Shown here: piece by piece, positions 1-64,000 of the stretch | Position numbering within the stretch: position 1 is the stretch's first letter | Layout: each line of letters opens with the position of its first letter | Origin: Colwellia sp. PAMC 21821 | Lineage (GTDB): Bacteria > Pseudomonadota > Gammaproteobacteria > Enterobacterales > Alteromonadaceae | DNA length: 64,000 nt | Direction: 5' to 3' | NCBI RefSeq assembly: GCF_002077175.1 | Contig: NZ_CP014943.1 | Coordinates: 186,001-250,000, forward strand | Position numbers and translations under genes: made by a program | Notes under the pieces: generated by a model | The model's database searches: none | What the model saw: the letters and a program-made list of their open reading frames with translations, nothing else | Told to the model about the DNA's origin: nothing

Positions 1-701
1 CCACTTGAGCCTTCTTGAGCAGCATCTTTTTCTAGTTGTTCAAACAAAAACTCAGTATTGAAAACATAGTTACCCATTGACGCTAATGTAACACCAGGTT
101 TACCAGGAACTTCAGAAGGGTTAGCAGGTTTTTCATCAAAACGACAAACACGACTATCTTCATCAACCGTCATTACACCAAACTGACCTGCGGCCTCTTC
201 GACAGAAGTTTCGATACAACATACGGTCATATCAGCTTCGTTAGCTACATGCTCAGCCAGTAACGGACCGTAATCCATACGATAAACGTGGTCGCCTGAT
301 AAAATCATGACGTATTTAGGTAATTCATGTCTGATAATATCGATGTTTTGAAACACGGCATCAGCCGTACCTAGATACCAACCATCACCTGTTTGTTGTG
401 ATGCTGGCAAAATTTCAATTGATTCACCCAGCTCTTTTTTAAAGTGACCCCAACCTCGATTAACGTGACGAATAAGCGAGTGCGATTTATATTGAGTCGC
501 GATACCAACACGCCTAATACCTGAGTTAACACAGTTTGATAAAGGAAAGTCGATGATCCTAAACTTACCACCAAAAAAGGTCGCTGGCTTAGCTCTTCTA
601 TCGGTTAATTCATAAAGTCGTGAACCTCGGCCCCCCGCTAAAACTAATGCATAAGTTTCTTTTGTTAGACTACTTATTCTTCTTTCTACATAATTGGGCA
701 T
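1..701 (-). CDS. glgC: Glucose-1-phosphate adenylyltransferase, 3' end outside window
   Basis: Makes ADP-glucose from glucose-1-phosphate and ATP, the committed step of bacterial glycogen synthesis. The reading frame is open from an ATG at 701 to the window edge, about 233 residues. The N-terminus carries the nucleotidyltransferase signature LAGGRGSRL, then [16 protein letters not shown] and [13 protein letters not shown], and later GTADAVFQN and [11 protein letters not shown], all typical of GlgC. The C-terminal beta-helix and allosteric region is missing because the window ends, not because the gene is shown to be broken. It lies 100 bp downstream of glgP on the same strand, so it is probably the third gene of a glgX-glgP-glgC transcript. 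A glgA gene would be expected further on. Confidence 0.93.
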
Positions 702-762
702 ATCGTTTCCTATCCTTTTTCAAACATTAAGAACGTTCAATAAATAGCGTTTTACTTTTTTA

Positions 763-789
763 ATACCAATTTAATTAATCACTTGGTAT
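763..789. repeat. Small inverted repeat in the glgP-glgC gap
   Basis: The 7-bp arms ATACCAA (763-769) and TTGGTAT (783-789) flank an AT-rich loop. The arm resembles the ends of the larger interspersed element around 30.3-32.1 kb, which also end in ACC(A/T)ATT. It could be a remnant of a short mobile repeat or a weak hairpin between the two genes. No function is shown. Confidence 0.4.
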
Positions 790-801
790 ATCAGTAAATT
801 A

Positions 802-3264
802 CTAAAGCTTCCATATTTCATCTCGATACTGCCTGATCGTATGATCGCTCGAAAACACACCACTCGCTGCAGTGTTTAAAATACTCATTTTGGTCCACAG
901 AGTTTGATCTTGATAAGTTTTATCAACACTTCGTTGAGCTTGAAAATAACTATCAAAATCGTAAGCTGTTAACCACATATCATGCGGGTCACGTATAGTT
1001 TTAATGATTGAATCAAATATCTTTGGTTCAAATAAATTAAAGTGACCGCTTTCTAACAAGTGCATAACTGCTGATAATGTTTCAGAGTTGGCTATGATCT
1101 CATTAGGTTGATAATTTTCTCTAATATCTGAAATTTCATGAGCTTGAGCGCCAAATAGGAAAAAGTTATCTTCGCCTACTGCATCTCTAATTTCAATGTT
1201 TGCACCATCTAATGTACCAATAGTTAGTGCTCCATTCATCATAAATTTCATGTTACCTGTACCCGATGCTTCTTTACCTGCTGTTGATATTTGCTCAGAT
1301 AAATCTGTCGCTGGGCAAATAATCTCCATGGCAGAAACATTATAATTTGGTACGAAAGCAACTTTTAGAAACTTAGCTGCTTTTGGATCTAAATTAATCG
1401 TGTCGGCAACATTATTAATGAGCTTAATAATCTCTTTTGCCATCACATAACCAGGAGCTGCCTTACCACCAATCAACACACAGCGCGGTGTGATATCTGC
1501 AGTATCGCCTTTGCGAATTCGGTCATACAAACCAATAACATGTAAAATATTCAATAATTGACGCTTGTATTCATGAATACGCTTAACTTGCACATCAAAC
1601 ATCATATCTACGTCAAACTTAACACCTGTTGCTTGCTCTACAAAGTCAGCTAAAACGACTTTGTTGGCTTTCTTACTTTCACGCCATTGCTTTTGGAAAG
1701 CATGATCTTCAGCAAATTTAGCTAATTGATCGACATTTGAAAAATCGGCAACCCAGTTTTTATCAATTTTACTTGAGATAAGCTCAGCTAAACTCGTGTT
1801 GCAATGAGATAACCAACGACGTGGTGTAACACCGTTAGTTTTGTTATTGAATTTTTCAGGCCAAAGTTGATAAAAATCATTAAACAATCCAGCTTTTAAA
1901 AGCTTGGTATGTAAAGCCGCCACTCCATTAACAGAATAACTACCAACGATAGCTAAGTGTGCCATACGTACTTGGGGTTCATGACCTTCATCAATTAATG
2001 ACAAGGCTTGCTGCTTACTTGAATCGCCAGGCCATGCAACAGCCACTTGCAGAAGAAAACGAGCGTTGATTTCGTAAATAATTTCTAAAATTCGCGGTAA
2101 TAAATTGGCGAATAAACTTACTGGCCATTTTTCCAATGCTTCAGGTAATAAAGTATGGTTAGTGTAAGCCATAGTTTTTGTGGTGATATTCCATGCAGCA
2201 TCCCATGAAATTGCATAGTCATCCATCAAAATGCGCATCAATTCAGGTACCGCAATACTTGGGTGCGTGTCGTTAAGTTGAAAACTATTTAACTCAATAA
2301 ATTCATCAAAATTATTGCCACAGTTTTCAACATAGCTATTAATAGTATCTTGCAGCGATGCTGAAGATAAAAAGTACTGTTGACGTAAGCGAAGCTCTTT
2401 ACCGTTTTCACTGGTGTCATTTGGATAAAGCACCATAGTGATTTGTTCAGCTAAATTCTTTTTAGCCACCGACTCGGTATAACTACCAGCGTTAAATTCA
2501 CCAAGATCAAATTCATCGGTTGCTTCAGACTTCCATAACCTTAAAGTATTCACAATACCGTTTTGATAACCAGGAATTGGCATATCATAAGGCACAGCAA
2601 GTACATCTTGGGTATTATTCCATTGACGATACTGCTGACCACTGCGTTTTTTAATCACATCAACATGGCCAAAAAACTTCACTCTTATGGCTTTTTCAGG
2701 TGCAGCAATTTCCCAAGGATTACCATTACGTAACCAATTGTCAGGATGCTCGATTTGCGCGCCATTTTTAATTTGTTGATTAAACATGCCATATTCATAA
2801 CGAATACCATAACCAATAACCGGTAAAGCCAAACTTGCACAGCTATCTAAAAAGCAAGCTGCTAAGCGACCTAAACCACCGTTACCTAAACCAGCGTCAT
2901 GCTCTGCTTGTTCAACATCTTCCAAATCGCAGCAATAACCTTTTAACGCCTCACGCACTGTATCGTCTAAGTCTAGATTCAAAATAGAATTATTAAGCGT
3001 TCTACCCATTAAAAACTCTAATGAAATATAACCCACACGGCGCTGATGTCCACGAGACTCACGCGTTTCACGCCATTGTGCAACTAAACGGTCACGAATA
3101 GTGATAGCTAGTGCATTATAAAGGTATAAATGAGAGTCTTGAACCTTGTCACGACCAAGTGAAAAATGGAAATGTCGCGCTAAATCTTCAGAAAAAGTGT
3201 GTTCGTTCATCAAAACATTACCATCTGATGAGGTAACTTCACATAATGTTTTTTCTTTATTCAC
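802..3264 (-). CDS. glgP: Glycogen/maltodextrin phosphorylase
   Basis: Releases glucose-1-phosphate from the non-reducing ends of glycogen or maltodextrin with phosphate, in the cytoplasm. The 820 residues match the usual family length. Typical blocks are GLGNGGLGRLAACFLDS near residue 130, NDTHPSIAVPELMR in the middle, VKRIHEYKRQLLN, and GTGNMKFMMNGALTIGTLDG, in which Lys673 is the expected pyridoxal-phosphate lysine. The start is a GTG with AGGA about 10 bases upstream; an ATG just upstream is followed at once by a stop and is not usable. It sits 25 bp after glgX and before glgC, so it is probably co-transcribed. MalP-type specificity cannot be separated from GlgP by sequence reading alone, but the glgX/glgC context favours glycogen. 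Confidence 0.94.
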   Translation of the reverse strand: MNKEKTLCEVTSSDGNVLMNEHTFSEDLARHFHFSLGRDKVQDSHLYLYNALAITIRDRLVAQWRETRESRGHQRRVGYISLEFLMGRTLNNSILNLDLDDTVREALKGYCCDLEDVEQAEHDAGLGNGGLGRLAACFLDSCASLALPVIGYGIRYEYGMFNQQIKNGAQIEHPDNWLRNGNPWEIAAPEKAIRVKFFGHVDVIKKRSGQQYRQWNNTQDVLAVPYDMPIPGYQNGIVNTLRLWKSEATDEFDLGEFNAGSYTESVAKKNLAEQITMVLYPNDTSENGKELRLRQQYFLSSASLQDTINSYVENCGNNFDEFIELNSFQLNDTHPSIAVPELMRILMDDYAISWDAAWNITTKTMAYTNHTLLPEALEKWPVSLFANLLPRILEIIYEINARFLLQVAVAWPGDSSKQQALSLIDEGHEPQVRMAHLAIVGSYSVNGVAALHTKLLKAGLFNDFYQLWPEKFNNKTNGVTPRRWLSHCNTSLAELISSKIDKNWVADFSNVDQLAKFAEDHAFQKQWRESKKANKVVLADFVEQATGVKFDVDMMFDVQVKRIHEYKRQLLNILHVIGLYDRIRKGDTADITPRCVLIGGKAAPGYVMAKEIIKLINNVADTINLDPKAAKFLKVAFVPNYNVSAMEIICPATDLSEQISTAGKEASGTGNMKFMMNGALTIGTLDGANIEIRDAVGEDNFFLFGAQAHEISDIRENYQPNEIIANSETLSAVMHLLESGHFNLFEPKIFDSIIKTIRDPHDMWLTAYDFDSYFQAQRSVDKTYQDQTLWTKMSILNTAASGVFSSDHTIRQYRDEIWKL

Positions 3265-3289
3265 AATCTATTCATCCTATTTGTTTTTT

Positions 3290-5374
3290 TTATAAACAAT
3301 CGTTTAATAAAACAATTGTTGAAAATGGGGCCATAGTAATTATTCGTTCTGCAGGTATATTCTGCATTTCTTTTGGTTCCGCACTAGCCGTGGTATCTAT
3401 CATCACTTGCCAATGTTGTATATCGTCAATCGTTGGCAATTGAAATTCTACCGGCTCGCTACCAGCGTGGAATAGACATAAAAGTGATGGGCTATCAGGC
3501 GCTTTTTCATGAATCAAGTAGCCTAATGTAGCCGCATGATGTGAGTGCCAATGATCTTTTTGCATCTCAAAGCCTGAGGGGTGGTACCAGATAATATCAA
3601 CCGCAGACTTCTTATCATCTTTATGTATAAATCGATCATGGGTTAACATAGAAAAACGTTTTCTGAGCTCACTTAAGCTAGCAGTAAACAACTTAAGCTC
3701 TTTTGCGTATAACGCGCCTTCATCCCAATCTAACCAATTTATTTCGTTGTCTTGGCAATAAGCATTGTTATTACCTTTTTGTGTACGACCTATTTCATCA
3801 CCCGCAAGTATCATAGGAACGCCTTGAGATAACATAAGCGTTGCCATCATATTTTTGATTTGACGTAATCGAACAGATAAAATGGCGGTATCGGTAGTTT
3901 CACCCTCTATTCCATGATTATGCGCAAAGTTATCAGAATGACCATCACGGTTGTTTTCACCATTAGCTTCATTATGACGATCTTGAAAACTCACTAAATC
4001 ACGTAATGTATTACCATCATGACTGCAAAGGAAATTGATACTCGCAAACGGTTGACGCCCACTGTGCTCAAAAATATCACTTGAACCGTGAATTCTACGA
4101 GCAAATTCGGGTAATAAACCTTTATCTCCGCGCCAATACCGTCTCATGGTGTCTCGATATCGATCGTTCCATTCAGACCACGGCGATGGAAAACCACCTA
4201 ATTGGTAACCGCCTGGGCCGATATCCCAAGGTTCAGCAATCACTTTTACACTGCTAAGAATAGGATCTTGTAAAACCGCATCTAAAAAGCCGTTGCTTTT
4301 ATCAAAACCGGATAATTCACGGCCTAAAATAGTCGCTAAATCAAATCTAAAACCGTCAACTCCCATCACTTGAACCCAGTAACGTAGGCTGTCCATTACC
4401 ATTTGTAACACACGTGGATGGCTAATGTTAATGGTATTTCCGCAGCCGGTATCATTAATATAATAACGCGGTTCAGCAGGATTTAAGCGATAGTAAGAAA
4501 GGTTATCAATACCTCTAAAACTTAGTGTCGGTCCTAAACGGTTACCTTCACAAGTGTGGTTGTATACCACATCAATAAGGACTTCAAACCCGGCTTGATG
4601 AAGTTCATCAACCATACGCTGAAAATCGCGAATTTGATGTTGATTTAAATAATCTTTATGAGGAACAAAAAACGCCAGTGAGTTATAGCCCCAATAGTTT
4701 GAGAGCTTTTTGTCGGTGAGAAATTGTTCAGAAACAAATTGCTGCACTGGTAATAATTCAATGGTGGTAATACCAATAGCACGATAATGAGCGATCATCG
4801 CCGGGTGGCTTATCCCTAAAAATGAACCACGTAATGCTTCTGGCACTTTTGGATTAAGTGCAGTTAAGCCTTTAACATGGCCTTCGTATATAACGGTATT
4901 TTTCCAAGCAATGGGTTTTCTTGGAATAAGGGGAGCAGAGGCATCCATAACAACCGCTTTAAGCATAACATCGGCATTATCTCTAATGTCGAAAGACAAA
5001 TCTTTCTTAGGATCATGAATATTATAAGCGAAGTGACGTTCTGACCATGAGAAATTGCCCTTCAATGCTTTAGCATAAGGGTCTAACAGTAATTTATGAT
5101 GATTAAAACGATGACCAAATTCTGGTCTATAAGGCCCGTAAACTCTATAGCCATAAACTAAGCCTGCTTTAGCACCTTTAAGAAAACCATGCCAAATATT
5201 GTGTTCACACTCAGGCAAAACAAAGCGTTCTATCTCTTTGTCACCCTGTTCATCAAAGATACACAATTCAATTTTTTCAGCATGTGCTGAAAAAATAGCA
5301 AAATTTACCCCGGTATCATCAACAGTTGTGCCTATTGGATGTACTCTTCCGGGCTCCATTCTATATTGTTCCAT
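3290..5374 (-). CDS. glgX: Glycogen debranching enzyme (GH13 isoamylase type)
   Basis: Hydrolyses alpha-1,6 branches of phosphorylase limit dextrin during glycogen breakdown. The 694 residues have an N-terminal CBM48/early-set domain (roughly 10-120) followed by the GH13 barrel. Conserved elements are VYNHTCEGN (near 270), GFRFDLA with the nucleophile Asp345, AEPWDIG with the acid/base Glu381, and SHDGNTL with the transition-state Asp453, so the enzyme looks intact. ATG 5374 is used; an internal ATG at codon 6 is an alternative. It is first in the minus-strand glycogen operon, 25 bp before glgP, and shares an upstream region with the small CBM48 gene, which points the same way. Confidence 0.94.
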   Translation of the reverse strand: MEQYRMEPGRVHPIGTTVDDTGVNFAIFSAHAEKIELCIFDEQGDKEIERFVLPECEHNIWHGFLKGAKAGLVYGYRVYGPYRPEFGHRFNHHKLLLDPYAKALKGNFSWSERHFAYNIHDPKKDLSFDIRDNADVMLKAVVMDASAPLIPRKPIAWKNTVIYEGHVKGLTALNPKVPEALRGSFLGISHPAMIAHYRAIGITTIELLPVQQFVSEQFLTDKKLSNYWGYNSLAFFVPHKDYLNQHQIRDFQRMVDELHQAGFEVLIDVVYNHTCEGNRLGPTLSFRGIDNLSYYRLNPAEPRYYINDTGCGNTINISHPRVLQMVMDSLRYWVQVMGVDGFRFDLATILGRELSGFDKSNGFLDAVLQDPILSSVKVIAEPWDIGPGGYQLGGFPSPWSEWNDRYRDTMRRYWRGDKGLLPEFARRIHGSSDIFEHSGRQPFASINFLCSHDGNTLRDLVSFQDRHNEANGENNRDGHSDNFAHNHGIEGETTDTAILSVRLRQIKNMMATLMLSQGVPMILAGDEIGRTQKGNNNAYCQDNEINWLDWDEGALYAKELKLFTASLSELRKRFSMLTHDRFIHKDDKKSAVDIIWYHPSGFEMQKDHWHSHHAATLGYLIHEKAPDSPSLLCLFHAGSEPVEFQLPTIDDIQHWQVMIDTTASAEPKEMQNIPAERIITMAPFSTIVLLNDCL

Positions 5375-5611
5375 GCTTCTCCAGTTAAGAAAAAAAGATG
5401 ACCATTGTTTGAATTATTACAACATGCCATTTTGTTTAAAGTAATATTAGGAAGAACTTTTATATAAATTAAACTATACAAAGTTAAACTTATAGTAAAT
5501 TAAACAGTAGTTTTTAACTTTAGTTCATTTAAATAAGTATTTATATATTATGAAGTAAAAGCAAAGCCTTAATTCAAGACTTTGCTCAACATATATATCT
5601 TCGGTTGTGTT

Positions 5612-5908
5612 TTAAGGTGTAGTCAGTACTACGCTATTTTCACTGCCAAATTCATTAGCTAAGTATTGATCAGCCTGTTCGTCGTTTTCCCACTCACTAT
5701 CATTTAACAGATAGCGAAAATGAAAAACACCGTTTTTAGGTAATCTCACCTTAGTTTTAAAACTATTTGATTTTTTATTAAACTTCATTTCAATAGCTTG
5801 CCAGTCATTAAAATCACCAACTAATGCGGCGGTGGTTACATCACTTCTATTAAATTCAAAGGTTACTTCAGTTTCATCTTTAGTTTTAAAAAATTTCTTA
5901 GTTAGCAT
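5612..5908 (-). CDS. Free-standing CBM48/isoamylase early-set domain protein
   Basis: A 98-residue protein made almost only of an early-set glycogen-binding fold. The stretch ALVGDFNDWQAIEMKF and the later FHFRYLLNDSEWENDEQAD match the carbohydrate-binding domain found at the N-terminus of GlgB/GlgX and in AMPK beta subunits. No catalytic domain, signal peptide or membrane segment is present. It lies between malQ (divergent) and glgX (same strand, 237 bp downstream). It may bind glycogen and help position or regulate the glycogen enzymes, but this is an inference from domain and context. A good ribosome site precedes the ATG. Confidence 0.8.
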   Translation of the reverse strand: MLTKKFFKTKDETEVTFEFNRSDVTTAALVGDFNDWQAIEMKFNKKSNSFKTKVRLPKNGVFHFRYLLNDSEWENDEQADQYLANEFGSENSVVLTTP

Positions 5909-6279
5909 TGTTATTCTCCATTAATCATGTGCTAATTAATTCAACATTACTGATTTTGCTTTATTTAAGTGCTAAATTTTACTACTAAGCCCCAATAATG
6001 CGCGTTTTCTATTTAAAATAGCCAATTTATATGTCGGCACAATGAAATAGCATAAATCGAGCCGAATATATAAATAAAGCAACAATCCATTAAAGTAACT
6101 TCATATTTGATTGTAATGCTAATTATTTTTCCGCTGTTATTTTATGTAAATAAATTACATTTAATAAATATACAGCTAAAATAAGTAACAATCAAAGCTT
6201 TATTTGCTGTAATTCTAACCTATAACTTGTTAAAGTTACACCAAGGTGTAATTTTATTTCACAATAAAAAGAGTTTAAT
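5909..6279. promoter_or_regulatory. Divergent intergenic region between the CBM48 gene and malQ
   Basis: These 371 AT-rich bases hold the presumed promoters of both divergent genes. The one distinct element is the inverted repeat TTACACC-AA-GGTGTAA at 6236-6251, 28 bases before the malQ start, which could be an operator or a small 5' hairpin. No open reading frame of note is present. Confidence 0.45.
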
Positions 6280-8478
6280 ATGAGTCTTATCGAACAATTA
6301 GCTAATTTAGTAGGTTTCCATACAAGTTACACAGGCACATTTGGCGACAAAGTACATGCTAAAGACCCTGCTAAAAGAGCCCTGTTAAAAGCAATGGGTT
6401 TCGAATTAGATGAAGTGTCTTTAGTTAAATCAATAACTTATTTAAATAACAGTCAGTGGACCGATATTTTACCTGTTGTACACATTGTTAAACTTGAAGA
6501 GCAACAACATGCGATTAAAATAAGCTTACCCAAAATTGGTAGTTTATTACTTAACTGGAAAGTCACTCCGGAAGTTGGCAGTAAAACAGGTCAAGAAGTC
6601 GTTGGTGTCTTTAATATTGAAGACATGCAAGCTATTGCTGAGACCACAATAGAAGAAACTCAATATTGCCAATATTTATTACATTTACCGGTATTGGAGC
6701 AAGGCTATTATCAATTTACGATCAGTTTTGGTGAGGCTCAAGCTAGTTGTCCGCTGATCTATGCACCCAAAACCTGCTTTAGCGCTCAAGAAGCTTCGGT
6801 TAATAAGGTCTGGGGTTACACTGCGCAATTATATTCATTGCGCAGTAAGAACAATTGGGGAATGGGTGATTTCACCGATTTAAGCGAGCTTGTAGAAAAG
6901 TCAGCACAGCAACAGGCTGCGACTATTGGATTAAATCCACTGCATCCGCTTTATCAACACAATCCCGCGCACCGAAGCCCATATTCGCCTTCAAGTCGTT
7001 GCTTTTTAAATCCGCTCTATATAGATGTAACTAAAGTACAAAATTTTGAACGCTGTACACTAGCACAAGAAAAAGTAAAAAATGACATCTTCCAACAGAG
7101 TATTGCAAATGCTAAAGCAAGCACCTTAGTTGATTATCCTGCAGTCGCAAAACTTAAGTTTGAAATCGCTGAGTTGTTGTTTGAGGATTTTTATCTAAAT
7201 ATTAGCTCCACGAGTAAAGATGAATGTTATAAGAATATGTCAGATGAGTTTGAGCATTTTAAACAAGCGAATGGCACAGACTTACAACGCTTTGCAACTT
7301 TTGATGCTTTATATGAGTATTTTCATTTAGCTGATGAAAATTCTTATGGTTGGCCCGATTGGCCAACAAACTTTCAAGACCCCGATAGTGAAGAAGTACA
7401 CAAATTTAAACTATCGCATGCTAAACGCATTAATTATTTTTGTTTCTTACAATGGATAGCACATCAACAATTAAGCGCGGTATCTCAACAGACAATTGAT
7501 CAAGATATGGCCATTGGTCTATATCTTGACTTGGCGGTGGGTTGTGATGGCTCAGGTTTTGATGTTTGGTCTGATAAAGAAGTTTATGTTGCCGGTGCAT
7601 CAATCGGCGCACCACCTGATGGCATGAACCCATTAGGACAAAATTGGGGATTAACCCCAATGAACCCTGTGGCATTACAAAAACAAGGTTACCAACCATT
7701 AGTCAAAGCTCTGCGTAGCAGTATGCAATATGCTGGCGCTTTGCGCATTGATCATATTTTAGGCTTAATGCGTCAATATTGGGTCGCACCCGGTATGCAA
7801 GCTGATGAGGGTGTTTATATCAGCTTTCCTTGGGATGATATTTTACGGATTATCGCCTTAGAGTCTCGTCGAAATAACTGTGTTGTTATTGGTGAAGACT
7901 TAGGTAATGTACCTGAAGGCTTCAGTGAAACCATTCAAAATGCTGGTCTTTTATCTTTCAAAGTTTTATTTTTTGAACGATGGGATTCCGGTTTATTCAA
8001 ACGCCCTGACAATTTTCCTACGCAATCAATCGTCACTATCGCCACGCATGATACCGCCACATTATCGGGTTGGTGGCAAGGCAGAGATCTACAATGGCGT
8101 GAGCAACTTAATCTTTATCCAAATGATGAAGCAGGCCAAGCCGATAGAAACGCACGAACGAGCGAACGAGAAAACCTTATTGCAGCTTTAGACGATTTAC
8201 AGGTTATCGACATGAGCAAAGCGCCACAAATAGCCCTCGCACAAATGAATACCGAACTCAGTATTAGCGTACAAAAGTATTTAGCGTTGTCACCTAGCCA
8301 TATACAATTAATACCGTTGGAAGATGTCCTTGAAATATCAGAGCAAGTGAATATTCCAGGTACTATCGATCAACACCCCAATTGGTTACAAAAATTGCCA
8401 GTGTCGCTAGAAGATTTTGCTGAAACAAATTCAGTGCAGGAAATAACCCAAGCGATGAATATCGCTAGGCCAAAATGA
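6280..8478 (+). CDS. malQ: 4-alpha-glucanotransferase (amylomaltase)
   Basis: Transfers alpha-1,4-glucan segments between maltodextrins and recycles short chains for the phosphorylase. The 732 residues follow the GH77 layout of MalQ with a long N-terminal extension (about 1-170). The catalytic set is complete: LRIDHILGLMR with nucleophile Asp491, VIGEDLGNVPEG with acid/base Glu539, and ATHDTATLSGWW with Asp591. The ATG at 6280 follows an AAGAG ribosome site. It is transcribed away from the CBM48/glgX/glgP/glgC genes, a common pairing because phosphorylase and MalQ act together on debranched chains. No signal peptide is seen, so it is cytoplasmic. Confidence 0.94.
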   Translation: MSLIEQLANLVGFHTSYTGTFGDKVHAKDPAKRALLKAMGFELDEVSLVKSITYLNNSQWTDILPVVHIVKLEEQQHAIKISLPKIGSLLLNWKVTPEVGSKTGQEVVGVFNIEDMQAIAETTIEETQYCQYLLHLPVLEQGYYQFTISFGEAQASCPLIYAPKTCFSAQEASVNKVWGYTAQLYSLRSKNNWGMGDFTDLSELVEKSAQQQAATIGLNPLHPLYQHNPAHRSPYSPSSRCFLNPLYIDVTKVQNFERCTLAQEKVKNDIFQQSIANAKASTLVDYPAVAKLKFEIAELLFEDFYLNISSTSKDECYKNMSDEFEHFKQANGTDLQRFATFDALYEYFHLADENSYGWPDWPTNFQDPDSEEVHKFKLSHAKRINYFCFLQWIAHQQLSAVSQQTIDQDMAIGLYLDLAVGCDGSGFDVWSDKEVYVAGASIGAPPDGMNPLGQNWGLTPMNPVALQKQGYQPLVKALRSSMQYAGALRIDHILGLMRQYWVAPGMQADEGVYISFPWDDILRIIALESRRNNCVVIGEDLGNVPEGFSETIQNAGLLSFKVLFFERWDSGLFKRPDNFPTQSIVTIATHDTATLSGWWQGRDLQWREQLNLYPNDEAGQADRNARTSERENLIAALDDLQVIDMSKAPQIALAQMNTELSISVQKYLALSPSHIQLIPLEDVLEISEQVNIPGTIDQHPNWLQKLPVSLEDFAETNSVQEITQAMNIARPK

Positions 8479-8520
8479 TTAAAGTACAAATTTTATATAT
8501 TAACGATGCAAGATTTAACG

Positions 8521-8558
8521 GGTCACTCAATATAGATTAAGAGTTTATATGAGTGACC
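8521..8558. terminator. Hairpin between convergent malQ and the FadR-type regulator
   Basis: Arms GGTCACTCA (8521-8529) and TGAGTGACC (8550-8558) are perfectly complementary, with further TATA pairing inside. It lies between two convergent genes where a shared terminator is expected. There is no clear T-run, so it is only a probable terminator. Confidence 0.5.
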
Positions 8559-8572
8559 ATAATATCAACCGA

Positions 8573-9271
8573 TTAAAGTTGTGAATCAATTAATTCCAGT
8601 GCTTCTTCTAAAATAGCAGTCACTGCATCACGTGCTTTGTCTGGGTTGCGCGATTTAATTGTATTTAGAATATCAGCATGCTGTTTAACATCCGCTCCAG
8701 GCACTCCTTTAATTTTATTGGTATATCGAATACTGACTCGTAATGCGGTACCAATAAACTCAGTTAACTGGACAAAAAAACGATTTCCACTAGCAACTAA
8801 TATACTGGTATGGAATGCAATATCAGCATCTAGAGGGTCATCTAGCCCTTCATCAGCATCAACCATTCTAGTCAATGCTTTATCAATATCTTCTAACTGC
8901 TCATAAGTCGCATTAATTGCTGCAAGTGCTGCTGCTTGTGGTTCTATAGCGAGTCTCACTTGGGTAAACTCTTTTAGCAGGGCTAAGGAAGGCTTACTAC
9001 TTAATATCCAAGTTAATACATCGGTATCAAACATGTTCCAGCTACTTTCTGGTAACACTCTAATACCTTGTTTAGGGCGAGAAGAAATAAGCCCTTTTGC
9101 AGACAACATTTTTACCGCTTCACGAGTAGAGCTGCGGCTAACACCATATTGCACACAAAGATCCGCTTCTGAAGGCAGACCAGAGCCTACAGGGTAAGTC
9201 CCTTTAACAACCGCAATGCCTAAATCATAGGTAAGTTGGTGCGTTAAATTTTGTCTCGGTGACGGTTTCAT
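8573..9271 (-). CDS. FadR-subfamily GntR transcriptional regulator, DgoR-like
   Basis: A 232-residue regulator with an N-terminal winged helix (LPSEADLCVQYGVSRSSTREAVKMLSAKGLI at about 28-58) and an all-helical FCD ligand domain (about 85-225) whose conserved acidic and His residues occur in DADIAFHTSI and QHADILNTI. It faces the dgoK/dgoA operon across 157-163 bp that contain a long inverted repeat (9303-9342), the usual arrangement for an autoregulated local repressor. By analogy with E. coli DgoR the ligand is probably galactonate or a related acid, but this is inferred from neighbours. GGAAG precedes the ATG at 9271. Confidence 0.85.
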   Translation of the reverse strand: MKPSPRQNLTHQLTYDLGIAVVKGTYPVGSGLPSEADLCVQYGVSRSSTREAVKMLSAKGLISSRPKQGIRVLPESSWNMFDTDVLTWILSSKPSLALLKEFTQVRLAIEPQAAALAAINATYEQLEDIDKALTRMVDADEGLDDPLDADIAFHTSILVASGNRFFVQLTEFIGTALRVSIRYTNKIKGVPGADVKQHADILNTIKSRNPDKARDAVTAILEEALELIDSQL

Positions 9272-9302
9272 TTAGTTATCTTCCAACAAAGTATTATTAA
9301 TA

Positions 9303-9342
9303 AGTTATATCATATTTAATTACATATAATTATGATATAACT
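9303..9342. promoter_or_regulatory. Candidate operator: long inverted repeat between regulator and dgo operon
   Basis: The arms AGTTATATCATA (9303-9314) and TATGATATAACT (9331-9342) are perfectly complementary over 12 bp, with a 16-bp AT-rich spacer. It lies about midway between the divergent FadR-type regulator and the aldose dehydrogenase. FadR-family proteins bind paired inverted half-sites in such positions, so this is the best candidate for the regulator's operator and would act on both directions. Confidence 0.6.
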
Positions 9343-9434
9343 TTATCTTGTTAAAAAATAGTAAAAATTTAGCGCTATTATAACGTTATTTTAAGTACAC
9401 AATTTTAGATACATAAAATGTTTGGAGCATGGTA

Positions 9435-10202
9435 ATGAGTTTATCTACTCAATATAAAAGTTTAAAGGATAAAGTTGTTTTTATTACCGGTGGTGCTGGT
9501 GGCATAGGCGCTTCTATGGTTAAGGCATTTAGAGCACAACAAGCAAAAGTTGCCTTTATCGACTCAAACAAAGTGATGGCAGAAGCATTAATCAATTCGT
9601 TATCACCCACTCCAGACAATGGGCTTTGGTATAAAACTGTTGATGTTACAGATTCTGATGCCCTTCAGGTCTCTATTCATGAAGCTGTAGAACATTTTGG
9701 CGGTATAGACGTGCTAGTCAATAATGTTGGTAATGATCACCGCCAAGATATTGAAAATATTTCAGCTTATGATTGGCATAAGTGTATGCAGGTCAATTTA
9801 GATCCTGCTTTTTTTGCTGCACAAGCTGCCTATAAAACAATGAAAAAAAATGGTGCTGGTAGCATCATTAACTTTAGCTCTATTAATGCATTGATAGGCC
9901 TGCAACATATGACCGGCTATGTTACTGCCAAAGCGGGTTTAATTGGCATGACCAAAGCATTATCAAAAGAGTTTGGCGAGCATAATATTCGAGTCAACGC
10001 TATTGTACCTGGCTGGGTGGCTACTGAACGGCAATTATCAAGCTGGTTAACAGACGAAGAAGAGCAAAAATGGATGGAATGCATGGCTTTAAAAAAGAGG
10101 ATATTACCTGAAGACGTTGCTAATTTAGCACTTTTTTTAGCCTCTAATGACAGTGCTCTTATCACCGGACAAGGCATTGTAATTGATGGTGGGAGAACTT
10201 AA
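9435..10202 (+). CDS. SDR-family aldose (probably galactose) 1-dehydrogenase
   Basis: Short-chain dehydrogenase of 255 residues. The cofactor loop TGGAGGIG is at 18-25, NNVGN near 96-100, and the catalytic set is Asn121, Ser149 (INFSSIN), Tyr162 and Lys166 (GYVTAKAG). The C-terminal part PGWVATERQ followed by SWLTDEEE and LFLASNDS resembles SDR sugar dehydrogenases that oxidise galactose, fucose or xylose to lactones. In this operon (dgoK, dgoA, lactonase) the likely role is oxidation of galactose to galactonolactone. GGAG at 9424-9427 is 7 bases before the ATG at 9435, which I prefer over the ATG at 9429. Substrate is inferred from context. Confidence 0.82.
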   Translation: MSLSTQYKSLKDKVVFITGGAGGIGASMVKAFRAQQAKVAFIDSNKVMAEALINSLSPTPDNGLWYKTVDVTDSDALQVSIHEAVEHFGGIDVLVNNVGNDHRQDIENISAYDWHKCMQVNLDPAFFAAQAAYKTMKKNGAGSIINFSSINALIGLQHMTGYVTAKAGLIGMTKALSKEFGEHNIRVNAIVPGWVATERQLSSWLTDEEEQKWMECMALKKRILPEDVANLALFLASNDSALITGQGIVIDGGRT

Positions 10203-11162
10203 TTGACAGCTTGTAACTATATTATTGCAGTTGATTGGGGCACTAGCCATTTACGTGCATTCCTATGCCAAGTAAATGCCGACAAAACCCTAACGTCAAA
10301 AGAAGAAGCTAATAGCTTAGGTGTTAATAAAGTCGTTGATAGTTTTGAAAAAACACTACTCGATTGCATTGAGCCATGGGTGAAACAACATGGTAAACTG
10401 CCCATTTATATGATGGGTCAAATAGGCTCAAGTATAGGTTGGAAAGAAACAGAATATCTTCCATGCCCCACAAAGCTGGGCAATATCCCATCGAAATGCA
10501 CTAACTTCGTTTGTGCAGGCCATCAAATTAGTATCGTTCCCGGTTTAAGTTGCCGTTTAAAAAATGATAATTACGATGTTATGCGTGGTGAAGAGTTACA
10601 AGTACTGGGTTGGCTGCAGCTAAGTCCTGAAAATTTTTCTAATACTCATTTAGTATGCCTGCCTGGTACACACACTAAATGGGTTTTAATTAACAATGGT
10701 AGCATTGAATTATTCAAAACCGCCATGACCGGCGAGTTATTTGATCTTTTAACTAACCACAGCATTCTGATTAAAAAAAATCACGCGGTTTTCGATGAGG
10801 TATCTTTTCAAAAAGGTGCCGACTTTACTTTAAAAAGCGAATTAGGAAGCTTTACGCATGGTTTATTTAGCGTCAGAAGTAAGCAACTTTTCGGAGAGTT
10901 AAACGATTCACAAGCCTATTCGTATCTATCAGGATTACTGATCGGGAGTGATGTTAGGGCCGCGATGAACGCAGAAGAATGGCAATCAGCCGATTTAAGT
11001 GAGGTTACCATTATAGGCGCCCCACACTTAAGTCAGCAATTTTCACAAGTACTTAATATGCATGGTATAAAAACCAATATATGTAAAGTAACAGATATGA
11101 CTTTACTAGGGTTTAACGCTGTTTATCAGCAAATAGTCGCACTTTCCTCTAGCAACCACTAA
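10203..11162 (+). CDS. dgoK: 2-dehydro-3-deoxygalactonokinase
   Basis: Phosphorylates 2-keto-3-deoxygalactonate at O-6 in galactonate catabolism. The 319 residues start with the ASKHA-type phosphate loop IIAVDWGTSHLRAF and include MGQIGSSIGW and CLPGTHTKWV, the family's conserved blocks. The start is TTG at 10203 immediately after the dehydrogenase stop, with GGAG about 7 bases upstream inside the previous gene, which indicates translational coupling. The product feeds the adjacent aldolase gene. Length is normal for DgoK. Confidence 0.9.
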   Translation: MTACNYIIAVDWGTSHLRAFLCQVNADKTLTSKEEANSLGVNKVVDSFEKTLLDCIEPWVKQHGKLPIYMMGQIGSSIGWKETEYLPCPTKLGNIPSKCTNFVCAGHQISIVPGLSCRLKNDNYDVMRGEELQVLGWLQLSPENFSNTHLVCLPGTHTKWVLINNGSIELFKTAMTGELFDLLTNHSILIKKNHAVFDEVSFQKGADFTLKSELGSFTHGLFSVRSKQLFGELNDSQAYSYLSGLLIGSDVRAAMNAEEWQSADLSEVTIIGAPHLSQQFSQVLNMHGIKTNICKVTDMTLLGFNAVYQQIVALSSSNH

Positions 11163-11200
11163 CGCTGTATTTAAATTTAATAAGGAAATAAGGAAATAAC

Positions 11201-11815
11201 GTGGAAACCTTTATTAAAAAACACCCTGTTATTGCTATTTTACGTGGCGTAACACCCAATGAAGTTGTCGATATTTCTCTTTGCCTTTATCAGTATGGCA
11301 TTCGAGTTATTGAAGTTCCTCTAAACTCACCTAACGCGCTGGACTCTATTGCAAAGCTAGTATCAGTGATGCCAAAAGACTGCTTAATTGGCGCAGGTAC
11401 CGTGCTAAGTTTAGAACAGGTGAAGCAAGTTGAAGATATTGGCGCTAAACTGATAATTTCTCCTCATTGTGACACTAAAATCATTCAGTATTGTTTATTA
11501 AATAACATCCATGTAATTCCAGGAATAGCAACAGCTACAGAGGCATTTTCTGCTTATCATGCCGGTGCAAGATGGTTAAAACTTTTCCCAGCACAAACGT
11601 ATGGGTTCTCACACATAAAAGCACTTAAATCAGTTTTACCAAATGATGTTCATATTATCCCCGTTGGCGGTGTTTCAAACACTAACGTTTTAAAGTGGTT
11701 AGCATCTGACGCAAGTGCTCTAGGTATCGGAAATAGCTTATATCAGCGCAATGATATTCCCGCAGTCGTCAAGAATAAAGTTATTTTACTCAATGAAATA
11801 TTAGGTACAATTTAA
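11201..11815 (+). CDS. dgoA: 2-dehydro-3-deoxy-6-phosphogalactonate aldolase
   Basis: Class I aldolase that splits 2-keto-3-deoxy-6-phosphogalactonate into pyruvate and glyceraldehyde-3-phosphate. The 204 residues have HPVIAILRG at the N-terminus, Glu39 in RVIEVPLNSP, the GAGTVL loop, and WLKLFPAQ with Lys127 as the expected Schiff-base lysine. KDPG aldolases of the Entner-Doudoroff pathway are close relatives, but the dgoK neighbour and DgoA-like active-site blocks favour the galactonate enzyme. The GTG start at 11201 is preceded by two tandem AAGGAAAT units, either of which can act as ribosome site. Confidence 0.9.
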   Translation: METFIKKHPVIAILRGVTPNEVVDISLCLYQYGIRVIEVPLNSPNALDSIAKLVSVMPKDCLIGAGTVLSLEQVKQVEDIGAKLIISPHCDTKIIQYCLLNNIHVIPGIATATEAFSAYHAGARWLKLFPAQTYGFSHIKALKSVLPNDVHIIPVGGVSNTNVLKWLASDASALGIGNSLYQRNDIPAVVKNKVILLNEILGTI

Positions 11816-11821
11816 ATAGCT

Positions 11822-12721
11822 ATGATTAATAATTCACCATCAGCCAAACTCATTAAAATTATTCCTTGCCAATGCCAATTGGGTGAAAATGTATTGTGGC
11901 ATACAGAGCAGCAGGCTATATATTGGGTAGATATTGAAAATTCTGATTTATACCGTTTTTATACCCTTGATCAAGTTTTAGAAAAGTTCTCGCTACCACA
12001 GCGTATCGGGAGTTTTGCATTTACCAACAACGCCAATCAAATTATTGCCGCCTTTGAACAAGGCATTGCACGATATAACCTCAGTACATCGAAATTAGAA
12101 TGGATAAATCAGCCTGAACATCACGTTGCAGGCAACCGCTTTAACGATGGTAAAGCCGATCGTCAAGGCCGTTTTTGGGCTGGTACCATGGTAGAAAACT
12201 CAACTTTATCAACACAAAGTGGAGCTTTATATTGTTTGGATCATCAATTAGATTGTCATAAAAAAATAAAAAACTTACAAATATCTAATGGTTTATGCTG
12301 GAATAAAGCTGGTGATACCCTTTACCACACCGACTCATTAACTCATAAAATATTTCAATATGACTTTTGTAAAGATACCACCGAAATTACCAACAAGCGC
12401 TTATTTGCCAGTACAAATACATCTACATTTCCTGATGGTTCAACTATTGATGCGCAAGACCATTTATGGAATGCCCAATGGGGTAGTAGTAAAGTGGTTA
12501 GATATAATAAAAATGGCGATATCGACTTCGAAATTACCCTACCTGTATCGCAGCCCTCATGTGTTTCTATAGGCGGGCCAGATCTTAACTGGTTAATTAT
12601 CACTAGTGCAAAACAAGACTTAACTGCAAGTGAACTTGCTAAAAAGCCATTATCTGGCAATGTATTTATTTATCAGTTACAAGGTGTTACTGGCTTAGTT
12701 GAACCAATTTGTACTATATAG
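11822..12721 (+). CDS. SMP-30/gluconolactonase-family sugar lactonase
   Basis: Six-bladed propeller lactonase of 299 residues. The divalent-metal ligands of the family can be placed at Glu22 (LGENVLWH), Asn156 (ISNGLCW) and Asp205 (FPDGSTID), and NRFNDGKADRQGRFWAGTM is the typical central block. It would hydrolyse the lactone formed by the upstream dehydrogenase to the aldonate. It starts six bases after dgoA; only a weak ribosome site is visible, which suggests coupled translation. No signal peptide, so cytoplasmic. Specificity for galactonolactone is inferred from the operon. Confidence 0.85.
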   Translation: MINNSPSAKLIKIIPCQCQLGENVLWHTEQQAIYWVDIENSDLYRFYTLDQVLEKFSLPQRIGSFAFTNNANQIIAAFEQGIARYNLSTSKLEWINQPEHHVAGNRFNDGKADRQGRFWAGTMVENSTLSTQSGALYCLDHQLDCHKKIKNLQISNGLCWNKAGDTLYHTDSLTHKIFQYDFCKDTTEITNKRLFASTNTSTFPDGSTIDAQDHLWNAQWGSSKVVRYNKNGDIDFEITLPVSQPSCVSIGGPDLNWLIITSAKQDLTASELAKKPLSGNVFIYQLQGVTGLVEPICTI

Positions 12722-12853
12722 CCGCAACCACATAGTCCCAAGCTCGTTAAGCACTTTAATGAGTTATTTAGAAACAATGTCGAGTTTTCATGAGATAAAT
12801 CCTTTCATATTACTCATTGCTAGACAAAAACAGTGTTAAATGCTTTAATTATT

Positions 12854-12874
12854 TTATCTTATAAATAATACTTA
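12854..12874. promoter_or_regulatory. Shared 21-bp gal motif, copy upstream of galM
   Basis: The core TTATCTTATAAATAA followed by TACTTA matches the sequence before galE in 20 of 21 positions. It ends 9 bases before the galM start. The outer TTAT/ATAA halves give weak dyad symmetry. It may be an operator for an unlinked sugar regulator or part of a promoter. Confidence 0.5.
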
Positions 12875-12883
12875 ATTGACTTT

Positions 12884-13771
12884 GTGACTTCTATATTTTT
12901 GACTAATAATGTAGCTAAAGTAGAAATATCACCCGCATTGGGTGGTGCTATTTTAGCTTATGAGGCCAAATTAAATAATAAATTTGTCGCCATTTTAAGA
13001 AAAACAAATAACGTAAAGTCTGTTTTAGACAGTAATTGTTTTCCATTAATACCCTACTCTAACCGTATAAGAGAAGGTCAATTCACTTGGCAAGAAACAG
13101 CTATTTCCCTGCCACTTAATCACTTACCCGAAAAGCATAGTATTCATGGCCATGGCTGGCAATTACCTTGGACTATTACCGAACAATCAGAGCAGAGTTT
13201 AACCCTAGAATATCATTATAATATCGCTGAATGGCCTTATGCTTACCTTGCTACACAAGTATTTACACTTAAAGAAAAAGCGCTAAGTATCACCTTAACA
13301 ATGAAAAATACTGACAATTGCGCAATACCTGCAGGTTTAGGGTTACACCCTTATTTTAATTTAACTAGGGGAACATTAATTCAATGTGACGTTGATCAGA
13401 TGTGGGCGGTAGATGATGAATGTATGCCAACGCAGTTGGTAGATAAACCTTCAGCTATGAATAGATCGGCCGGATTCCCCGTACATGGCAGTAATTTAGA
13501 TAATGTTTTTACCGGTTTTACCGGCGATGCAACAGTAACATGGCCTGAACTCAGTGCAAAAGCCAGCATTAGCACAAGTTCGAACTGTCAGTTTTTAGTT
13601 ATATATAGCCCAGAGGGAGAAGACTATTTTTGCTTCGAACCGGTAACTCATTGCACAGACGCAATCAACATGGCAGGTAAAGGTATTAAAAAAACCGGTA
13701 TTACGGTTTTAAAACCTAACGAAGCAGTGTCTATATCAATGAAAATTTCGCCAAAAGCATTAGTTATTTAA
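12884..13771 (+). CDS. galM: Aldose 1-epimerase (galactose mutarotase)
   Basis: Interconverts alpha and beta anomers of galactose, supplying the form needed by GalK or by the dehydrogenase. The 295 residues contain the family's substrate-binding and catalytic residues His88 (SIHGHGW), His155 (GLGLHPYFNL) and Glu252 (YFCFEPVTH). The GTG start at 12884 has no clear ribosome site, so the start is somewhat uncertain, but the N-terminal beta-strand EISPALGGAI fits. It lies 162 bp after the dgo operon and has its own upstream motif shared with galE, so it is probably transcribed separately. Confidence 0.88.
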   Translation: MTSIFLTNNVAKVEISPALGGAILAYEAKLNNKFVAILRKTNNVKSVLDSNCFPLIPYSNRIREGQFTWQETAISLPLNHLPEKHSIHGHGWQLPWTITEQSEQSLTLEYHYNIAEWPYAYLATQVFTLKEKALSITLTMKNTDNCAIPAGLGLHPYFNLTRGTLIQCDVDQMWAVDDECMPTQLVDKPSAMNRSAGFPVHGSNLDNVFTGFTGDATVTWPELSAKASISTSSNCQFLVIYSPEGEDYFCFEPVTHCTDAINMAGKGIKKTGITVLKPNEAVSISMKISPKALVI

Positions 13772-13856
13772 CACTTATCACGGCCAAAATTAACAGTAGG
13801 ACTTAGGCGCCTATTGTTTTACTTAAAAACAAACAAGCTCCCTTCTCTAATAAAAA

Positions 13857-13898
13857 AATGCGAGTTTGATAAACATTTCAATTTATCAAACTCGCATT
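13857..13898 (-). terminator. Strong hairpin terminator between galM and alpha-galactosidase
   Basis: A 17-bp perfect stem (13857-13873 with 13882-13898) encloses an 8-base loop. Read on the minus strand it is followed by a run of T, so it terminates the alpha-galactosidase transcript. It may also stop plus-strand galM transcripts. Confidence 0.85.
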
Positions 13899-13966
13899 AT
13901 TAAAAAACGATTAAAAAAAACAATTTAGAAGTAGCTTTATCTAGCTATTTTATAATCGTTTTATAA

Positions 13967-16105
13967 CTAGTTCTTTACTTCGTTTAATTCAAAAATTAAC
14001 GAAGACTGTGGAAATAGCACAGGTAGCTGCATGCCCATTTGCATAAGTGACGCACCTGAAAATACTTGCTGCTCAATAACACTTAATACAGAAGGAGAGT
14101 ATTCTTTAAGTTTTGTTGGCCAAACAAGCGATAACTGATAGGTTTTTTCGGTATCTAAGCCGACAAAACGGTATTTTGGTGGTGTAGTTCTCTTAGTTTC
14201 ATTAACGCTATTATAAGCAAAAAGTGCTTGCGATTTTTCTTCATTAATAAGACCAAAATTGATCGAGTCACCATCACGATTAAAGCGCACTAACTCGCCA
14301 GTGTGAATTAATTTACGATGTTTTTTGTGTAAAGCTATCACCGTTTTTAATTGCTCGCATTCAAGCTCTGTCAATTCTCTTGGATCCATTTCAAGTCCCA
14401 TATGACCAAAAAATGCCACCGCTGCGCGCATCTCCATGCTAACTATACGACCTGTAATATGACATTCTCTTGGACCAATATGTGCGCCCATAACCTCACT
14501 AGGAAAGAAGAATGAGCAACCACGTTGAATAGTTAATCTATCTAAAGCGTCATTTGAGTCAGAAGTCCATACACGGTCGGTATGCGCTAACACGCCATAG
14601 TCAACTCTAGCCCCACCCGATGAACAGCTTTCAATTTCAACATGTTGATGCTTATCTTTAATACGATCAATAAGTTGGTAAACTGCTTTAGTTTGCTGAT
14701 GAATTGCAGGTTTACCTAAGGCATTACCTGCATGGTTGATATCTCGGTTCATATCCCACTTAATGTAAACTATTTTCGGGTACTCAACCAAAATGTCATC
14801 AATAGCATTAAATAAATACTCAACGACTTCAGAGCGGGTTAAATCTAGCACTAATTGATTGCGAAAATTTAACTGTGCATTGCCGACTGTAGATAGAACC
14901 CAATCAGGATGTGCACGGTATAAGTCACTGTCAGGGTTAACCATTTCAGGTTCAAACCATAAACCAAACTCCATACCCTTTTGATTAACATGGTCAATAA
15001 CAGGCGATAAACCCTCTGGATAGATCTCTTTATCAACGACCCAGTCACCTAAACCCGCAAAATCACCACGGCGGCCTTTAAACCAACCATCGTCTAGAAC
15101 AAAACGCTCTGCACCTAAACCCGCAACTTTATCAGCCAAGCCTTTTAAAGTTTCTACATCATGATCAAAATAAATCCCTTCCCATGTGTTGTAATGAACT
15201 GGGCGAGGTTTTTGACTTAGTTTAGGTGAAAGTAGCTCAGCACGAACAAACTGGTGAAAACAACGAGACAAGCCGCTAAAACCTTTATCTGAATATGCCG
15301 CATATAAGGTCGGGCTTTCATAAGATTCATTAGGTGCAAGCTCTAGCTCACCTGGCATAAGTAGCTCACCTAATTGCACATAGCTTCGACCTTCAGCTAA
15401 AAGCTCTGCACGCATTTTGTGATTGCCACTCCAGCCAAGATGGAAGCCATAACATTCGCCAGCTTGTTCATGCGTAAAGTTATTATGCATAACCATACCT
15501 GGAAAGTTATCGTGCGATGTTTTGCCTTTGCGGTTTTCACGCACAAAGCTACCTAAAAATAAATCAAGTGAATTGCATTGAAATTCATTTGACCAACGTC
15601 CTTCAAACGACATAATTTTATTCATTTGATCAGGCAATGTTATCGTTGGTGCTGCACACCAATTCACTGATAGCGGCTGTTCACTTAAATTAACCACTTT
15701 AGTTGAAGCTGATAAAACATCAGTATCTTTATGTAATGATAAAGTATGAACTAATTTAATATTTCGAATTGTATCGACGGTTTCAAAAATTACATTTTGC
15801 TCGTCAGATTGAACAATATTAGCCAATTCGCCGCCAAACGACCAAGCATAGTCATGATTATTTAATTCAAGACCCGGCGCACCTGTGAAACCTTCACCTA
15901 CTAAGGGAGATAGAGAAATAGGCGCTTCGATAACCAATGAGCATTTTGCTTCTTGTCTTGTCGACAACATGGTTAACATTTGTGCGGAGGTTTGTTTAGA
16001 TAAAACCTTTCCCCAATAAAGAATTGCTGGCGTTTTATTTTGACAATCAACAATTAAGCTAGAATTAGTACTATTGAGTTGAACATAGTGCTGGGTTGGT
16101 TTCAT
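13967..16105 (-). CDS. GH36 alpha-galactosidase
   Basis: Hydrolyses alpha-galactosides such as melibiose or raffinose-type sugars. The 712 residues show the GH36 order: N-terminal beta-supersandwich, then the barrel with FVLDDGWFKGRRGDFAGLGDW, FGLWFEPEMVNPDSDLY, YIKWDMNRDI with nucleophile Asp451, and WTSDSNDALDR with acid/base Asp516. No signal peptide is visible, so it is expected in the cytoplasm and depends on uptake of intact galactosides. It is divergent from the GH42 gene (218 bp between starts). RafA/AgaA-type subfamily is likely; exact substrate is not shown. Confidence 0.93.
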   Translation of the reverse strand: MKPTQHYVQLNSTNSSLIVDCQNKTPAILYWGKVLSKQTSAQMLTMLSTRQEAKCSLVIEAPISLSPLVGEGFTGAPGLELNNHDYAWSFGGELANIVQSDEQNVIFETVDTIRNIKLVHTLSLHKDTDVLSASTKVVNLSEQPLSVNWCAAPTITLPDQMNKIMSFEGRWSNEFQCNSLDLFLGSFVRENRKGKTSHDNFPGMVMHNNFTHEQAGECYGFHLGWSGNHKMRAELLAEGRSYVQLGELLMPGELELAPNESYESPTLYAAYSDKGFSGLSRCFHQFVRAELLSPKLSQKPRPVHYNTWEGIYFDHDVETLKGLADKVAGLGAERFVLDDGWFKGRRGDFAGLGDWVVDKEIYPEGLSPVIDHVNQKGMEFGLWFEPEMVNPDSDLYRAHPDWVLSTVGNAQLNFRNQLVLDLTRSEVVEYLFNAIDDILVEYPKIVYIKWDMNRDINHAGNALGKPAIHQQTKAVYQLIDRIKDKHQHVEIESCSSGGARVDYGVLAHTDRVWTSDSNDALDRLTIQRGCSFFFPSEVMGAHIGPRECHITGRIVSMEMRAAVAFFGHMGLEMDPRELTELECEQLKTVIALHKKHRKLIHTGELVRFNRDGDSINFGLINEEKSQALFAYNSVNETKRTTPPKYRFVGLDTEKTYQLSLVWPTKLKEYSPSVLSVIEQQVFSGASLMQMGMQLPVLFPQSSLIFELNEVKN

Positions 16106-16264
16106 GGTAAACGTCCTTCATCTTGAAATATTTTACTGATATTTTGTTAGTAGCAATGAACAGGGTTAAATTTATCAACCTAAAACTGCTCGAATGAATT
16201 AAAAACTTTATCTCATTTATAAATTAGCTAAAATAATTAGCTCAATGTAAATACCTCTGGAATA

Positions 16265-16280
16265 TATCATATAAATAAGG
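16265..16280. promoter_or_regulatory. gal motif, weaker copy between the two galactosidase genes
   Basis: TATCATATAAATAAGG matches the galE copy (TATCTTATAAATAAGA) at 14 of 16 positions and lies 43 bases before the GH42 start, within the divergent promoter region. Same possible roles as the galM and galE copies. Confidence 0.4.
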
Positions 16281-16323
16281 TTAGTATGTATAAAAGATTT
16301 TAAATAAAATAGCGGAATAAAAA

Positions 16324-18291
16324 ATGTTAGGTGTTTGTTATTATCCAGAGCATTGGCCAGAATCAATGTGGGCTCAAGATGCTAAAGAAATGCGTGAGTT
16401 AGGATTACGTTATGTGCGTATTGGTGAATTTGCTTGGTCAAGAATTGAAGCAAATGAAGGCGCTTACACATTTGAATGGTTAGACCGCGCAATTGAAACC
16501 TTAGTAAGCGCAGGCTTAGAGGTTATCATGTGTACCCCAACAGCCACCCCACCGAAGTGGTTAATTGATAAATACCCTGATATTTTACCTGTCGATATTA
16601 ATACTGGTACAACACGTGGTTTTGGTTCTCGCCGACATTACGACTTTTCTAGTCAAAATTACTTTCGAGAAGCCATGCGCATATCGGAAGTTTTAGCGAA
16701 AAGATACGGTGAACATCCGGCAATTTGTGGTTGGCAAACAGATAACGAGTTGGCCTGTCACGATACTACGCATAGTGGTTCTGTGGCCGCTAAAGAAGCA
16801 TTTCAAGTTTGGTGTAAAGCACGTTACCAGTCAATTGACAAACTTAATAGCGAATGGGGCACAGTCTTTTGGTCAATGGAATACCAAAATTTTGAGCAAA
16901 TAGAGTTACCTATTTTAGCTGTAACTGAAACCCACCCTGCACATCAATTGGCTTATCGTCGATTTAGTTCAGACCAAGTCATTAGCTTTCATAATCGAAT
17001 GATCGAAATCATTCGCCAATATGCTCCTAATAGATTTGTAACACACAACTTTATTCCAATGGTTGATACGCAAACCGATAATTATGCGCTAGCTGAAAAT
17101 TTAGACTTTGTTAGTTACGACAATTATCCCTTAGGTCGTTCAGATTTATTCTTTGCAGATAAACCCGCCGAAGAATTTAAACCTTATATGCGAACCGGTC
17201 ATCCTGATTTTGCCAGTTACGACTTTGACCAAAGCCGTGGCATCAGCAAAAAGAATTTTTGGATTATGGAGCAACAACCTGGTCCTGTTAATTGGGCACA
17301 CCATAACCCACGCCCTGAAAAAGGTATGGTGCGTTTATGGTCTTGGCAGGCATTTGCACATGGTGCAGATTGTGTGTGTTATTTCCGCTGGCGCCAAGCA
17401 CCTTTTGCACAAGAGCAAATGCATGCAGGCGTAAAACGTAACGACAACTCAAAAGCTGCAGCTTGGGCTGAAATTGAGCAAATGCGTGATGAATTAACCG
17501 CGGTAGATTTTTCAATTGAAGCGCCGGTTCAAGCACGAGTAGCCATCATTTCAGGCACGGTTAATCAATGGGTTAGTGAAATTGAACGCCAAGGTGATAG
17601 TTACAACCACCAGAAAACAGAATTTTCCTATTACTCAGCATTACGCCAATTAGGATTAGCTGTAGACTTTATTTCTACTGACAGTGATTTTGAACCATAC
17701 GACTTAATTATTGCGCCTTGTTTGCCGATTGTAAGTGATACTTTTATTGAAAAATGTCAACAAGCGAATGCACATTTTATCTTTGGTCCTCGTTCGGGTA
17801 GTAAAACAGATGAACTCTCTCTAGCGCCAAATTTACCACCAGGTAAACTTCAAACATTATTGCCTATTAAAGTGTTATCGACTGAAACAATTAGACCTGA
17901 TTGCAGTGAAAAATTGTTTTATCAAGGAGACACATTCGAGAGTAGATGTTGGCGCGAAGAGTTGCATGTGCCAACTGGGGCAACCATAGTGGCAAGCTAT
18001 CATGATGATACCCCTGCTGTCGTGCGACAAGGTAAGATAACTTATGTGGCAACATTAACTTGTGATACTTTCTTAATCAGCTTATTTGAACAATTAGCAA
18101 ACGAGTGTGCAATACCTAACATACGTCTACCAAAAGATATGCGTGTTGTTCATCGTGGCGATATTGCTTATGTATTTAATTACGCTAGCTATCCTCAGGA
18201 GTTCCCTGCTCTTAACATGGGCACTTTTATATTAGGTCAAGCACAACTAAACGCTTTTGATGTTGCCGTAATTAAAATAAATAAAAGTTAA
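16324..18291 (+). CDS. GH42 beta-galactosidase
   Basis: Cleaves beta-galactosides to galactose. The 655 residues fit GH42: an N-terminal TIM barrel beginning LGVCYYPEHWPESMWAQDA, acid/base Glu142 in TDNELACHD, nucleophile Glu316 in WIMEQQPGPVNW, a trimerisation domain (about 400-590) and a small C-terminal beta domain. No signal sequence is present, so it works in the cytoplasm. The ATG at 16324 fits the conserved N-terminus. It is divergent from alpha-galactosidase and precedes a sodium/sugar symporter, so import and hydrolysis are probably coupled. GH42 enzymes often prefer short galacto-oligosaccharides; the substrate here is not shown. Confidence 0.93.
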   Translation: MLGVCYYPEHWPESMWAQDAKEMRELGLRYVRIGEFAWSRIEANEGAYTFEWLDRAIETLVSAGLEVIMCTPTATPPKWLIDKYPDILPVDINTGTTRGFGSRRHYDFSSQNYFREAMRISEVLAKRYGEHPAICGWQTDNELACHDTTHSGSVAAKEAFQVWCKARYQSIDKLNSEWGTVFWSMEYQNFEQIELPILAVTETHPAHQLAYRRFSSDQVISFHNRMIEIIRQYAPNRFVTHNFIPMVDTQTDNYALAENLDFVSYDNYPLGRSDLFFADKPAEEFKPYMRTGHPDFASYDFDQSRGISKKNFWIMEQQPGPVNWAHHNPRPEKGMVRLWSWQAFAHGADCVCYFRWRQAPFAQEQMHAGVKRNDNSKAAAWAEIEQMRDELTAVDFSIEAPVQARVAIISGTVNQWVSEIERQGDSYNHQKTEFSYYSALRQLGLAVDFISTDSDFEPYDLIIAPCLPIVSDTFIEKCQQANAHFIFGPRSGSKTDELSLAPNLPPGKLQTLLPIKVLSTETIRPDCSEKLFYQGDTFESRCWREELHVPTGATIVASYHDDTPAVVRQGKITYVATLTCDTFLISLFEQLANECAIPNIRLPKDMRVVHRGDIAYVFNYASYPQEFPALNMGTFILGQAQLNAFDVAVIKINKS

Positions 18292-18380
18292 CTTAACTTT
18301 AGTGAAGTCAGGTGAAGTTAAGCTAAGCTTAAGTAAAACATAAATAAAAAACTGCTGAGCTACGTTAGCATTACGTAGCT
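18288..18380. terminator. Two hairpins between the GH42 gene and the symporter
   Basis: The first (18288-18299 with 18315-18326) pairs 11 of 12 bases and includes the GH42 stop codon. The second has perfect 8-bp arms AGCTACGT (18358-18365) and ACGTAGCT (18373-18380). Neither has a clear T-run. They may attenuate or stabilise the transcript between the two genes. Confidence 0.35.
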
Positions 18381-18416
18381 TTATGTATAAAACTAGTAAA
18401 TATCGGGGAAGTATTC

Positions 18417-19871
18417 GTGGAAAACCAATCAATACAAATAATGGTGTTTTGTTTGATCACTGCACTCATTGCATTTTTAACTTATTTAAAATGTAAAGGT
18501 TCAGCAAGATCAGAGTCAGATTCAAATAAAGAGTATTTTCTTGCTGGCGGAGGCCTGTCATGGGTTTTTATTGCCGGCTCGATTACTTTAACTAACCTAA
18601 GTACCGACCAACTTATTGGTATGAATGGCAATCAAATGATCCTGCTGGCGTGGTGGGAAATAGCCGCATTTTTCGGTTTAATGATTTTAGCTAAAGTGTT
18701 CTTACCCATTTACTACAAAAATAAATGTACAACCACAACAGAGTTGCTTGAGCGTCGCTATAATGACCCGCATATTCGTGCTGTAATAGCCGCTTTATTC
18801 TTATTAGGTAATTTATTTATTTTCCTTCCGGCTATTTTGTATGGCGGATCATTATTTATGAAAGCAATGTTCAATGTTGATCTATCAATAATGACCCTTT
18901 CTATTATATTCACCATTGCCGGTGCCAGTTATGCCATTTTTGGCGGTTTAAGAGCTGTTGCGGTATCAGATACCTACAGTGGTATTGGTTTATTGTCTCT
19001 TGGTATGCTGGTTGTTGTACTTTCAATGGCAGCGATTAATTTTGACTTTAGTGACATTCCAACAGAGCGCTTAACACTGATTGGCGGTAACGACTCACCA
19101 CTGCCTTGGCATACATTATTAACCGGTATGATTTTCATTCAAACCTTCTACTGGAGTACTAACCAAACAATTACCCAACGAGCAATGGCAGCACCCAATA
19201 TTAAAGAAGCTCAAAAAGGTGTTTTTGCTGCTGCATTAATACGTATTTTAGTTATTCCACCGATGATCGTTATTCCTGGCGTTGTTGCTTACAAATTATT
19301 CGGCGATGTCGGTGATTTAGCCTACGGTAAAATAGTTGCGGAAGTTTTACCTACTTGGTTATCAGGCGCATTTGCAGCGATGATGGCAGCAGCGGTATTA
19401 ACAACATTTAATAGTATTTTAAACTCGTCAGCGGCTTTATATGTTTGTGATATTCATGAGTTGTACTTTCAAAAAGAGAAAAAGATTAAAGTTCATATTG
19501 TGAGTAATATCGCCTCAATTATCTTTTGTGTACTCGCGCTATTTTTAGTGCCATTTTATTCTTCAGCAGAAAGTATTATCAATATAGTACAAGAGCTTTA
19601 CGGTATGTTAAGTATGCCAATTTTATCTGTGTTCATTGTTGGCTTATTGTTCAATAACGTTGCCTCAAAAGCCGCTATAACTGCAGTTATTACCGGCACA
19701 CTAACATATGCGTTCTTCGTATTTGTTTGGGCACCGTTCCATTATATTCACATGATGACCATTACTTTGTTTATCTGTATTTTCATGGCGTTGTTCATTA
19801 ACCGGTTTGTATTTAAAAATCGCGCGACATTAGTATTTAGCAAGAAAACAGGTTCTGCAGAAATGGCTTAA
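18417..19871 (+). CDS. Sodium:solute symporter (SSS/SLC5 family), probable sugar uptake
   Basis: Inner-membrane transporter of 484 residues with about 13-14 hydrophobic segments. The early part FIAGSITLTNLSTDQLIGMNG matches the TM1 region of vSGLT-like sodium/galactose symporters, and NQTITQRAMAA is the typical mid-protein block. The GTG start at 18417 follows GGGGAAG. Its position after beta-galactosidase and near alpha-galactosidase makes galactose or a galactoside the likely cargo, coupled to sodium as expected for a marine cell. Specificity is inferred from context only. Confidence 0.88.
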   Translation: MENQSIQIMVFCLITALIAFLTYLKCKGSARSESDSNKEYFLAGGGLSWVFIAGSITLTNLSTDQLIGMNGNQMILLAWWEIAAFFGLMILAKVFLPIYYKNKCTTTTELLERRYNDPHIRAVIAALFLLGNLFIFLPAILYGGSLFMKAMFNVDLSIMTLSIIFTIAGASYAIFGGLRAVAVSDTYSGIGLLSLGMLVVVLSMAAINFDFSDIPTERLTLIGGNDSPLPWHTLLTGMIFIQTFYWSTNQTITQRAMAAPNIKEAQKGVFAAALIRILVIPPMIVIPGVVAYKLFGDVGDLAYGKIVAEVLPTWLSGAFAAMMAAAVLTTFNSILNSSAALYVCDIHELYFQKEKKIKVHIVSNIASIIFCVLALFLVPFYSSAESIINIVQELYGMLSMPILSVFIVGLLFNNVASKAAITAVITGTLTYAFFVFVWAPFHYIHMMTITLFICIFMALFINRFVFKNRATLVFSKKTGSAEMA

Positions 19872-19916
19872 ATGCCGAACTACACCTTTCTGGGAATCTA
19901 ACAAACTGCAGATATT

Positions 19917-19944
19917 AAAAAGCCATTCATAAGAATGGCTTTTT
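19917..19944. terminator. Bidirectional terminator between symporter and sapC
   Basis: A 12-bp perfect stem (AAAAAGCCATTC, 19917-19928, with 19933-19944) and a 4-base loop, with a T-run after the stem on both strands. It separates two convergent genes. Confidence 0.9.
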
Positions 19945-19964
19945 GGTTTTCACCCTAGTAGCGA

Positions 19965-20711
19965 TTATTCCAGGGCTAACTTAACTTGTGATATTGTTTT
20001 GTTACTTTCAATATTATTATGCTTTTGAATAAGGTTATTGAGTTGAATAATAGACATCAGCATGGCATGAATAGGCATTAAGTAGCCTTGCTTATTTAAC
20101 GCGCCTAAATCGTCGTTTGATAACTGCTGTAACTTAGTCTCATCAATCGTATTCATGCCCTTCAATGTTTGTACAGTTCCATCACCATATTGCACAACAA
20201 GATTAATACGCTTTATCAATTGCATACTTTCTAGCTTTTGTGCAAATTGATAACTTTGAATATCATTTTTGATATCAGCTTCTAACAGTGTTTTCACTCG
20301 GCTTAACAGTAAACTGGGCTTACCAGAAGGTTCAAATATACTTTGTCCTTGTGTTGTTGAAAAAGCCTGATCTTGGGGCGCAATGCCTATGGTATAACCT
20401 TTATTTTCGCCCGCTACGTTCATTAAAAAAAAGGGAAAGGTTTGCATACTTGTCGGGGTAAAAATAGCATTCCATTTGTTATTATCAACAAATAAGTTTT
20501 GGCCTATGTCGAAACTAGTAAGCGCTGAAATATTCCACATGCCTGTATGAGGATTCTTCACTAAAAAAACTGGAAAACTACTAATAGCTTGTGTTATTTC
20601 TTTTACGCGTACGGTTAAGATATGTTGCTGTTTCATAAAGGCGAGTGCGGCGTTATCGATAACCCTTAAGGTCCCGTGCTCGCTATTACTTAATTCTACT
20701 AATTCGGTCAT
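19965..20711 (-). CDS. SapC-family protein
   Basis: A 248-residue protein of the SapC family (named after an S-layer-linked Campylobacter gene; biochemical role unknown). Features are FPVFLVKNPHTGMWNISALTSFDIGQNLF and FPFFLMNVAGENKGYTIGIAPQDQAFS. No signal peptide or membrane helix is evident. It starts 9 bp after the halogenase-like gene on the same strand, so the two form a unit next to a TonB receptor. The same trio recurs in Alteromonadales and Caulobacter-type genomes near glycan loci (recalled knowledge, not searched here). I cannot assign a reaction. Confidence 0.82.
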   Translation of the reverse strand: MTELVELSNSEHGTLRVIDNAALAFMKQQHILTVRVKEITQAISSFPVFLVKNPHTGMWNISALTSFDIGQNLFVDNNKWNAIFTPTSMQTFPFFLMNVAGENKGYTIGIAPQDQAFSTTQGQSIFEPSGKPSLLLSRVKTLLEADIKNDIQSYQFAQKLESMQLIKRINLVVQYGDGTVQTLKGMNTIDETKLQQLSNDDLGALNKQGYLMPIHAMLMSIIQLNNLIQKHNNIESNKTISQVKLALE

Positions 20712-20720
20712 TATTATTCT

Positions 20721-22241
20721 CTAAGTTGAAGTCGCAAGCCACTTTTCAATGTAGTCGCGATGTGGTGGCAAGCTTTGTAACATTTGTTGTGTTAGTTGTT
20801 CGTTACGGTTTATCACTTGTTCAGCTTTTTGCTGTTGGTTATGTAAATAACCTTGGCGAGTAAAGTCAGGCTTAAATTCCATACCATAAAGCACGTATTG
20901 ATAGCTTGCTGCAGGAAATAGCTCCATAGCACTGTTGAAGTCATTGGTTGTTGGACCTCGATACTGCCATAAAGCCATATCTTCTTTTAAACTTTCAGGA
21001 AACGTTTTTGGATCACAGTGCGCCTGCCAATAAGGCTCTGGACGCTTTGTTAACATGTAATGAAATTTAAGAAAATCGATAATGCGTTGCCAACGATACG
21101 ACATTTGAGTATTAAAGCGTTTTGCTACCACAGGCATTAAACTATCATCAGCGGGTAAGTTTTCGGCTATATAACGCGCTGAAAGCTCAACCAGCATAAT
21201 AGCGGTAGCTTCAAGCGGTTCTACAAACCCTGCAGCCATGCCAACAGCAACACAATTACCTTTCCACCATTGTTCTCTGTGACCTGGTTCAAAACTAATT
21301 TTTCGAGCCTCAAGACCATTTGCTGCATCGCCTAAGTAGTTGCGTAAGTTTTGCTCTGCTTCTTCATCAGATAAGAATTTACTAGAATAAACATGTCCGA
21401 CACCACGTCGGCTAGTTAAGCCAATATCCCATATCCAACCAGCATTTTGTGCGGTGGCAATAGTGTGACAGGCAACCGGCGAGTCTTCACTTTCGTAGGG
21501 TACTTGCATCGCCAACGCTCGGTTGTTAAACAGCACGTCATCAACTTTTTTAAAGGGAACATTTAAGGTTTGACCTAACAATAATGAACGCGTGCCTGAG
21601 CAATCAATAAATAAATCAGCCGTTAATTTCCCCGCTTTATTTAATACTACGGCATCAATACGCTCACCGTTTTCACTAATACATTCATCAACAGTATCAA
21701 CAACATGCTCGACATTAAGTGTATCAATACAATGTCTTTTTAATAACTCAGCGAGCGCGCCGGCATCAAGGTGATAGCCATAGTTACATTGACCTTGATA
21801 CTCTGAGTCAGCCAATGTCCGTGGCGCTAAACCCGCTTCACAAATGTCATATTGGAAATTAGATTCTTGGGCAAAGTTTTCAACATTTGACACATACGGC
21901 GCTAAATCAATCTGGCCATAACCTAAAGGTACGGTAAATGGATGATAATAAAAGTCGCCATTACCATGCACCCACTCAACAAACTTACCGCCTTGTTTGA
22001 AGGTCGCATAACATTTTCTAAAAACATCACTCTCTTTAAGGCCAATTTTATGTAAGGTATTTTTCATGGTCGGCCATGTACCTTCGCCTACGCCAATAGT
22101 GGGAATATCTGAAGACTCAACTAACTTGATCTTAAGCTCAGTTGTTTTCGCATCTTTATGATGTGCGGCAATAATAGCTGCTGATAACCAGCCTGCAGTG
22201 CCGCCGCCAATTATAATGATATTTTTTACTGTTTTGGACAT
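20721..22241 (-). CDS. Flavin-dependent tryptophan-halogenase-like protein
   Basis: A 506-residue FAD protein with the dinucleotide loop IIIGGGTAGWLSAA, then GVGEGTWPT. A lysine (Lys82, in FKQGGKF) and a glutamate (Glu344, in FVEPLEATAI) sit where tryptophan halogenases have their catalytic pair. The family WxWxIP motif reads WIWDIG here, so the proline is replaced by glycine. I use ATG 22241, with AGGA ten bases upstream, rather than the TTG at 22247. Location beside a TonB receptor and SapC, not in a natural-product cluster, makes true chlorination or bromination of tryptophan doubtful. A role in outer-membrane nutrient uptake is possible but unproven. Confidence 0.82.
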   Translation of the reverse strand: MSKTVKNIIIIGGGTAGWLSAAIIAAHHKDAKTTELKIKLVESSDIPTIGVGEGTWPTMKNTLHKIGLKESDVFRKCYATFKQGGKFVEWVHGNGDFYYHPFTVPLGYGQIDLAPYVSNVENFAQESNFQYDICEAGLAPRTLADSEYQGQCNYGYHLDAGALAELLKRHCIDTLNVEHVVDTVDECISENGERIDAVVLNKAGKLTADLFIDCSGTRSLLLGQTLNVPFKKVDDVLFNNRALAMQVPYESEDSPVACHTIATAQNAGWIWDIGLTSRRGVGHVYSSKFLSDEEAEQNLRNYLGDAANGLEARKISFEPGHREQWWKGNCVAVGMAAGFVEPLEATAIMLVELSARYIAENLPADDSLMPVVAKRFNTQMSYRWQRIIDFLKFHYMLTKRPEPYWQAHCDPKTFPESLKEDMALWQYRGPTTNDFNSAMELFPAASYQYVLYGMEFKPDFTRQGYLHNQQQKAEQVINRNEQLTQQMLQSLPPHRDYIEKWLATST

Positions 22242-22380
22242 AATCAAATTTTCCTAACTTAACATCGCTTACGATGTGGGTAATACAGGAGCCGATGCTG
22301 AAATATAATACGTTATACTAAGTTAATATCACTCTACACTTTTTTAGTAAAAATAAACCCACTATTTTTACTAAAAAAAT

Positions 22381-22405
22381 GGCCTGCTTGTTAACAAGTC
22401 AGGCC
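22381..22405 (-). terminator. Terminator after the first TonB receptor
   Basis: GGCCTGCTTG pairs with CAAG(T)CAGGCC around a TTAA loop, with one bulged T. On the minus strand a run of seven T follows. It ends the TonB-receptor transcript and suggests that the halogenase/sapC pair has its own promoter or depends on readthrough. Confidence 0.8.
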
Positions 22406-22456
22406 AAGTTAGCACTACTTAAGTTCAGGACTTAAGCATAAACTAAAAACTTTTTT

Positions 22457-25201
22457 TTAGAATTTACCACGAACACCGATTGCATAACGAGAACCGTTAT
22501 CTTCAATGTTATAGGCTTGATTAGCAAAACGACCCGTTTGTACTAACTCTTCTTCAGTAACGTTAATACCTTCAAAAAATACTGAGATATTTTCGTTTAC
22601 ATCATAGCTAGCACTCACATCCCATTGACCGAATGTTTCAGTATTTACTGGTTCACCGTTAAAGCCATTGTCAACTAAGCGAAGGAAACCTTCACGGTTG
22701 TTATAGGCTACACGTGCTTGCCAAGTGTCAGCTTCATAGAACATGATAAGGTTTTGAGAATCACCTAAACCTTCAAGTGCAAAGGCTTTTGTTGGATCAT
22801 CACCAAGCTTTTGGTCACTGTCTACTACGGTAGCATTGGCAGTAAAACCAAAACCATTTTCAAAAATATGCGTCAGAGCAATTTCATAACCTGATACGGT
22901 AATACTTTCAGTATTTTGCGGACGAGTAACGGTATAAACTTCTTGCTCACCATTAAGTTCATCTGCATCACTACAATCATCACCTACACAAGCAAAACCT
23001 GGCCCTGTTCTGCCTGCTAATGTATACGTTTCTGCACCTGTAGAAGTAACAATAAAATCATCGACTTCTTTATGGAAGAACGCAAAGCTGAATAAGCTAG
23101 CATCAGAGTAATACCACTCGTAAGAGATATCCCAGTTTTCTGAAGTAAATGGTTTAAGGTTCGGGTTACCGCCTTGCGCCGTTAAGTTTTGACGACGAGG
23201 TTCATTATATGTCGTGGCCGGTGAAAGCTGTGACAATGTTGGACGTGTTAATGAATCATATACAGCAAATCGTAATACCATATCGTCTTGTAGTGCTAAC
23301 TTAACATTTACACTAGGTAATAAGTTTGAGTAAGAGCCTGATTCGTTGATGTCATTCGCTGGACCGAAAACATTACTAAATAATGTCTGATCAGAAGTAG
23401 GAACAACATTCGCAATATCACTTTGCACAGCTCCCGCATTTACACTAGTTGTAGAATAACGCGCACCTACGTTAACCGTTAAAGGCATATCTCCTACATC
23501 GTAACCGAATGTAAAGTCAGCATATAATGAAGTAACATCTTCGCTTACGACATAACGGTTATTTTGTAATGTTGGCTCGATTGGGAAACCTTGATCTGCT
23601 AAGAAATCAACATAAGCGTCACCATCATAAGCATAAAAGGTATCTATTAAGCCAGAAAAGTAGTTATTTGCAGTAAACGGTTTGAAATCTAACACATCAT
23701 TTGGCGCGGCTTCACCGTAACCACAAAATTGACATTGGTTGCCAAAGATTTGGAAACTTTCTTTTTCACGCTCTTGACGATATAAACCAAAACGCGCTTG
23801 CTCGAATACATCGCCATCAGCGCTGTAAACAAAATCAGCTTTGAATTCACTAATGTCGTCTTTATCAGTAAATTGATTACCTTTTTCGTTGTAATGTAAA
23901 CGAGATAAGTTGGCATCTGGTAAATTACCGCCACCAAAGCCATCATGATTAACTGTTGGTAAGCTACCTCGACCATCAAATTCATAATTGTTAATAATAC
24001 CAATTACGTTAAAACGGTCACGACCTGCGCGATCGTTTTCTGCTGTTGAAGTAGAAAGATCGAACGTTGATACTAGTTGATCCGTAATATCCCATTTAAC
24101 ATTGATACCAAAACCATTGTTAGTCACATCACGTGAGTTACGTGTATGAGAAACAAAATCAGTTGCAGGGTTACCACTACCATCAGGACCGCTTAAGCCA
24201 ATACCTTGGTTAAATGAAGTTAGCGTGCCTGTTGCTGCATCTATCGTTGCAGAATCAACACGGTCAGGTTCAAACCAAGACGCTAAGTCAGTAGCTTCTG
24301 ATTTAACTTCAAACTTTGACATATAACCATCGACAGTAATCTCTAGTTCATCTGTTGGTGCATACTGAAGAACTAAACTTGCATTTGTACGCGTACGTTC
24401 TTGCTTGTCAACAATCTGATCCCAGTTACGCGGAATGTATGCATTGGTAAAAAGCACATTTGCTTCACCGTCGCCATCAGCATCGTTAGAGATAGTTTGA
24501 CCTGGACGCCAACCTGCAGTTTCAATACGGTTTATTTGTACATCACGCTGTGAGTGACTAACGGCTAGTAAAACACCTAATCTGTTATCACTAAAAGTAT
24601 TACTCAACAATAATGAAGCTGCTGGAGACGTATCTTCTGAAAGGCTTTCATACATACCTTTTAAAGAGCCAACAACTTGGAAACCTTCATAGTCAAATGG
24701 GCGTGCAGTACTGACGTTAATCGTACCGCCAATGCCACCTTCTTGTAGGTTTGCCGAAGTAGTTTTAAAAACATCTGCACCGGTAATTTGGTCTGCAGCT
24801 AAAACATCAAAGTTAAATTCACGACCTGCACTATCAGTTGCCAATTGGCGACCGTTAACTAGCACAGTATTGAATTGAGGTCCGAAACCACGAACCGTTA
24901 CCGCTTGCCCTTCACCGCCACTGCGATCAATTGATACACCGGTAATACGTTGTAATGACTCTGCAACGTTTAAATCAGGGAATTTACCCAAATCTTCCGC
25001 TGATATACCATCAGAGACAACATTTGATTCTTTTTTATCAAGCATTGAAGCTTTCAAGCTACTTAACATGCCTGTTACTGTAATAACTTCTGTTGCTTTT
25101 GGCGTTTCTTGTGCAAAAACACTTGCATTGGTAAATGCGCTGGCAACGGCTAAGGCAATTGCGGTTCGCTTACCGATTGTAGATATAACTTTTGTAGACA
25201 T
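22457..25201 (-). CDS. TonB-dependent outer-membrane receptor, probable galactoside uptake
   Basis: A 914-residue outer-membrane receptor. Residues 1-30 form a signal peptide (hydrophobic IALAVASAFTNASVFAQ), followed by a TonB-box-like segment EVITVTG, the plug (EDLGKFPDLNVAESLQRITGVSIDRSGGEG, then VTVRGFGPQFNTVLVNGR) and a 22-strand barrel ending in the typical terminal Phe. The plug wording is that of the large carbohydrate-linked TonB receptor class of Alteromonadales. It is next to a halogenase-like/SapC pair and the galactosidase/symporter genes, so an oligosaccharide containing galactose is the likely ligand; this is inference. GGAAGAG precedes the ATG. Confidence 0.93.
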   Translation of the reverse strand: MSTKVISTIGKRTAIALAVASAFTNASVFAQETPKATEVITVTGMLSSLKASMLDKKESNVVSDGISAEDLGKFPDLNVAESLQRITGVSIDRSGGEGQAVTVRGFGPQFNTVLVNGRQLATDSAGREFNFDVLAADQITGADVFKTTSANLQEGGIGGTINVSTARPFDYEGFQVVGSLKGMYESLSEDTSPAASLLLSNTFSDNRLGVLLAVSHSQRDVQINRIETAGWRPGQTISNDADGDGEANVLFTNAYIPRNWDQIVDKQERTRTNASLVLQYAPTDELEITVDGYMSKFEVKSEATDLASWFEPDRVDSATIDAATGTLTSFNQGIGLSGPDGSGNPATDFVSHTRNSRDVTNNGFGINVKWDITDQLVSTFDLSTSTAENDRAGRDRFNVIGIINNYEFDGRGSLPTVNHDGFGGGNLPDANLSRLHYNEKGNQFTDKDDISEFKADFVYSADGDVFEQARFGLYRQEREKESFQIFGNQCQFCGYGEAAPNDVLDFKPFTANNYFSGLIDTFYAYDGDAYVDFLADQGFPIEPTLQNNRYVVSEDVTSLYADFTFGYDVGDMPLTVNVGARYSTTSVNAGAVQSDIANVVPTSDQTLFSNVFGPANDINESGSYSNLLPSVNVKLALQDDMVLRFAVYDSLTRPTLSQLSPATTYNEPRRQNLTAQGGNPNLKPFTSENWDISYEWYYSDASLFSFAFFHKEVDDFIVTSTGAETYTLAGRTGPGFACVGDDCSDADELNGEQEVYTVTRPQNTESITVSGYEIALTHIFENGFGFTANATVVDSDQKLGDDPTKAFALEGLGDSQNLIMFYEADTWQARVAYNNREGFLRLVDNGFNGEPVNTETFGQWDVSASYDVNENISVFFEGINVTEEELVQTGRFANQAYNIEDNGSRYAIGVRGKF

Positions 25202-25835
25202 TCTCTTCCCCTGTTTTTACTATTTTATTTAACGTGAATTTTATTATTTAACCTATTTATCTTACAAATAACTTGAATGTAAAAAAATTTCAACCTTTTT
25301 TCACTTATAACGTCATATTCCTCATGGTAGTAAGATTATAAAACAATCAGGTTAATATTAATTAATAGCCTGTTTTGTAAAATAATCAATGTTTTATGGT
25401 TAAAAATACATCGATTTGCATCTGTTAATTTTTAATGAAACCAATACAAACGTTTGATTTTATATCGCTTAATAAACTGAACCGATAAATTGGTTGTTTA
25501 TTTCAGCTTTAATACAAGATTCAATCTATTGAAACAACCAGCGCCAGTATAAATATTACCCAACAAACCTCTGGTATTTATTTTAATTTTTAACAATTTC
25601 GAGACTAACTTTTAACATACAAATCATTTAAATAGATAATCGTTAAGTTTTAGTAACATTCCATTGTTTGTCGCTCGTCATTTTTCTATTCTTCTCTTTT
25701 CCATTTTTCATTTTTCACTTTTCATGGTCGAAGTTCAGCATTACTCGAAAAGCTTCGTTAATATTCCAAATTGCCAAGGCGAAATAAACAATGCCAGTAA
25801 ACCTGGAGTTTTAATGCTATTTATAAATCACCTAT
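25202..25835. promoter_or_regulatory. Long upstream region of the TonB receptor
   Basis: About 630 AT-rich bases without a credible gene. They contain TTATCTTACAAATAA (25257-25271), 14 of 15 identical to the core of the gal motif but inverted relative to the receptor, and the palindrome CAAACGTTTG (25447-25456), which has the central CG of LacI-family operators. Both are candidates for control of the receptor. The pyrimidine-rich tract near 25670-25725 is low-complexity sequence. Confidence 0.4.
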
Positions 25836-25925
25836 CTCGCTGTTAACTTTCTCGCTGTTAACTTTCTCGCTGTTAACTTTCTCGCTGTTAACTTTCTCGC
25901 TGTTAACTTTCTCGCTGTTAACTTT
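25836..25925. repeat. 15-bp tandem repeat, six copies, across the glpK stop codon
   Basis: The unit CTCGCTGTTAACTTT is repeated six times without a mismatch from 25836 to 25925. The last copy contains the glpK stop codon. Because the unit is a multiple of three, each copy carries an in-frame TAA on the glpK strand, giving a ladder of stops. This is a minisatellite that may vary in copy number between strains. Confidence 0.95.
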
Positions 25926-27396
25926 TCACGCGTTTAACCGCGGACAGCCACTTGTCATATAGAGAGTTACGCTGAGTGTCATCAATAGTTGGGGTAAAGC
26001 GTTTTCCGCAATGCCACATTTTAGCCAGTTCGTCAGTTGAGTTGAAAACCCCTGCTTTAAGTCCTGCTAAATAAGCGACACCTAATGCTGTGGTTTCAAT
26101 AATTTCTGGTCTATCGACTGTCGCCCCTAAAATATTAGAAAGAAAACTGAGTAACCAGTTGTTAGCCACCATGCCGCCATCAACACGAATTAAAGTAGGC
26201 CTAAGACCATCATTCTCCATTGCTTTTTGTAAGTCTTTGGTTTGATAACAAACAGATTGCAGACCAGCGGTAACAATTTCATTAATGCCAGAATCACGTG
26301 TTAGTCCTAATATGGCGCCTCGCGCATTTGGATCCCAATAAGGTGCGCCTAAGCCGGTAAATGCTGGCACAAGAAATACACCATGATCCAAAGGCATTTT
26401 TTCAGCAATTGACTCTGTCTCGCAGGCAGAGCCTATTAACTTTAAGCCGTCTCTTATCCATTGAATCGTAGCCCCAGCCATGAAAATACTGCCTTCAATA
26501 GCGTAAGTTGGTTTACCATTTAAGCGGTAGGCAACCGTTGTTAATAATTTGTTTTTTGATTTAAGCGCCCTGCTACCAGTATTTAACATTAAGAAGCAAC
26601 CGGTACCATAAGTGCTTTTTGCCATGCCTTCATCGAAACATGCTTGGCCGAATAGTGCCGCTTGCTGATCACCTGCCACACCTAAAATGGGAATTTCGCT
26701 GCCAAGAAGAACACTGTCGACATGGCCAAAATTATCTGAAGAATCCATGACTTGGGGTAACATAGCCGCTGGAATATTGAATAACTCTAGTAGTTCTTGA
26801 TCCCATACTTGCTCATGAATGTTAAATATCATGGTACGAGAAGCATTGGTCGCATCTGTTCTGTGCACCTTCCCGCCAGTAAGGTGCCATAACAAAAAGC
26901 TATCAACGGTACCAAACGCTAGTTCACCGTTCTCGGCTTTTTCTTGTGCACCTTCGACATTATCAAGAATCCATCGAATTTTAGTTGCTGAAAAATAGGG
27001 ATCGAGCAATAAGCCTGTTTTATTATTAATAATCGTTTCTATATGCGGTGAGGATATTGACTGACAATAATCTGATGTACGTCTGTCTTGCCAAACAATA
27101 GCATTATATAAAGGCTCACCCGTATTACGATCCCACACCAAAGTCGTTTCCCTTTGGTTGGTAATACCTATGGCAATGACCTCAGTTGCTAGAACGTTAT
27201 TATCAGCAAGCACTTTACGACACGTACGCAAAACAGTTTGCCAAATATCACTAGGGTTATGTTCTACCCAGCCATCTTGTGGAAAATATTGTTCAAATTC
27301 TTCTTGAGCTGTGGCATGTATTTTACCTAGCTTAGTAAAAAGCATCGCTCTTGAGCTTGTAGTGCCTTGATCAATGGCTAATAAATATTTCAACAT
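25918..27396 (-). CDS. glpK: Glycerol kinase
   Basis: Phosphorylates glycerol to glycerol-3-phosphate. The 492 residues are full length for GlpK, with the FGGY blocks [16 protein letters not shown] at the start, [24 protein letters not shown], and in the C-terminal half [32 protein letters not shown] and [23 protein letters not shown] precedes the ATG at 27396. It is divergent from glpR, and glpD follows glpR, so the three make a glycerol module; no glycerol facilitator or glycerophosphate transporter is in the window. The 3' end runs into a 15-bp tandem repeat. Confidence 0.95.
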
Positions 27397-27426
27397 AGCT
27401 CCTATTTATCTTACTTAATAATTAAA

Positions 27427-27484
27427 CATTATTCGATAATGCCCATCCATTTCGAAATTGGCAACCATTATTTTCATTTTCGAA
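27427..27484. promoter_or_regulatory. Candidate GlpR boxes between glpK and glpR
   Basis: Three TCG-centred dyads lie in the divergent promoter: CATTATTCGATAATG (27427-27441), TTTCGAAA (27450-27457) and the TTCGAA core followed by CAT (27479-27484). GlpR operators of enterobacteria have TTCG/CGAA half-sites, so these are likely repressor contacts for both genes. Exact boundaries are uncertain. Confidence 0.5.
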
Positions 27485-27572
27485 CATTTGAGCAAAACAA
27501 TTAATTTTGGAAACCATCTAATATGTGGGATAATTTTCATTTGTTGTAAATTATAAATTAGAGGTAGCCTTT

Positions 27573-28331
27573 ATGGCGCTAAACCAACGCCAAACTGAAC
27601 TTATAGATCTCATTCATGAGAAAGGTTTTATTACCATAGATGAATTAGTTCAGATTTTTAAAGTTACGCCTCAAACAATACGCAGAGATCTTAATTCGCT
27701 TGCTCAATTAGGTGTAATAATTCGCCATCATGGCGGCGCTGAAAGTATTTCAACAACAGAGAATACCTCATACCAATCACGTAAAATTTTAAACTTAGAA
27801 GCTAAAGAAAGTATCGCAAAAGAGTTAGTAAAAATGATACCGAACGGCTCTTCATTGTTTATCAATATTGGTACAACCACAGAAACAATTGCTCGTGCTT
27901 TACTTAATCACAGTGCACTAAACATAGTAACTAACAACATACATGTAGCCACTATTTTATCGGCTAAGGAAGACTTTACCGTTATTATTGCTGCCGGCGA
28001 AGTGCGACATAGAGATGGCGGTATTATAGGTGAAGCGACTTGCGATTTTATGAGCCAATTCCAGATGGACTTTGGGATTATTGGTATCAGCGGTATCAGT
28101 AACGACGGTTCTTTACTCGACTTTGATCTAAGAGAAGTTAAGGTCGCACAAGCCATCATTAATAATTCAACTAATGTATTACTTGCAGCTGACCATTCTA
28201 AATTTGGCCGCAATGCTATGATCAAACAAGGTAACATAGCTCAAATCAATCACCTGTTTACCGATCAAGAGCCACCTGAAGCAATTAAAGAAATACTCAA
28301 AAACAATGCTATCGCTACGCATATAATTTAA
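27573..28331 (+). CDS. glpR: DeoR-family glycerol-3-phosphate regulon repressor
   Basis: A 252-residue repressor. The N-terminal DeoR helix-turn-helix is at about 5-57 (NQRQTELIDLIHEKGFITIDELVQIF, then VTPQTIRRDLNSLAQLG), followed by a sugar-phosphate-isomerase-like ligand domain with NIGTTTETIARAL, IIAAGEVRHRDGGIIG and the C-terminal ADHSKFGR block. The expected inducer is glycerol-3-phosphate. It sits between divergent glpK and downstream glpD, and candidate operators lie before glpK/glpR and before glpD. Length and motifs are typical of GlpR. Confidence 0.92.
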   Translation: MALNQRQTELIDLIHEKGFITIDELVQIFKVTPQTIRRDLNSLAQLGVIIRHHGGAESISTTENTSYQSRKILNLEAKESIAKELVKMIPNGSSLFINIGTTTETIARALLNHSALNIVTNNIHVATILSAKEDFTVIIAAGEVRHRDGGIIGEATCDFMSQFQMDFGIIGISGISNDGSLLDFDLREVKVAQAIINNSTNVLLAADHSKFGRNAMIKQGNIAQINHLFTDQEPPEAIKEILKNNAIATHII

Positions 28332-28450
28332 ATCCCCCCTTTTTCAAAATAATTTTCAATCAAAAATTTAGCTAATTAACAATTAGCTAGTTCTACTTTT
28401 ACGTCTACAATAAACAGAAACTATAGAAATAAGAACAATTACACCTTGAA

Positions 28451-28488
28451 ACGAACCTAAACGAACATTATAATCAAATAACGAACAT
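28451..28488 (+). promoter_or_regulatory. Phased CGAAC half-sites upstream of glpD
   Basis: ACGAAC occurs in direct orientation at 28451, 28461 and 28481; the last two extend to ACGAACAT. The starts are 10 and 20 bases apart, close to one and two helical turns. They resemble GlpR half-sites but are direct, not inverted. They end 35 bases before the glpD start. Confidence 0.5.
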
Positions 28489-28523
28489 CTTATTTATCAT
28501 ACAAAAATGATAAGGCGCATTCT

Positions 28524-30056
28524 ATGAAAGAACAAAATAAAGTATTTGACGTTGCTGTTATTGGTGGTGGTATAAATGGTGCAGGTATAGCAGCTGATGC
28601 AGCAGGCAGAGGACTAAACGTTATTCTTTGTGAACAAAACGATCTTGCCTCCGCTACTTCATCTAACAGCAGTAAGCTTATTCATGGTGGTTTAAGATAC
28701 TTAGAGCATTATGAATTTAATCTCGTTAAAAAAGCATTAGCTGAACGTGAAATTTTATTGAGAAATGCGCCTCATATTATTAAGCCATTAGTATTTCGTT
28801 TACCTCATCAGCGTCATTTAAGACCCTCTTGGCTGATCAGAATTGGCTTGTTTCTCTATGATAATTTAGCAAAACGAGTAACATTAAAAGCTTCAAGAGG
28901 TATTAAATTTAATGAAGATAGCCCTTTAGTTAGTACCATTACTAAGGGTTTTGAGTATTCAGACGGTTGGGTAGACGACGCGAGATTAGTTGTGCTAAAT
29001 GCACTAGCGGCCAAAGATAATGGTGCCACAATAAAAACGCAAACCAAATGCATAAAAGCAATACGCGAAGATAATGTTTGGGTTATTACCCTTAAAGATC
29101 GTTTAAACGGTGACATTAATGTTATACGAGCTCGCAGTGTTGTTAACGCTTCTGGACCTTGGGTCGCTCAATTGTTTTCAGATGCCTTAACACTTAAATC
29201 ACCTCAAAACATTAGGTTAGTTAAAGGTAGCCATATTGTAGTGCCGCGCATTCATGATCAACCAGAAGCGTATATGTTACAAAATGCTGATCAACGAATT
29301 GTTTTTGTTATTCCTTTTGAGGATGACTTTTCATTAATTGGCACAACCGATGTTGAATATAAAGGCGAACCATCTGATGTAAAAATATCAGACGAAGAAA
29401 TTGACTACCTATTAAACATTACCAATGAGTATTTTAAGAAGAAAATATCAAGAGCAGATATTGTTACTACTTATTCGGGCGTAAGACCATTATTAGATGA
29501 TGAATCAGTTAATGCGCAAGCCGTCACTCGCGATTACACACTTGAGCTAGAAGATATTGCTAAAAAAGCACCTATTCTTTCTATATTTGGTGGAAAGATA
29601 ACAACTTATAGAAAGTTGGCCGAGGCAGCTGTTAACAAACTAAATCCGTATTTTTCTAATATGGGGCCTAAATGGACAGCTAAAAAAGCGTTACCCGGTG
29701 GAAATTTCGCTAATATAGGAATCTTAACCGAAGGGATTAAAATAGATTTCCCATGGTTACCACCTAGCTTGAGAACTCGATTTATTCGAAGCTATGGCAC
29801 CAGAGTTTTCGCATTACTCAATAACATAGAAAGCATTGAAGCTATGGGCACTTGTTTTGGTGCTGATTTATACCAACAAGAAATTAACTTTTTAATTGAA
29901 CATGAATGGGCTGTTGAAGTAGAAGATATTATATGGAGAAGAACTAAACGAGGTCTATATTTATCAACCGAGCAAATAGCTAATATACAAAAATATCTTG
30001 ATGAACACCCTTCACTTGTTGCACGTAAGTCTGTTCATTCAGCAAAAGTTGCATAA
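28524..30056 (+). CDS. glpD: Aerobic glycerol-3-phosphate dehydrogenase
   Basis: Membrane-associated FAD enzyme that oxidises glycerol-3-phosphate to dihydroxyacetone phosphate and passes electrons to quinone. The 510 residues begin with the FAD loop DVAVIGGGINGAGIAADAAGRGL, followed by ATSSNSSKLIHGGLRYLEHYEF, which is diagnostic for GlpD. VKGSHIVVP, PFEDDFSLIGTTDVEY and YSGVRPLLDD follow, and a C-terminal helical cap is present. It is 192 bp after glpR with its own CGAAC half-sites, so it probably has a separate GlpR-controlled promoter. Confidence 0.95.
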   Translation: MKEQNKVFDVAVIGGGINGAGIAADAAGRGLNVILCEQNDLASATSSNSSKLIHGGLRYLEHYEFNLVKKALAEREILLRNAPHIIKPLVFRLPHQRHLRPSWLIRIGLFLYDNLAKRVTLKASRGIKFNEDSPLVSTITKGFEYSDGWVDDARLVVLNALAAKDNGATIKTQTKCIKAIREDNVWVITLKDRLNGDINVIRARSVVNASGPWVAQLFSDALTLKSPQNIRLVKGSHIVVPRIHDQPEAYMLQNADQRIVFVIPFEDDFSLIGTTDVEYKGEPSDVKISDEEIDYLLNITNEYFKKKISRADIVTTYSGVRPLLDDESVNAQAVTRDYTLELEDIAKKAPILSIFGGKITTYRKLAEAAVNKLNPYFSNMGPKWTAKKALPGGNFANIGILTEGIKIDFPWLPPSLRTRFIRSYGTRVFALLNNIESIEAMGTCFGADLYQQEINFLIEHEWAVEVEDIIWRRTKRGLYLSTEQIANIQKYLDEHPSLVARKSVHSAKVA

Positions 30057-30501
30057 ACAGTTACAAAGTATTTTTGTGAAAATGTGATTAATAGATATCG
30101 AAAGATTGCATTGTTTTGCGTTACATTAAACATCAGGTGACTTTGCTATTTACGTAAACTAAATAGCAAAGTCATGCTCCACTTTTACTTATCGAAAATT
30201 AAGTTACTTTTAACACGTCCTTTTTCAATTCTGATCCAAATATGGCTAAATATAACTAATTTCTCAGTTATTCAAATAAAATCTCTGCTTAACTATTCTC
30301 AACCCCATTGTCTTTAATACCTATTTGATTAATTAAGTGATCTACTTTTTTATGAGTAAAATTAGAGTGTTCCAAGGCATAAAATTTATAATACCAAATG
30401 TAATAAGTTATTGACCAATTTTAAGCGAGGATAAATTGTTCAAGAATACATGTTTATTGTTCCAGACTAAACATAAGTACCTGCATATATGGACCCACTC
30501 C

Positions 30502-30783
30502 GTTTGCAAGACATTTAATCGTTATGTAAGAGAAAATCATTGCTCTCATATATCCGGCCTGTTTATGAAGGATTTTTACCTTCTGGCCCCGATGGTTGTT
30601 TGCGCTCACACTCCTCATCATCCCTCCGGCTTTTTTATTAGCCAATGCAGGTACCAGGTTTTGTGCAAGCCAGTCTGACTATCTTACCATCCGATTAATT
30701 TATCTTTTGCAACTGAAGTAAAAGGGTTTTACTGTTATCTCATCACTGAAACCAATCTAACTTGCTTCAGTTTTGAGCTTTAT
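30502..30783 (-). ncRNA. Candidate bridge RNA (seekRNA) region of the IS110 element
   Basis: This non-coding stretch downstream of the transposase has several strong dyads: GAAGG/CCTTC at 30567-30583 inside flanking GGCC pairs, AGTAAAA-GGG-TTTTACT at 30717-30733, and an outer pair AACTGAAG (30711-30718) with CTTCAGTT (30765-30772). IS110-family elements are known to make a structured guide RNA from a non-coding end, on the 3' side in the IS1111 group. The position and structure fit, but RNA boundaries and guide loops were not determined. Confidence 0.5.
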
Positions 30784-31800
30784 TTATATAGCCGGGCGAT
30801 AACTTTCCCCCTTCGCCATTATTACCCAAGCCATTCTTGCTATTTTATTCGCCACAGCAACGCATGCTTTGTTGTGTCCTCGTCGGGATTTTAACGCTTG
30901 TGCCCACAAACTAAATCGGTCAGTTTTGTTTTCACTGTGCCTTAATACTGCCCGGGCCCCGTGGATGTATAGTGTTCTTAAATAACTATTACCGCGTTTA
31001 CTTATACCGAGTAAGGTGGCCTTTCTACCCGTTGAATGCTGCCCAGGAACAAGCCCAAGCCATGCCGAAAAATGTCGACCATTTACAAAGTCTTTTCCAT
31101 CTCCTGCAGCTGCATAAGTAGCGCTAGCTGTGATTGCTCCAATACCTAATATTTCATCTAAGCGAACACATATTTCATTTTCTTTATTCATCGTGTTTAA
31201 GCGAACTTCACACGCTTTAAACTTCACTTCTGTGACTTGAAATTCAAGCCATAACTCATTAAATATCTCCCGACTTAAATACGTTAACTCATTTGTCGCA
31301 TCCTCTAAAATATCCGGCAGTTCATTGCGAATTGCAGAAATACCTTTATTGATGACAATGCCATATTCTCCTAACAAGCCTCGTATCTGACTTGCTAATG
31401 CTTTACGTTCTTTCTTTATGCGTTCACGTTGTCGATGGAAGTTTTGAATATCTTGTTGTTCTATCGATTTAATTGGCACAAACCTCATGGTCGGGCGTTG
31501 CGCTGCCTCTGCAATACCTTCGGCATCGTTATAATCATTTTTATTGCCTTTAACGAAGGGTTTTACATATTGAGGCGCAATAAGTTTTACTTGGTGCCCC
31601 AATTCAATAAATTTTCTAGCCCAGTAGTTCGCACTGCCACAAGCTTCCATTACAATTAGGCAAGGCTCTAATGTTGCCATGAAACTCAACACTTGTTTTC
31701 TTCTTAATTGTTTCTTTTTTACAAATCGCCCATTTTTATTCACAGCGAACATGTGAAAAATTGATTTTGCAATGTCTAAACCGATTGTAGTAATCTTCAT
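30784..31800 (-). CDS. IS110-family DEDD transposase/recombinase
   Basis: A 338-residue recombinase that appears intact. The RuvC-like domain carries the DEDD set at Asp9 (GLDIAK), Glu52 (VMEACGSA), Asp89 and Asp92 (KNDYNDAEGI). The C-terminal Transposase_20 domain has LDEILGIGAITASATYAA and LGLVPGQHSTGRK, where Ser256 is the probable catalytic serine. It works with a guide RNA encoded in the element's own non-coding end. The ORF fills most of the 1.4-kb element and shows no frameshift, so the copy may be active. Confidence 0.93.
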   Translation of the reverse strand: MKITTIGLDIAKSIFHMFAVNKNGRFVKKKQLRRKQVLSFMATLEPCLIVMEACGSANYWARKFIELGHQVKLIAPQYVKPFVKGNKNDYNDAEGIAEAAQRPTMRFVPIKSIEQQDIQNFHRQRERIKKERKALASQIRGLLGEYGIVINKGISAIRNELPDILEDATNELTYLSREIFNELWLEFQVTEVKFKACEVRLNTMNKENEICVRLDEILGIGAITASATYAAAGDGKDFVNGRHFSAWLGLVPGQHSTGRKATLLGISKRGNSYLRTLYIHGARAVLRHSENKTDRFSLWAQALKSRRGHNKACVAVANKIARMAWVIMAKGESYRPAI

Positions 31801-32054
31801 GTTGATCCACTCCGCTTTTATAAATGATTGTTATCACTTTCATTTTGGCCCTAAAGAGGCCGGAAATAAAGTTGGAGTGGGTCCATACCATTATCCCTGC
31901 AGGCAAGGCGTTTGATTGATTAGGGCATGGATGCCCGTAAGTAGAACAATGCAGGAGCAATTGTCGAGTAATAGTGGGCTATTGGCATTGAAAACAACGC
32001 AGTTATTGACGATTTAAACCGCCTTAAAATGATCGATTATTTATTTCAATTGGT

Positions 32055-32267
32055 ATAAGTAGTTACTCTACTTATAAATTTTATAACGCCGAAATTATTC
32101 ATTTTAACTATTAAAAATGAACAGCTAATTAATCTACTTGCTATCAAGCCGCTAAAATAAATGTCATTGCATTTTTATTGCGCTTAAACACCTAGTCGGT
32201 TGTTCCATAACACCAGATTAATCACTTAAGTTACATAAAAAAAAGTTGCAATTTTGGTTGATTTTAT
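32055..32267. other. Gap between the repeat element and galE
   Basis: No gene is seen. It starts with a small perfect dyad, ATAAGTAG-TTACT-CTACTTAT (32055-32075). Near the 3' end TTGCAA, 17 bases before TATCTT, could be a sigma-70 type promoter for galE. Confidence 0.35.
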
Positions 32268-32288
32268 TTATCTTATAAATAAGACTTA
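32268..32288. promoter_or_regulatory. Shared 21-bp gal motif, copy upstream of galE
   Basis: The core TTATCTTATAAATAA followed by GACTTA is 20 of 21 identical to the copy before galM. It ends 15 bases before the galE ATG. It could overlap the -10 region of the galE promoter and so serve as repressor site, promoter, or both. Confidence 0.5.
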
Positions 32289-32303
32289 TGAAAAAGGTTA
32301 TCT

Positions 32304-33314
32304 ATGAAAGTTTTAGTTACAGGCGGTACAGGTTATATAGGCAGTCATACATGTTTGGCATTACTTGAAGCCGGATTCACCCCTGTTATATATGATAATT
32401 TATCCAATTCTAGTATTAAGGTGTTAGATCAATTAAGCACGATCAGCAACCATACTTTTGATTTTATTGAAGGCGACATTGCTGACAGTAAAAAACTCAA
32501 AGATACTTTTAAGCAATACAACATCCAAGCGGTGTTTCATTTTGCATCGCTAAAAGCTGTAGGAGAATCTACAGAGCAGCCGCTGTCCTATTATCGCAAT
32601 AACGTTGCAGGCACAGTCACATTACTTGAAAGCATGCAAAGCTGCGGCATTAATAAAATAATATTTAGTTCTTCTGCAACGGTTTACGGCGATCCTCAAT
32701 ATTTACCTATTGATGAGCTACATCCTATTTCGGCAACTAACCCTTATGGCTGGACCAAAGTCATGGTGGAACAGATTTTAGTTGATTGGTGTCAAACCAA
32801 TGAGCAATATCTTGCCATTGCTTTACGTTACTTTAATCCTGTCGGCGCTCATCCAAGTGGTTTATTAGGTGAAAGTCCTAACGGTATACCTAATAACCTC
32901 ATGCCTTTTATTGCTCAAACAGCGGTAGGTAAACGTGAATACGTCAGTATCTTTGGCAACGACTACAACACCAAAGATGGTACTGGTGTGCGAGACTACA
33001 TTCATATTACCGACTTAGCCGCTGGACATGTTGCAGCATTCTTAACACACCAAAACGACACTGGCTCTCTAGTTTATAACTTAGGAACAGGTAAAGGTTA
33101 TTCTGTTTTAGAAATAATCGATGCTTTTTCGGCCTCTGCAAACGTAAAGGTCGATTATCAGTTTGCGCCGCGACGTGCCGGTGATATTGCTAGTAATTAT
33201 GCAGACGCGTCTCTAGCAAAAAATAAACTGGGTTGGACAGCACAACTTAATATTAAAGCGATGACTGACGACACTTGGCGTTGGCAATCGAAATACCCTA
33301 ATGGTTTGGAATAA
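32304..33314 (+). CDS. galE: UDP-glucose 4-epimerase
   Basis: Interconverts UDP-galactose and UDP-glucose in the Leloir pathway. The 336 residues begin with the NAD loop VTGGTGYIGSHT. The extended-SDR catalytic residues are in SSSATVYGDP (Ser) and NPYGWTKVMVEQ (Tyr-x-x-x-Lys). AIALRYFNPVGAHPSG and DYIHITDLAAGHVAA are typical GalE blocks. AAGG lies eight bases before the ATG. It is first in galE-galT-galK; galT starts four bases after the stop, which shows a compact operon. Confidence 0.95.
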   Translation: MKVLVTGGTGYIGSHTCLALLEAGFTPVIYDNLSNSSIKVLDQLSTISNHTFDFIEGDIADSKKLKDTFKQYNIQAVFHFASLKAVGESTEQPLSYYRNNVAGTVTLLESMQSCGINKIIFSSSATVYGDPQYLPIDELHPISATNPYGWTKVMVEQILVDWCQTNEQYLAIALRYFNPVGAHPSGLLGESPNGIPNNLMPFIAQTAVGKREYVSIFGNDYNTKDGTGVRDYIHITDLAAGHVAAFLTHQNDTGSLVYNLGTGKGYSVLEIIDAFSASANVKVDYQFAPRRAGDIASNYADASLAKNKLGWTAQLNIKAMTDDTWRWQSKYPNGLE

Positions 33315-33318
33315 TATA

Positions 33319-34374
33319 ATGAACAATTTAGAATTTACTCATCGAAGAAAAAATCCCCTTACTGGCAGTTGGGTGTTAGTTTCTCCACACAGAAACAATC
33401 GCCCCTGGTTAGGTGCTACAGAAGCCGCCTCTGAAACAGAGTTACCCGTGTACGATGAAAATTGTCCATTATGTCCAGGAAATGAACGGGCAAAAAATGC
33501 TGCTAACCCTGATTACACCCACACTCATGTTTTTGTTAATGACTTTGGCGCGTTAACCGAAGAACCGAGTGAAGCACTACAAATTGCTGATGAGCAACAC
33601 CCTTTATTTGAAGCCAATGTAGCCAATGGTGAATGTAGAGTTGTTTGTTTTTCTCCTGATCATAACAAATCATTGCCTGAACTAACGGTTACTGAAATTG
33701 AAGCTGTGGTTGATACTTGGCAATCAAACTATGTTGAATTGGCAAAAACTTATGCTTGCGTCAATATATTTGAAAATAAAGGCGCCGTTATGGGCTGCTC
33801 TCAGCCTCACCCTCATGGTCAAATATGGGCGCATGAACACCTATCAACTGAAATAGAAAAAGAAAATATCCAACAACAGGCTTATCAAGATAAGCATGGA
33901 AAATCATTATTGGCTGATTACGTTGAACATGAATCAGCTAAACAAGATCGCATTGTTGTAGAGAATGAACATTGGTTAGCTGTTGTACCTTTTTGGGCGG
34001 CATGGCCGTTTGAAACATTACTTATTGCCAAAGATGATATTCAGCATTTTGGTCAATTAAATGCACAACAAAAAAATAGTTTAGCGCAAGCAATACAAGA
34101 ACTAACCATACGTTATGATAACGTGTTTAATTGCAGTTTTCCTTATTCAATGGGTTGGCACAATGCCCCAGCAAATGAAGAAAACAATAGCCATTGGCGT
34201 TTACATGCGCATTTTTATCCGCCACTATTGCGCTCTGCTACGGTAAAGAAACACATGGTTGGCTACGAAATGTTAGCTGAGAGCCAACGTGATTTAACGG
34301 CTGAAACAGCAGCTAATATATTACGTAAAGCGAGTACAACACATTACAAAAAGGAGCAGGCTTGTGGTAAATGA
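33319..34374 (+). CDS. galT: Galactose-1-phosphate uridylyltransferase
   Basis: Exchanges UMP between UDP-glucose and galactose-1-phosphate. I choose ATG 33319 (351 residues) because the resulting N-terminus, EFTHRRKNPLTGSWVLVSPH, matches GalT proteins and GGA lies eight bases upstream; this also places the nucleophile of the HPH motif at His166, as in E. coli. An upstream ATG at 33301 inside galE would add six residues. The metal-site block CPLCPGNERAK and the motif SQPHPHGQIW are intact. It overlaps the galK start by 11 bases. Confidence 0.95.
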   Translation: MNNLEFTHRRKNPLTGSWVLVSPHRNNRPWLGATEAASETELPVYDENCPLCPGNERAKNAANPDYTHTHVFVNDFGALTEEPSEALQIADEQHPLFEANVANGECRVVCFSPDHNKSLPELTVTEIEAVVDTWQSNYVELAKTYACVNIFENKGAVMGCSQPHPHGQIWAHEHLSTEIEKENIQQQAYQDKHGKSLLADYVEHESAKQDRIVVENEHWLAVVPFWAAWPFETLLIAKDDIQHFGQLNAQQKNSLAQAIQELTIRYDNVFNCSFPYSMGWHNAPANEENNSHWRLHAHFYPPLLRSATVKKHMVGYEMLAESQRDLTAETAANILRKASTTHYKKEQACGK

Positions 34375-35512
34375 TAACTTTAGTACAATTTTTGAAGAAA
34401 TATATAAACAACCTGCTCAAGCAATGTCTTCAGCACCAGGACGAGTGAATTTAATAGGTGAGTTTACCGACTACAACAACGGTTTTGTTTTGCCTTGTGC
34501 ATTAGAATTTTGTACTCGCATACTTTATAGAAAACGTAATGATAACAAAGTTGTGGTGCACTCTTTACACTACCCTGGTGAATCCGATGAATTCTTTCTA
34601 GACCAAGAAATAACCCGTGGCGAATCACAATGGGGCAACTACATTCGTGCCGTTGCTTTTGTTTTAAAACGCCAAGGTCATCAACTCAGTGGTGTTGATT
34701 TATTAATCGACAGTAATGTCCCGCAAGGCAGTGGTTTATCTTCTTCTGCCGCCTTAGAAGTTGCTGTTGGTGGTGTGTTCAATCAAGCTTGCCAATTAAA
34801 CTTATCTAATGAAGCGATTGCTGTTTTGGGCCAAGAAGCTGAAAACGACTTTATGGATTGCCAATGCGGCATTATGGATCAGCTTGTTTCTGCCAATGGT
34901 GAAAAAGCGCATGCACTACTTATTGATTGTCAAAGCTTAGCCACCGAAGCAGTTAGTATTCCGGACGATCTTTCAATTGTTATTGTTAACTCAAATTATC
35001 CTAGAAAATTAGTCGACAGCGAATACAACCAACGCCGAATTGATTGTGAAAAAGCAGCCGAAAAAATGTCTGTGGCGACTTTACGTGATGCCGATCTTGC
35101 TATGTTAAATAATGCTCGTTCTGCCATGAGCGAAAATGAATATAAGCGCGCACATCATGTTATTACCGAAAACACCCGTGTACTTGACGCGACACAGGCA
35201 CTGAAAAATAATGATATGCAAACACTCAGAGCGTTAATGACCGCTTCTCATATCTCATTAAGAGATGATTTTGAAGTTACAATTCCTGAAACTGATGGTT
35301 TAGTAGAAATATGTCAAACGGCTTTGGGTGATGCCGGTGCTGTGCGAATGACAGGTGGTGGCTTTGGTGGGGCAATAGTTTGCTTATGTCGTCAGGCTGA
35401 TATCGATAAAATTAAAGACGCTGTTGCAGCACAATACTTTGCTCGTTTTAATATTAATGCCTCAATTTATGTCGGCAAAGCAGGTAATGGCTTACAAGTT
35501 ACAGAGTTTTAA
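34364..35512 (+). CDS. galK: Galactokinase
   Basis: Phosphorylates alpha-galactose at C1. The GHMP kinase of 382 residues has the galactokinase signature GRVNLIGEFTDYNNGFVLPCAL (Phe where many have His), the ATP loop VPQGSGLSSSAALEVA, and MTGGGFGGAIVCL near the C-terminus. The GTG start at 34364 lies within the end of galT with GGAG seven bases before it, which indicates translational coupling. It completes the Leloir trio, which channels galactose from the nearby galactosidases into UDP-sugars and glycolysis. Confidence 0.95.
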   Translation: MVNDNFSTIFEEIYKQPAQAMSSAPGRVNLIGEFTDYNNGFVLPCALEFCTRILYRKRNDNKVVVHSLHYPGESDEFFLDQEITRGESQWGNYIRAVAFVLKRQGHQLSGVDLLIDSNVPQGSGLSSSAALEVAVGGVFNQACQLNLSNEAIAVLGQEAENDFMDCQCGIMDQLVSANGEKAHALLIDCQSLATEAVSIPDDLSIVIVNSNYPRKLVDSEYNQRRIDCEKAAEKMSVATLRDADLAMLNNARSAMSENEYKRAHHVITENTRVLDATQALKNNDMQTLRALMTASHISLRDDFEVTIPETDGLVEICQTALGDAGAVRMTGGGFGGAIVCLCRQADIDKIKDAVAAQYFARFNINASIYVGKAGNGLQVTEF

Positions 35513-35656
35513 ATACAGAATATAAAGTCGTGAATTTAAAATAGTAAATTTCGCGACATTATTTCTATTGAATCACAAATGTAACTTTCGAGAGTTTCTT
35601 AAATATTGTGTGCTGATACCTCATTAAAACAATGGGTGTCAGCTTTAAGGATAAAT

Positions 35657-36640
35657 ATGCAAAGTATCAATTGGGGTGTAATGGGCTGTGGTGGTATTGC
35701 ACATCAATTCGCCCTCGCCATTAAAAAATTAGAACAATGTACAATACTCGCCGGTGCTTCCAACACCAAAGGTCGCGCTGAAGACTTTACTGAACAACAT
35801 CAAATACCTCGGGCATATAATAACTACCAATCGTTGGTAACTGATCCAGACATCGATGTTATTTATATTGCGACTACGCATAACTTTCATTTTGAAAATA
35901 TCAAACTTTGTCTCCTGCATGGTAAACATGTTATTTGTGAAAAGCCGTTTACCGTAAACGCCCAACAAACAAAAATACTTATCGCGTTAGCAAAAGAAAA
36001 TAATTGCTTCATGATGGAATGTGTTTGGACACGTTTTTTACCCGCCATTGAACACTTAAAGCAGTTATTAGCAGAAAATATTATTGGCGAAGTACATACC
36101 GTTAAAGCAAATTTCAGTATTTGTGAAGACTTTCCTTTGACGCATAGATTACGCAACAAAAGTCTCGCTGGCGGCGCTTTACTCGACTTGGGTATTTACC
36201 CCTTAACGTTAGCTTCAATTGTCTTTGGCGAACAACCAAGTCGCATTCAAAGCTCAGCGGTTATGGGTGAAGACGGTGTAGACGAAAGCTCTTGTTACTT
36301 ACTTGAATATCAACAACATCAGCGCGCTATTTTGTCTGCATCTTTTATTGAAGAAGCTCCTACTGAAGGGATTATTAGTGGCAGTAAAGGCTATATCAGG
36401 ATCCCTGATTTTCTTGGTGCTCAAGAGCTACATATAAAACTCAAAGATCAACCTATTAAAGTCAGTAGTTTCCCGTTTAATGCAGATGAAAACTTCACTT
36501 TTGAAGTTTCACATGCCATGCAGTGCATTCGAGAAAATAAACAACAAAGTGATATTTTACCGCTTGATACAACCACCGCGATGATGACCATAATGGATAC
36601 TATTAGAAGCCAATGGGGACTTATATATTCAGGGGAATAA
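35657..36640 (+). CDS. Gfo/Idh/MocA-family oxidoreductase
   Basis: NAD(P)-dependent oxidoreductase of 327 residues. The Rossmann loop is WGVMGCGGIAHQFA, then CEKPFTVNAQQT (the EKP motif with the catalytic Lys) and a C-terminal sheet domain with AGGALLDLGIYPL. The wording ECVWTRFLPA resembles dimeric dihydrodiol/xylose dehydrogenase relatives. ATG 35657 has AAGG six bases upstream and is preferred over a TTG 51 bases earlier. It follows galK by 144 bp on the same strand, so a sugar substrate is plausible, but no specific reaction can be named. Confidence 0.85.
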   Translation: MQSINWGVMGCGGIAHQFALAIKKLEQCTILAGASNTKGRAEDFTEQHQIPRAYNNYQSLVTDPDIDVIYIATTHNFHFENIKLCLLHGKHVICEKPFTVNAQQTKILIALAKENNCFMMECVWTRFLPAIEHLKQLLAENIIGEVHTVKANFSICEDFPLTHRLRNKSLAGGALLDLGIYPLTLASIVFGEQPSRIQSSAVMGEDGVDESSCYLLEYQQHQRAILSASFIEEAPTEGIISGSKGYIRIPDFLGAQELHIKLKDQPIKVSSFPFNADENFTFEVSHAMQCIRENKQQSDILPLDTTTAMMTIMDTIRSQWGLIYSGE

Positions 36641-36707
36641 GGTTTTAGTTCTGGGGTATACTTAAAGATCACAACTAAAACCATCGCTAAAATAGATAAT
36701 AATAAAA

Positions 36708-38084
36708 GTGAAAAAACCTATGATAAAAGTCAAAAAAAATATCCCTATTATAATGAGTACTTTAGTGTGTTGTTACTTACAAATTGTAGCTACAGTAAAT
36801 GCCACTGAGGTTTCTTCAACAGCGCTATTATCAAAAACCACCACAGTTTTGGTACCTGAGCAATTGCAAAAAAACTTCCCCAAAGATGTGGTTGCTGAGC
36901 TCGCAGAAAAAGGCCAATTTAACGTTGGTGTAAAAACATTAGAAATTACTAACCCTGAGCAATTTGATCCCGCAACACAATCAAATAAAGATAGAAAGTT
37001 AACACTAGAAGTTTGGTATCCCACGGCTGTAAATGCTCAGCTTGTTAAAAAAACCAGTTACGAAAACGTAACACGCGGTGGTAAAAACTTCTCGATTCAA
37101 GCCGATGCTTTTCGCGACTCTCCTGTTTTAACCACTAATGAGGCTGAAAAGTTTCCATTAGTCGTTATTTCACATGGTTATACCGGCTATAGAACACTTA
37201 TGTATTATTTAGCAGAACATTTAGCCTCTCATGGATATATTGTTGCGGCTATTGATCATACTGACTCAACCAACGCGGAAATTGATATGATCAAGAACCC
37301 GTTCGCTGGTTTTTTTAGTACCTTACTTAATCGTTCTCGTGACCAACAATTTACCCTTAACTATTTAACAACAATGCCAAACTTTGCATCAAACGTTATC
37401 GATAGCAAAAAGGCTGGCTTAATTGGTTATTCAATGGGTGGATATGGCGCAATAAACACAGTTGGCGGTTGTTATAACTTTACCAACACAACAGCATCAA
37501 CTTTTACAGGCCTCAAAGACCCTGAGCAAGTAGAAAAAGTGAAGACATTACTCAATAGCTGTGCAGGCGGACAATACGAAAATAGTAAGGTAGACCCAAG
37601 ATGGCAAGCCGTTATTGCTATGGCGCCTTGGGGTGGTCAACACCAGTTATTTCAACAAGAAGCACTGTCAAAAATTAACACGCCAATACTTTATGTATCT
37701 GGAAATTTAGATGATATTTCTGATTACAGCGCTATTAAATCACTTTATGAACAAACCGGCAGTAAAAGTAAATACCTACTAACCTATCAAAATGCTCGAC
37801 ACAATATTGCTCCGCATCCAGCACCAACTGTCGCCAAAACAAGTGAATTAGACATAGGCCATTATTATGAGCCCGCTTGGGACAGCACAGTGTTAAATAA
37901 CAACAATAAACACTTTACACTCGCGATGATGGATTGTCATTTAAAGCAAAAATTAACTCAGTGTGCTTATTTAGATTTATCGCCTGATTCTAATCAAGTA
38001 ACCATTGATGGTAAAACGCCTGAACCTTGGTTGGGATTTGATCACCGTTATTCGGTTGGTATGGGCTGGCATAAAAGACCTTAA
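36708..38084 (+). CDS. Secreted alpha/beta hydrolase
   Basis: A 458-residue hydrolase with a signal peptide in the first 35 residues (IPIIMSTLVCCYLQIVATVNA). The fold is shown by FPLVVISHGYTGYRTLMYYLAEHLASHGY, the nucleophile elbow GYSMGGYG (Ser), and a late acid and His in YVSGNLDDISDY and NARHNIAPHP. It resembles dienelactone-hydrolase or PAF-acetylhydrolase-like esterases. The GTG start at 36708 is weakly supported; ATG 36720 is an alternative. It is after the gal operon but has no clear link to it. The stop codon is inside a CCTTAA hexamer repeat. Confidence 0.78.
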   Translation: MKKPMIKVKKNIPIIMSTLVCCYLQIVATVNATEVSSTALLSKTTTVLVPEQLQKNFPKDVVAELAEKGQFNVGVKTLEITNPEQFDPATQSNKDRKLTLEVWYPTAVNAQLVKKTSYENVTRGGKNFSIQADAFRDSPVLTTNEAEKFPLVVISHGYTGYRTLMYYLAEHLASHGYIVAAIDHTDSTNAEIDMIKNPFAGFFSTLLNRSRDQQFTLNYLTTMPNFASNVIDSKKAGLIGYSMGGYGAINTVGGCYNFTNTTASTFTGLKDPEQVEKVKTLLNSCAGGQYENSKVDPRWQAVIAMAPWGGQHQLFQQEALSKINTPILYVSGNLDDISDYSAIKSLYEQTGSKSKYLLTYQNARHNIAPHPAPTVAKTSELDIGHYYEPAWDSTVLNNNNKHFTLAMMDCHLKQKLTQCAYLDLSPDSNQVTIDGKTPEPWLGFDHRYSVGMGWHKRP

Positions 38085-38102
38085 CCTTAACCCTAACCTT
38101 AA
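38079..38102. repeat. Hexamer tandem repeat CCTTAA across the hydrolase stop codon
   Basis: Four copies, CCTTAA twice, CCCTAA, CCTTAA, run from 38079 to 38102. The first contains the stop codon of the hydrolase. The unit gives in-frame TAA codons, as with the glpK repeat. Confidence 0.8.
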
Positions 38103-38122
38103 ATACAAGGGTTAAATAAAAA

Positions 38123-38160
38123 ATACCAAGCAAGAATGTGATACACCTCTTGCTTGGTAT
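38123..38160 (-). terminator. Terminator for the glutaryl-CoA dehydrogenase gene
   Basis: A 13-bp perfect stem, ATACCAAGCAAGA (38123-38135) with its complement (38148-38160), and a 12-base loop. On the minus strand it is followed by a T-rich tract, so it terminates the minus-strand gene at 38208. It may also help stop plus-strand hydrolase transcripts. Confidence 0.85.
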
Positions 38161-38207
38161 CTGATCTTCATTATTTTGCCATTAATACATATTTCTATTT
38201 CATTGTA

Positions 38208-39389
38208 TTAGCAAAAAGCCTGATAACCTGTAATGGCACGACCCAATATTAGCGCGTGCACATCGTGTGTACCTTCATAGGTATTAACCGCTTCAAGATT
38301 CATCATATGGCGAATTACGCTAAATTCATCACTAATACCATTGCCACCATGCATATCACGCGCAACACGAGCAATATCAAGAGACTTGCCACAATTATTA
38401 CGCTTTAATAAGGAAATTAATTCAACCGGACATTGATCGGCATCCATTAAGCGACCCATTTGCAAACATCCCTGTAAACCAAGTGATATCTCAGTTTGCA
38501 TATCAGCAAGCTTCTTTTGAATCAGCTGATTTGAAGCCAAAGGACGTCCGAATTGCTGACGGTCTAAGGTATAGTTTCTTGCCGAGTTAAAGCAAAACTC
38601 TGCCGCGCCTAATGAGCCCCAAGCAATACCGTAGCGTGCTTTATTTAAACAACCAAAAGGTCCGGCTAAGCCGGTAATTTCTGGGAACATATTTTCAGCA
38701 GGTACAAAAACGTTATCCATCACAATTTCGCCCGTTATTGAGGCACGTAATGAAAATTTACCTTCAATTTTGGGGGCAGATAAACCTGCCATACCTTTTT
38801 CCAACACGAAGCCTCGAATTTTACGATCGAGCTTTGCCCACACCACAAAAACATCGGCAATAGGAGAATTTGTGATCCACATTTTATTGCCTGTTAAACA
38901 ATAGCCGCCGTCAACTTTTTTGGCATGTGTGGTCATTGAGGCAGGATCGCTACCCGAATTAGGCTCAGTCAAACCAAAACAACCGACCCATTCACCCGAA
39001 GCAAGCTTAGGTAAATACTTCATGCGTTGTTCTTCAGTGCCGTAAGCATATATTGGGTGCATTACCAGTGAAGATTGCACACTCATCGCGCTGCGGTAAC
39101 CACTGTCTACACGTTCTACTTCACGCGCAATTAAACCATAACTGACATAATTGACTTCACTGCCGCCATATTTAGCAGGCAAAGTAGCCCCCAATAAGCC
39201 TAATTGACCTAATTCACGCATAATTTCACGATCAAAATGCTCATGTCTATTGGCTTCAAGCACACGTGGCAGCAACTTTTCTTGGCAATAATCATGAGCA
39301 GAATCACGGATCATTCGTTCTTCTTCGGTAAGTTGGCTATCAAGAAACATCGGGTCTTGCCAATTAAATGGGGTTAATTTATGGTTCAT
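38208..39389 (-). CDS. gcdH: Glutaryl-CoA dehydrogenase
   Basis: FAD acyl-CoA dehydrogenase that oxidises and decarboxylates glutaryl-CoA to crotonyl-CoA in breakdown of lysine, tryptophan and some aromatic or dicarboxylic acids. The 393 residues match GcdH rather than other family members: [22 protein letters not shown] at the N-terminus, [34 protein letters not shown], and [20 protein letters not shown] with the catalytic base at Glu372. An AAGGGC ribosome site precedes the ATG. It is divergent from the TRAP genes, and their shared upstream region carries an IclR-like site (39574-39590). Confidence 0.92.
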
Positions 39390-39573
39390 ATTGTTGCCCT
39401 TTTTTAATACTGTTTTACAGTAATTTTTTAATTTATCACGTCACTCTATCTTCAAAACAAAAATAAAAACAATATATAGTTATTATATTTTTCATAACTT
39501 TTATTTATAGCTATTTTTATGCTTGCGGCGCCATGTTTGTTATTGTACAGTAATGAACTTTAGTGGCACTCAA

Positions 39574-39590
39574 GTTCCGCCAAGCGAAAC
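39574..39590. promoter_or_regulatory. IclR-type site 1, upstream of the TRAP operon
   Basis: GTTCC-GCCAAGC-GAAAC fits the dyad RTTCY-N7-GRWAY found at four other promoters in this half of the window. It ends 15 bases before the TRAP binding-protein start, where a bound protein would block initiation. The divergent gcdH start is 185 bases away. Confidence 0.6.
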
Positions 39591-39605
39591 ATAAGGTATT
39601 TTTTG

Positions 39606-40682
39606 ATGAGTCGAAAAATGAACATCATAAGTCAGTTTTTCAAAGTAGCTATATTAACAACCGCTGCTTTAAGTGTGGTACCTGCTTTAGCTGCAACAGT
39701 GCTTACCTATGGTGAACCTGGGCCAAATCGTGGCGCCCGTGCTAGTGCAACCAAATGGTTTGCACAGGAAGTTGAAAAACGCTCTGGTGGTGATTTAAAA
39801 ATTGATATTATGTGGGGTGGTGCTTTATTTAAAGCAAATGCCTCGCGACAATCTATCGCTGCAGGCGTAGTCGATATGGGCACTATTATTCCCGATTACT
39901 TTCCCAAGGAGATGGTGTCTTTTACGCTTACTAACTTACCTTTTGAAAATCTTGATCCTTGGGTTGGTTTAAAAACTAATTTTGAACATATGAAATCCTC
40001 TGAAGTTACCAGTAATTTAGCAGAGCAAAACCTATCCTTCGTCACTTCATACATGCTCTCCAACGTTATAGTGCTATGTAAAGGGAGCGCCGTTCGAACA
40101 CTTGAAGATATTAAAGGTAAAAAAATTCGTGGTGTTGGTACCTTCGGTAAAATATTTGGCGATTTGGGAGCGAATTTGGTCAGCATGAGCATTTATAAAG
40201 CTTATCAGGGATTAGGTAACGGCTTACTCGATTGCAGTCTTGGTTATATGAGCGCCACAATTGCCTTAAAGCAACATGAGGCGTCTGACAGCCTAACCAA
40301 GCTCAATTGGGGCACTTATACCGGATTAGGAATATTTATAAATAAAGATACGCTAACAAAATTAAGCCCCTCTCAGAGAAAGGTAATAGATGAAGTTGGC
40401 GCTGACTTTATCAATTACCTTGGTGAAAATATAATGCAAGCTGACAAAAGAGCAGAAGACTTATTGACGCAAGGGATTGACGGGCGCAAGTTGGAAATTA
40501 TTACTCTCTCCTCTTCAGATTCAGCTCAACTTTATGCAGCGAGCCAATATCATATTACGAAATGGGAAAAAGAAGCCAATGAAAGTGGCCTAGCCGGAAA
40601 AACCATGGTTGAAAACTACAAAGCAGCTCTTAAAAAATATAGCCAAAAACGAGATCAAAATGGCTACCCTTGGGCTCGATAA
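39606..40682 (+). CDS. TRAP transporter periplasmic substrate-binding protein (DctP family)
   Basis: Binds an organic acid in the periplasm for the TRAP permease. The protein has a signal peptide of about 30 residues (FFKVAILTTAALSVVPALA) and DctP features: YGEPGPNRGARASATKWFAQEVEKRSGG, LPFENLDPW and the IKGKKIRGVGTFG segment that usually contributes the carboxylate-binding Arg. ATG 39606 is chosen over the TTG three bases earlier. The permease genes follow directly. Substrate is unknown; the surrounding CoA genes suggest a carboxylic acid that is activated to a CoA thioester. Confidence 0.9.
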   Translation: MSRKMNIISQFFKVAILTTAALSVVPALAATVLTYGEPGPNRGARASATKWFAQEVEKRSGGDLKIDIMWGGALFKANASRQSIAAGVVDMGTIIPDYFPKEMVSFTLTNLPFENLDPWVGLKTNFEHMKSSEVTSNLAEQNLSFVTSYMLSNVIVLCKGSAVRTLEDIKGKKIRGVGTFGKIFGDLGANLVSMSIYKAYQGLGNGLLDCSLGYMSATIALKQHEASDSLTKLNWGTYTGLGIFINKDTLTKLSPSQRKVIDEVGADFINYLGENIMQADKRAEDLLTQGIDGRKLEIITLSSSDSAQLYAASQYHITKWEKEANESGLAGKTMVENYKAALKKYSQKRDQNGYPWAR

Positions 40683-40812
40683 CTTAAATACACCCGTTTC
40701 ATTAATGAGGTTTTCTACTTTTAAGGCATAAAAAAAGCCAATAGCGGCTTATTCTAACCGGTAGAAATGATCACAACGTTAGTAAAATTGGTATCACATA
40801 GAGTTTAATATT

Positions 40813-41343
40813 ATGTTGAAAAAAATGGAACAAGGGGCATTGATTGTAGCTGGCGTTTGCATTATCACGCTCGGCTTAATGATCACGCTAACAGTTGTTA
40901 CACGCAACCTTTTTGGATGGGGAGTAACTGACGATGTTGTTATCGTTCGAGAGCTCATGGTAGGAGCCGTTTTTCTGCCGCTAGCTTATGTCACCGCAGA
41001 TTACAGTCACATCACCATAGAATTCTTATTCAAACGTTTAGGTATGCACACCCGATTATGGATGCTTGCCATTGGCTCTCTTATCAGCCTATTAATATTG
41101 CTGCCAATTGCATTCGCTGCATGGCAAGGTTTTTTTCACGCAGCAAGCAGTGGCGCTTATTTTTTTAGTCAATTAGATCTGCCTGAGTGGCCTGGTAGGT
41201 TTGCCTTTTTTGCTGGGGCAGCACTATTTATTATACGTTTAACAATAATTTGCGTTGCTGATTTTCGAGCAGCACTCAGTGGTAATACTAAATATCTCGA
41301 GCAGCGTTCTGACCCTGCTTACGATACAATTGAAGAGGGTTAA
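40813..41343 (+). CDS. TRAP transporter small permease (DctQ family)
   Basis: A 176-residue inner-membrane protein with four hydrophobic segments (about 8-30, 45-65, 85-108 and 133-152) and the DctQ hallmark TRNLFGWGVTDDVVIVRELMVGAVFLPLAY. It pairs with the large permease gene that starts four bases after its stop. The 130-bp gap after the binding protein holds a short GCC/GGC hairpin that could lower expression of the permease relative to the more abundant binding protein. Confidence 0.9.
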   Translation: MLKKMEQGALIVAGVCIITLGLMITLTVVTRNLFGWGVTDDVVIVRELMVGAVFLPLAYVTADYSHITIEFLFKRLGMHTRLWMLAIGSLISLLILLPIAFAAWQGFFHAASSGAYFFSQLDLPEWPGRFAFFAGAALFIIRLTIICVADFRAALSGNTKYLEQRSDPAYDTIEEG

Positions 41344-41346
41344 TCT

Positions 41347-42687
41347 GTGGATCCATTGATGCTTGGGCTTGTCGGGTTTGCCTGTACGTTGCTTTTACTG
41401 ATGTTTCGTGTACCAATCGCCTTTAGTTTGGCTGGCGTATCATCGGTATTTATATTTTTATTTTTTGCTATGCGAAACGGTGGTTTTGACATTGACATAG
41501 CGGTGGCACCGGCACTGACTATGATCTCGTCTAACGCCTTCGATTTAGTGCATTCTTATGATCTAAGTATGATACCGCTATTCGTACTTTTAGGTCATAT
41601 TGCCTACCATACCGGTATCACTACTGATATTTACCATGCTGCACGGGTTTGGCTAAAACGCTTACCTGGCGGCGTGGCTATGGCATCTGTTTTTGGCTGT
41701 GGTGGCTTCTCCGCTATTACCGGTTCTAGCATCGCTTGTGCTTCAGCGATGGGTAAAATCTGTGTGCCTGAAATGCTACGCATGGGTTACGATAAGCGTC
41801 TAGCTACCTCAACTGTTGCGGTGGGTGGCACACTTGGTTCACTTATCCCACCTAGTGTTCTATTTATTGTTTACGGAATTTTTACTGAAATGTCCGTTAG
41901 CCGTCTGTTTTTGGCAGGTATTATCCCTGGCCTGCTCTCTCTAGTCGGTTTTTTAGTCGTTATATATATCTGGGTAAAGCGTAACCCAAGTGATGCACCG
42001 GCTGATACCACGTTACTTGTCAAAGGTGATCGCCGAAAGGCCGCTATAAGATGTTGGCCGGCTATGTTACTTTTTACTATTATTATTGGTGGCATTTATG
42101 GTGGTATATTTACGGCTACTGAGGCCGCTGCTATTAGTGCATTTTCGGTAATCATTATTGGCGCTTTACAGAAACGACTTAATTGGCAGCAATTTATTCA
42201 ATCCATTAAGGAAACTTGTACACAAACCACGACTATCTTCTTTATTGCCGCCGGTGCAAAGATTTTTGTTGGCTTTGTAGCGCTAACCGGTATGGCACCA
42301 GCATTGGTTGGTTTGATTGAGTCTGCTGACGTATCACTATGGGTATTACTGGTGATGATCGCTGGTGTATATTTCTTACTAGGTATGTTTCTTGATCCAT
42401 TAGGTATTATGGTACTTACCCTGCCTTTCTTAATTCCTATGGTAGAAGGTTATGGCTTAGACTTAATTTGGTTTGGTGTCGTCGTGATAAAGTTGCTTGA
42501 AATAAGCTTGATCACTCCGCCGGTAGGATTAAACGTTTTTGTTATCGCCAGTGTCACTAAACCTTCGGTAGCGGTATATGACATTTTTATGGGCGTTACA
42601 CGTTTTCTGGTCATGGATGTATTAGTACTTATTGCGATTATAGCGTTCCCGATACTGTCGCTGCTATTGCCTAACTTTATGATGTAG
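41347..42687 (+). CDS. TRAP transporter large permease (DctM family)
   Basis: A 446-residue sodium-coupled transport subunit with about 12 membrane segments. Recognisable DctM blocks are FRVPIAFSLAGVSSVF, SITGS-type AITGSSIACASAMG, GGTLGSLIPPSVLFIVYG, TATEAAAISAF and LLEISLITPPVGLNVFVI. The GTG start at 41347 has GAGGG upstream and lies four bases after dctQ, so the genes are translationally linked. Together with the preceding two genes it forms one TRAP system. Confidence 0.92.
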   Translation: MDPLMLGLVGFACTLLLLMFRVPIAFSLAGVSSVFIFLFFAMRNGGFDIDIAVAPALTMISSNAFDLVHSYDLSMIPLFVLLGHIAYHTGITTDIYHAARVWLKRLPGGVAMASVFGCGGFSAITGSSIACASAMGKICVPEMLRMGYDKRLATSTVAVGGTLGSLIPPSVLFIVYGIFTEMSVSRLFLAGIIPGLLSLVGFLVVIYIWVKRNPSDAPADTTLLVKGDRRKAAIRCWPAMLLFTIIIGGIYGGIFTATEAAAISAFSVIIIGALQKRLNWQQFIQSIKETCTQTTTIFFIAAGAKIFVGFVALTGMAPALVGLIESADVSLWVLLVMIAGVYFLLGMFLDPLGIMVLTLPFLIPMVEGYGLDLIWFGVVVIKLLEISLITPPVGLNVFVIASVTKPSVAVYDIFMGVTRFLVMDVLVLIAIIAFPILSLLLPNFMM

Positions 42688-42692
42688 TCTTG

Positions 42693-42734
42693 ATTGTTCG
42701 CGGTTGGGAAAGCATGTGCCCTATCGCGAACAAT
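42693..42734 (+). terminator. Long inverted repeat after the TRAP operon
   Basis: Perfect 10-bp arms ATTGTTCGCG (42693-42702) and CGCGAACAAT (42725-42734) with inner GGG/CCC pairing. It begins five bases after the dctM stop. It is probably an RNA hairpin that stops or protects the transcript. Confidence 0.5.
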
Positions 42735-42869
42735 AAAAACAGAACTTTAACTACCAAACTTTTTATTCACCTCCTCCTTCTCTAAAGCTAGTGCCAATTC
42801 AAAACCCAAATCAAAATCAAAATCAAAATCAATGAAACAAAATAAAATAAAATCATCTGCCAATTGCAA

Positions 42870-42900
42870 AAAAGGCCTTTGCAATAAACAAAGGCCTTTT
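42870..42900. terminator. Bidirectional terminator between dctM and the IclR gene
   Basis: A 12-bp stem, AAAAGGCCTTTG (42870-42881) with CAAAGGCCTTTT (42889-42900), and a 7-base loop. A-rich sequence before it gives a T-run on the minus strand, so it serves the IclR gene. The tract (TCAAAA)4 at about 42811-42834 just upstream is low complexity. Confidence 0.85.
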
Positions 42901-42934
42901 AACATCAGGTGAGATAGTAAACTAAGAAAAAGTA

Positions 42935-43735
42935 TTAAAAGCGAATTAACGTTGCTTCGATGTTACGCACCATACTTTTTAATTGTGGCGCGACTTCTCC
43001 ACTCAAAAACTCTTTCGACAACCTAAATGCTGGGCCACCGGCATTGAATACATAAATTTGCCCTTGAGTGAGCTTCAGCGGTACTGCAATGGCATTGGTA
43101 TCTCGTTCCCAATCGCCCCAAGAATGACAAAAACCAAATTCTTTGTAGCTTTCCAACGCTTGATCAACGCCAGCTTTAACAGTCTCAAATTTATCACCGA
43201 GTTTTTCTTTAAAATGTCTCATAAAGAATTCACGTTCTTCTTCTGACAATGCCACTAAATAAGCTCGGCCTGCTGCCGTAGTTGCCATCGGGATTTTATC
43301 GCCAATATCTTTTTTAAAGGTAACAATATCTTTGGGCGCGCAATGATCAACATAAATCATGTCAAGTCGATCTCTGTCTGCCAGGCCTATCGATGTTCCG
43401 GTTTCAATGGAAAGTTCTTTCATTTGAGGGTTGGCGACTTGACGAATGGCAAGATTTGACACAAATGCGTAACCCAAAGCCAATACACCAGCGCCAAGTT
43501 GGTACTTTTCTAAACGCTTTGAATAAGTCAGGTAGCCCAAATTTGTTAAGGTATAAGTTAACCTTGATATACTCGATTTAGGCAAACCTGTGCGTTGAGC
43601 TATCTCCTGATTACCAAGAAATCCATCTCCCGGGTTAAATGCCCGTAATATATCTAATCCTCTGGCAAGCGCTTCGACAAATTTACGATCGACTTCCCCA
43701 TTTGTATCTCTTGGCATACCCGTTGGTGTATTCAT
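42935..43735 (-). CDS. IclR-family transcriptional regulator
   Basis: A 266-residue regulator with an N-terminal winged helix (about 15-75; GNQEIAQRTGLPKSSISRLTYTLTNLGYL) and an IclR ligand domain (about 90-260; LADRDRLDMIYVDHC, PMATTAAGRAYLVALS and NAIAVPLK). Regulators of this family commonly control aromatic or organic-acid catabolism with acid or CoA effectors. It lies between the TRAP genes and the CoA-thioester genes. Five sites with IclR-type geometry occur at promoters around it, so I infer that it controls the region. A palindrome AAAACGTTTT lies 55 bases upstream of its start. Confidence 0.9.
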   Translation of the reverse strand: MNTPTGMPRDTNGEVDRKFVEALARGLDILRAFNPGDGFLGNQEIAQRTGLPKSSISRLTYTLTNLGYLTYSKRLEKYQLGAGVLALGYAFVSNLAIRQVANPQMKELSIETGTSIGLADRDRLDMIYVDHCAPKDIVTFKKDIGDKIPMATTAAGRAYLVALSEEEREFFMRHFKEKLGDKFETVKAGVDQALESYKEFGFCHSWGDWERDTNAIAVPLKLTQGQIYVFNAGGPAFRLSKEFLSGEVAPQLKSMVRNIEATLIRF

Positions 43736-44096
43736 TTTGAACTACTCAATTGTTTTGATAGTAGGCGTATTGACTTGTTTTAGCTGTCAAAACGTTTTCA
43801 ACTTATGGTAGTTATAATCTCATTATTTGCGCTAAAAATAAAGATTATAGATAGGTTTAAAGAGGCGGTTTATAGATTTTTAGCCGCAATTAAGCGCAGA
43901 ATAGCGTTAAAATATACTATTGCATTTATTTTGGTTTTTTTGTTTCAAATTTTTATGCCCTACAAATCAACAAAAACAATATTGTTGAACATTTCAAATT
44001 TCTTAAGCACGGTAAGTAAACAAAAAATAAATACAAAATTTGACGGACTATTTATAACAGTAGGCCTCGATAATTTCGTTGCTGCATGCTTTCAAT
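43736..44096. other. AT-rich region upstream of the IclR gene
   Basis: About 360 bases with no convincing gene. The palindrome AAAACGTTTT (43790-43799) and two TTGTTTT repeats near 43751 and 43777 lie in the presumed IclR promoter and could be autoregulatory. The rest is low-GC sequence; a 117-codon frame on the plus strand is judged to be chance. Confidence 0.4.
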
Positions 44097-44546
44097 TTAT
44101 TCAAATTGACGGTTTAATTCTTTTTCTAACAAAGATAATGCCGCGGTTGGCAGCTTAATCTTGCTTTGCATTTCATGGCTATATGAAACAATAATGCTTT
44201 CACTTTTAGCGGCAATTTTTTGATGTGTTTCGCTAAAGATAACTTGGCTTAAAGTGAGCCTATCGCTACTTATTTTCTCAACTTTGGTGGCAATAATCAG
44301 ATTATCGGGATAGGTCACCGGAAATTTAAACTTGCAATCGATATAGGCAACGACAAATCCTAACTTATCGCCCCCAAGGGCAGCTCTGATATTACTGTCA
44401 GTGAAAAATTGCACTCGACCTTCTTCACAGTAACGAAAGTAATTGCTGTTATTCACATGTCCTAACATATCAATATCTCCCCACCTTACAGGGTGTTTTA
44501 ATTGATAAGGATAGTGATGTAATTGATCTTTCAAAATATTCTCCAC
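44097..44546 (-). CDS. 4HBT-type acyl-CoA thioesterase
   Basis: Hotdog-fold thioesterase of 149 residues related to YbgC/FadM and 4-hydroxybenzoyl-CoA thioesterase. The catalytic-region motif VRWGDIDMLGHVNNSNYFRYCEEGR (about 20-44) has the key Asp. It would hydrolyse acyl-CoA intermediates and release CoA. The GTG at 44546 gives the longest frame, but GGAG six bases before the TTG codon at 44534 makes that start equally likely. It is the last gene of the minus-strand run that begins with the NMO-like gene. Confidence 0.85.
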   Translation of the reverse strand: MENILKDQLHHYPYQLKHPVRWGDIDMLGHVNNSNYFRYCEEGRVQFFTDSNIRAALGGDKLGFVVAYIDCKFKFPVTYPDNLIIATKVEKISSDRLTLSQVIFSETHQKIAAKSESIIVSYSHEMQSKIKLPTAALSLLEKELNRQFE

Positions 44547-44619
44547 TTCTAAGACTATAAGCTAACTGCGTGACGGTACCTAAACCACTCCAAACCACTT
44601 GATTTTTCTTAGTGTTAAG

Positions 44620-45018
44620 TTACTCTTTTCTATACCGAAAAACGCCTTGACCTGACGCAATAATATTATCAAAAGAGTCGTATACATCGGCAGCGCCATA
44701 ATAGATATTTCGGCCAGAAGCTGTAACTCTACCAATAGCATAAATTTTGTTTGATTGAGCTTGGCCTAAATAGTTTATATTTAACGATAAAGTTAACGCT
44801 TTTCTATAGTTAAGAGGATCGTCACTGTAGGCACCAGTCAGTGCAGTTGCTGCATCTAATAAAGCTGAAATAAACCCTCCATGTGGGATGCCTGAACGAT
44901 TTAAATGCTCAGGTTTAAGCTCAGCACTCATTTTAATATGATTTTCTCGCCATTCTTCAATCACAAAGCCCAAATGATCATTAAATGGCGGCATTTCTTT
45001 ATTTGCCCAAGGTTTCAT
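44620..45018 (-). CDS. PaaI-type hotdog thioesterase
   Basis: A 132-residue hotdog protein. The stretch LNRSGIPHGGFISALLDAATALTGAYS has the HGG-x-x-x-x-LLD signature of PaaI thioesterases, which remove CoA from aromatic or hydroxyacyl thioesters to relieve CoA trapping. It starts nine bases after the enoyl-CoA hydratase gene, so it is in the same operon. A second hotdog thioesterase follows 73 bp later. Substrate cannot be read from sequence. Confidence 0.85.
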   Translation of the reverse strand: MKPWANKEMPPFNDHLGFVIEEWRENHIKMSAELKPEHLNRSGIPHGGFISALLDAATALTGAYSDDPLNYRKALTLSLNINYLGQAQSNKIYAIGRVTASGRNIYYGAADVYDSFDNIIASGQGVFRYRKE

Positions 45019-45027
45019 TTTAGCCCC

Positions 45028-45762
45028 TTATTTTCTGTTTCTTACTGCTTGAGATTCTTCACTTTGAAGTAACTGTGCAAAAATCACTAACTCCTTGTTA
45101 ATAATATCGGTAAGTATTTTTTGCTGGGGTGCTTTAAGAAGTTTTTTAGTGGTACGTAAGGCATTTTGTGGTTTCAGCGCTAATGCTTTCGCTTTACTTA
45201 AAGCAAAGTCAAATACTTCGGTCTTGTCTATTTGCTGATTAACTATACCGATATTAATTGCCGTTTGGGTATTAAAAGCATCGCCTAACATTAATATTTC
45301 AGCCGCTTTTCGATGGCCGGCTAATTGAGGAATAAGCAAACTCGAACCGCCTTCGGGGCATACACCTAAATCGACGAAAGGCATTTTAAAATAAGTTTCT
45401 GATGCATACACAAAATCAAAATGTAGCAGCATGGTTGCGCCAATACCAACGGCAACACCCGATACGGCTCCAACTATCGGTTTAGGGTAATTATGTAGTT
45501 CATATAATAAAGTAGAAGCCGGCGAAGGTTTATTGACATCCCGATGATTAAAATCGTTTAAATCATTCCCTGCTGAAAACGCATCATCTGTACCGTGTAT
45601 AAGTACGACATTAATACTGTCATCAGAAACACTATCTTTAAGTGCTTTAGCCATAGCCACATACATTAAGCTAGTTAAAGCATTTTTTTTCTCTGGACGA
45701 TGAATACCTATGTGTAAAACACCACTATCTTTGTGTATTAATATATTTTCTTGAAATGTCAT
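45028..45762 (-). CDS. Enoyl-CoA hydratase/isomerase family protein
   Basis: Crotonase-fold protein of 244 residues. The oxyanion-hole segments are FSAGNDLNDF and AVSGVAVGIGATMLLHFDFVYA, and the region FKMPFVDLGVCPEGGSSLLIPQLAG holds the position of one catalytic acid. It lacks Glu at the first crotonase acid position (IGATML), as seen in many isomerases, so it could be a delta3-delta2 enoyl-CoA isomerase rather than a hydratase. It lies 10 bp after the NMO-like gene and 9 bp before the PaaI-type gene, in one operon. A ribosome site (AGGTAG) precedes the ATG. Confidence 0.85.
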   Translation of the reverse strand: MTFQENILIHKDSGVLHIGIHRPEKKNALTSLMYVAMAKALKDSVSDDSINVVLIHGTDDAFSAGNDLNDFNHRDVNKPSPASTLLYELHNYPKPIVGAVSGVAVGIGATMLLHFDFVYASETYFKMPFVDLGVCPEGGSSLLIPQLAGHRKAAEILMLGDAFNTQTAINIGIVNQQIDKTEVFDFALSKAKALALKPQNALRTTKKLLKAPQQKILTDIINKELVIFAQLLQSEESQAVRNRK

Positions 45763-45772
45763 TTTGTTCTAC

Positions 45773-46750
45773 CTATTGGTTGTTCAGTCGATTTAAACGA
45801 GATAGCGCTTGATCGTATTCTGTTTTGAAGCGTTCAACGATAGTAGACACCTTCGTGATCTCCCTAATACTGCCTAACCCTTGACCTGCACCCCAAATAT
45901 CTTTCCAAGCTTTCGTTTTACTACCACCTGATGAGCCAAATTTCATTTTGTTTTTATCGCCCTCTTCCAAGTTATCAGGGTCTAAACCGGCATTAGAGAT
46001 ACTTGGCTTAAGATAATTCCCATGAACACCGGTAAATAGTGAGCTATAAACAATATCTTTCGCGCTATGTTCAACCAACATGTTTTTATATTCTGGTTCC
46101 GCATTAGCTTCTTCAGTGGCAATAAAGCACGTGCCTATATAGGCAAAGTCAGCACCTAAAGCTTGTGCTGATAGTATTGACGCGCCATTAGCAATCGAGC
46201 CAGACAACGCAATAGGCCCATCAAAAAATTGCTTAATTTCACTCACTAAAGCAAAAGGACTCAAGGTCCCAGCATGTCCACCTGCGCCAGCGCACACTAA
46301 AACTAAACCATCTACACCTGCTTCTATGGCTTTTTCGGCGTGACGAACATTGATAATATCGTGAAAAATAATGCCACCATAGGCATGAATACGCTCAACT
46401 AACTTAGGATCTAACGCACGTAAACTGGTGATAATGATCGGCACTTTATATTCAATACAAGTATCTACATCATCCTCTAATCGGTCATTACTCTTGTGAA
46501 CAATTAAATTAACCGCATAGGGCGCAACAATAGCGTTCGGATTAGCTTCCTGATACTGCGCTAATTCAGTTTTAATGGTGGTCAACCATTCAGCAAGTAA
46601 TGACTGTGGACGCGCATTAAGGGCAGGAAAAGAGCCAACAATACCGGCTTTACACTCTGCGATAACTAACTCTGGTCCCGATATGATGAACATGGGGGCA
46701 CTGATGACAGGTAAAGATAATTTATTTTGTAAGGTTTTCGGAATTGACAT
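45773..46750 (-). CDS. Nitronate monooxygenase-like FMN protein
   Basis: FMN-dependent TIM-barrel protein of 325 residues, NMO/2-nitropropane dioxygenase superfamily. Seen blocks are LPVISAPMFIISGPELVIAECKAG (FMN-binding start), GLVLVCAGAGGHAGTLSPFALV with the family His, and IALSGSIANGASILSAQALGADFAYIGT for phosphate binding. Members of this superfamily inside CoA operons can act on enoyl-CoA substrates, as reported for IpdC-type enzymes of steroid degradation, so detoxifying nitronate is not the only option. It starts an operon with enoyl-CoA hydratase and two thioesterases; a terminator separates it from the upstream gene. Confidence 0.85.
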   Translation of the reverse strand: MSIPKTLQNKLSLPVISAPMFIISGPELVIAECKAGIVGSFPALNARPQSLLAEWLTTIKTELAQYQEANPNAIVAPYAVNLIVHKSNDRLEDDVDTCIEYKVPIIITSLRALDPKLVERIHAYGGIIFHDIINVRHAEKAIEAGVDGLVLVCAGAGGHAGTLSPFALVSEIKQFFDGPIALSGSIANGASILSAQALGADFAYIGTCFIATEEANAEPEYKNMLVEHSAKDIVYSSLFTGVHGNYLKPSISNAGLDPDNLEEGDKNKMKFGSSGGSKTKAWKDIWGAGQGLGSIREITKVSTIVERFKTEYDQALSRLNRLNNQ

Positions 46751-46782
46751 TTTTATCCCCTAGAACATATTTGCTGTGATAA

Positions 46783-46818
46783 AAAATTAGCGATACCAAA
46801 AAAGGTATCGCTAATTTT
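46783..46818 (-). terminator. Terminator between the FadJ-like gene and the NMO-like operon
   Basis: A 15-bp perfect stem (46783-46797 with 46804-46818) around six A residues, followed by a T-run on the minus strand. It ends the synthetase-thiolase-FadJ transcript. Confidence 0.88.
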
Positions 46819-46831
46819 GTCACTCTTTTAG

Positions 46832-48931
46832 CTATTGGCTGTTTGCCCATTGAGTTAAGGTCTTACCTTCCGCAACAAGTTGTTTTAATAATGCAGCAGG
46901 TTGCCAAAACTCTTCACCGTAAGTTTCGCCGAATTCACATATAGTTTGATAGATTTTTTCTAAACCTATGCTCTCAGCATAAAACATTGGGCCACCTCGA
47001 TAAGCTGGAAATCCATAACCGAAGGCGTAAACCACATCAATATCACTTGGGCGTTGTGCAATACCTTCTTCAAGTATTTTGAAGCCCTCGTTGATCAAAG
47101 CAAAAGTTAAACGTTGTAAAATAGTTTCATCATCAATTGCTTTACGCACAACCCCTCTTTGCTTGGCTTGTGCTTCAATAACCTCAAGTACTAGCGGGTC
47201 TGACATACGCTGTCTTGTGTCGGGATCATATTGGTAATAGCCTGCACCGGTTTTTTGACCTAAACGGCCCATGTCATATAAAGCATCAGCAATGCAGTAG
47301 GTTCTAACATCCCCCTTTTCTTCATCAGTTAAACCCTCACGCGCTTTATAGCCAATGTCTATCCCAGCTAAATCACCAACAGCGAGCGGTCCCATTGCCA
47401 TACCAAAGTTTTGCATTACGGTGTCTATACCTTGAGGTGTTGAGCCTTCAAGTAAACATAATTGGGCTTCACGCGCATATTGACGCAACATACGGTTACC
47501 AATAAAGCCATAACAAACGCGAGACAGTGCCGGCACTTTTTTAATGGTTTTAGCAATCGCCATCGATGTCGCTAGCACTTGATCAGAGGTTTTTTCACCA
47601 CGTACAATTTCAAGTAATTTCATTACATTAGCAGGACTAAAGAAATGCAGACCAATAACATCTTGTGGACGAGAAGTTGACTCTGCGATTAAATTAACGT
47701 CTTGATAAGAAGTGTTACTGGCTAAAATAGCACCGGGTTTACACACGTTATCAAGCTTAGCGAATACTTGCTTTTTGATGTCTAGGTTTTCAAAAACGGC
47801 TTCAATCACCAAATCCATATCAGCTAAGTCGTTATAATCTGTGGTGCCTGTGATCAGCTCTTGGCGTTGTACGGCGAGCTCAGCAGTCAATTTACCTTTT
47901 TTAACTGTCATCGCGTAATTTTTAGCGATAATATCTTTACCACGCTGCAATGCTACATCGTTAATTTCCAGTAAAGTCACAGGGATACCCGCATTAACAA
48001 AATTCATTGCAATACCTCCTCCCATGGTACCGCCACCAATAATGCCCACGTGTTTAATATCTTTTAGCTGAGTATCTTTTGGTAAATCTTTAATTTTTGA
48101 GGACATTCTTTCGGCAAAAAACATATGACGTAATGCCGCAGACTGCGATGAGTTCATACACTCTATAAATAAACGCCTTTCAACTTTAAGACCTTCATCA
48201 AAAGGTTTATTCATAGCCGCTTCAATACATTCAACAATACGTTGAGGCCCTTCTTGATGCCGATATCGCTGACTTAATTTCGCTCTACAATCAGCAAAAA
48301 AATTATCTAATACACTTTCCTTATCAACCTCTATATCTCTTACTCTTCTAACTACAGCCCCTTGTTCAACAACTTCTTGGGCAAACTTAATCGCTGAAGT
48401 CAGTAAATCGCCTTCAACTACTTTATCAATTAAGCCGATACTCAGGGCTTTATCTGCCGAAATTGGTACACCGGTAGTAATTAAGTCCATTGCGGCTTTA
48501 ACACCGACCAACCTAGGTGCTCTTTGTGTTCCACCAGCGCCAGGCAACAAACCTAATTTAACTTCAGGTAAACCAACATTCGCCGTGGCCAATGCACAAC
48601 GATAGTGACAAGCCATGGCTGTTTCTAAACCACCACCAAGTGCTGTGCCATGAATGGCAGCAATAATAGGCTTAGTAAATGCTTCTACAACATTAAGCAG
48701 CTCAGGTAACGATGGCAACATAGGCGGTTTACCGAACTCTGAAATGTCTGCCCCTGCGATAAAAGTACGCCCTTCACACATCAAAACTAATGCTAATGAT
48801 TCATCATCTTTTGCTTGCGCTAATACCGATTGAATTCCTAACCTTAAGGCATGAGAAAGCGCGTTAACTGGCGGGTTATTTAAACGAATAACACCAATAT
48901 TACCTTCTAATTGATAACTAACAACTGACAT
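46832..48931 (-). CDS. Bifunctional enoyl-CoA hydratase/3-hydroxyacyl-CoA dehydrogenase
   Basis: A FadJ/FadB-like fusion of 699 residues that hydrates an enoyl-CoA and oxidises the 3-hydroxyacyl-CoA. The N-terminal crotonase part has FIAGADISEF, GTALGGGLETAMACHYRCA and LPEVKLGLLPGAGGTQR with both catalytic Glu. The dehydrogenase part begins at about residue 297 with VGIIGGGTMGGGIAMNFVNAG and has the catalytic His in GLHFFSPANVMKLLEIV. It is 26 bp after the thiolase gene and shares its operon. The pairing with a separately named thiolase is as in fadIJ-type sets, but specificity may be for an unusual acid. Confidence 0.92.
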   Translation of the reverse strand: MSVVSYQLEGNIGVIRLNNPPVNALSHALRLGIQSVLAQAKDDESLALVLMCEGRTFIAGADISEFGKPPMLPSLPELLNVVEAFTKPIIAAIHGTALGGGLETAMACHYRCALATANVGLPEVKLGLLPGAGGTQRAPRLVGVKAAMDLITTGVPISADKALSIGLIDKVVEGDLLTSAIKFAQEVVEQGAVVRRVRDIEVDKESVLDNFFADCRAKLSQRYRHQEGPQRIVECIEAAMNKPFDEGLKVERRLFIECMNSSQSAALRHMFFAERMSSKIKDLPKDTQLKDIKHVGIIGGGTMGGGIAMNFVNAGIPVTLLEINDVALQRGKDIIAKNYAMTVKKGKLTAELAVQRQELITGTTDYNDLADMDLVIEAVFENLDIKKQVFAKLDNVCKPGAILASNTSYQDVNLIAESTSRPQDVIGLHFFSPANVMKLLEIVRGEKTSDQVLATSMAIAKTIKKVPALSRVCYGFIGNRMLRQYAREAQLCLLEGSTPQGIDTVMQNFGMAMGPLAVGDLAGIDIGYKAREGLTDEEKGDVRTYCIADALYDMGRLGQKTGAGYYQYDPDTRQRMSDPLVLEVIEAQAKQRGVVRKAIDDETILQRLTFALINEGFKILEEGIAQRPSDIDVVYAFGYGFPAYRGGPMFYAESIGLEKIYQTICEFGETYGEEFWQPAALLKQLVAEGKTLTQWANSQ

Positions 48932-48957
48932 AAACTTAATTCCTTACTTTTAGAAAG

Positions 48958-50157
48958 TTAAACACGCTCAATAACGACAGCGATACCTTGACCAATACCA
49001 ATACACATGGTCGCTAATGCGTATCGACCACCCGTTTTTTCTAATTGGCGTAATGCCGTTAGCATAATTCGCGTACCGCTTGCCCCCAAAGGATGTCCAA
49101 TCGCAATCGCGCCACCATTTTGATTAACACGGGGGTCGTCAAAAGCGATACCTAGTTGTTTCATGCAGCCTAGCGCTTGTACAGCAAACGCTTCATTGAA
49201 TTCTAAAACATCCATATCAGCTAATGTTAAACCGGCTCTTGCTAAGGCTTTTTGTGAAGCAGGAACTGGCCCTAAGCCCATAACACGTGGAGGTACGCCG
49301 GCGATCGCGCCCGCTATAATTCTACCCCGAGGTTTTATACCTGCTTTTTCACCCACTTCTTTACTACCAATAATCATGGCAGAAGCCCCGTCGTTAATGC
49401 CTGATGCATTGCCGGCGGTTACTACGCCATCAAATAATGGCCTTAATTTACCAAGCGCTTCTACCGTTGAAGCTGGGCGTGGATGCTCATCAGTTACAAC
49501 AGAAATTTTCGGCAACTTACGGCCTTGTGACACTTCGACAGGAATAATTTCACCAACAAAGTACCCTGCTACTTTTGCTGCTTCATACTTAGCTTGTGAG
49601 CTGGCAGCAAATACATCGCAGTCTTCTCTACTAATATTTAAATCACTAGCAATGTTGTCAGCGGTTTCAGGCATCGAGTGACCGCCATAGGCATTAATAA
49701 TTTCGGGGTTAGTAAAACGAGCCCCCATGGTGGTATCAAAAATTTCTTGCTGGCGAGCAAAGGCTGAAGTGGCTTTAGCTAAAACAAATGGCGCGCGGCT
49801 CATCGACTCAACACCACAAGCGATAAATAGCTCACCTTCATTGGCTTTTACACATCGAGCAGCATCTAACGCCGCCGACAAGCTTGAACCACATAAACGG
49901 TTAACAGTTAAACCACCGGTTTCAATCGGTAAACCAGCTAATAGCCCCGCAAAACGAGCCACATTGCGGCTGTCTTCGCCAGCTTGATTGGTACTGCCAG
50001 CAATAACATCTTCATAAAGGCTCAAATCAAACTCGCTGCGTTGCACTAAAGTTTTTATAAGGTGTGCGAGCATATCATCTGGTCGAACAGAGGATAAAAT
50101 TCCGCCATGACGTCCAAAGGCAGTTCTTGCGGCATCGTATATATATGCATCTTTCAT
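48958..50157 (-). CDS. Acetyl-CoA acyltransferase (thiolase)
   Basis: Biosynthetic/degradative thiolase fold of 399 residues. The nucleophile is Cys89 in NRLCGSSLSA; His355 is in NGGAIAIGHPLGASG and Cys385 in MCIGIGQG, so the catalytic set is complete. The start KDAYIYDAARTAFGRHGGILSSVRPDD resembles 3-oxoadipyl-CoA/3-ketoacyl-CoA thiolases of the PcaF/PaaJ type. It lies between the acyl-CoA synthetase (60 bp) and the FadJ-like gene (26 bp) and would perform the last, cleaving step of the ring- or chain-shortening cycle. No frame problems are seen. Confidence 0.93.
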   Translation of the reverse strand: MKDAYIYDAARTAFGRHGGILSSVRPDDMLAHLIKTLVQRSEFDLSLYEDVIAGSTNQAGEDSRNVARFAGLLAGLPIETGGLTVNRLCGSSLSAALDAARCVKANEGELFIACGVESMSRAPFVLAKATSAFARQQEIFDTTMGARFTNPEIINAYGGHSMPETADNIASDLNISREDCDVFAASSQAKYEAAKVAGYFVGEIIPVEVSQGRKLPKISVVTDEHPRPASTVEALGKLRPLFDGVVTAGNASGINDGASAMIIGSKEVGEKAGIKPRGRIIAGAIAGVPPRVMGLGPVPASQKALARAGLTLADMDVLEFNEAFAVQALGCMKQLGIAFDDPRVNQNGGAIAIGHPLGASGTRIMLTALRQLEKTGGRYALATMCIGIGQGIAVVIERV

Positions 50158-50217
50158 AATTTTTCCTTATAACTTTGTATTAAACTTTATGGTGTACTAA
50201 CGGTTAAAATAGCTCAC

Positions 50218-52071
50218 CTAATTAATGAAACGGGTGTAATTAACTAAGACAGGAAAGGCAATTAGTAATTTAGCGACTTTTTGTTTGTCTTGTAGGTTTG
50301 ATAACTTAATATGAACAATCTGACCTTTTTCCGGATCAAATTCTGATGTGATTTGCGCGGTAATGTCATTTTTTTTCAACAAAGCATTAACGCTATATTC
50401 AGTGGCTTTGTTACGTAATATCGGTTTAAAAACTTTACCAACAGCCGTTAATGGAAAACCATCAAGTATTTCGACTCGCTTAGGAATTGCCGCTCTTTCG
50501 CTAATGTGTGCTTGGCAATGTAGTAATAATTCAGCTTCAGTCGTTTGTTGCTTATCTTTTAACACCACATAGGCAACAGGTATTTCACCTGAATGAGCAT
50601 CAGGCTGTCCAATAGCTACTGACTGAATGACATTAGCATGGGCTAACAATGCATCTTCAATAATTTGTGGATCAATGTTATGACCACCACGAATAATTAA
50701 ATCTTTTGCTCGACCCGTGAGCTGAATATGCCCTAATGCATTGATCACACCTAAATCACCGGTATTAAACCAATCACCTTCTACCCAGGCGCCATCATTA
50801 TCATTTTCGTCTAAATAGCCTTGAAAAACATTAGGTCCTTTCACCAAAATAATGCCAGGTTCGTTAGATGCGCATGTGCGGCTAATTTTATTATCAATTA
50901 ATTCAGCAGCAATCACCCGGCTATAAGGTATAGCATTTCCGACAGCAACTCCTGCAACATCGTAGCCAGGGAGAACCCTAGCAACTACACAAGAAGACTC
51001 TGTCATACCGTAGCCATTAGTCACATTACAATTAAATCGTTGTTGAAAAGATAATTTTAGTTCAAGCGGTAAAGGTGCTGAACCGCAAGCCGCATGTTCA
51101 AAGCATTTTAAGTCGATGTTTTCATCAGGTTGCTGTAACAAAACAGAAATAATTGTCGGTACGGTAGGAAACCAACATACTTGATATTTATTAACAAAAT
51201 ACCACCAGTTTTTCACTGTATTAGGATTTCTAAAACCTTCAGGGGTCATAATAACAACGGTGCGGCCCACAAAGAACATCGCTAAACTTGCGGCAATAAC
51301 ACCAAAGACATGAAATAATGGTAATGCATTTAAAACCGCAGATTTACCATGATAAGCATTAAATCCTGCATAAACTTGCACAACAAAACTGATATTATCA
51401 TGAGATAGTTTTGCTATTTTAGGACGGCCAGTTGTACCACCAGTATGAAAATACATCGCAATATCATCACCTTTGGGCCGTAGACTTTGCGCCAGTTTCT
51501 CACTCGATTGAGTAGATATTCCTTGATTAAAATCAGTGACGGTTAAATTTTTATTACTGATTTCACCATGGTTATTGTCGAGTACTATAATATGTTCAAG
51601 TGTAGGTACGCGTGCAATAATTTCATGCACTTTATTTCCTAATTCCGTTCCTTCATCAAGTGAAACAGTAACTAATACCTTAGTTTTTACCTCATTTAGT
51701 ATTTCTATTATGTGATCAACTTGCAGCAGATAGTTAATCGGATTGGCAATTCCAACCGCTTGTGCAGCCCACATACTAAGATGAGTTTCAGTCAAATTGG
51801 GCAGCAAAATAGAGACAACATCAGTTCGACCAACGCCAAAATTTTTATATAGATTTGCTGTTTGATTAAGTTTATTGGTTAAAGTGGCAAACGTTATTTG
51901 TTTCGCGACTTCATCTCGGTCCGCAGTAATATGTTCAGCTATTGCGATATCAGCCGGATATTCATCTGCAGCATGGCAAAAAACATCATAAGTTGTTTTA
52001 CAATGATATCGGTCTTGGTAACTTATTTTTTCTAAATCAGCAAGTAACTCTAATTCTGTTGGTTTGGACAT
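50218..52071 (-). CDS. AMP-binding acyl-CoA synthetase
   Basis: ANL-family ligase of 617 residues that activates a carboxylic acid with ATP and CoA. The phosphate loop is YFHTGGTTGRPKIAKLSH (the usual SGTTG-x-PKG is altered), followed by NGYGMTESS, WFNTGDLG, LIIRGGHNIDP and a final VGKVFKPILR with the catalytic Lys. A C-terminal extension of about 70 residues follows this lysine and is longer than usual. It is the first gene of its operon; an IclR-like site lies 76 bases upstream of its start. It is the probable entry enzyme of the pathway; the acid is not identifiable. Confidence 0.9.
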   Translation of the reverse strand: MSKPTELELLADLEKISYQDRYHCKTTYDVFCHAADEYPADIAIAEHITADRDEVAKQITFATLTNKLNQTANLYKNFGVGRTDVVSILLPNLTETHLSMWAAQAVGIANPINYLLQVDHIIEILNEVKTKVLVTVSLDEGTELGNKVHEIIARVPTLEHIIVLDNNHGEISNKNLTVTDFNQGISTQSSEKLAQSLRPKGDDIAMYFHTGGTTGRPKIAKLSHDNISFVVQVYAGFNAYHGKSAVLNALPLFHVFGVIAASLAMFFVGRTVVIMTPEGFRNPNTVKNWWYFVNKYQVCWFPTVPTIISVLLQQPDENIDLKCFEHAACGSAPLPLELKLSFQQRFNCNVTNGYGMTESSCVVARVLPGYDVAGVAVGNAIPYSRVIAAELIDNKISRTCASNEPGIILVKGPNVFQGYLDENDNDGAWVEGDWFNTGDLGVINALGHIQLTGRAKDLIIRGGHNIDPQIIEDALLAHANVIQSVAIGQPDAHSGEIPVAYVVLKDKQQTTEAELLLHCQAHISERAAIPKRVEILDGFPLTAVGKVFKPILRNKATEYSVNALLKKNDITAQITSEFDPEKGQIVHIKLSNLQDKQKVAKLLIAFPVLVNYTRFIN

Positions 52072-52146
52072 TAAGTGCTCACTCTAATACAATTTTATTT
52101 TTTTATTCTTACTACAAGACTAATGACGCAGTAAAACAGCTTACGC

Positions 52147-52163
52147 ATTCTGCAATGCGGAAC
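52147..52163. promoter_or_regulatory. IclR-type site 2, upstream of the acyl-CoA synthetase operon
   Basis: ATTCT-GCAATGC-GGAAC fits the RTTCY-N7-GRWAY dyad. It is 76 bases upstream of the synthetase start on the minus strand. Confidence 0.6.
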
Positions 52164-52322
52164 TAGATTTTGCAAGTGTTTTTAAAAAGCTATTCTATGT
52201 ACTTTATAAAGTCATTAAACAATAACAGTTCAGTTTGAAAAATAAATAGCCGATAAACGCGAGAAACTTGATTGAATACATCCAATTGATAAAAATTAAA
52301 AACAGCTACATTGCAAAATTAA

Positions 52323-52339
52323 ATTCCGCAAAGCGGTAC
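52323..52339. promoter_or_regulatory. IclR-type site 3, upstream of the 455-residue transporter
   Basis: ATTCC-GCAAAGC-GGTAC fits the same dyad. It lies in the 546-bp divergent region between the synthetase (minus) and the transporter (plus), closer to the transporter side than site 2. The rest of this region shows no gene except the possible short N-terminal frame discussed with the transporter. Confidence 0.6.
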
Positions 52340-52617
52340 TTGATGGTATTATTAAGCACCTGAAGCCAGTAAGTTTGATGCTGCATTTAGTAAACCATGG
52401 ATGAATAAAATTAAATTTCTCCTTCAGCCCCAGCGTTACTTAAACAAAAACTCTCATCAAAGGGATAAAATGGCAAAGTCTAAAAACGAATGCTTTGTCA
52501 TACTATTTTTAACATCAATCATTCATGTAAAAGAAAAATACTGATGAACAACACTAGTGACATTAAGCACAATAACAACATAAATCCCCCGCTTTTTGGC
52601 TGTCGCCTTTATGCCTA

Positions 52618-53985
52618 GTGATTATTTTTTTAGCGACCTTGATAACAGAATGGACTGGCTACCAGCCAACAGCACTTTTGGCTGTATTTGTGCTGATAAT
52701 ATTTATTATTGTTGAGTGGAAATCTCTAGACTTATCAACAAAAATAATCGCATTGGTTGCTATTGGCTTAACAATTTCATTGTTATTATTGTCTCAAATA
52801 TCATTACACCAGTTGGGCATGTTAAGTCGCAGTGTCGTTTTTTTTGCATTCTTTTTAATTGCCCTTGGCCTATTAAAAGAAGCTGCCTTAAGTTCAAATT
52901 CAGTTAACCTCACCGGTCATGTGCTTTTACAGCAACACCCCGTCAGACGTTATGCTCTGCTTAGCTTTGCCAGCCATATTTTGGGCATATTAATGAGTAT
53001 TGGTGCCATTAATTTATTAGGCACGATGATCCAGCGAAGTTTACTTGAAAATAAAGAGACCGTTGACACACGAATCAGCAGTGCAAGGCAGCGGCGTATG
53101 ATGTTGGCAGTATTGCGAGGGTTTTGTAGCATACCTTTGTGGGCACCTACCTCTATCACCATTACGCTTTTAGTAACTACCATTCCTAATTTACAATGGA
53201 TAGATATTATTCCCTATGGCTTATACCTCACCCTAGCGTTACTTTTATTTGGTATTTGGCTCGACCATGTTCAGGCGCCCAAACATCTTAGACATCTTGT
53301 ACCAACAATTTCCAACAATTTATCCGACTTGAAAGTGAGTTACCCCATTATTATTGTTGTCTTCACCTTAGCAACAATATCTGGGCTACTCATACTCTCC
53401 ACACCATTACGCCCAATTTCTGCCGTGTTAGTCAGTGCGCCGATTGTCAGCATTGCTTGGATATTTGCTCAGTATCGTCGTTCGTATAATAAATTAAGCG
53501 CCGTGCGATTAACCATAAAGCGATTTAGAACCGACATATTTTTTAGATTACCGTTACAACGCTCAGAAATCGTCTTCTTTGCAGGATCGGTTCTTATTGG
53601 ACGTTTGTTATTAGCGGTGTTTGATCTTGACTGGTTTGCACAGCAATTAGCCGATTTGAATATCTCAGCTGCGCTGATATTAATTGCGGCTTCATGGCTA
53701 ATTTATTTAGCAGCACTGTTATTTGTCAGTCCGATGATTTCGGTCACTTTGATGGCAGGCGCCTTGTCTCAATTACCCAGTGTCGAACATATGCCTGTTA
53801 CCATAGCGCTAGTAATGATGATGACTTGGGCTGTAGTAGCGGGCAGTTCTCCGTCTACTACCTCTGTTCGTATTAGCGCTAGAATAACTGAAATTTCTCC
53901 CTTTGAAATGGGGGTAAAGTGGAATGGTTTATATAGCATAATAGTGCTATTGGCATTGGATGTTTTTCTTATGCTATTGGTGTAA
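52618..53985 (+). CDS. Polytopic membrane protein, probable ion/organic-acid transporter
   Basis: A 455-residue very hydrophobic protein with about 11 membrane segments and a C-terminal VVAGSSPSTTSVRISARI block. The pattern resembles permeases of the ion-transporter superfamily (ArsB/NhaD/SLC13 or DctM-like folds), but I do not recognise a specific family. The GTG start has no ribosome site. In another frame an ATG at 52542 starts a 24-codon hydrophilic run (ending LFGCRLYA) that stops right at this GTG, so the real N-terminus may have been lost through a frameshift. The IclR-like site upstream ties it to the catabolic genes. Confidence 0.65.
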   Translation: MIIFLATLITEWTGYQPTALLAVFVLIIFIIVEWKSLDLSTKIIALVAIGLTISLLLLSQISLHQLGMLSRSVVFFAFFLIALGLLKEAALSSNSVNLTGHVLLQQHPVRRYALLSFASHILGILMSIGAINLLGTMIQRSLLENKETVDTRISSARQRRMMLAVLRGFCSIPLWAPTSITITLLVTTIPNLQWIDIIPYGLYLTLALLLFGIWLDHVQAPKHLRHLVPTISNNLSDLKVSYPIIIVVFTLATISGLLILSTPLRPISAVLVSAPIVSIAWIFAQYRRSYNKLSAVRLTIKRFRTDIFFRLPLQRSEIVFFAGSVLIGRLLLAVFDLDWFAQQLADLNISAALILIAASWLIYLAALLFVSPMISVTLMAGALSQLPSVEHMPVTIALVMMMTWAVVAGSSPSTTSVRISARITEISPFEMGVKWNGLYSIIVLLALDVFLMLLV

Positions 53986-54334
53986 TTAGCAAAGCGGTTA
54001 AAGCCATTTGCTAACAGTTTACAGCGAAGTTTATAATGATAATTAAACATTCTTAATTCATCATAACTATCAGAAATTAAATATATTAAACACCCGTTAA
54101 TCTAAAAAATGACCGAGATGGAAAATGACCTAGGTGCCAATGACTTATGTGAGAAGTGACTGAGGGAAATATGCAATAATTTTACGTATGCAAGGAAAGC
54201 GCAGTCAACTCGGTCTCTATCAGTAATCTATTCAATAGCTATTGTTGTTTTTGTTGATAACATTATGATCTTAGCATTAAATTTTTTCGTATTTTTAACT
54301 AACATGTAACATCTAATAATACTAAGGAACACCA
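53986..54334. other. Intergenic region before the catalase-like gene
   Basis: About 350 AT-rich bases with no gene and no strong hairpin found. It contains the presumed promoter of the catalase-like gene; no copy of the IclR-type dyad was seen here. Confidence 0.4.
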
Positions 54335-55330
54335 ATGAAACATAACCTCATCACCACAAGTATCAGTGCTTTTTTTATAATCGCAAGTGCTGCTGCCACT
54401 TCAAATGCAGTAGCAAGTGAAAAAGAAATTCAAGCAAATGATTTAGTTGAAATGTTCGAAAAGCTCGGTGGTAAGCATCCAGGCTATAGAAAGGCACATG
54501 CCAGGGGTTTGTGTGCATCAGGCACTTTTGTGCCAGCGCCTAATAAGCACTTCACAGGTTCAGCCCTGCTATCGAACGGTGAACTGCCAGTATCTATGCG
54601 ATTTTCTGTCGGTGGCGCTAACCCAAATAGTGATGAAAAAGCCCCCGGCACTCGTGGTATGGGCATGCAAATTAAGTTACCTAATGGCACTTTTCATACT
54701 TTTACAGGCAACAACTTCCCTGTGTTTGCTGGCAAAAGCCCAGAAGTCTTCTATGGTTTTTTGTCTACGCTACTGCCTGACGAAAATGGTAAAGCTGATC
54801 CAGCAAAAACAATGGCATTTATTGAGAATAATCCAAGCGTTCAAGCTAACGTAATGTGGAATAAAACGGCTAAAACACCAGCCTCATTTGCCAACACTGA
54901 GTTTTTTGGCCTACACACATTTTACTTTGAACAACCGGATGGCCAGAAAACTAAATTTCGCTGGAATATTGAGCCAAGTTTAGGCGTGAATACACTGGAG
55001 AAAGCAGAGGTTGCTAATATGCCAACTGAGTTTTTAGCAGATACTTTTGCCCAACAACTTAAAGATAACAAGGTTCGTTTTACCATTATGGCAAGTTTAG
55101 GTGAAGCAATAGATAGTGATATTGACCCGTCACAACAATGGCCGAATGAACGCCCTAAAGTAGCGCTTGGCACAGTCACTGTTAACATGAGTGGCGGTGA
55201 TGCATGTAAAAACACTAACTTTGATCCTAATATAATGTCAGCAGGCTTTACGCCAAGCGAAGATCCAGTATTAAGAATGCGCTCACCCGCTTATGCTATT
55301 TCTTTTGGCAAAAGATTAAGTAATCAATAA
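54335..55330 (+). CDS. Periplasmic catalase-family peroxidase (SrpA-like)
   Basis: Haem peroxidase of 331 residues, shorter than true catalases. Residues 1-28 are a signal peptide ending near NAVAS. The distal His is His55 in YRKAHARGLCASGTF, MRFSVGGANPNSDEKAPGTRGMGMQIKLP is the catalase core, and Tyr320 in MRSPAYAISFGKR is the expected proximal haem ligand. It probably removes peroxide or oxidises organic compounds in the periplasm. It stands alone between the transporter and flavin-reductase genes; AAGGA precedes the ATG. Confidence 0.9.
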   Translation: MKHNLITTSISAFFIIASAAATSNAVASEKEIQANDLVEMFEKLGGKHPGYRKAHARGLCASGTFVPAPNKHFTGSALLSNGELPVSMRFSVGGANPNSDEKAPGTRGMGMQIKLPNGTFHTFTGNNFPVFAGKSPEVFYGFLSTLLPDENGKADPAKTMAFIENNPSVQANVMWNKTAKTPASFANTEFFGLHTFYFEQPDGQKTKFRWNIEPSLGVNTLEKAEVANMPTEFLADTFAQQLKDNKVRFTIMASLGEAIDSDIDPSQQWPNERPKVALGTVTVNMSGGDACKNTNFDPNIMSAGFTPSEDPVLRMRSPAYAISFGKRLSNQ

Positions 55331-55371
55331 ATAACAACAAAAAGAACAATTGTTCGATGCACTATATAATA

Positions 55372-55405
55372 GCGATATGTTTTCATTTTTTGTAAAGCAT
55401 ATCGC
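55372..55405 (+). terminator. Possible terminator after the catalase-like gene
   Basis: Perfect 8-bp arms GCGATATG (55372-55379) and CATATCGC (55398-55405) with an 18-base T-rich loop, followed by CATTTTAAG. A weaker ATTACA/TGTAAT dyad follows near 55450. Confidence 0.45.
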
Positions 55406-55521
55406 CATTTTAAGTATCTAAAAACAGCGAAGTAAAGCTCAAATTATGCATTACACTTTTCACTGTAATGAATTACCTTTGATGCTTTATTAGTTTTAAG
55501 ACAAAAGAAAAACTAACAATA

Positions 55522-56124
55522 TTAAGGGCGTTTAAGCTCTACATTGTTAGTCGTAAAGCTGAAATAATCACCGCCCATTTTCCCGACCGATTCAATTAAT
55601 TTTTGATCTATATTACCGTCGTTGTACAAGTCATCTCGCACATAAACAAACTTTACATCCAAAAGAATAACCGTGCCTCCTGTCGCTAAGTCACTCACTG
55701 GGATTACTTCTCTTAAGCTGCACTCGTAACGAATTGGAGCATCTTTAACTGAACGAGGTTGCACTTTATAACTTGCGCAACTTTCAACGTCTGCGAAATC
55801 GAATTCACTTTCATCATTCGTCAGGCTTGCACTGGTTTGGTTCATTTTTTCTAATAAAGCGGAGTTAACAATATTGACGACACATTCCCCCGTTTCAATT
55901 AAATTTTGTAAGGTATCTTTATCAATGCCACTTCTGGGTGTTACTTGTGTATAAAGCAACACAGGAGGATTACAACTTGCCACCGTGAAAAATGAATAAG
56001 GTGCTAAATTATCAATATCATCGTGTGAACGGGTACTGATCCATGCGATGGGCCTAGGAGTTACCCCTCCATTTAAGAGGCGATATTTTTCTTGGTTTTC
56101 TAGTATTGAAACATCAAAAATCAT
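55522..56124 (-). CDS. Flavin reductase-like FMN-binding protein
   Basis: A 200-residue split-barrel flavoprotein. The segments RLLNGGVTPRPIAWISTRS and NLAPYSFFTVASCNPPVLLYTQV form the FMN-binding signature of the flavin-reductase-like domain. Related proteins supply reduced flavin to oxygenases or act as oxidoreductases of unknown substrate. It has no partner oxygenase next to it; the nearest flavin enzyme in the region is the NMO-like protein, 9 kb away. An AAGAGA-like ribosome site precedes the ATG. Confidence 0.85.
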   Translation of the reverse strand: MIFDVSILENQEKYRLLNGGVTPRPIAWISTRSHDDIDNLAPYSFFTVASCNPPVLLYTQVTPRSGIDKDTLQNLIETGECVVNIVNSALLEKMNQTSASLTNDESEFDFADVESCASYKVQPRSVKDAPIRYECSLREVIPVSDLATGGTVILLDVKFVYVRDDLYNDGNIDQKLIESVGKMGGDYFSFTTNNVELKRP

Positions 56125-56262
56125 CTATTTTCATCTCTTCGTGCTAAGTTTTTACTGCAAATACGCAAGTATCATTTACAGCTAAAGAGCTGCCCATAGA
56201 TTGAATATGCGAAGTAAGTCTAAAACCTGCAAACTTATGTAGTCACACTTTAAATATTCAGG

Positions 56263-56825
56263 CTAATCGCGCTTGTACAAAGACTCAATCGTACTTGATT
56301 CTATCGTGTGTAGATTTATCATGTATCCAGCTAATGCGCCAGAAGCGTTCTTGGGTAATTCAATCTTTTCAACTGACAACGCATGAATGGTAAAACGATA
56401 GTGATGCAAACCATCACCTTTAGGGGGCAAGCGCCACTAAAAGCTGGGATACTGAAATCATTTTCTATTTGAGTACTTCCGATTGGTGTACTACTATTTT
56501 TATTACTTCCCGCGCCGGTTGGTATTTCCATCACGGTTATTGGTATGTTTATTACCTGCCAATGCCACCAACCACTGCCTGAATACGTATCGGGATCATA
56601 AGCTGTAATGGCAAAGCTTTTGGTGCCTTTAGGTGCGTCGGACCATTTAAGGTGTGGCGACAAGTCTCCTCCTGAACAATTATAGCCATTGAATTCATGT
56701 ACCTTTGACATAAATTCACCCTGTTTAATATCCTGACTGGTTAATGTTAGCGGTGCTGAAAATACCGATACACAAACGCTTAGAGATAGAGATAAAACTA
56801 AAAGTAATTTAAGTTTACTAAACAT
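56263..56825 (-). pseudogene. YbhB/YbcL-family (PEBP-like) protein, frameshifted
   Basis: A secreted PEBP/Raf-kinase-inhibitor-like protein. The N-terminal signal peptide (LLLVLSLSLSVCVSVFSA) is followed by FNGYNCSGGDLSPHLKWSDAPKGTKSFAITAYDPD and a WWHWQVINIP block. The uninterrupted frame stops at 56331, but after the block FSGACP the expected sequence continues in the next frame as KGDGLHHYRFTIHAL and AGYMINLHTIESSTIESLY, to a stop at 56263. The break is at a run of five G (plus strand, near 56413); a sixth would restore 187 residues. It is either a true mutation or a homopolymer sequencing error. Confidence 0.85.
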
Positions 56826-56932
56826 ATTAACCCTTATTTATTTTTATATAATTTGCTGAACAACGCCATAAAAGGCCTATTTTTCTTCTACACGTTTCTG
56901 TGTCCGGGGCATTTCGTACTTCCCGTACATAA

Positions 56933-56962
56933 AAAATCCGATGATTTTAGCCATCGGATTTT
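56933..56962 (-). terminator. Terminator after the second TonB receptor
   Basis: An 11-bp stem, AAAATCCGATG (56933-56943) with CATCGGATTTT (56952-56962), around an 8-base loop; T-runs follow on both strands. Confidence 0.88.
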
Positions 56963-57043
56963 GAACTCATCAGTCAACAAAACCAGCATTAATACCTTGT
57001 CAGCATTAGCGTATGACTTAACTTTGTTTTCTCATTTTAATGA

Positions 57044-59857
57044 TTATTCACCAAATTTATGCACAACACTTATTTTAAATGTACGACCTAAAGGATTATG
57101 TGTAAATGGGTCATAGTTTAAATCTAAACGAGCAAAAGGAGGCTCTTCATCCGTTAAATTACTTACCGTTAAATTAACCTTAGTTTGGTCTTCATTAAAG
57201 ATATAGTTATAGCTTAAATCAAGCTGTACTTGGCTATCAATGACTTGACCTCGAGTGTTAGTAGTAAATAACGAATCTCGCTCATCTTTATAATCACTCA
57301 CATAATAAGCAGATAAGCTAATATTGTGATTATCGAAATCGAAGCTATTGATCATGGTCGCTTTATACTTGGGTATTGGACGATTAGAGTTAGTATTATT
57401 TAGGAAACCAGCTGCGTCAAACGCTTCTGATAAATCATCACCAGCCACTTTATATTCGGCGGTATACGTTCCATTCATGTCCAAGGTCCAATAATCGGTA
57501 ACATTTAAGCGTAATTGAACATCAATACCACTTGTTTTAACATCAGCGCCATTGATTATTTTAGTTTCAATACGTTCAACTGTATTTGCGTTACCTGGCT
57601 CTGTCCATTGCACTTGATCAACATAAGGTTGTTTACCGGCAACTGCTGCAGCTAATACTGCATTATAGTTTTCAACAATGATTGGGTCACTGAGATCAAA
57701 TGACCAAAAATCAACGGTTGCGAACAAGCGATCACCCCAAAATTCACCAATTACACCAAAGTTTAGTGCAACAGCAGACTCAGGTGCTAAGGCATCATTA
57801 CCTTGGGTATCAACCGCTTTAAAAGCGGCAGGAGCCCCAACATAAGAAAGCGTTGTATTACTACCTTCTAGTTGGTTAAGTGTTGGTCCTCTAAAGGTCG
57901 TACTGGCAGAGCCTCGTAATGAGAAGTTATCATTAATGGTATATTGCGCTGATACTTTTGGATCTAAAGTATCACCAACTTCTCCGCCATAATCTTCATA
58001 GCGTAAAGCAATTTGCATTTTTAAATCATCTGTTACGGGTAAGGCTAATTCACTAAATAAAGCATAAATACTTTGTGATGAATCTTGATTTAGCTCACCA
58101 CTACGAAAATGAAAAACACCCGTTGGGTTTGCACAATCGGTTGCTCCAAGGACTGGACATGGGTTTATCGCTAAATTCCCAAGGTCATTAACTTCATTTG
58201 AAAAAGACTCATAACGATATTGAGCGCCAACAGCAAACTCAACAATACCACCATCTAATTCAATATCTAAGTCACCTGACAGTAAGCCATCAAGCACAAG
58301 TAATTCAGTTTCTTTTTGTGAAGTTCTTGTTCCAGAAACATAATCTAACACCTCTTGCGTGTTAGCTAGTTCAGCTTTATAGTTTGGATTAGTCGCGCCA
58401 TTAGAAGCCGATGTTTCAATGCCGTTCGAGAATGGATTAAAATACAAACAGCCGTTTGCACCTGGCACACCCGCTTCCATATCACAATTATCGCCACCAT
58501 AACCAAGTAAGGCATTTTTCAATGGTACGATTAAGGTATCGGGATTGCTGCGATAATCAAGTTTGGAATTTGAATAAGCAAAACCTGTTTCCCAGTTATA
58601 GCCATTATCAAATTTGCCTTCAAGGTCAGCTGCAATTCTATAAGTTTTATAATCTAAACCACCTTCACTTGACGGCCCTGTAACACCTACAGTTCGACCA
58701 ATATAAGCAACACGGTTTAACGACGGATGAGGCGCACTAGCAAATTCTGGATTGCTTGCGACTAAGTCTTGCCATGCCGGATGATAGGTTGGTACATAGC
58801 GGTCTGAAAAATCAACTAATTTTTGTGGTGGATAAGACGGAGAGCCATAAGTGGTTGGTACTTCAGTTTCTGAATACAACACTTCAACATGTAGATTAAC
58901 GTCATTTTTAAAATCATGATTTAATTCACTAAAAACTTTTAAGTGAGTATCACCATCATTTAACGCTGAGAATGGCGTATATTGAAATCGACATAAACCC
59001 GCTTTCGTTCCGCCTAATAATTCACAACCCGGGTCTAATAAATATTTAGGTTGTGCATTATCACCCAGCCAAGCCGCATTAAATATCGATGGTGGATTAC
59101 CAATTGATGACCAGCCACCTTGTGGATTAGTGGCAAAATCTTGTACCGCCCAATCTTTATCCGCTGTGCTTATGGTATTGGTTTTATCATAGCTTACAGA
59201 AGTTACCCAGTGAGTATCATCATTGCCCAGCCCATAGATTAAACCTAAACCATAGTCGCCATCACTATCTTGCAAATTTTTATAGTCAGCTTTTATCTCT
59301 AAACCTTCAAAATCACCTCGGGTTGTAAAGTTAACGACACCTGCAATGGCATCAGAACCATATATCGCCGCTGCACCTTCTTTTAACATGTCTACACGTT
59401 TAACTGCCATTGATGGTATGTCTTGAGTGTTAACATAAAGCATTTGTTGGTCAACAATAGAGTAGGGATTGAATGTATGTCTTTTACCATTAATTAACAC
59501 TAATGTTCGACCTGCCCCTAATCCTCTCAAGTTGATGTTGGAAGTACCTTCTGTGCCGTTAGAGCCGTATTGATTGGAGTTACCTTGAATACCAGAGCTA
59601 ATTGACAATTTTTGTGTCATTTCAACAATTGATGGAGAACCTATTTTTTCTAAATCAGCTCTGCTAATGGTTTGTACAGGTGCTGAAGTTTCAAGTGCTG
59701 AGCCTTTTAAATGAGAACCAATAATTTGAATTTTTTCAATATCTTTTGCATTTGTATTTTTTACTTCTTCGGCATATAAAGTACTGCTGCCCATCAACCC
59801 AAGCACTGCACTAATGGCGATTGTTATGGCGTTTTGTTTTAATCTGGTATTTTTCAT
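57044..59857 (-). CDS. TonB-dependent outer-membrane receptor
   Basis: A 937-residue receptor. Residues 1-29 are a signal peptide (ITIAISAVLGLMGSSTLYA), followed by a TonB-box-like IEKIQIIGSHL, the plug (VQTISRADLEKIGSPSIVEMTQKL, NINLRGLGAGRTLVLINGKRHTF, VKRVDMLKEGAAAIYGSDAIAGVVNF) and a beta-barrel with the terminal block LGRTFKISVVHKFGE. The plug is of the large class used for varied organic ligands. It is divergent from the acyl-CoA dehydrogenase operon; two IclR-like sites lie between them. This suggests import of the same hydrophobic acid that the operon degrades, which is inference. Confidence 0.93.
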   Translation of the reverse strand: MKNTRLKQNAITIAISAVLGLMGSSTLYAEEVKNTNAKDIEKIQIIGSHLKGSALETSAPVQTISRADLEKIGSPSIVEMTQKLSISSGIQGNSNQYGSNGTEGTSNINLRGLGAGRTLVLINGKRHTFNPYSIVDQQMLYVNTQDIPSMAVKRVDMLKEGAAAIYGSDAIAGVVNFTTRGDFEGLEIKADYKNLQDSDGDYGLGLIYGLGNDDTHWVTSVSYDKTNTISTADKDWAVQDFATNPQGGWSSIGNPPSIFNAAWLGDNAQPKYLLDPGCELLGGTKAGLCRFQYTPFSALNDGDTHLKVFSELNHDFKNDVNLHVEVLYSETEVPTTYGSPSYPPQKLVDFSDRYVPTYHPAWQDLVASNPEFASAPHPSLNRVAYIGRTVGVTGPSSEGGLDYKTYRIAADLEGKFDNGYNWETGFAYSNSKLDYRSNPDTLIVPLKNALLGYGGDNCDMEAGVPGANGCLYFNPFSNGIETSASNGATNPNYKAELANTQEVLDYVSGTRTSQKETELLVLDGLLSGDLDIELDGGIVEFAVGAQYRYESFSNEVNDLGNLAINPCPVLGATDCANPTGVFHFRSGELNQDSSQSIYALFSELALPVTDDLKMQIALRYEDYGGEVGDTLDPKVSAQYTINDNFSLRGSASTTFRGPTLNQLEGSNTTLSYVGAPAAFKAVDTQGNDALAPESAVALNFGVIGEFWGDRLFATVDFWSFDLSDPIIVENYNAVLAAAVAGKQPYVDQVQWTEPGNANTVERIETKIINGADVKTSGIDVQLRLNVTDYWTLDMNGTYTAEYKVAGDDLSEAFDAAGFLNNTNSNRPIPKYKATMINSFDFDNHNISLSAYYVSDYKDERDSLFTTNTRGQVIDSQVQLDLSYNYIFNEDQTKVNLTVSNLTDEEPPFARLDLNYDPFTHNPLGRTFKISVVHKFGE

Positions 59858-60034
59858 CTGCTTCCCCGTTATTCACTTTGTTTTATTATGGTTTTAATAT
59901 TTTCAATTAACGGCTATTTGATAACTGCCCAATAACCTTTAATTATTCTGTAAACTGCGATAAATCTCCGCCAGTATTTTGGTTGTAAAGTAACAATAAA
60001 TTCGCACACTAATAAATAAATCCAACTGATACTA

Positions 60035-60051
60035 GTTCTGCCTAGCGGAAT
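60035..60051. promoter_or_regulatory. IclR-type site 4, TonB-receptor side
   Basis: GTTCT-GCCTAGC-GGAAT fits the RTTCY-N7-GRWAY dyad. It is 178 bases upstream of the TonB-receptor start within the 396-bp divergent region. Confidence 0.6.
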
Positions 60052-60209
60052 ATGCAAGTACTTTATTTAACCAATCGTTCCACTAATTGAGTTTTAACTA
60101 AACATCAACAAAGTTTATTTGGAGTAAAAAATAAATCTGCGTTTATTCTTTATTCAGTGAGTATCGAGGTATTAGTTATAATTACATCTTGATATTATAT
60201 TAACCATGT

Positions 60210-60226
60210 GTTCCACTGTGCGGAAT
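60210..60226. promoter_or_regulatory. IclR-type site 5, acyl-CoA dehydrogenase side
   Basis: GTTCC-ACTGTGC-GGAAT fits the same dyad and ends 28 bases before the ATG at 60254. If translation began at the upstream ATG (60206) the site would be inside the gene, which argues for the later start. Confidence 0.6.
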
Positions 60227-60253
60227 ATAAAGATTTTATGTAGGTGGTTATTA

Positions 60254-61405
60254 ATGATTCGAGATAAAGAAATGTTGGATCAATTTCTCAACAGTATTTC
60301 AAAATTTGTTAGAGAGCGTTTAGTCCCTGCGGAAAATGAAGTAGCTGAAAATGACGCTATACCCGATGATATTGTGCAAGAAATGAAAGCTATGGGCTTG
60401 TTTGGTATGACCATTCCTGAAGAGTATGATGGCTTAGGTCTGACTATGGAGGAAGAAGCGCTTGTCGCCATTGAGTTAGGTAGAACTTCACCGGCTTTTC
60501 GCTCGCTCATTGGGACTAACAATGGCATTGGCTCTGCAGCGATTGTATTCGACGGAACAGACGAACAAAAGCGAACCTACTTGCCTAAATATGCTACTGG
60601 TGAACTAATCGGATCTTTTTGCTTAACAGAGCCAGACGTTGGCTCTGACGCCTCGGCAGTAAAAACCACGGCAATAAAACATGGTGATGAGTATATTATT
60701 AATGGCACCAAGCGTTTTATAACGAATGCACCACGAGCGGGCACTTTTACCGTAATGGCTCGAACTGATTTATCAATTAAAGGGGCTAAGGGTATATCTG
60801 CCTTTATTGTAGATGCATCTACGCCGGGCATTACACTGGGTGCTAAAGATAAAAAAATGGGTCAGCAAGGCTCACATACCTGTGACGTTATTTTTGAAAA
60901 TTGTCATGTCCCGGCCAAAAATATTATTGGTGGTGTCGAAGGAAAAGGCTTTATAACGTCAATGAAAGTATTAGACAGAGGCAGATTACATATTTCAGCC
61001 TTAAGTGTCGGCATTGCTGAACGTTTAATTGACGATGCATTAAGGTATGCAATAGACAGAAAGCAATTTGGAAAACCCATTTCCGAGCACCAAATGATTC
61101 AAGTGATGTTAGCAGACAGTAAAGCAGAAGCTTATGCCGCTAAATGTATGGTACTTGATGCCGCAAGACAAAAAGATTTAGGCAAAAAAATTAGCACTGA
61201 AGCCTCTTGCTGTAAGTTATTTGCCACAGAAATGGTTGGACGAGTAGCAGACAAAGCCGTTCAAATTCATGGTGGTGCAGGCTATATTTCAGAATACGCA
61301 GTAGAAAGGCTTTATCGTGACGTTAGATTATTTAGGTTATACGAAGGCACAACACAGATTCAACAAATGATTATTGCCAAAAACATGATCAGAGACATCC
61401 AATAA
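60254..61405 (+). CDS. Acyl-CoA dehydrogenase, catalytic-Glu type
   Basis: FAD acyl-CoA dehydrogenase of 383 residues. Typical blocks are MKAMGLFGMTIPEEYDGLGL, GSFCLTEPDVGSDASAVKTTA, DRKQFGKPISEHQMIQ, QIHGGAGYISEYAVERLYRD and the terminal RLYEGTTQIQQ with the catalytic base Glu364. I use ATG 60254, with GGTGG upstream, instead of ATG 60206. Two further dehydrogenases follow on the same strand after 26 and 20 bp, so the three form an operon. The substrate chain is unknown. Confidence 0.9.
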   Translation: MIRDKEMLDQFLNSISKFVRERLVPAENEVAENDAIPDDIVQEMKAMGLFGMTIPEEYDGLGLTMEEEALVAIELGRTSPAFRSLIGTNNGIGSAAIVFDGTDEQKRTYLPKYATGELIGSFCLTEPDVGSDASAVKTTAIKHGDEYIINGTKRFITNAPRAGTFTVMARTDLSIKGAKGISAFIVDASTPGITLGAKDKKMGQQGSHTCDVIFENCHVPAKNIIGGVEGKGFITSMKVLDRGRLHISALSVGIAERLIDDALRYAIDRKQFGKPISEHQMIQVMLADSKAEAYAAKCMVLDAARQKDLGKKISTEASCCKLFATEMVGRVADKAVQIHGGAGYISEYAVERLYRDVRLFRLYEGTTQIQQMIIAKNMIRDIQ

Positions 61406-61431
61406 ATTAAGACCAACGAAGGATTTGCACA

Positions 61432-62631
61432 ATGAATTTAAACTTTACCGACCAAGAAAAAGACTTTCAACAAGAAGTGCATCAATTTTTGCAAGAAAAA
61501 TTGCCAAAAAATATCGCTCAAAAAACTAAAAATTCAATACATTTATCAAAAGAAGAATGTATTGAATGGCAACAAATACTGCATAAACAAGGTTGGTCAG
61601 CACTTAATTGGCCTGTTGAGCACGGCGGAACCGGTTGGACACCAACGCAAAAGTATATTTTTGCTAATGAATGCGCTAAAGCCGGTGGCCCAGATGTGAT
61701 CCCTTTTGGATTAAAAATGGTTGCACCTGTTATTTATACCTTTGGTAATGAAGAACAAAAACAACGTTTTTTGCCTGATATATTAGCCAGTAATGTTTGG
61801 TGGTGTCAGGGGTATTCAGAACCTGGCGCAGGTTCTGATCTTGCGTCGGTTAGAACAACAGCGGTAAAAGATGGCGATGAATATGTTGTTAACGGCACTA
61901 AAACATGGACGACACTTGGGCAACATGCTGACTGGATATTCTGCTTAGTTAGAACAGGAGAGCCTAGCACGAAAAATCAAGAAGCGATCAGTTTCCTGTT
62001 AATCAACATGAACGACCCTAAAATTACTGTATCACCCATTATTACTATTGATGGTCGACATGAAGTTAATGAAGTTCATTTTGATAATGCGCGAGTACCT
62101 ACTGAAAATCTTATCGGCGTGGAAGGCAAAGGTTGGACATACGCTAAAGTCCTATTAACACATGAACGAACAGGTATTGCTCGAGTCGCTATTTCCAAAG
62201 ATCGCCTAGTGCAATTAAAAGCCTTGGCTCAAACATCTCCAGATGGAGATAACAAACTGATTGATGACGCTATTTTTGCGCAAAAAGTCGCGCAAGTAGA
62301 AATAGACTTATTAGCCTTGGAATATACTGAATTACGCACCCTTTCAGCTATCAGTACCGGCCAAGCACCGGGGCCAGAATCTTCAATATTAAAAATTGTT
62401 GGCACCCAAGTTATTCAGGCAATAGACGAGTTGTACGTGGAAGCTGCTGGGTACTACGCAATGCCATATGTTCCAGATCAATTCAATGATGACTTTGACG
62501 GGCAAAGCATTGGTCCTGATATGGCAACGAATAGTTCATTACGTTACTTTAATAATCGAAAAGCATCTATTTACGGTGGCAGTAACGAAATTCAAACTAA
62601 CATTATCAGCAAAGCCGTTTTAGGCCTTTAA
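61432..62631 (+). CDS. Acyl-CoA dehydrogenase, large-subunit type (PimC/FadE-like)
   Basis: A 399-residue dehydrogenase with FTDQEKDFQQEVHQFLQEKLP, WPVEHGGTGWTP, CQGYSEPGAGSDLASVRTTA and a terminal KASIYGGSNEIQTNII. The usual YEGT catalytic Glu is Gly here, as in members where the base is elsewhere or in a partner subunit. It resembles pimeloyl-CoA dehydrogenase large subunits and the paired dehydrogenases of steroid and alicyclic acid degradation. It is 20 bp upstream of a second, smaller dehydrogenase, so a two-subunit enzyme is likely. Confidence 0.88.
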   Translation: MNLNFTDQEKDFQQEVHQFLQEKLPKNIAQKTKNSIHLSKEECIEWQQILHKQGWSALNWPVEHGGTGWTPTQKYIFANECAKAGGPDVIPFGLKMVAPVIYTFGNEEQKQRFLPDILASNVWWCQGYSEPGAGSDLASVRTTAVKDGDEYVVNGTKTWTTLGQHADWIFCLVRTGEPSTKNQEAISFLLINMNDPKITVSPIITIDGRHEVNEVHFDNARVPTENLIGVEGKGWTYAKVLLTHERTGIARVAISKDRLVQLKALAQTSPDGDNKLIDDAIFAQKVAQVEIDLLALEYTELRTLSAISTGQAPGPESSILKIVGTQVIQAIDELYVEAAGYYAMPYVPDQFNDDFDGQSIGPDMATNSSLRYFNNRKASIYGGSNEIQTNIISKAVLGL

Positions 62632-62651
62632 ATTAGCATTAGGAGTTTACA

Positions 62652-63773
62652 ATGGACTTTTCGTTAAATAGCGAACAACAAATGATTCAAGACAGTGTAT
62701 CGAAATTTATTCTAAACGATTACGATTTTGAAACACGCAGAAAAATACTCGAAACTAACACAGGTTATAGTCAAGAAAATTGGCGCTTATTTGCCGAACT
62801 TGGCTGGTTAATGCTACCATTTACCGAAGAGGATGGCGGTTTAGGGGGTTCTATGGTCGACCTTATGCTGGTCATGGAAGAGTTTGGCAAAGGTATGGTC
62901 GTTGAACCATTTCTAGCAACTGCTGTTATGTCGGGTGGTTTAATTGCCTTGGCGGGTAATCAAGCACAAAAAGACGACTACTTACCAAGAATAATGGCAG
63001 GTGAACTGCAAATGGCTTTTGCCTATGCTGAGCCACAAAGCCGTTATCATTTAAATAACGTGAAATGTAGCGCTAGCGAAAGCAATGGTGAATTTGTTAT
63101 TACAGGTCATAAGTCTGTGGTGTTAAACGGTAACCATGCCGATACTTTAATCGTTGCCGCGCGCACTTCAGGTGCCACAAATGACAACAATGGCATCAGT
63201 TTATTCCTTGTTGATGCCAATCACCCAAGTGTTAAACGTGAAGGTTATGCCAATGTTGACGGACACCAAGCCGCCGACATATGGTTTGATAAGACCCCGA
63301 CCCTTAGCTTGTTAGGTGAACAAGACAATGCCTTGCCAGTCATTAACAATATTATCGACAAAGCCACACTCGCCATTTGCGCCGAAGCCGTTGGTGCCAT
63401 GCAAATAGCCAATGAACGCACAGTTGAATATGCAAAAACACGTAAACAGTTTGGTCGTACTATTGGAACTTTCCAAGCACTGCAACATCGACTAGTTAAT
63501 ATGTTTATCGAGCACCAACAAGCTAAATCTATCCTGTTAATGGCTGTATTAATAATGGATAGCAATAATGGCCAAGATGCCAAAGCATTGTCGGCGGCGA
63601 AAAGTCGAATTGGTAAAGCGGCAAACTTAGTGGGCCGTGAAGCAGTACAATTGCATGGTGCTATAGGCATGACTGATGAACTTGATGTGGGTCATATATT
63701 TAAACGATTAACTACCATACAATTTTTGTTTGGTAGTACTGATATTCATACCAAACGTTTTGCATCTTTATAA
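62652..63773 (+). CDS. Acyl-CoA dehydrogenase, small-subunit type (PimD-like)
   Basis: A 373-residue dehydrogenase of the divergent class that pairs with a larger one. Seen are SEQQMIQDSVSKFILNDYDFETRR, WLMLPFTEEDGGLGGS, FAYAEPQSRYHLNN (replacing the usual TEP-GSD flavin block), TRKQFGRTIGTFQALQHRL and AVQLHGAIGMTDELDVGHIFKRL. The C-terminus reads FLFGSTDIHTKRF, without a catalytic Glu. It begins 20 bp after the large-subunit-type gene and ends before a strong terminator, closing the operon. Confidence 0.88.
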   Translation: MDFSLNSEQQMIQDSVSKFILNDYDFETRRKILETNTGYSQENWRLFAELGWLMLPFTEEDGGLGGSMVDLMLVMEEFGKGMVVEPFLATAVMSGGLIALAGNQAQKDDYLPRIMAGELQMAFAYAEPQSRYHLNNVKCSASESNGEFVITGHKSVVLNGNHADTLIVAARTSGATNDNNGISLFLVDANHPSVKREGYANVDGHQAADIWFDKTPTLSLLGEQDNALPVINNIIDKATLAICAEAVGAMQIANERTVEYAKTRKQFGRTIGTFQALQHRLVNMFIEHQQAKSILLMAVLIMDSNNGQDAKALSAAKSRIGKAANLVGREAVQLHGAIGMTDELDVGHIFKRLTTIQFLFGSTDIHTKRFASL

Positions 63774-63797
63774 CCCATTAATTAGTAATACCTCATA

Positions 63798-63839
63798 AAA
63801 AATGCCTTGAATTGATTCAGTACAATTCAAGGCATTTTT
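63798..63839. terminator. Strong terminator after the dehydrogenase operon
   Basis: A 17-bp perfect stem (63798-63814 with 63823-63839) around an 8-base loop, ending in a T-run. It can work on both strands. No gene is visible from here to the window end. Confidence 0.92.
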
Positions 63840-64000
63840 ATTTGCGATATAAAATAGCCAAAATTAGTTAACCTGTAAGAAATTAACGCTATCGATAGCT
63901 TCGAGAAGCCGCCTATTTCATTGTATTCAAATTAGTAAAATTGATATTAAAACCAAGTCATAGATGTAAAGATAATCTATCTTTATAATTTAATGCATGC

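Follow-up and report, generated by a model that had tools for sequence, protein, structure and literature searches.

Five copies of a 17-bp palindrome in the 64-kb window, that is, the whole stretch of DNA analysed, are probably the operators of the IclR-family regulator encoded at 42935..43735 on the minus strand (Pfam HTH_IclR and IclR_C, both above cut-off). Judged from sequence comparison, this protein would act as repressor of one regulon for the uptake and catabolism of medium-chain dicarboxylates. The sites start at positions 39574, 52147, 52323, 60035 and 60210. The first-pass annotation had reported five dyads there and had read them as an IclR regulon; all five are present and, as it proposed, lie between genes. 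A listed open reading frame starting at 60206 would cover the site at 60210, which was counted as intergenic because the start conserved among the orthologues is at the ATG 60254 and their upstream regions are gapped at this position. The proposed IclR regulon is supported by a motif that is non-random in the genome and kept in relatives.

Target genes were assigned by distance and promoter layout. The operator at 39574..39590 (plus strand, GTTCCGCCAAGCGAAAC) is assigned to the TRAP transporter operon dctP-dctQ-dctM (39606..42687, plus strand; Pfam DctP, DctQ and DctM) and has its centre 24 nt before the dctP start. The site at 52147..52163 (minus strand), centred 84 nt before the ligase start, is assigned to an operon at 44097..52071 (minus strand) which encodes, by Pfam and NCBIfam, an acyl-CoA ligase, a thiolase, a FadJ-like and an NMO-like protein, an enoyl-CoA hydratase and two thioesterases. 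Its palindrome (52148-52162) was also called as a terminator-like stem, a by-product of the symmetry. The site at 52323..52339 (plus strand) lies 287 nt before the start of a permease-like membrane protein (52618..53985, plus strand) without any Pfam or NCBIfam match; none of its 57 relatives carries a functional name, and only two are below 55% identity. The site at 60035 is assigned to a TonB-dependent receptor (57044..59857, minus strand; Pfam), 186 nt from its gene. The last operator, at 60210..60226 (plus strand), is centred 36 nt before the ATG at 60254 and is assigned to an operon of three acyl-CoA dehydrogenases (60254..63773, plus strand; Pfam), the second PimC-like and the third PimD-like. 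Catalase-like, flavin-reductase-like and PEBP-like genes (54335-56825) are situated amid the regulon genes and have no motif copy.

The pattern by which the dyads had been recognised, RTTCY-N7-GRWAY, finds the five sites but is too loose on its own. It matched eight times at seven places in the window versus 3.66 expected, and since eight of 100 shuffles gave at least eight matches as well, the pattern alone is not significant. Both additional places, 17053 and 58323, lie within open reading frames; the former falls in the sugar half of the window, where the first-pass annotation had found no copy. Its description of the partly shared centre, GC-N3-GC in four of the five sites, was right, and the usable motif is the 17-mer RTTYYGC-N3-GCRRAAY. 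In leave-one-out trials with a matrix, the omitted site ranked directly after the four training sites in five of five cases across the 64 kb. A scan of the 4.88-Mb genome, which had been suggested as a check, revealed a motif without random scatter: RTTCYGCNNNGCGGWAY with at most one mismatch gave 13 matches at eight places, of which five are the window sites and three lie inside open reading frames of at least 100 codons. As a control, the pattern read backwards yielded nine matches genome-wide, which places the rest of the genome at background level. At the rate of this control, 0.04 matches are expected in 20.65 kb, and the probabilities of at least five matches (about 6e-10) and of five out of five intergenic sites (about 3e-5) are partly circular, as RTTCYGCNNNGCGGWAY was drawn from the same five sites; the relatives provide the independent test.

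An orthologue of this IclR is rare, being present in two of the 295 genomes of the order (E <=1e-40); ten named Colwellia, Paraglaciecola and Glaciecola loci carry the IclR at 89-98% identity. In the 12 genomes with the orthologue, the window genes were mapped and the motif was scored, a copy being defined as a score of at least 15 outside mapped genes. The conservation in relatives on which the first-pass annotation had made its reading depend was evident from 52 copies in these 12 genomes, every one at most 600 nt from the start of a mapped gene. Forty-seven of them lie outside any ATG open reading frame of 100 codons; of the remainder, four are located in upstream extensions of the target's own reading frame and one in an opposing frame. 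Within mapped genes only two scores of at least 15 were obtained, both in PimC. The match in the window's PimC gene (61615, score 15.1), which recurs within the same gene in genome G296 (16.3), was rejected as an operator and is taken as coding.

The dehydrogenase operon has a site in 12 of 12 genomes, centred 32-43 nt before the start, and so does the ligase operon at a distance of 81-142 nt. The TRAP operon is preceded by a site in 11 genomes, 22-53 nt before dctP; in the twelfth, G302, dctPQM is part of the ligase operon, on the same strand after ligase, thiolase and FadJ, and lacks a separate site. A site accompanies the TonB receptor in all seven genomes where the receptor adjoins. The copies thus track their genes through rearrangements. 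In G301, one site lies 109 nt before gcdH and another about 450 nt before a porin that scored 44 bits against the DcaP family (cut-off 27). G300 encodes this porin too, about 560 nt from a site (porin loci L096:7112-8146 and L093). In the sequence fetched from these two genomes, no TonB receptor was detected. Far from the cluster, a copy lies 71 nt before the gene of a 584-residue alpha/beta hydrolase in G296 and G297 (L089:7909, L085:7696). This hydrolase looks membrane-anchored, and the window's genome contains none of this type (E <=1e-30).

The set of targets, comprising TRAP transporter, CoA ligase, PimC/PimD-like dehydrogenases and 3-oxoadipyl-CoA-type thiolase, suggests together with gcdH that the predicted substrates are medium-chain dicarboxylates. 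The thiolase scored above the cut-off of the 3-oxoadipyl-CoA thiolase model NF006001 and the ligase above that of an acyl-CoA synthetase subfamily model. The gene gcdH (38208..39389, minus strand), divergent from the TRAP operon, encodes a glutaryl-CoA dehydrogenase with 630 bits to the solved 3gnc_A; it has no motif copy of its own in the window, and its membership in the regulon is uncertain. The adjoining glutaryl-CoA dehydrogenase and the DcaP-type porin with the same operator in a relative both point to dicarboxylates. The acids would enter through the outer membrane via the TonB receptor, be taken up across the inner membrane by the TRAP transporter and the permease, and be activated with CoA. 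Beta-oxidation of dicarboxylic acids, as far as we infer their exact identity probably odd-chain ones, would then end in glutaryl-CoA. A comparison of the TRAP transporter with solved relatives (best 61 bits) made no ligand assignable.

There is perhaps one chance in several that the regulon serves another acid, either an aromatic ring-cleavage product or an alicyclic or branched compound; of the competing explanations it survives best. Most IclR regulons are devoted to aromatic compounds (PMC8222616), and the nearest NCBIfam subfamily of the regulator is TIGR02431 (PcaR/PcaU/PobR), which it matches with 129 bits, below the cut-off of 285. However, no ring-cleaving oxygenase was present among the 20 open reading frames given to Pfam (38-64 kb), a glutaryl-CoA dehydrogenase that is a true one by similarity lies beside the TRAP operon, the DcaP-family porin of G301 has a site, and the gene content is like that of the azelate cluster (PMC10945470).

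The paper on the azelaic-acid cluster azeTSLR of Phycobacter describes labelled azeloyl-, pimeloyl- and glutaryl-CoA and states that the regulatory targets of AzeR are unknown (PMC10945470). The features it shares with the window, namely TRAP transporter, IclR, PaaI-type thioesterase, acyl-CoA ligase, beta-oxidation to glutaryl-CoA and gcdH (PMC10945470), are complete in the region, the likeness being one of gene content. The TRAP-adjacent IclRs of azelate-like alphaproteobacterial clusters (L138, L139 and L141) are 34-37% identical to the window's protein, and no copy of RTTYYGC-N3-GCRRAAY was found between genes at these three loci; the two matches at L139, with scores of 17.9 and 15.9, fall within genes. 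In view of this identity and the different motif, the IclRs of the Leisingera, Paracoccus and Phaeobacter clusters were rejected as orthologues. Palindromes with the same outer arms and another inner step precede dctP at the three loci, e.g. ATTCCAATATGTGGAAT in L138. They are 17 bp long and RTTCYA-N5-KRGNAY-like (L138:8241, L141:8149, L139:8261), and are candidate operators of sister, AzeR-like IclRs.

Two further systems resemble the cluster. DcaR and DcaS are IclR-type, putative regulators of the Acinetobacter dca cluster, which likewise combines IclR with thiolase, dehydrogenases and a CaiB-type gene (PMC4213383). The A. baumannii locus L134, which from its gene order appears to be the dca cluster, encodes two IclRs of 44 and 41% identity, a dehydrogenase of 74% and a thiolase of 61%, and has four weaker motif copies (13.8-15.6); unlike in the window cluster, MFS transporters replace the TRAP transporter. 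The pim genes serve pimelate in Rhodopseudomonas. The PimC/PimD-like dehydrogenase pair (TIGR03204) is a feature in common with them, but the window's PimC scored 470 bits against TIGR03204, below the cut-off of 624, and the ligase is far below the PimA model (178/706 bits).

The position of the operators relative to predicted core promoters suits a repressor, since they occupy the spacer and -10 box or follow just downstream. Overlap with or direct succession to the core promoter is clear for ligase and TonB receptor, and for TRAP the operator lies downstream. The predicted ligase promoter, TTGCAA-17-CAGAAT (52147..52175, minus strand), has the 3' end of the operator as its -10 box. CAGAAT and the spacing are kept in 12 of 12 genomes, TTGCAA in 11 and TTGTAA in one. 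This also explains the Y at motif position 5, as the A there doubles as second base of the ligase -10 CAGAAT, which is the operator's own end. The predicted TonB-receptor promoter (60029..60057, minus strand) consists of TTGCAT, then exactly the 17-bp operator (60035-60051), then TAGTAT; TAGTAT and the exact spacing recur in seven of seven genomes with an adjoining receptor, the upstream box being TTGCAT in five and TTGAAT and TTGTTT in one each. The hydrolase genes of G296 and G297 share the ligase-type layout (TTGCAA-17-CAGAAT in both). For TRAP, the predicted dctP promoter TTGCGG-17-TACAGT (39523..39551, plus strand) has its boxes at constant spacing (TTGCRG-17-TANAGT) in all ten aligned genomes, and the window operator follows 22 nt further downstream. 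In four genomes (G000, G295, G296 and G297), a TATTAT occurs 7 nt after the permease operator, which places the -35 box inside the operator. The dehydrogenase-operon promoter is ambiguous, since a TATAAT-like box and an invariant TTGA are both candidates. In a generic promoter scan, the predicted promoters did not stand out.

In the mode of action that we infer, for repression and effector as for the substrate, IclR dimers would in the absence of the acid sit on the spacer and -10 box of the ligase and TonB promoters and block transcription. They would likewise occupy the -35 region of the permease promoter and bind just downstream of the start of the TRAP and dehydrogenase operons, until their release by the acid or by an intermediate. 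The paired operators at the window's two divergent promoters are 176 bp (52147/52323) and 175 bp (60035/60210) apart. The TonB/dehydrogenase pair keeps 174-175 bp in five of seven genomes (194 and 201 bp in the others) and the ligase/permease pair 176 bp in three of five (then 188 and 308 bp). Looping between paired operators may be possible. The same regulon under an IclR acting as activator, or combining activation with repression, is unlikely. PcaU-like relatives are activators, and the lack of a clear -10 box at normal distance from TTGA in the dehydrogenase promoter could mean activator dependence, but an operator that fills the -35/-10 spacer at constant spacing (ligase 12/12, TonB 7/7) should let a bound dimer block the polymerase.

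That the sites are bound by this IclR, as repression of the regulon would imply, is suggested by the type of the motif, by its co-occurrence with the regulator and by more distant homologues. The survey of Suvorova & Gelfand 2021 gives GTTYCRYW3RYGRAAC for the group 1 subtype and ATTCC-N7(5)-GGAAT for GenR (PMC8222616). The first-pass annotation had likened the sites to GenR, which holds for the outer arms and not for the rest; group 1 is closer (PMC8222616). The consensus of the 52 copies follows the odd-length group 1 palindrome GKTYCRY-W3-RYGRAMC. Like the group 1 operators described there (GTT-11-AAC / WTT-11-AAW), the sites are 17-bp palindromes with an N3 centre and arms GTTYCRY...RYGRAAC, and those of TRAP and the dehydrogenases fall into the customary -20 to -80 zone; unlike them, they may begin with either purine (A in 34 of the 52 copies, G in 18), and the sites of ligase (84), TonB receptor (186) and permease (287) lie at or beyond this zone (PMC8222616).

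Of the 295 genomes of the order, 17 contain the exact motif RTTCYGCNNNGCGGAAY. Both genomes that encode the IclR orthologue are among them, with all three of their matches inside the cluster, and the other 15 belong to the 293 that lack it. A 40% ligase homologue in a genome lacking this IclR has no site (best score 7.3). IclR homologues with 40-52% identity are encoded at 11 loci (L025-L028, L130-L134, L136 and L143), of which six contain a strong copy with scores of 15.6-23.4. Left out of the analysis were L023, a duplicate of L125 from the same genome, L128 and L129, which derived from a wrong contig, L088, L094 and L067, which contributed nothing, and L014, which was scanned but dispensable. 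The strong copies are found in Mangrovitalea (15.9), Alkalilimnicola (20.5, 20.2 and 18.0), Azospirillum (L132, 23.4), Roseibium (L133, 20.5), A. baumannii (15.6) and G452 (19.1, 87 nt before a 62% PimC); in Azospirillum and Roseibium the motif lies 70 nt upstream of iclR. The best scores at L028, L130 and L143 (12.9-13.6) are within chance, such a level being expected 0.5-0.8 times in one 20-kb locus, and L027 (11.1) and L131 (9.6) have no strong site. Autoregulation is common in the IclR family, and no motif was detected upstream of iclR in the window (best score 4.0), which counts against the repressor-regulon reading and would fit sites of another transcription factor, encoded elsewhere, with the IclR as a bystander. 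This is nevertheless very improbable, as the motif belongs to IclR group 1 by its type and stands near 40-52% IclR homologues in unrelated genomes with other gene content. A chance cluster of look-alikes, to which the loose pattern would have conformed, can practically be dismissed given the conservation of the motif across 12 genomes.

Taken together, the regulon has good support and belongs to a familiar type; a specialist would find it neither surprising nor categorically new. A search of titles and opening lines of abstracts, mostly of open-access papers, turned up no paper on this circuit in Colwellia or Paraglaciecola. The circuit looks newly mapped and its switch type familiar; novelty with respect to the 181 groups of PMC8222616 is not claimed. 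On a more tentative level, at somewhat less than even confidence, RTTYYGC-N3-GCRRAAY may be the code of a whole IclR clade for dicarboxylate beta-oxidation (Colwellia, Paraglaciecola, Pseudomonas, Acinetobacter DcaR/DcaS type, Azospirillum and Roseibium). Its marine members would have operator and promoter fused, spacer and -10 box being the operator, and divergent-promoter pairs kept at 174-176 bp, a spacing that might allow an IclR tetramer to form a loop, while the entry door (TonB receptor or DcaP-type porin) is swapped and the switch is kept.

Little is known about the named candidates of this IclR clade, for which the analysis offers a concrete predicted operator, regulon and mode of action, and the fusion of operator and promoter together with a clade-wide operator makes these regulators testable. 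Azelate and other dicarboxylates act as signals exchanged by algae and bacteria, and they also arise when plastic breaks down. A predicted repressor with known sites that is released by such an acid is therefore directly testable and could serve as a sensor.
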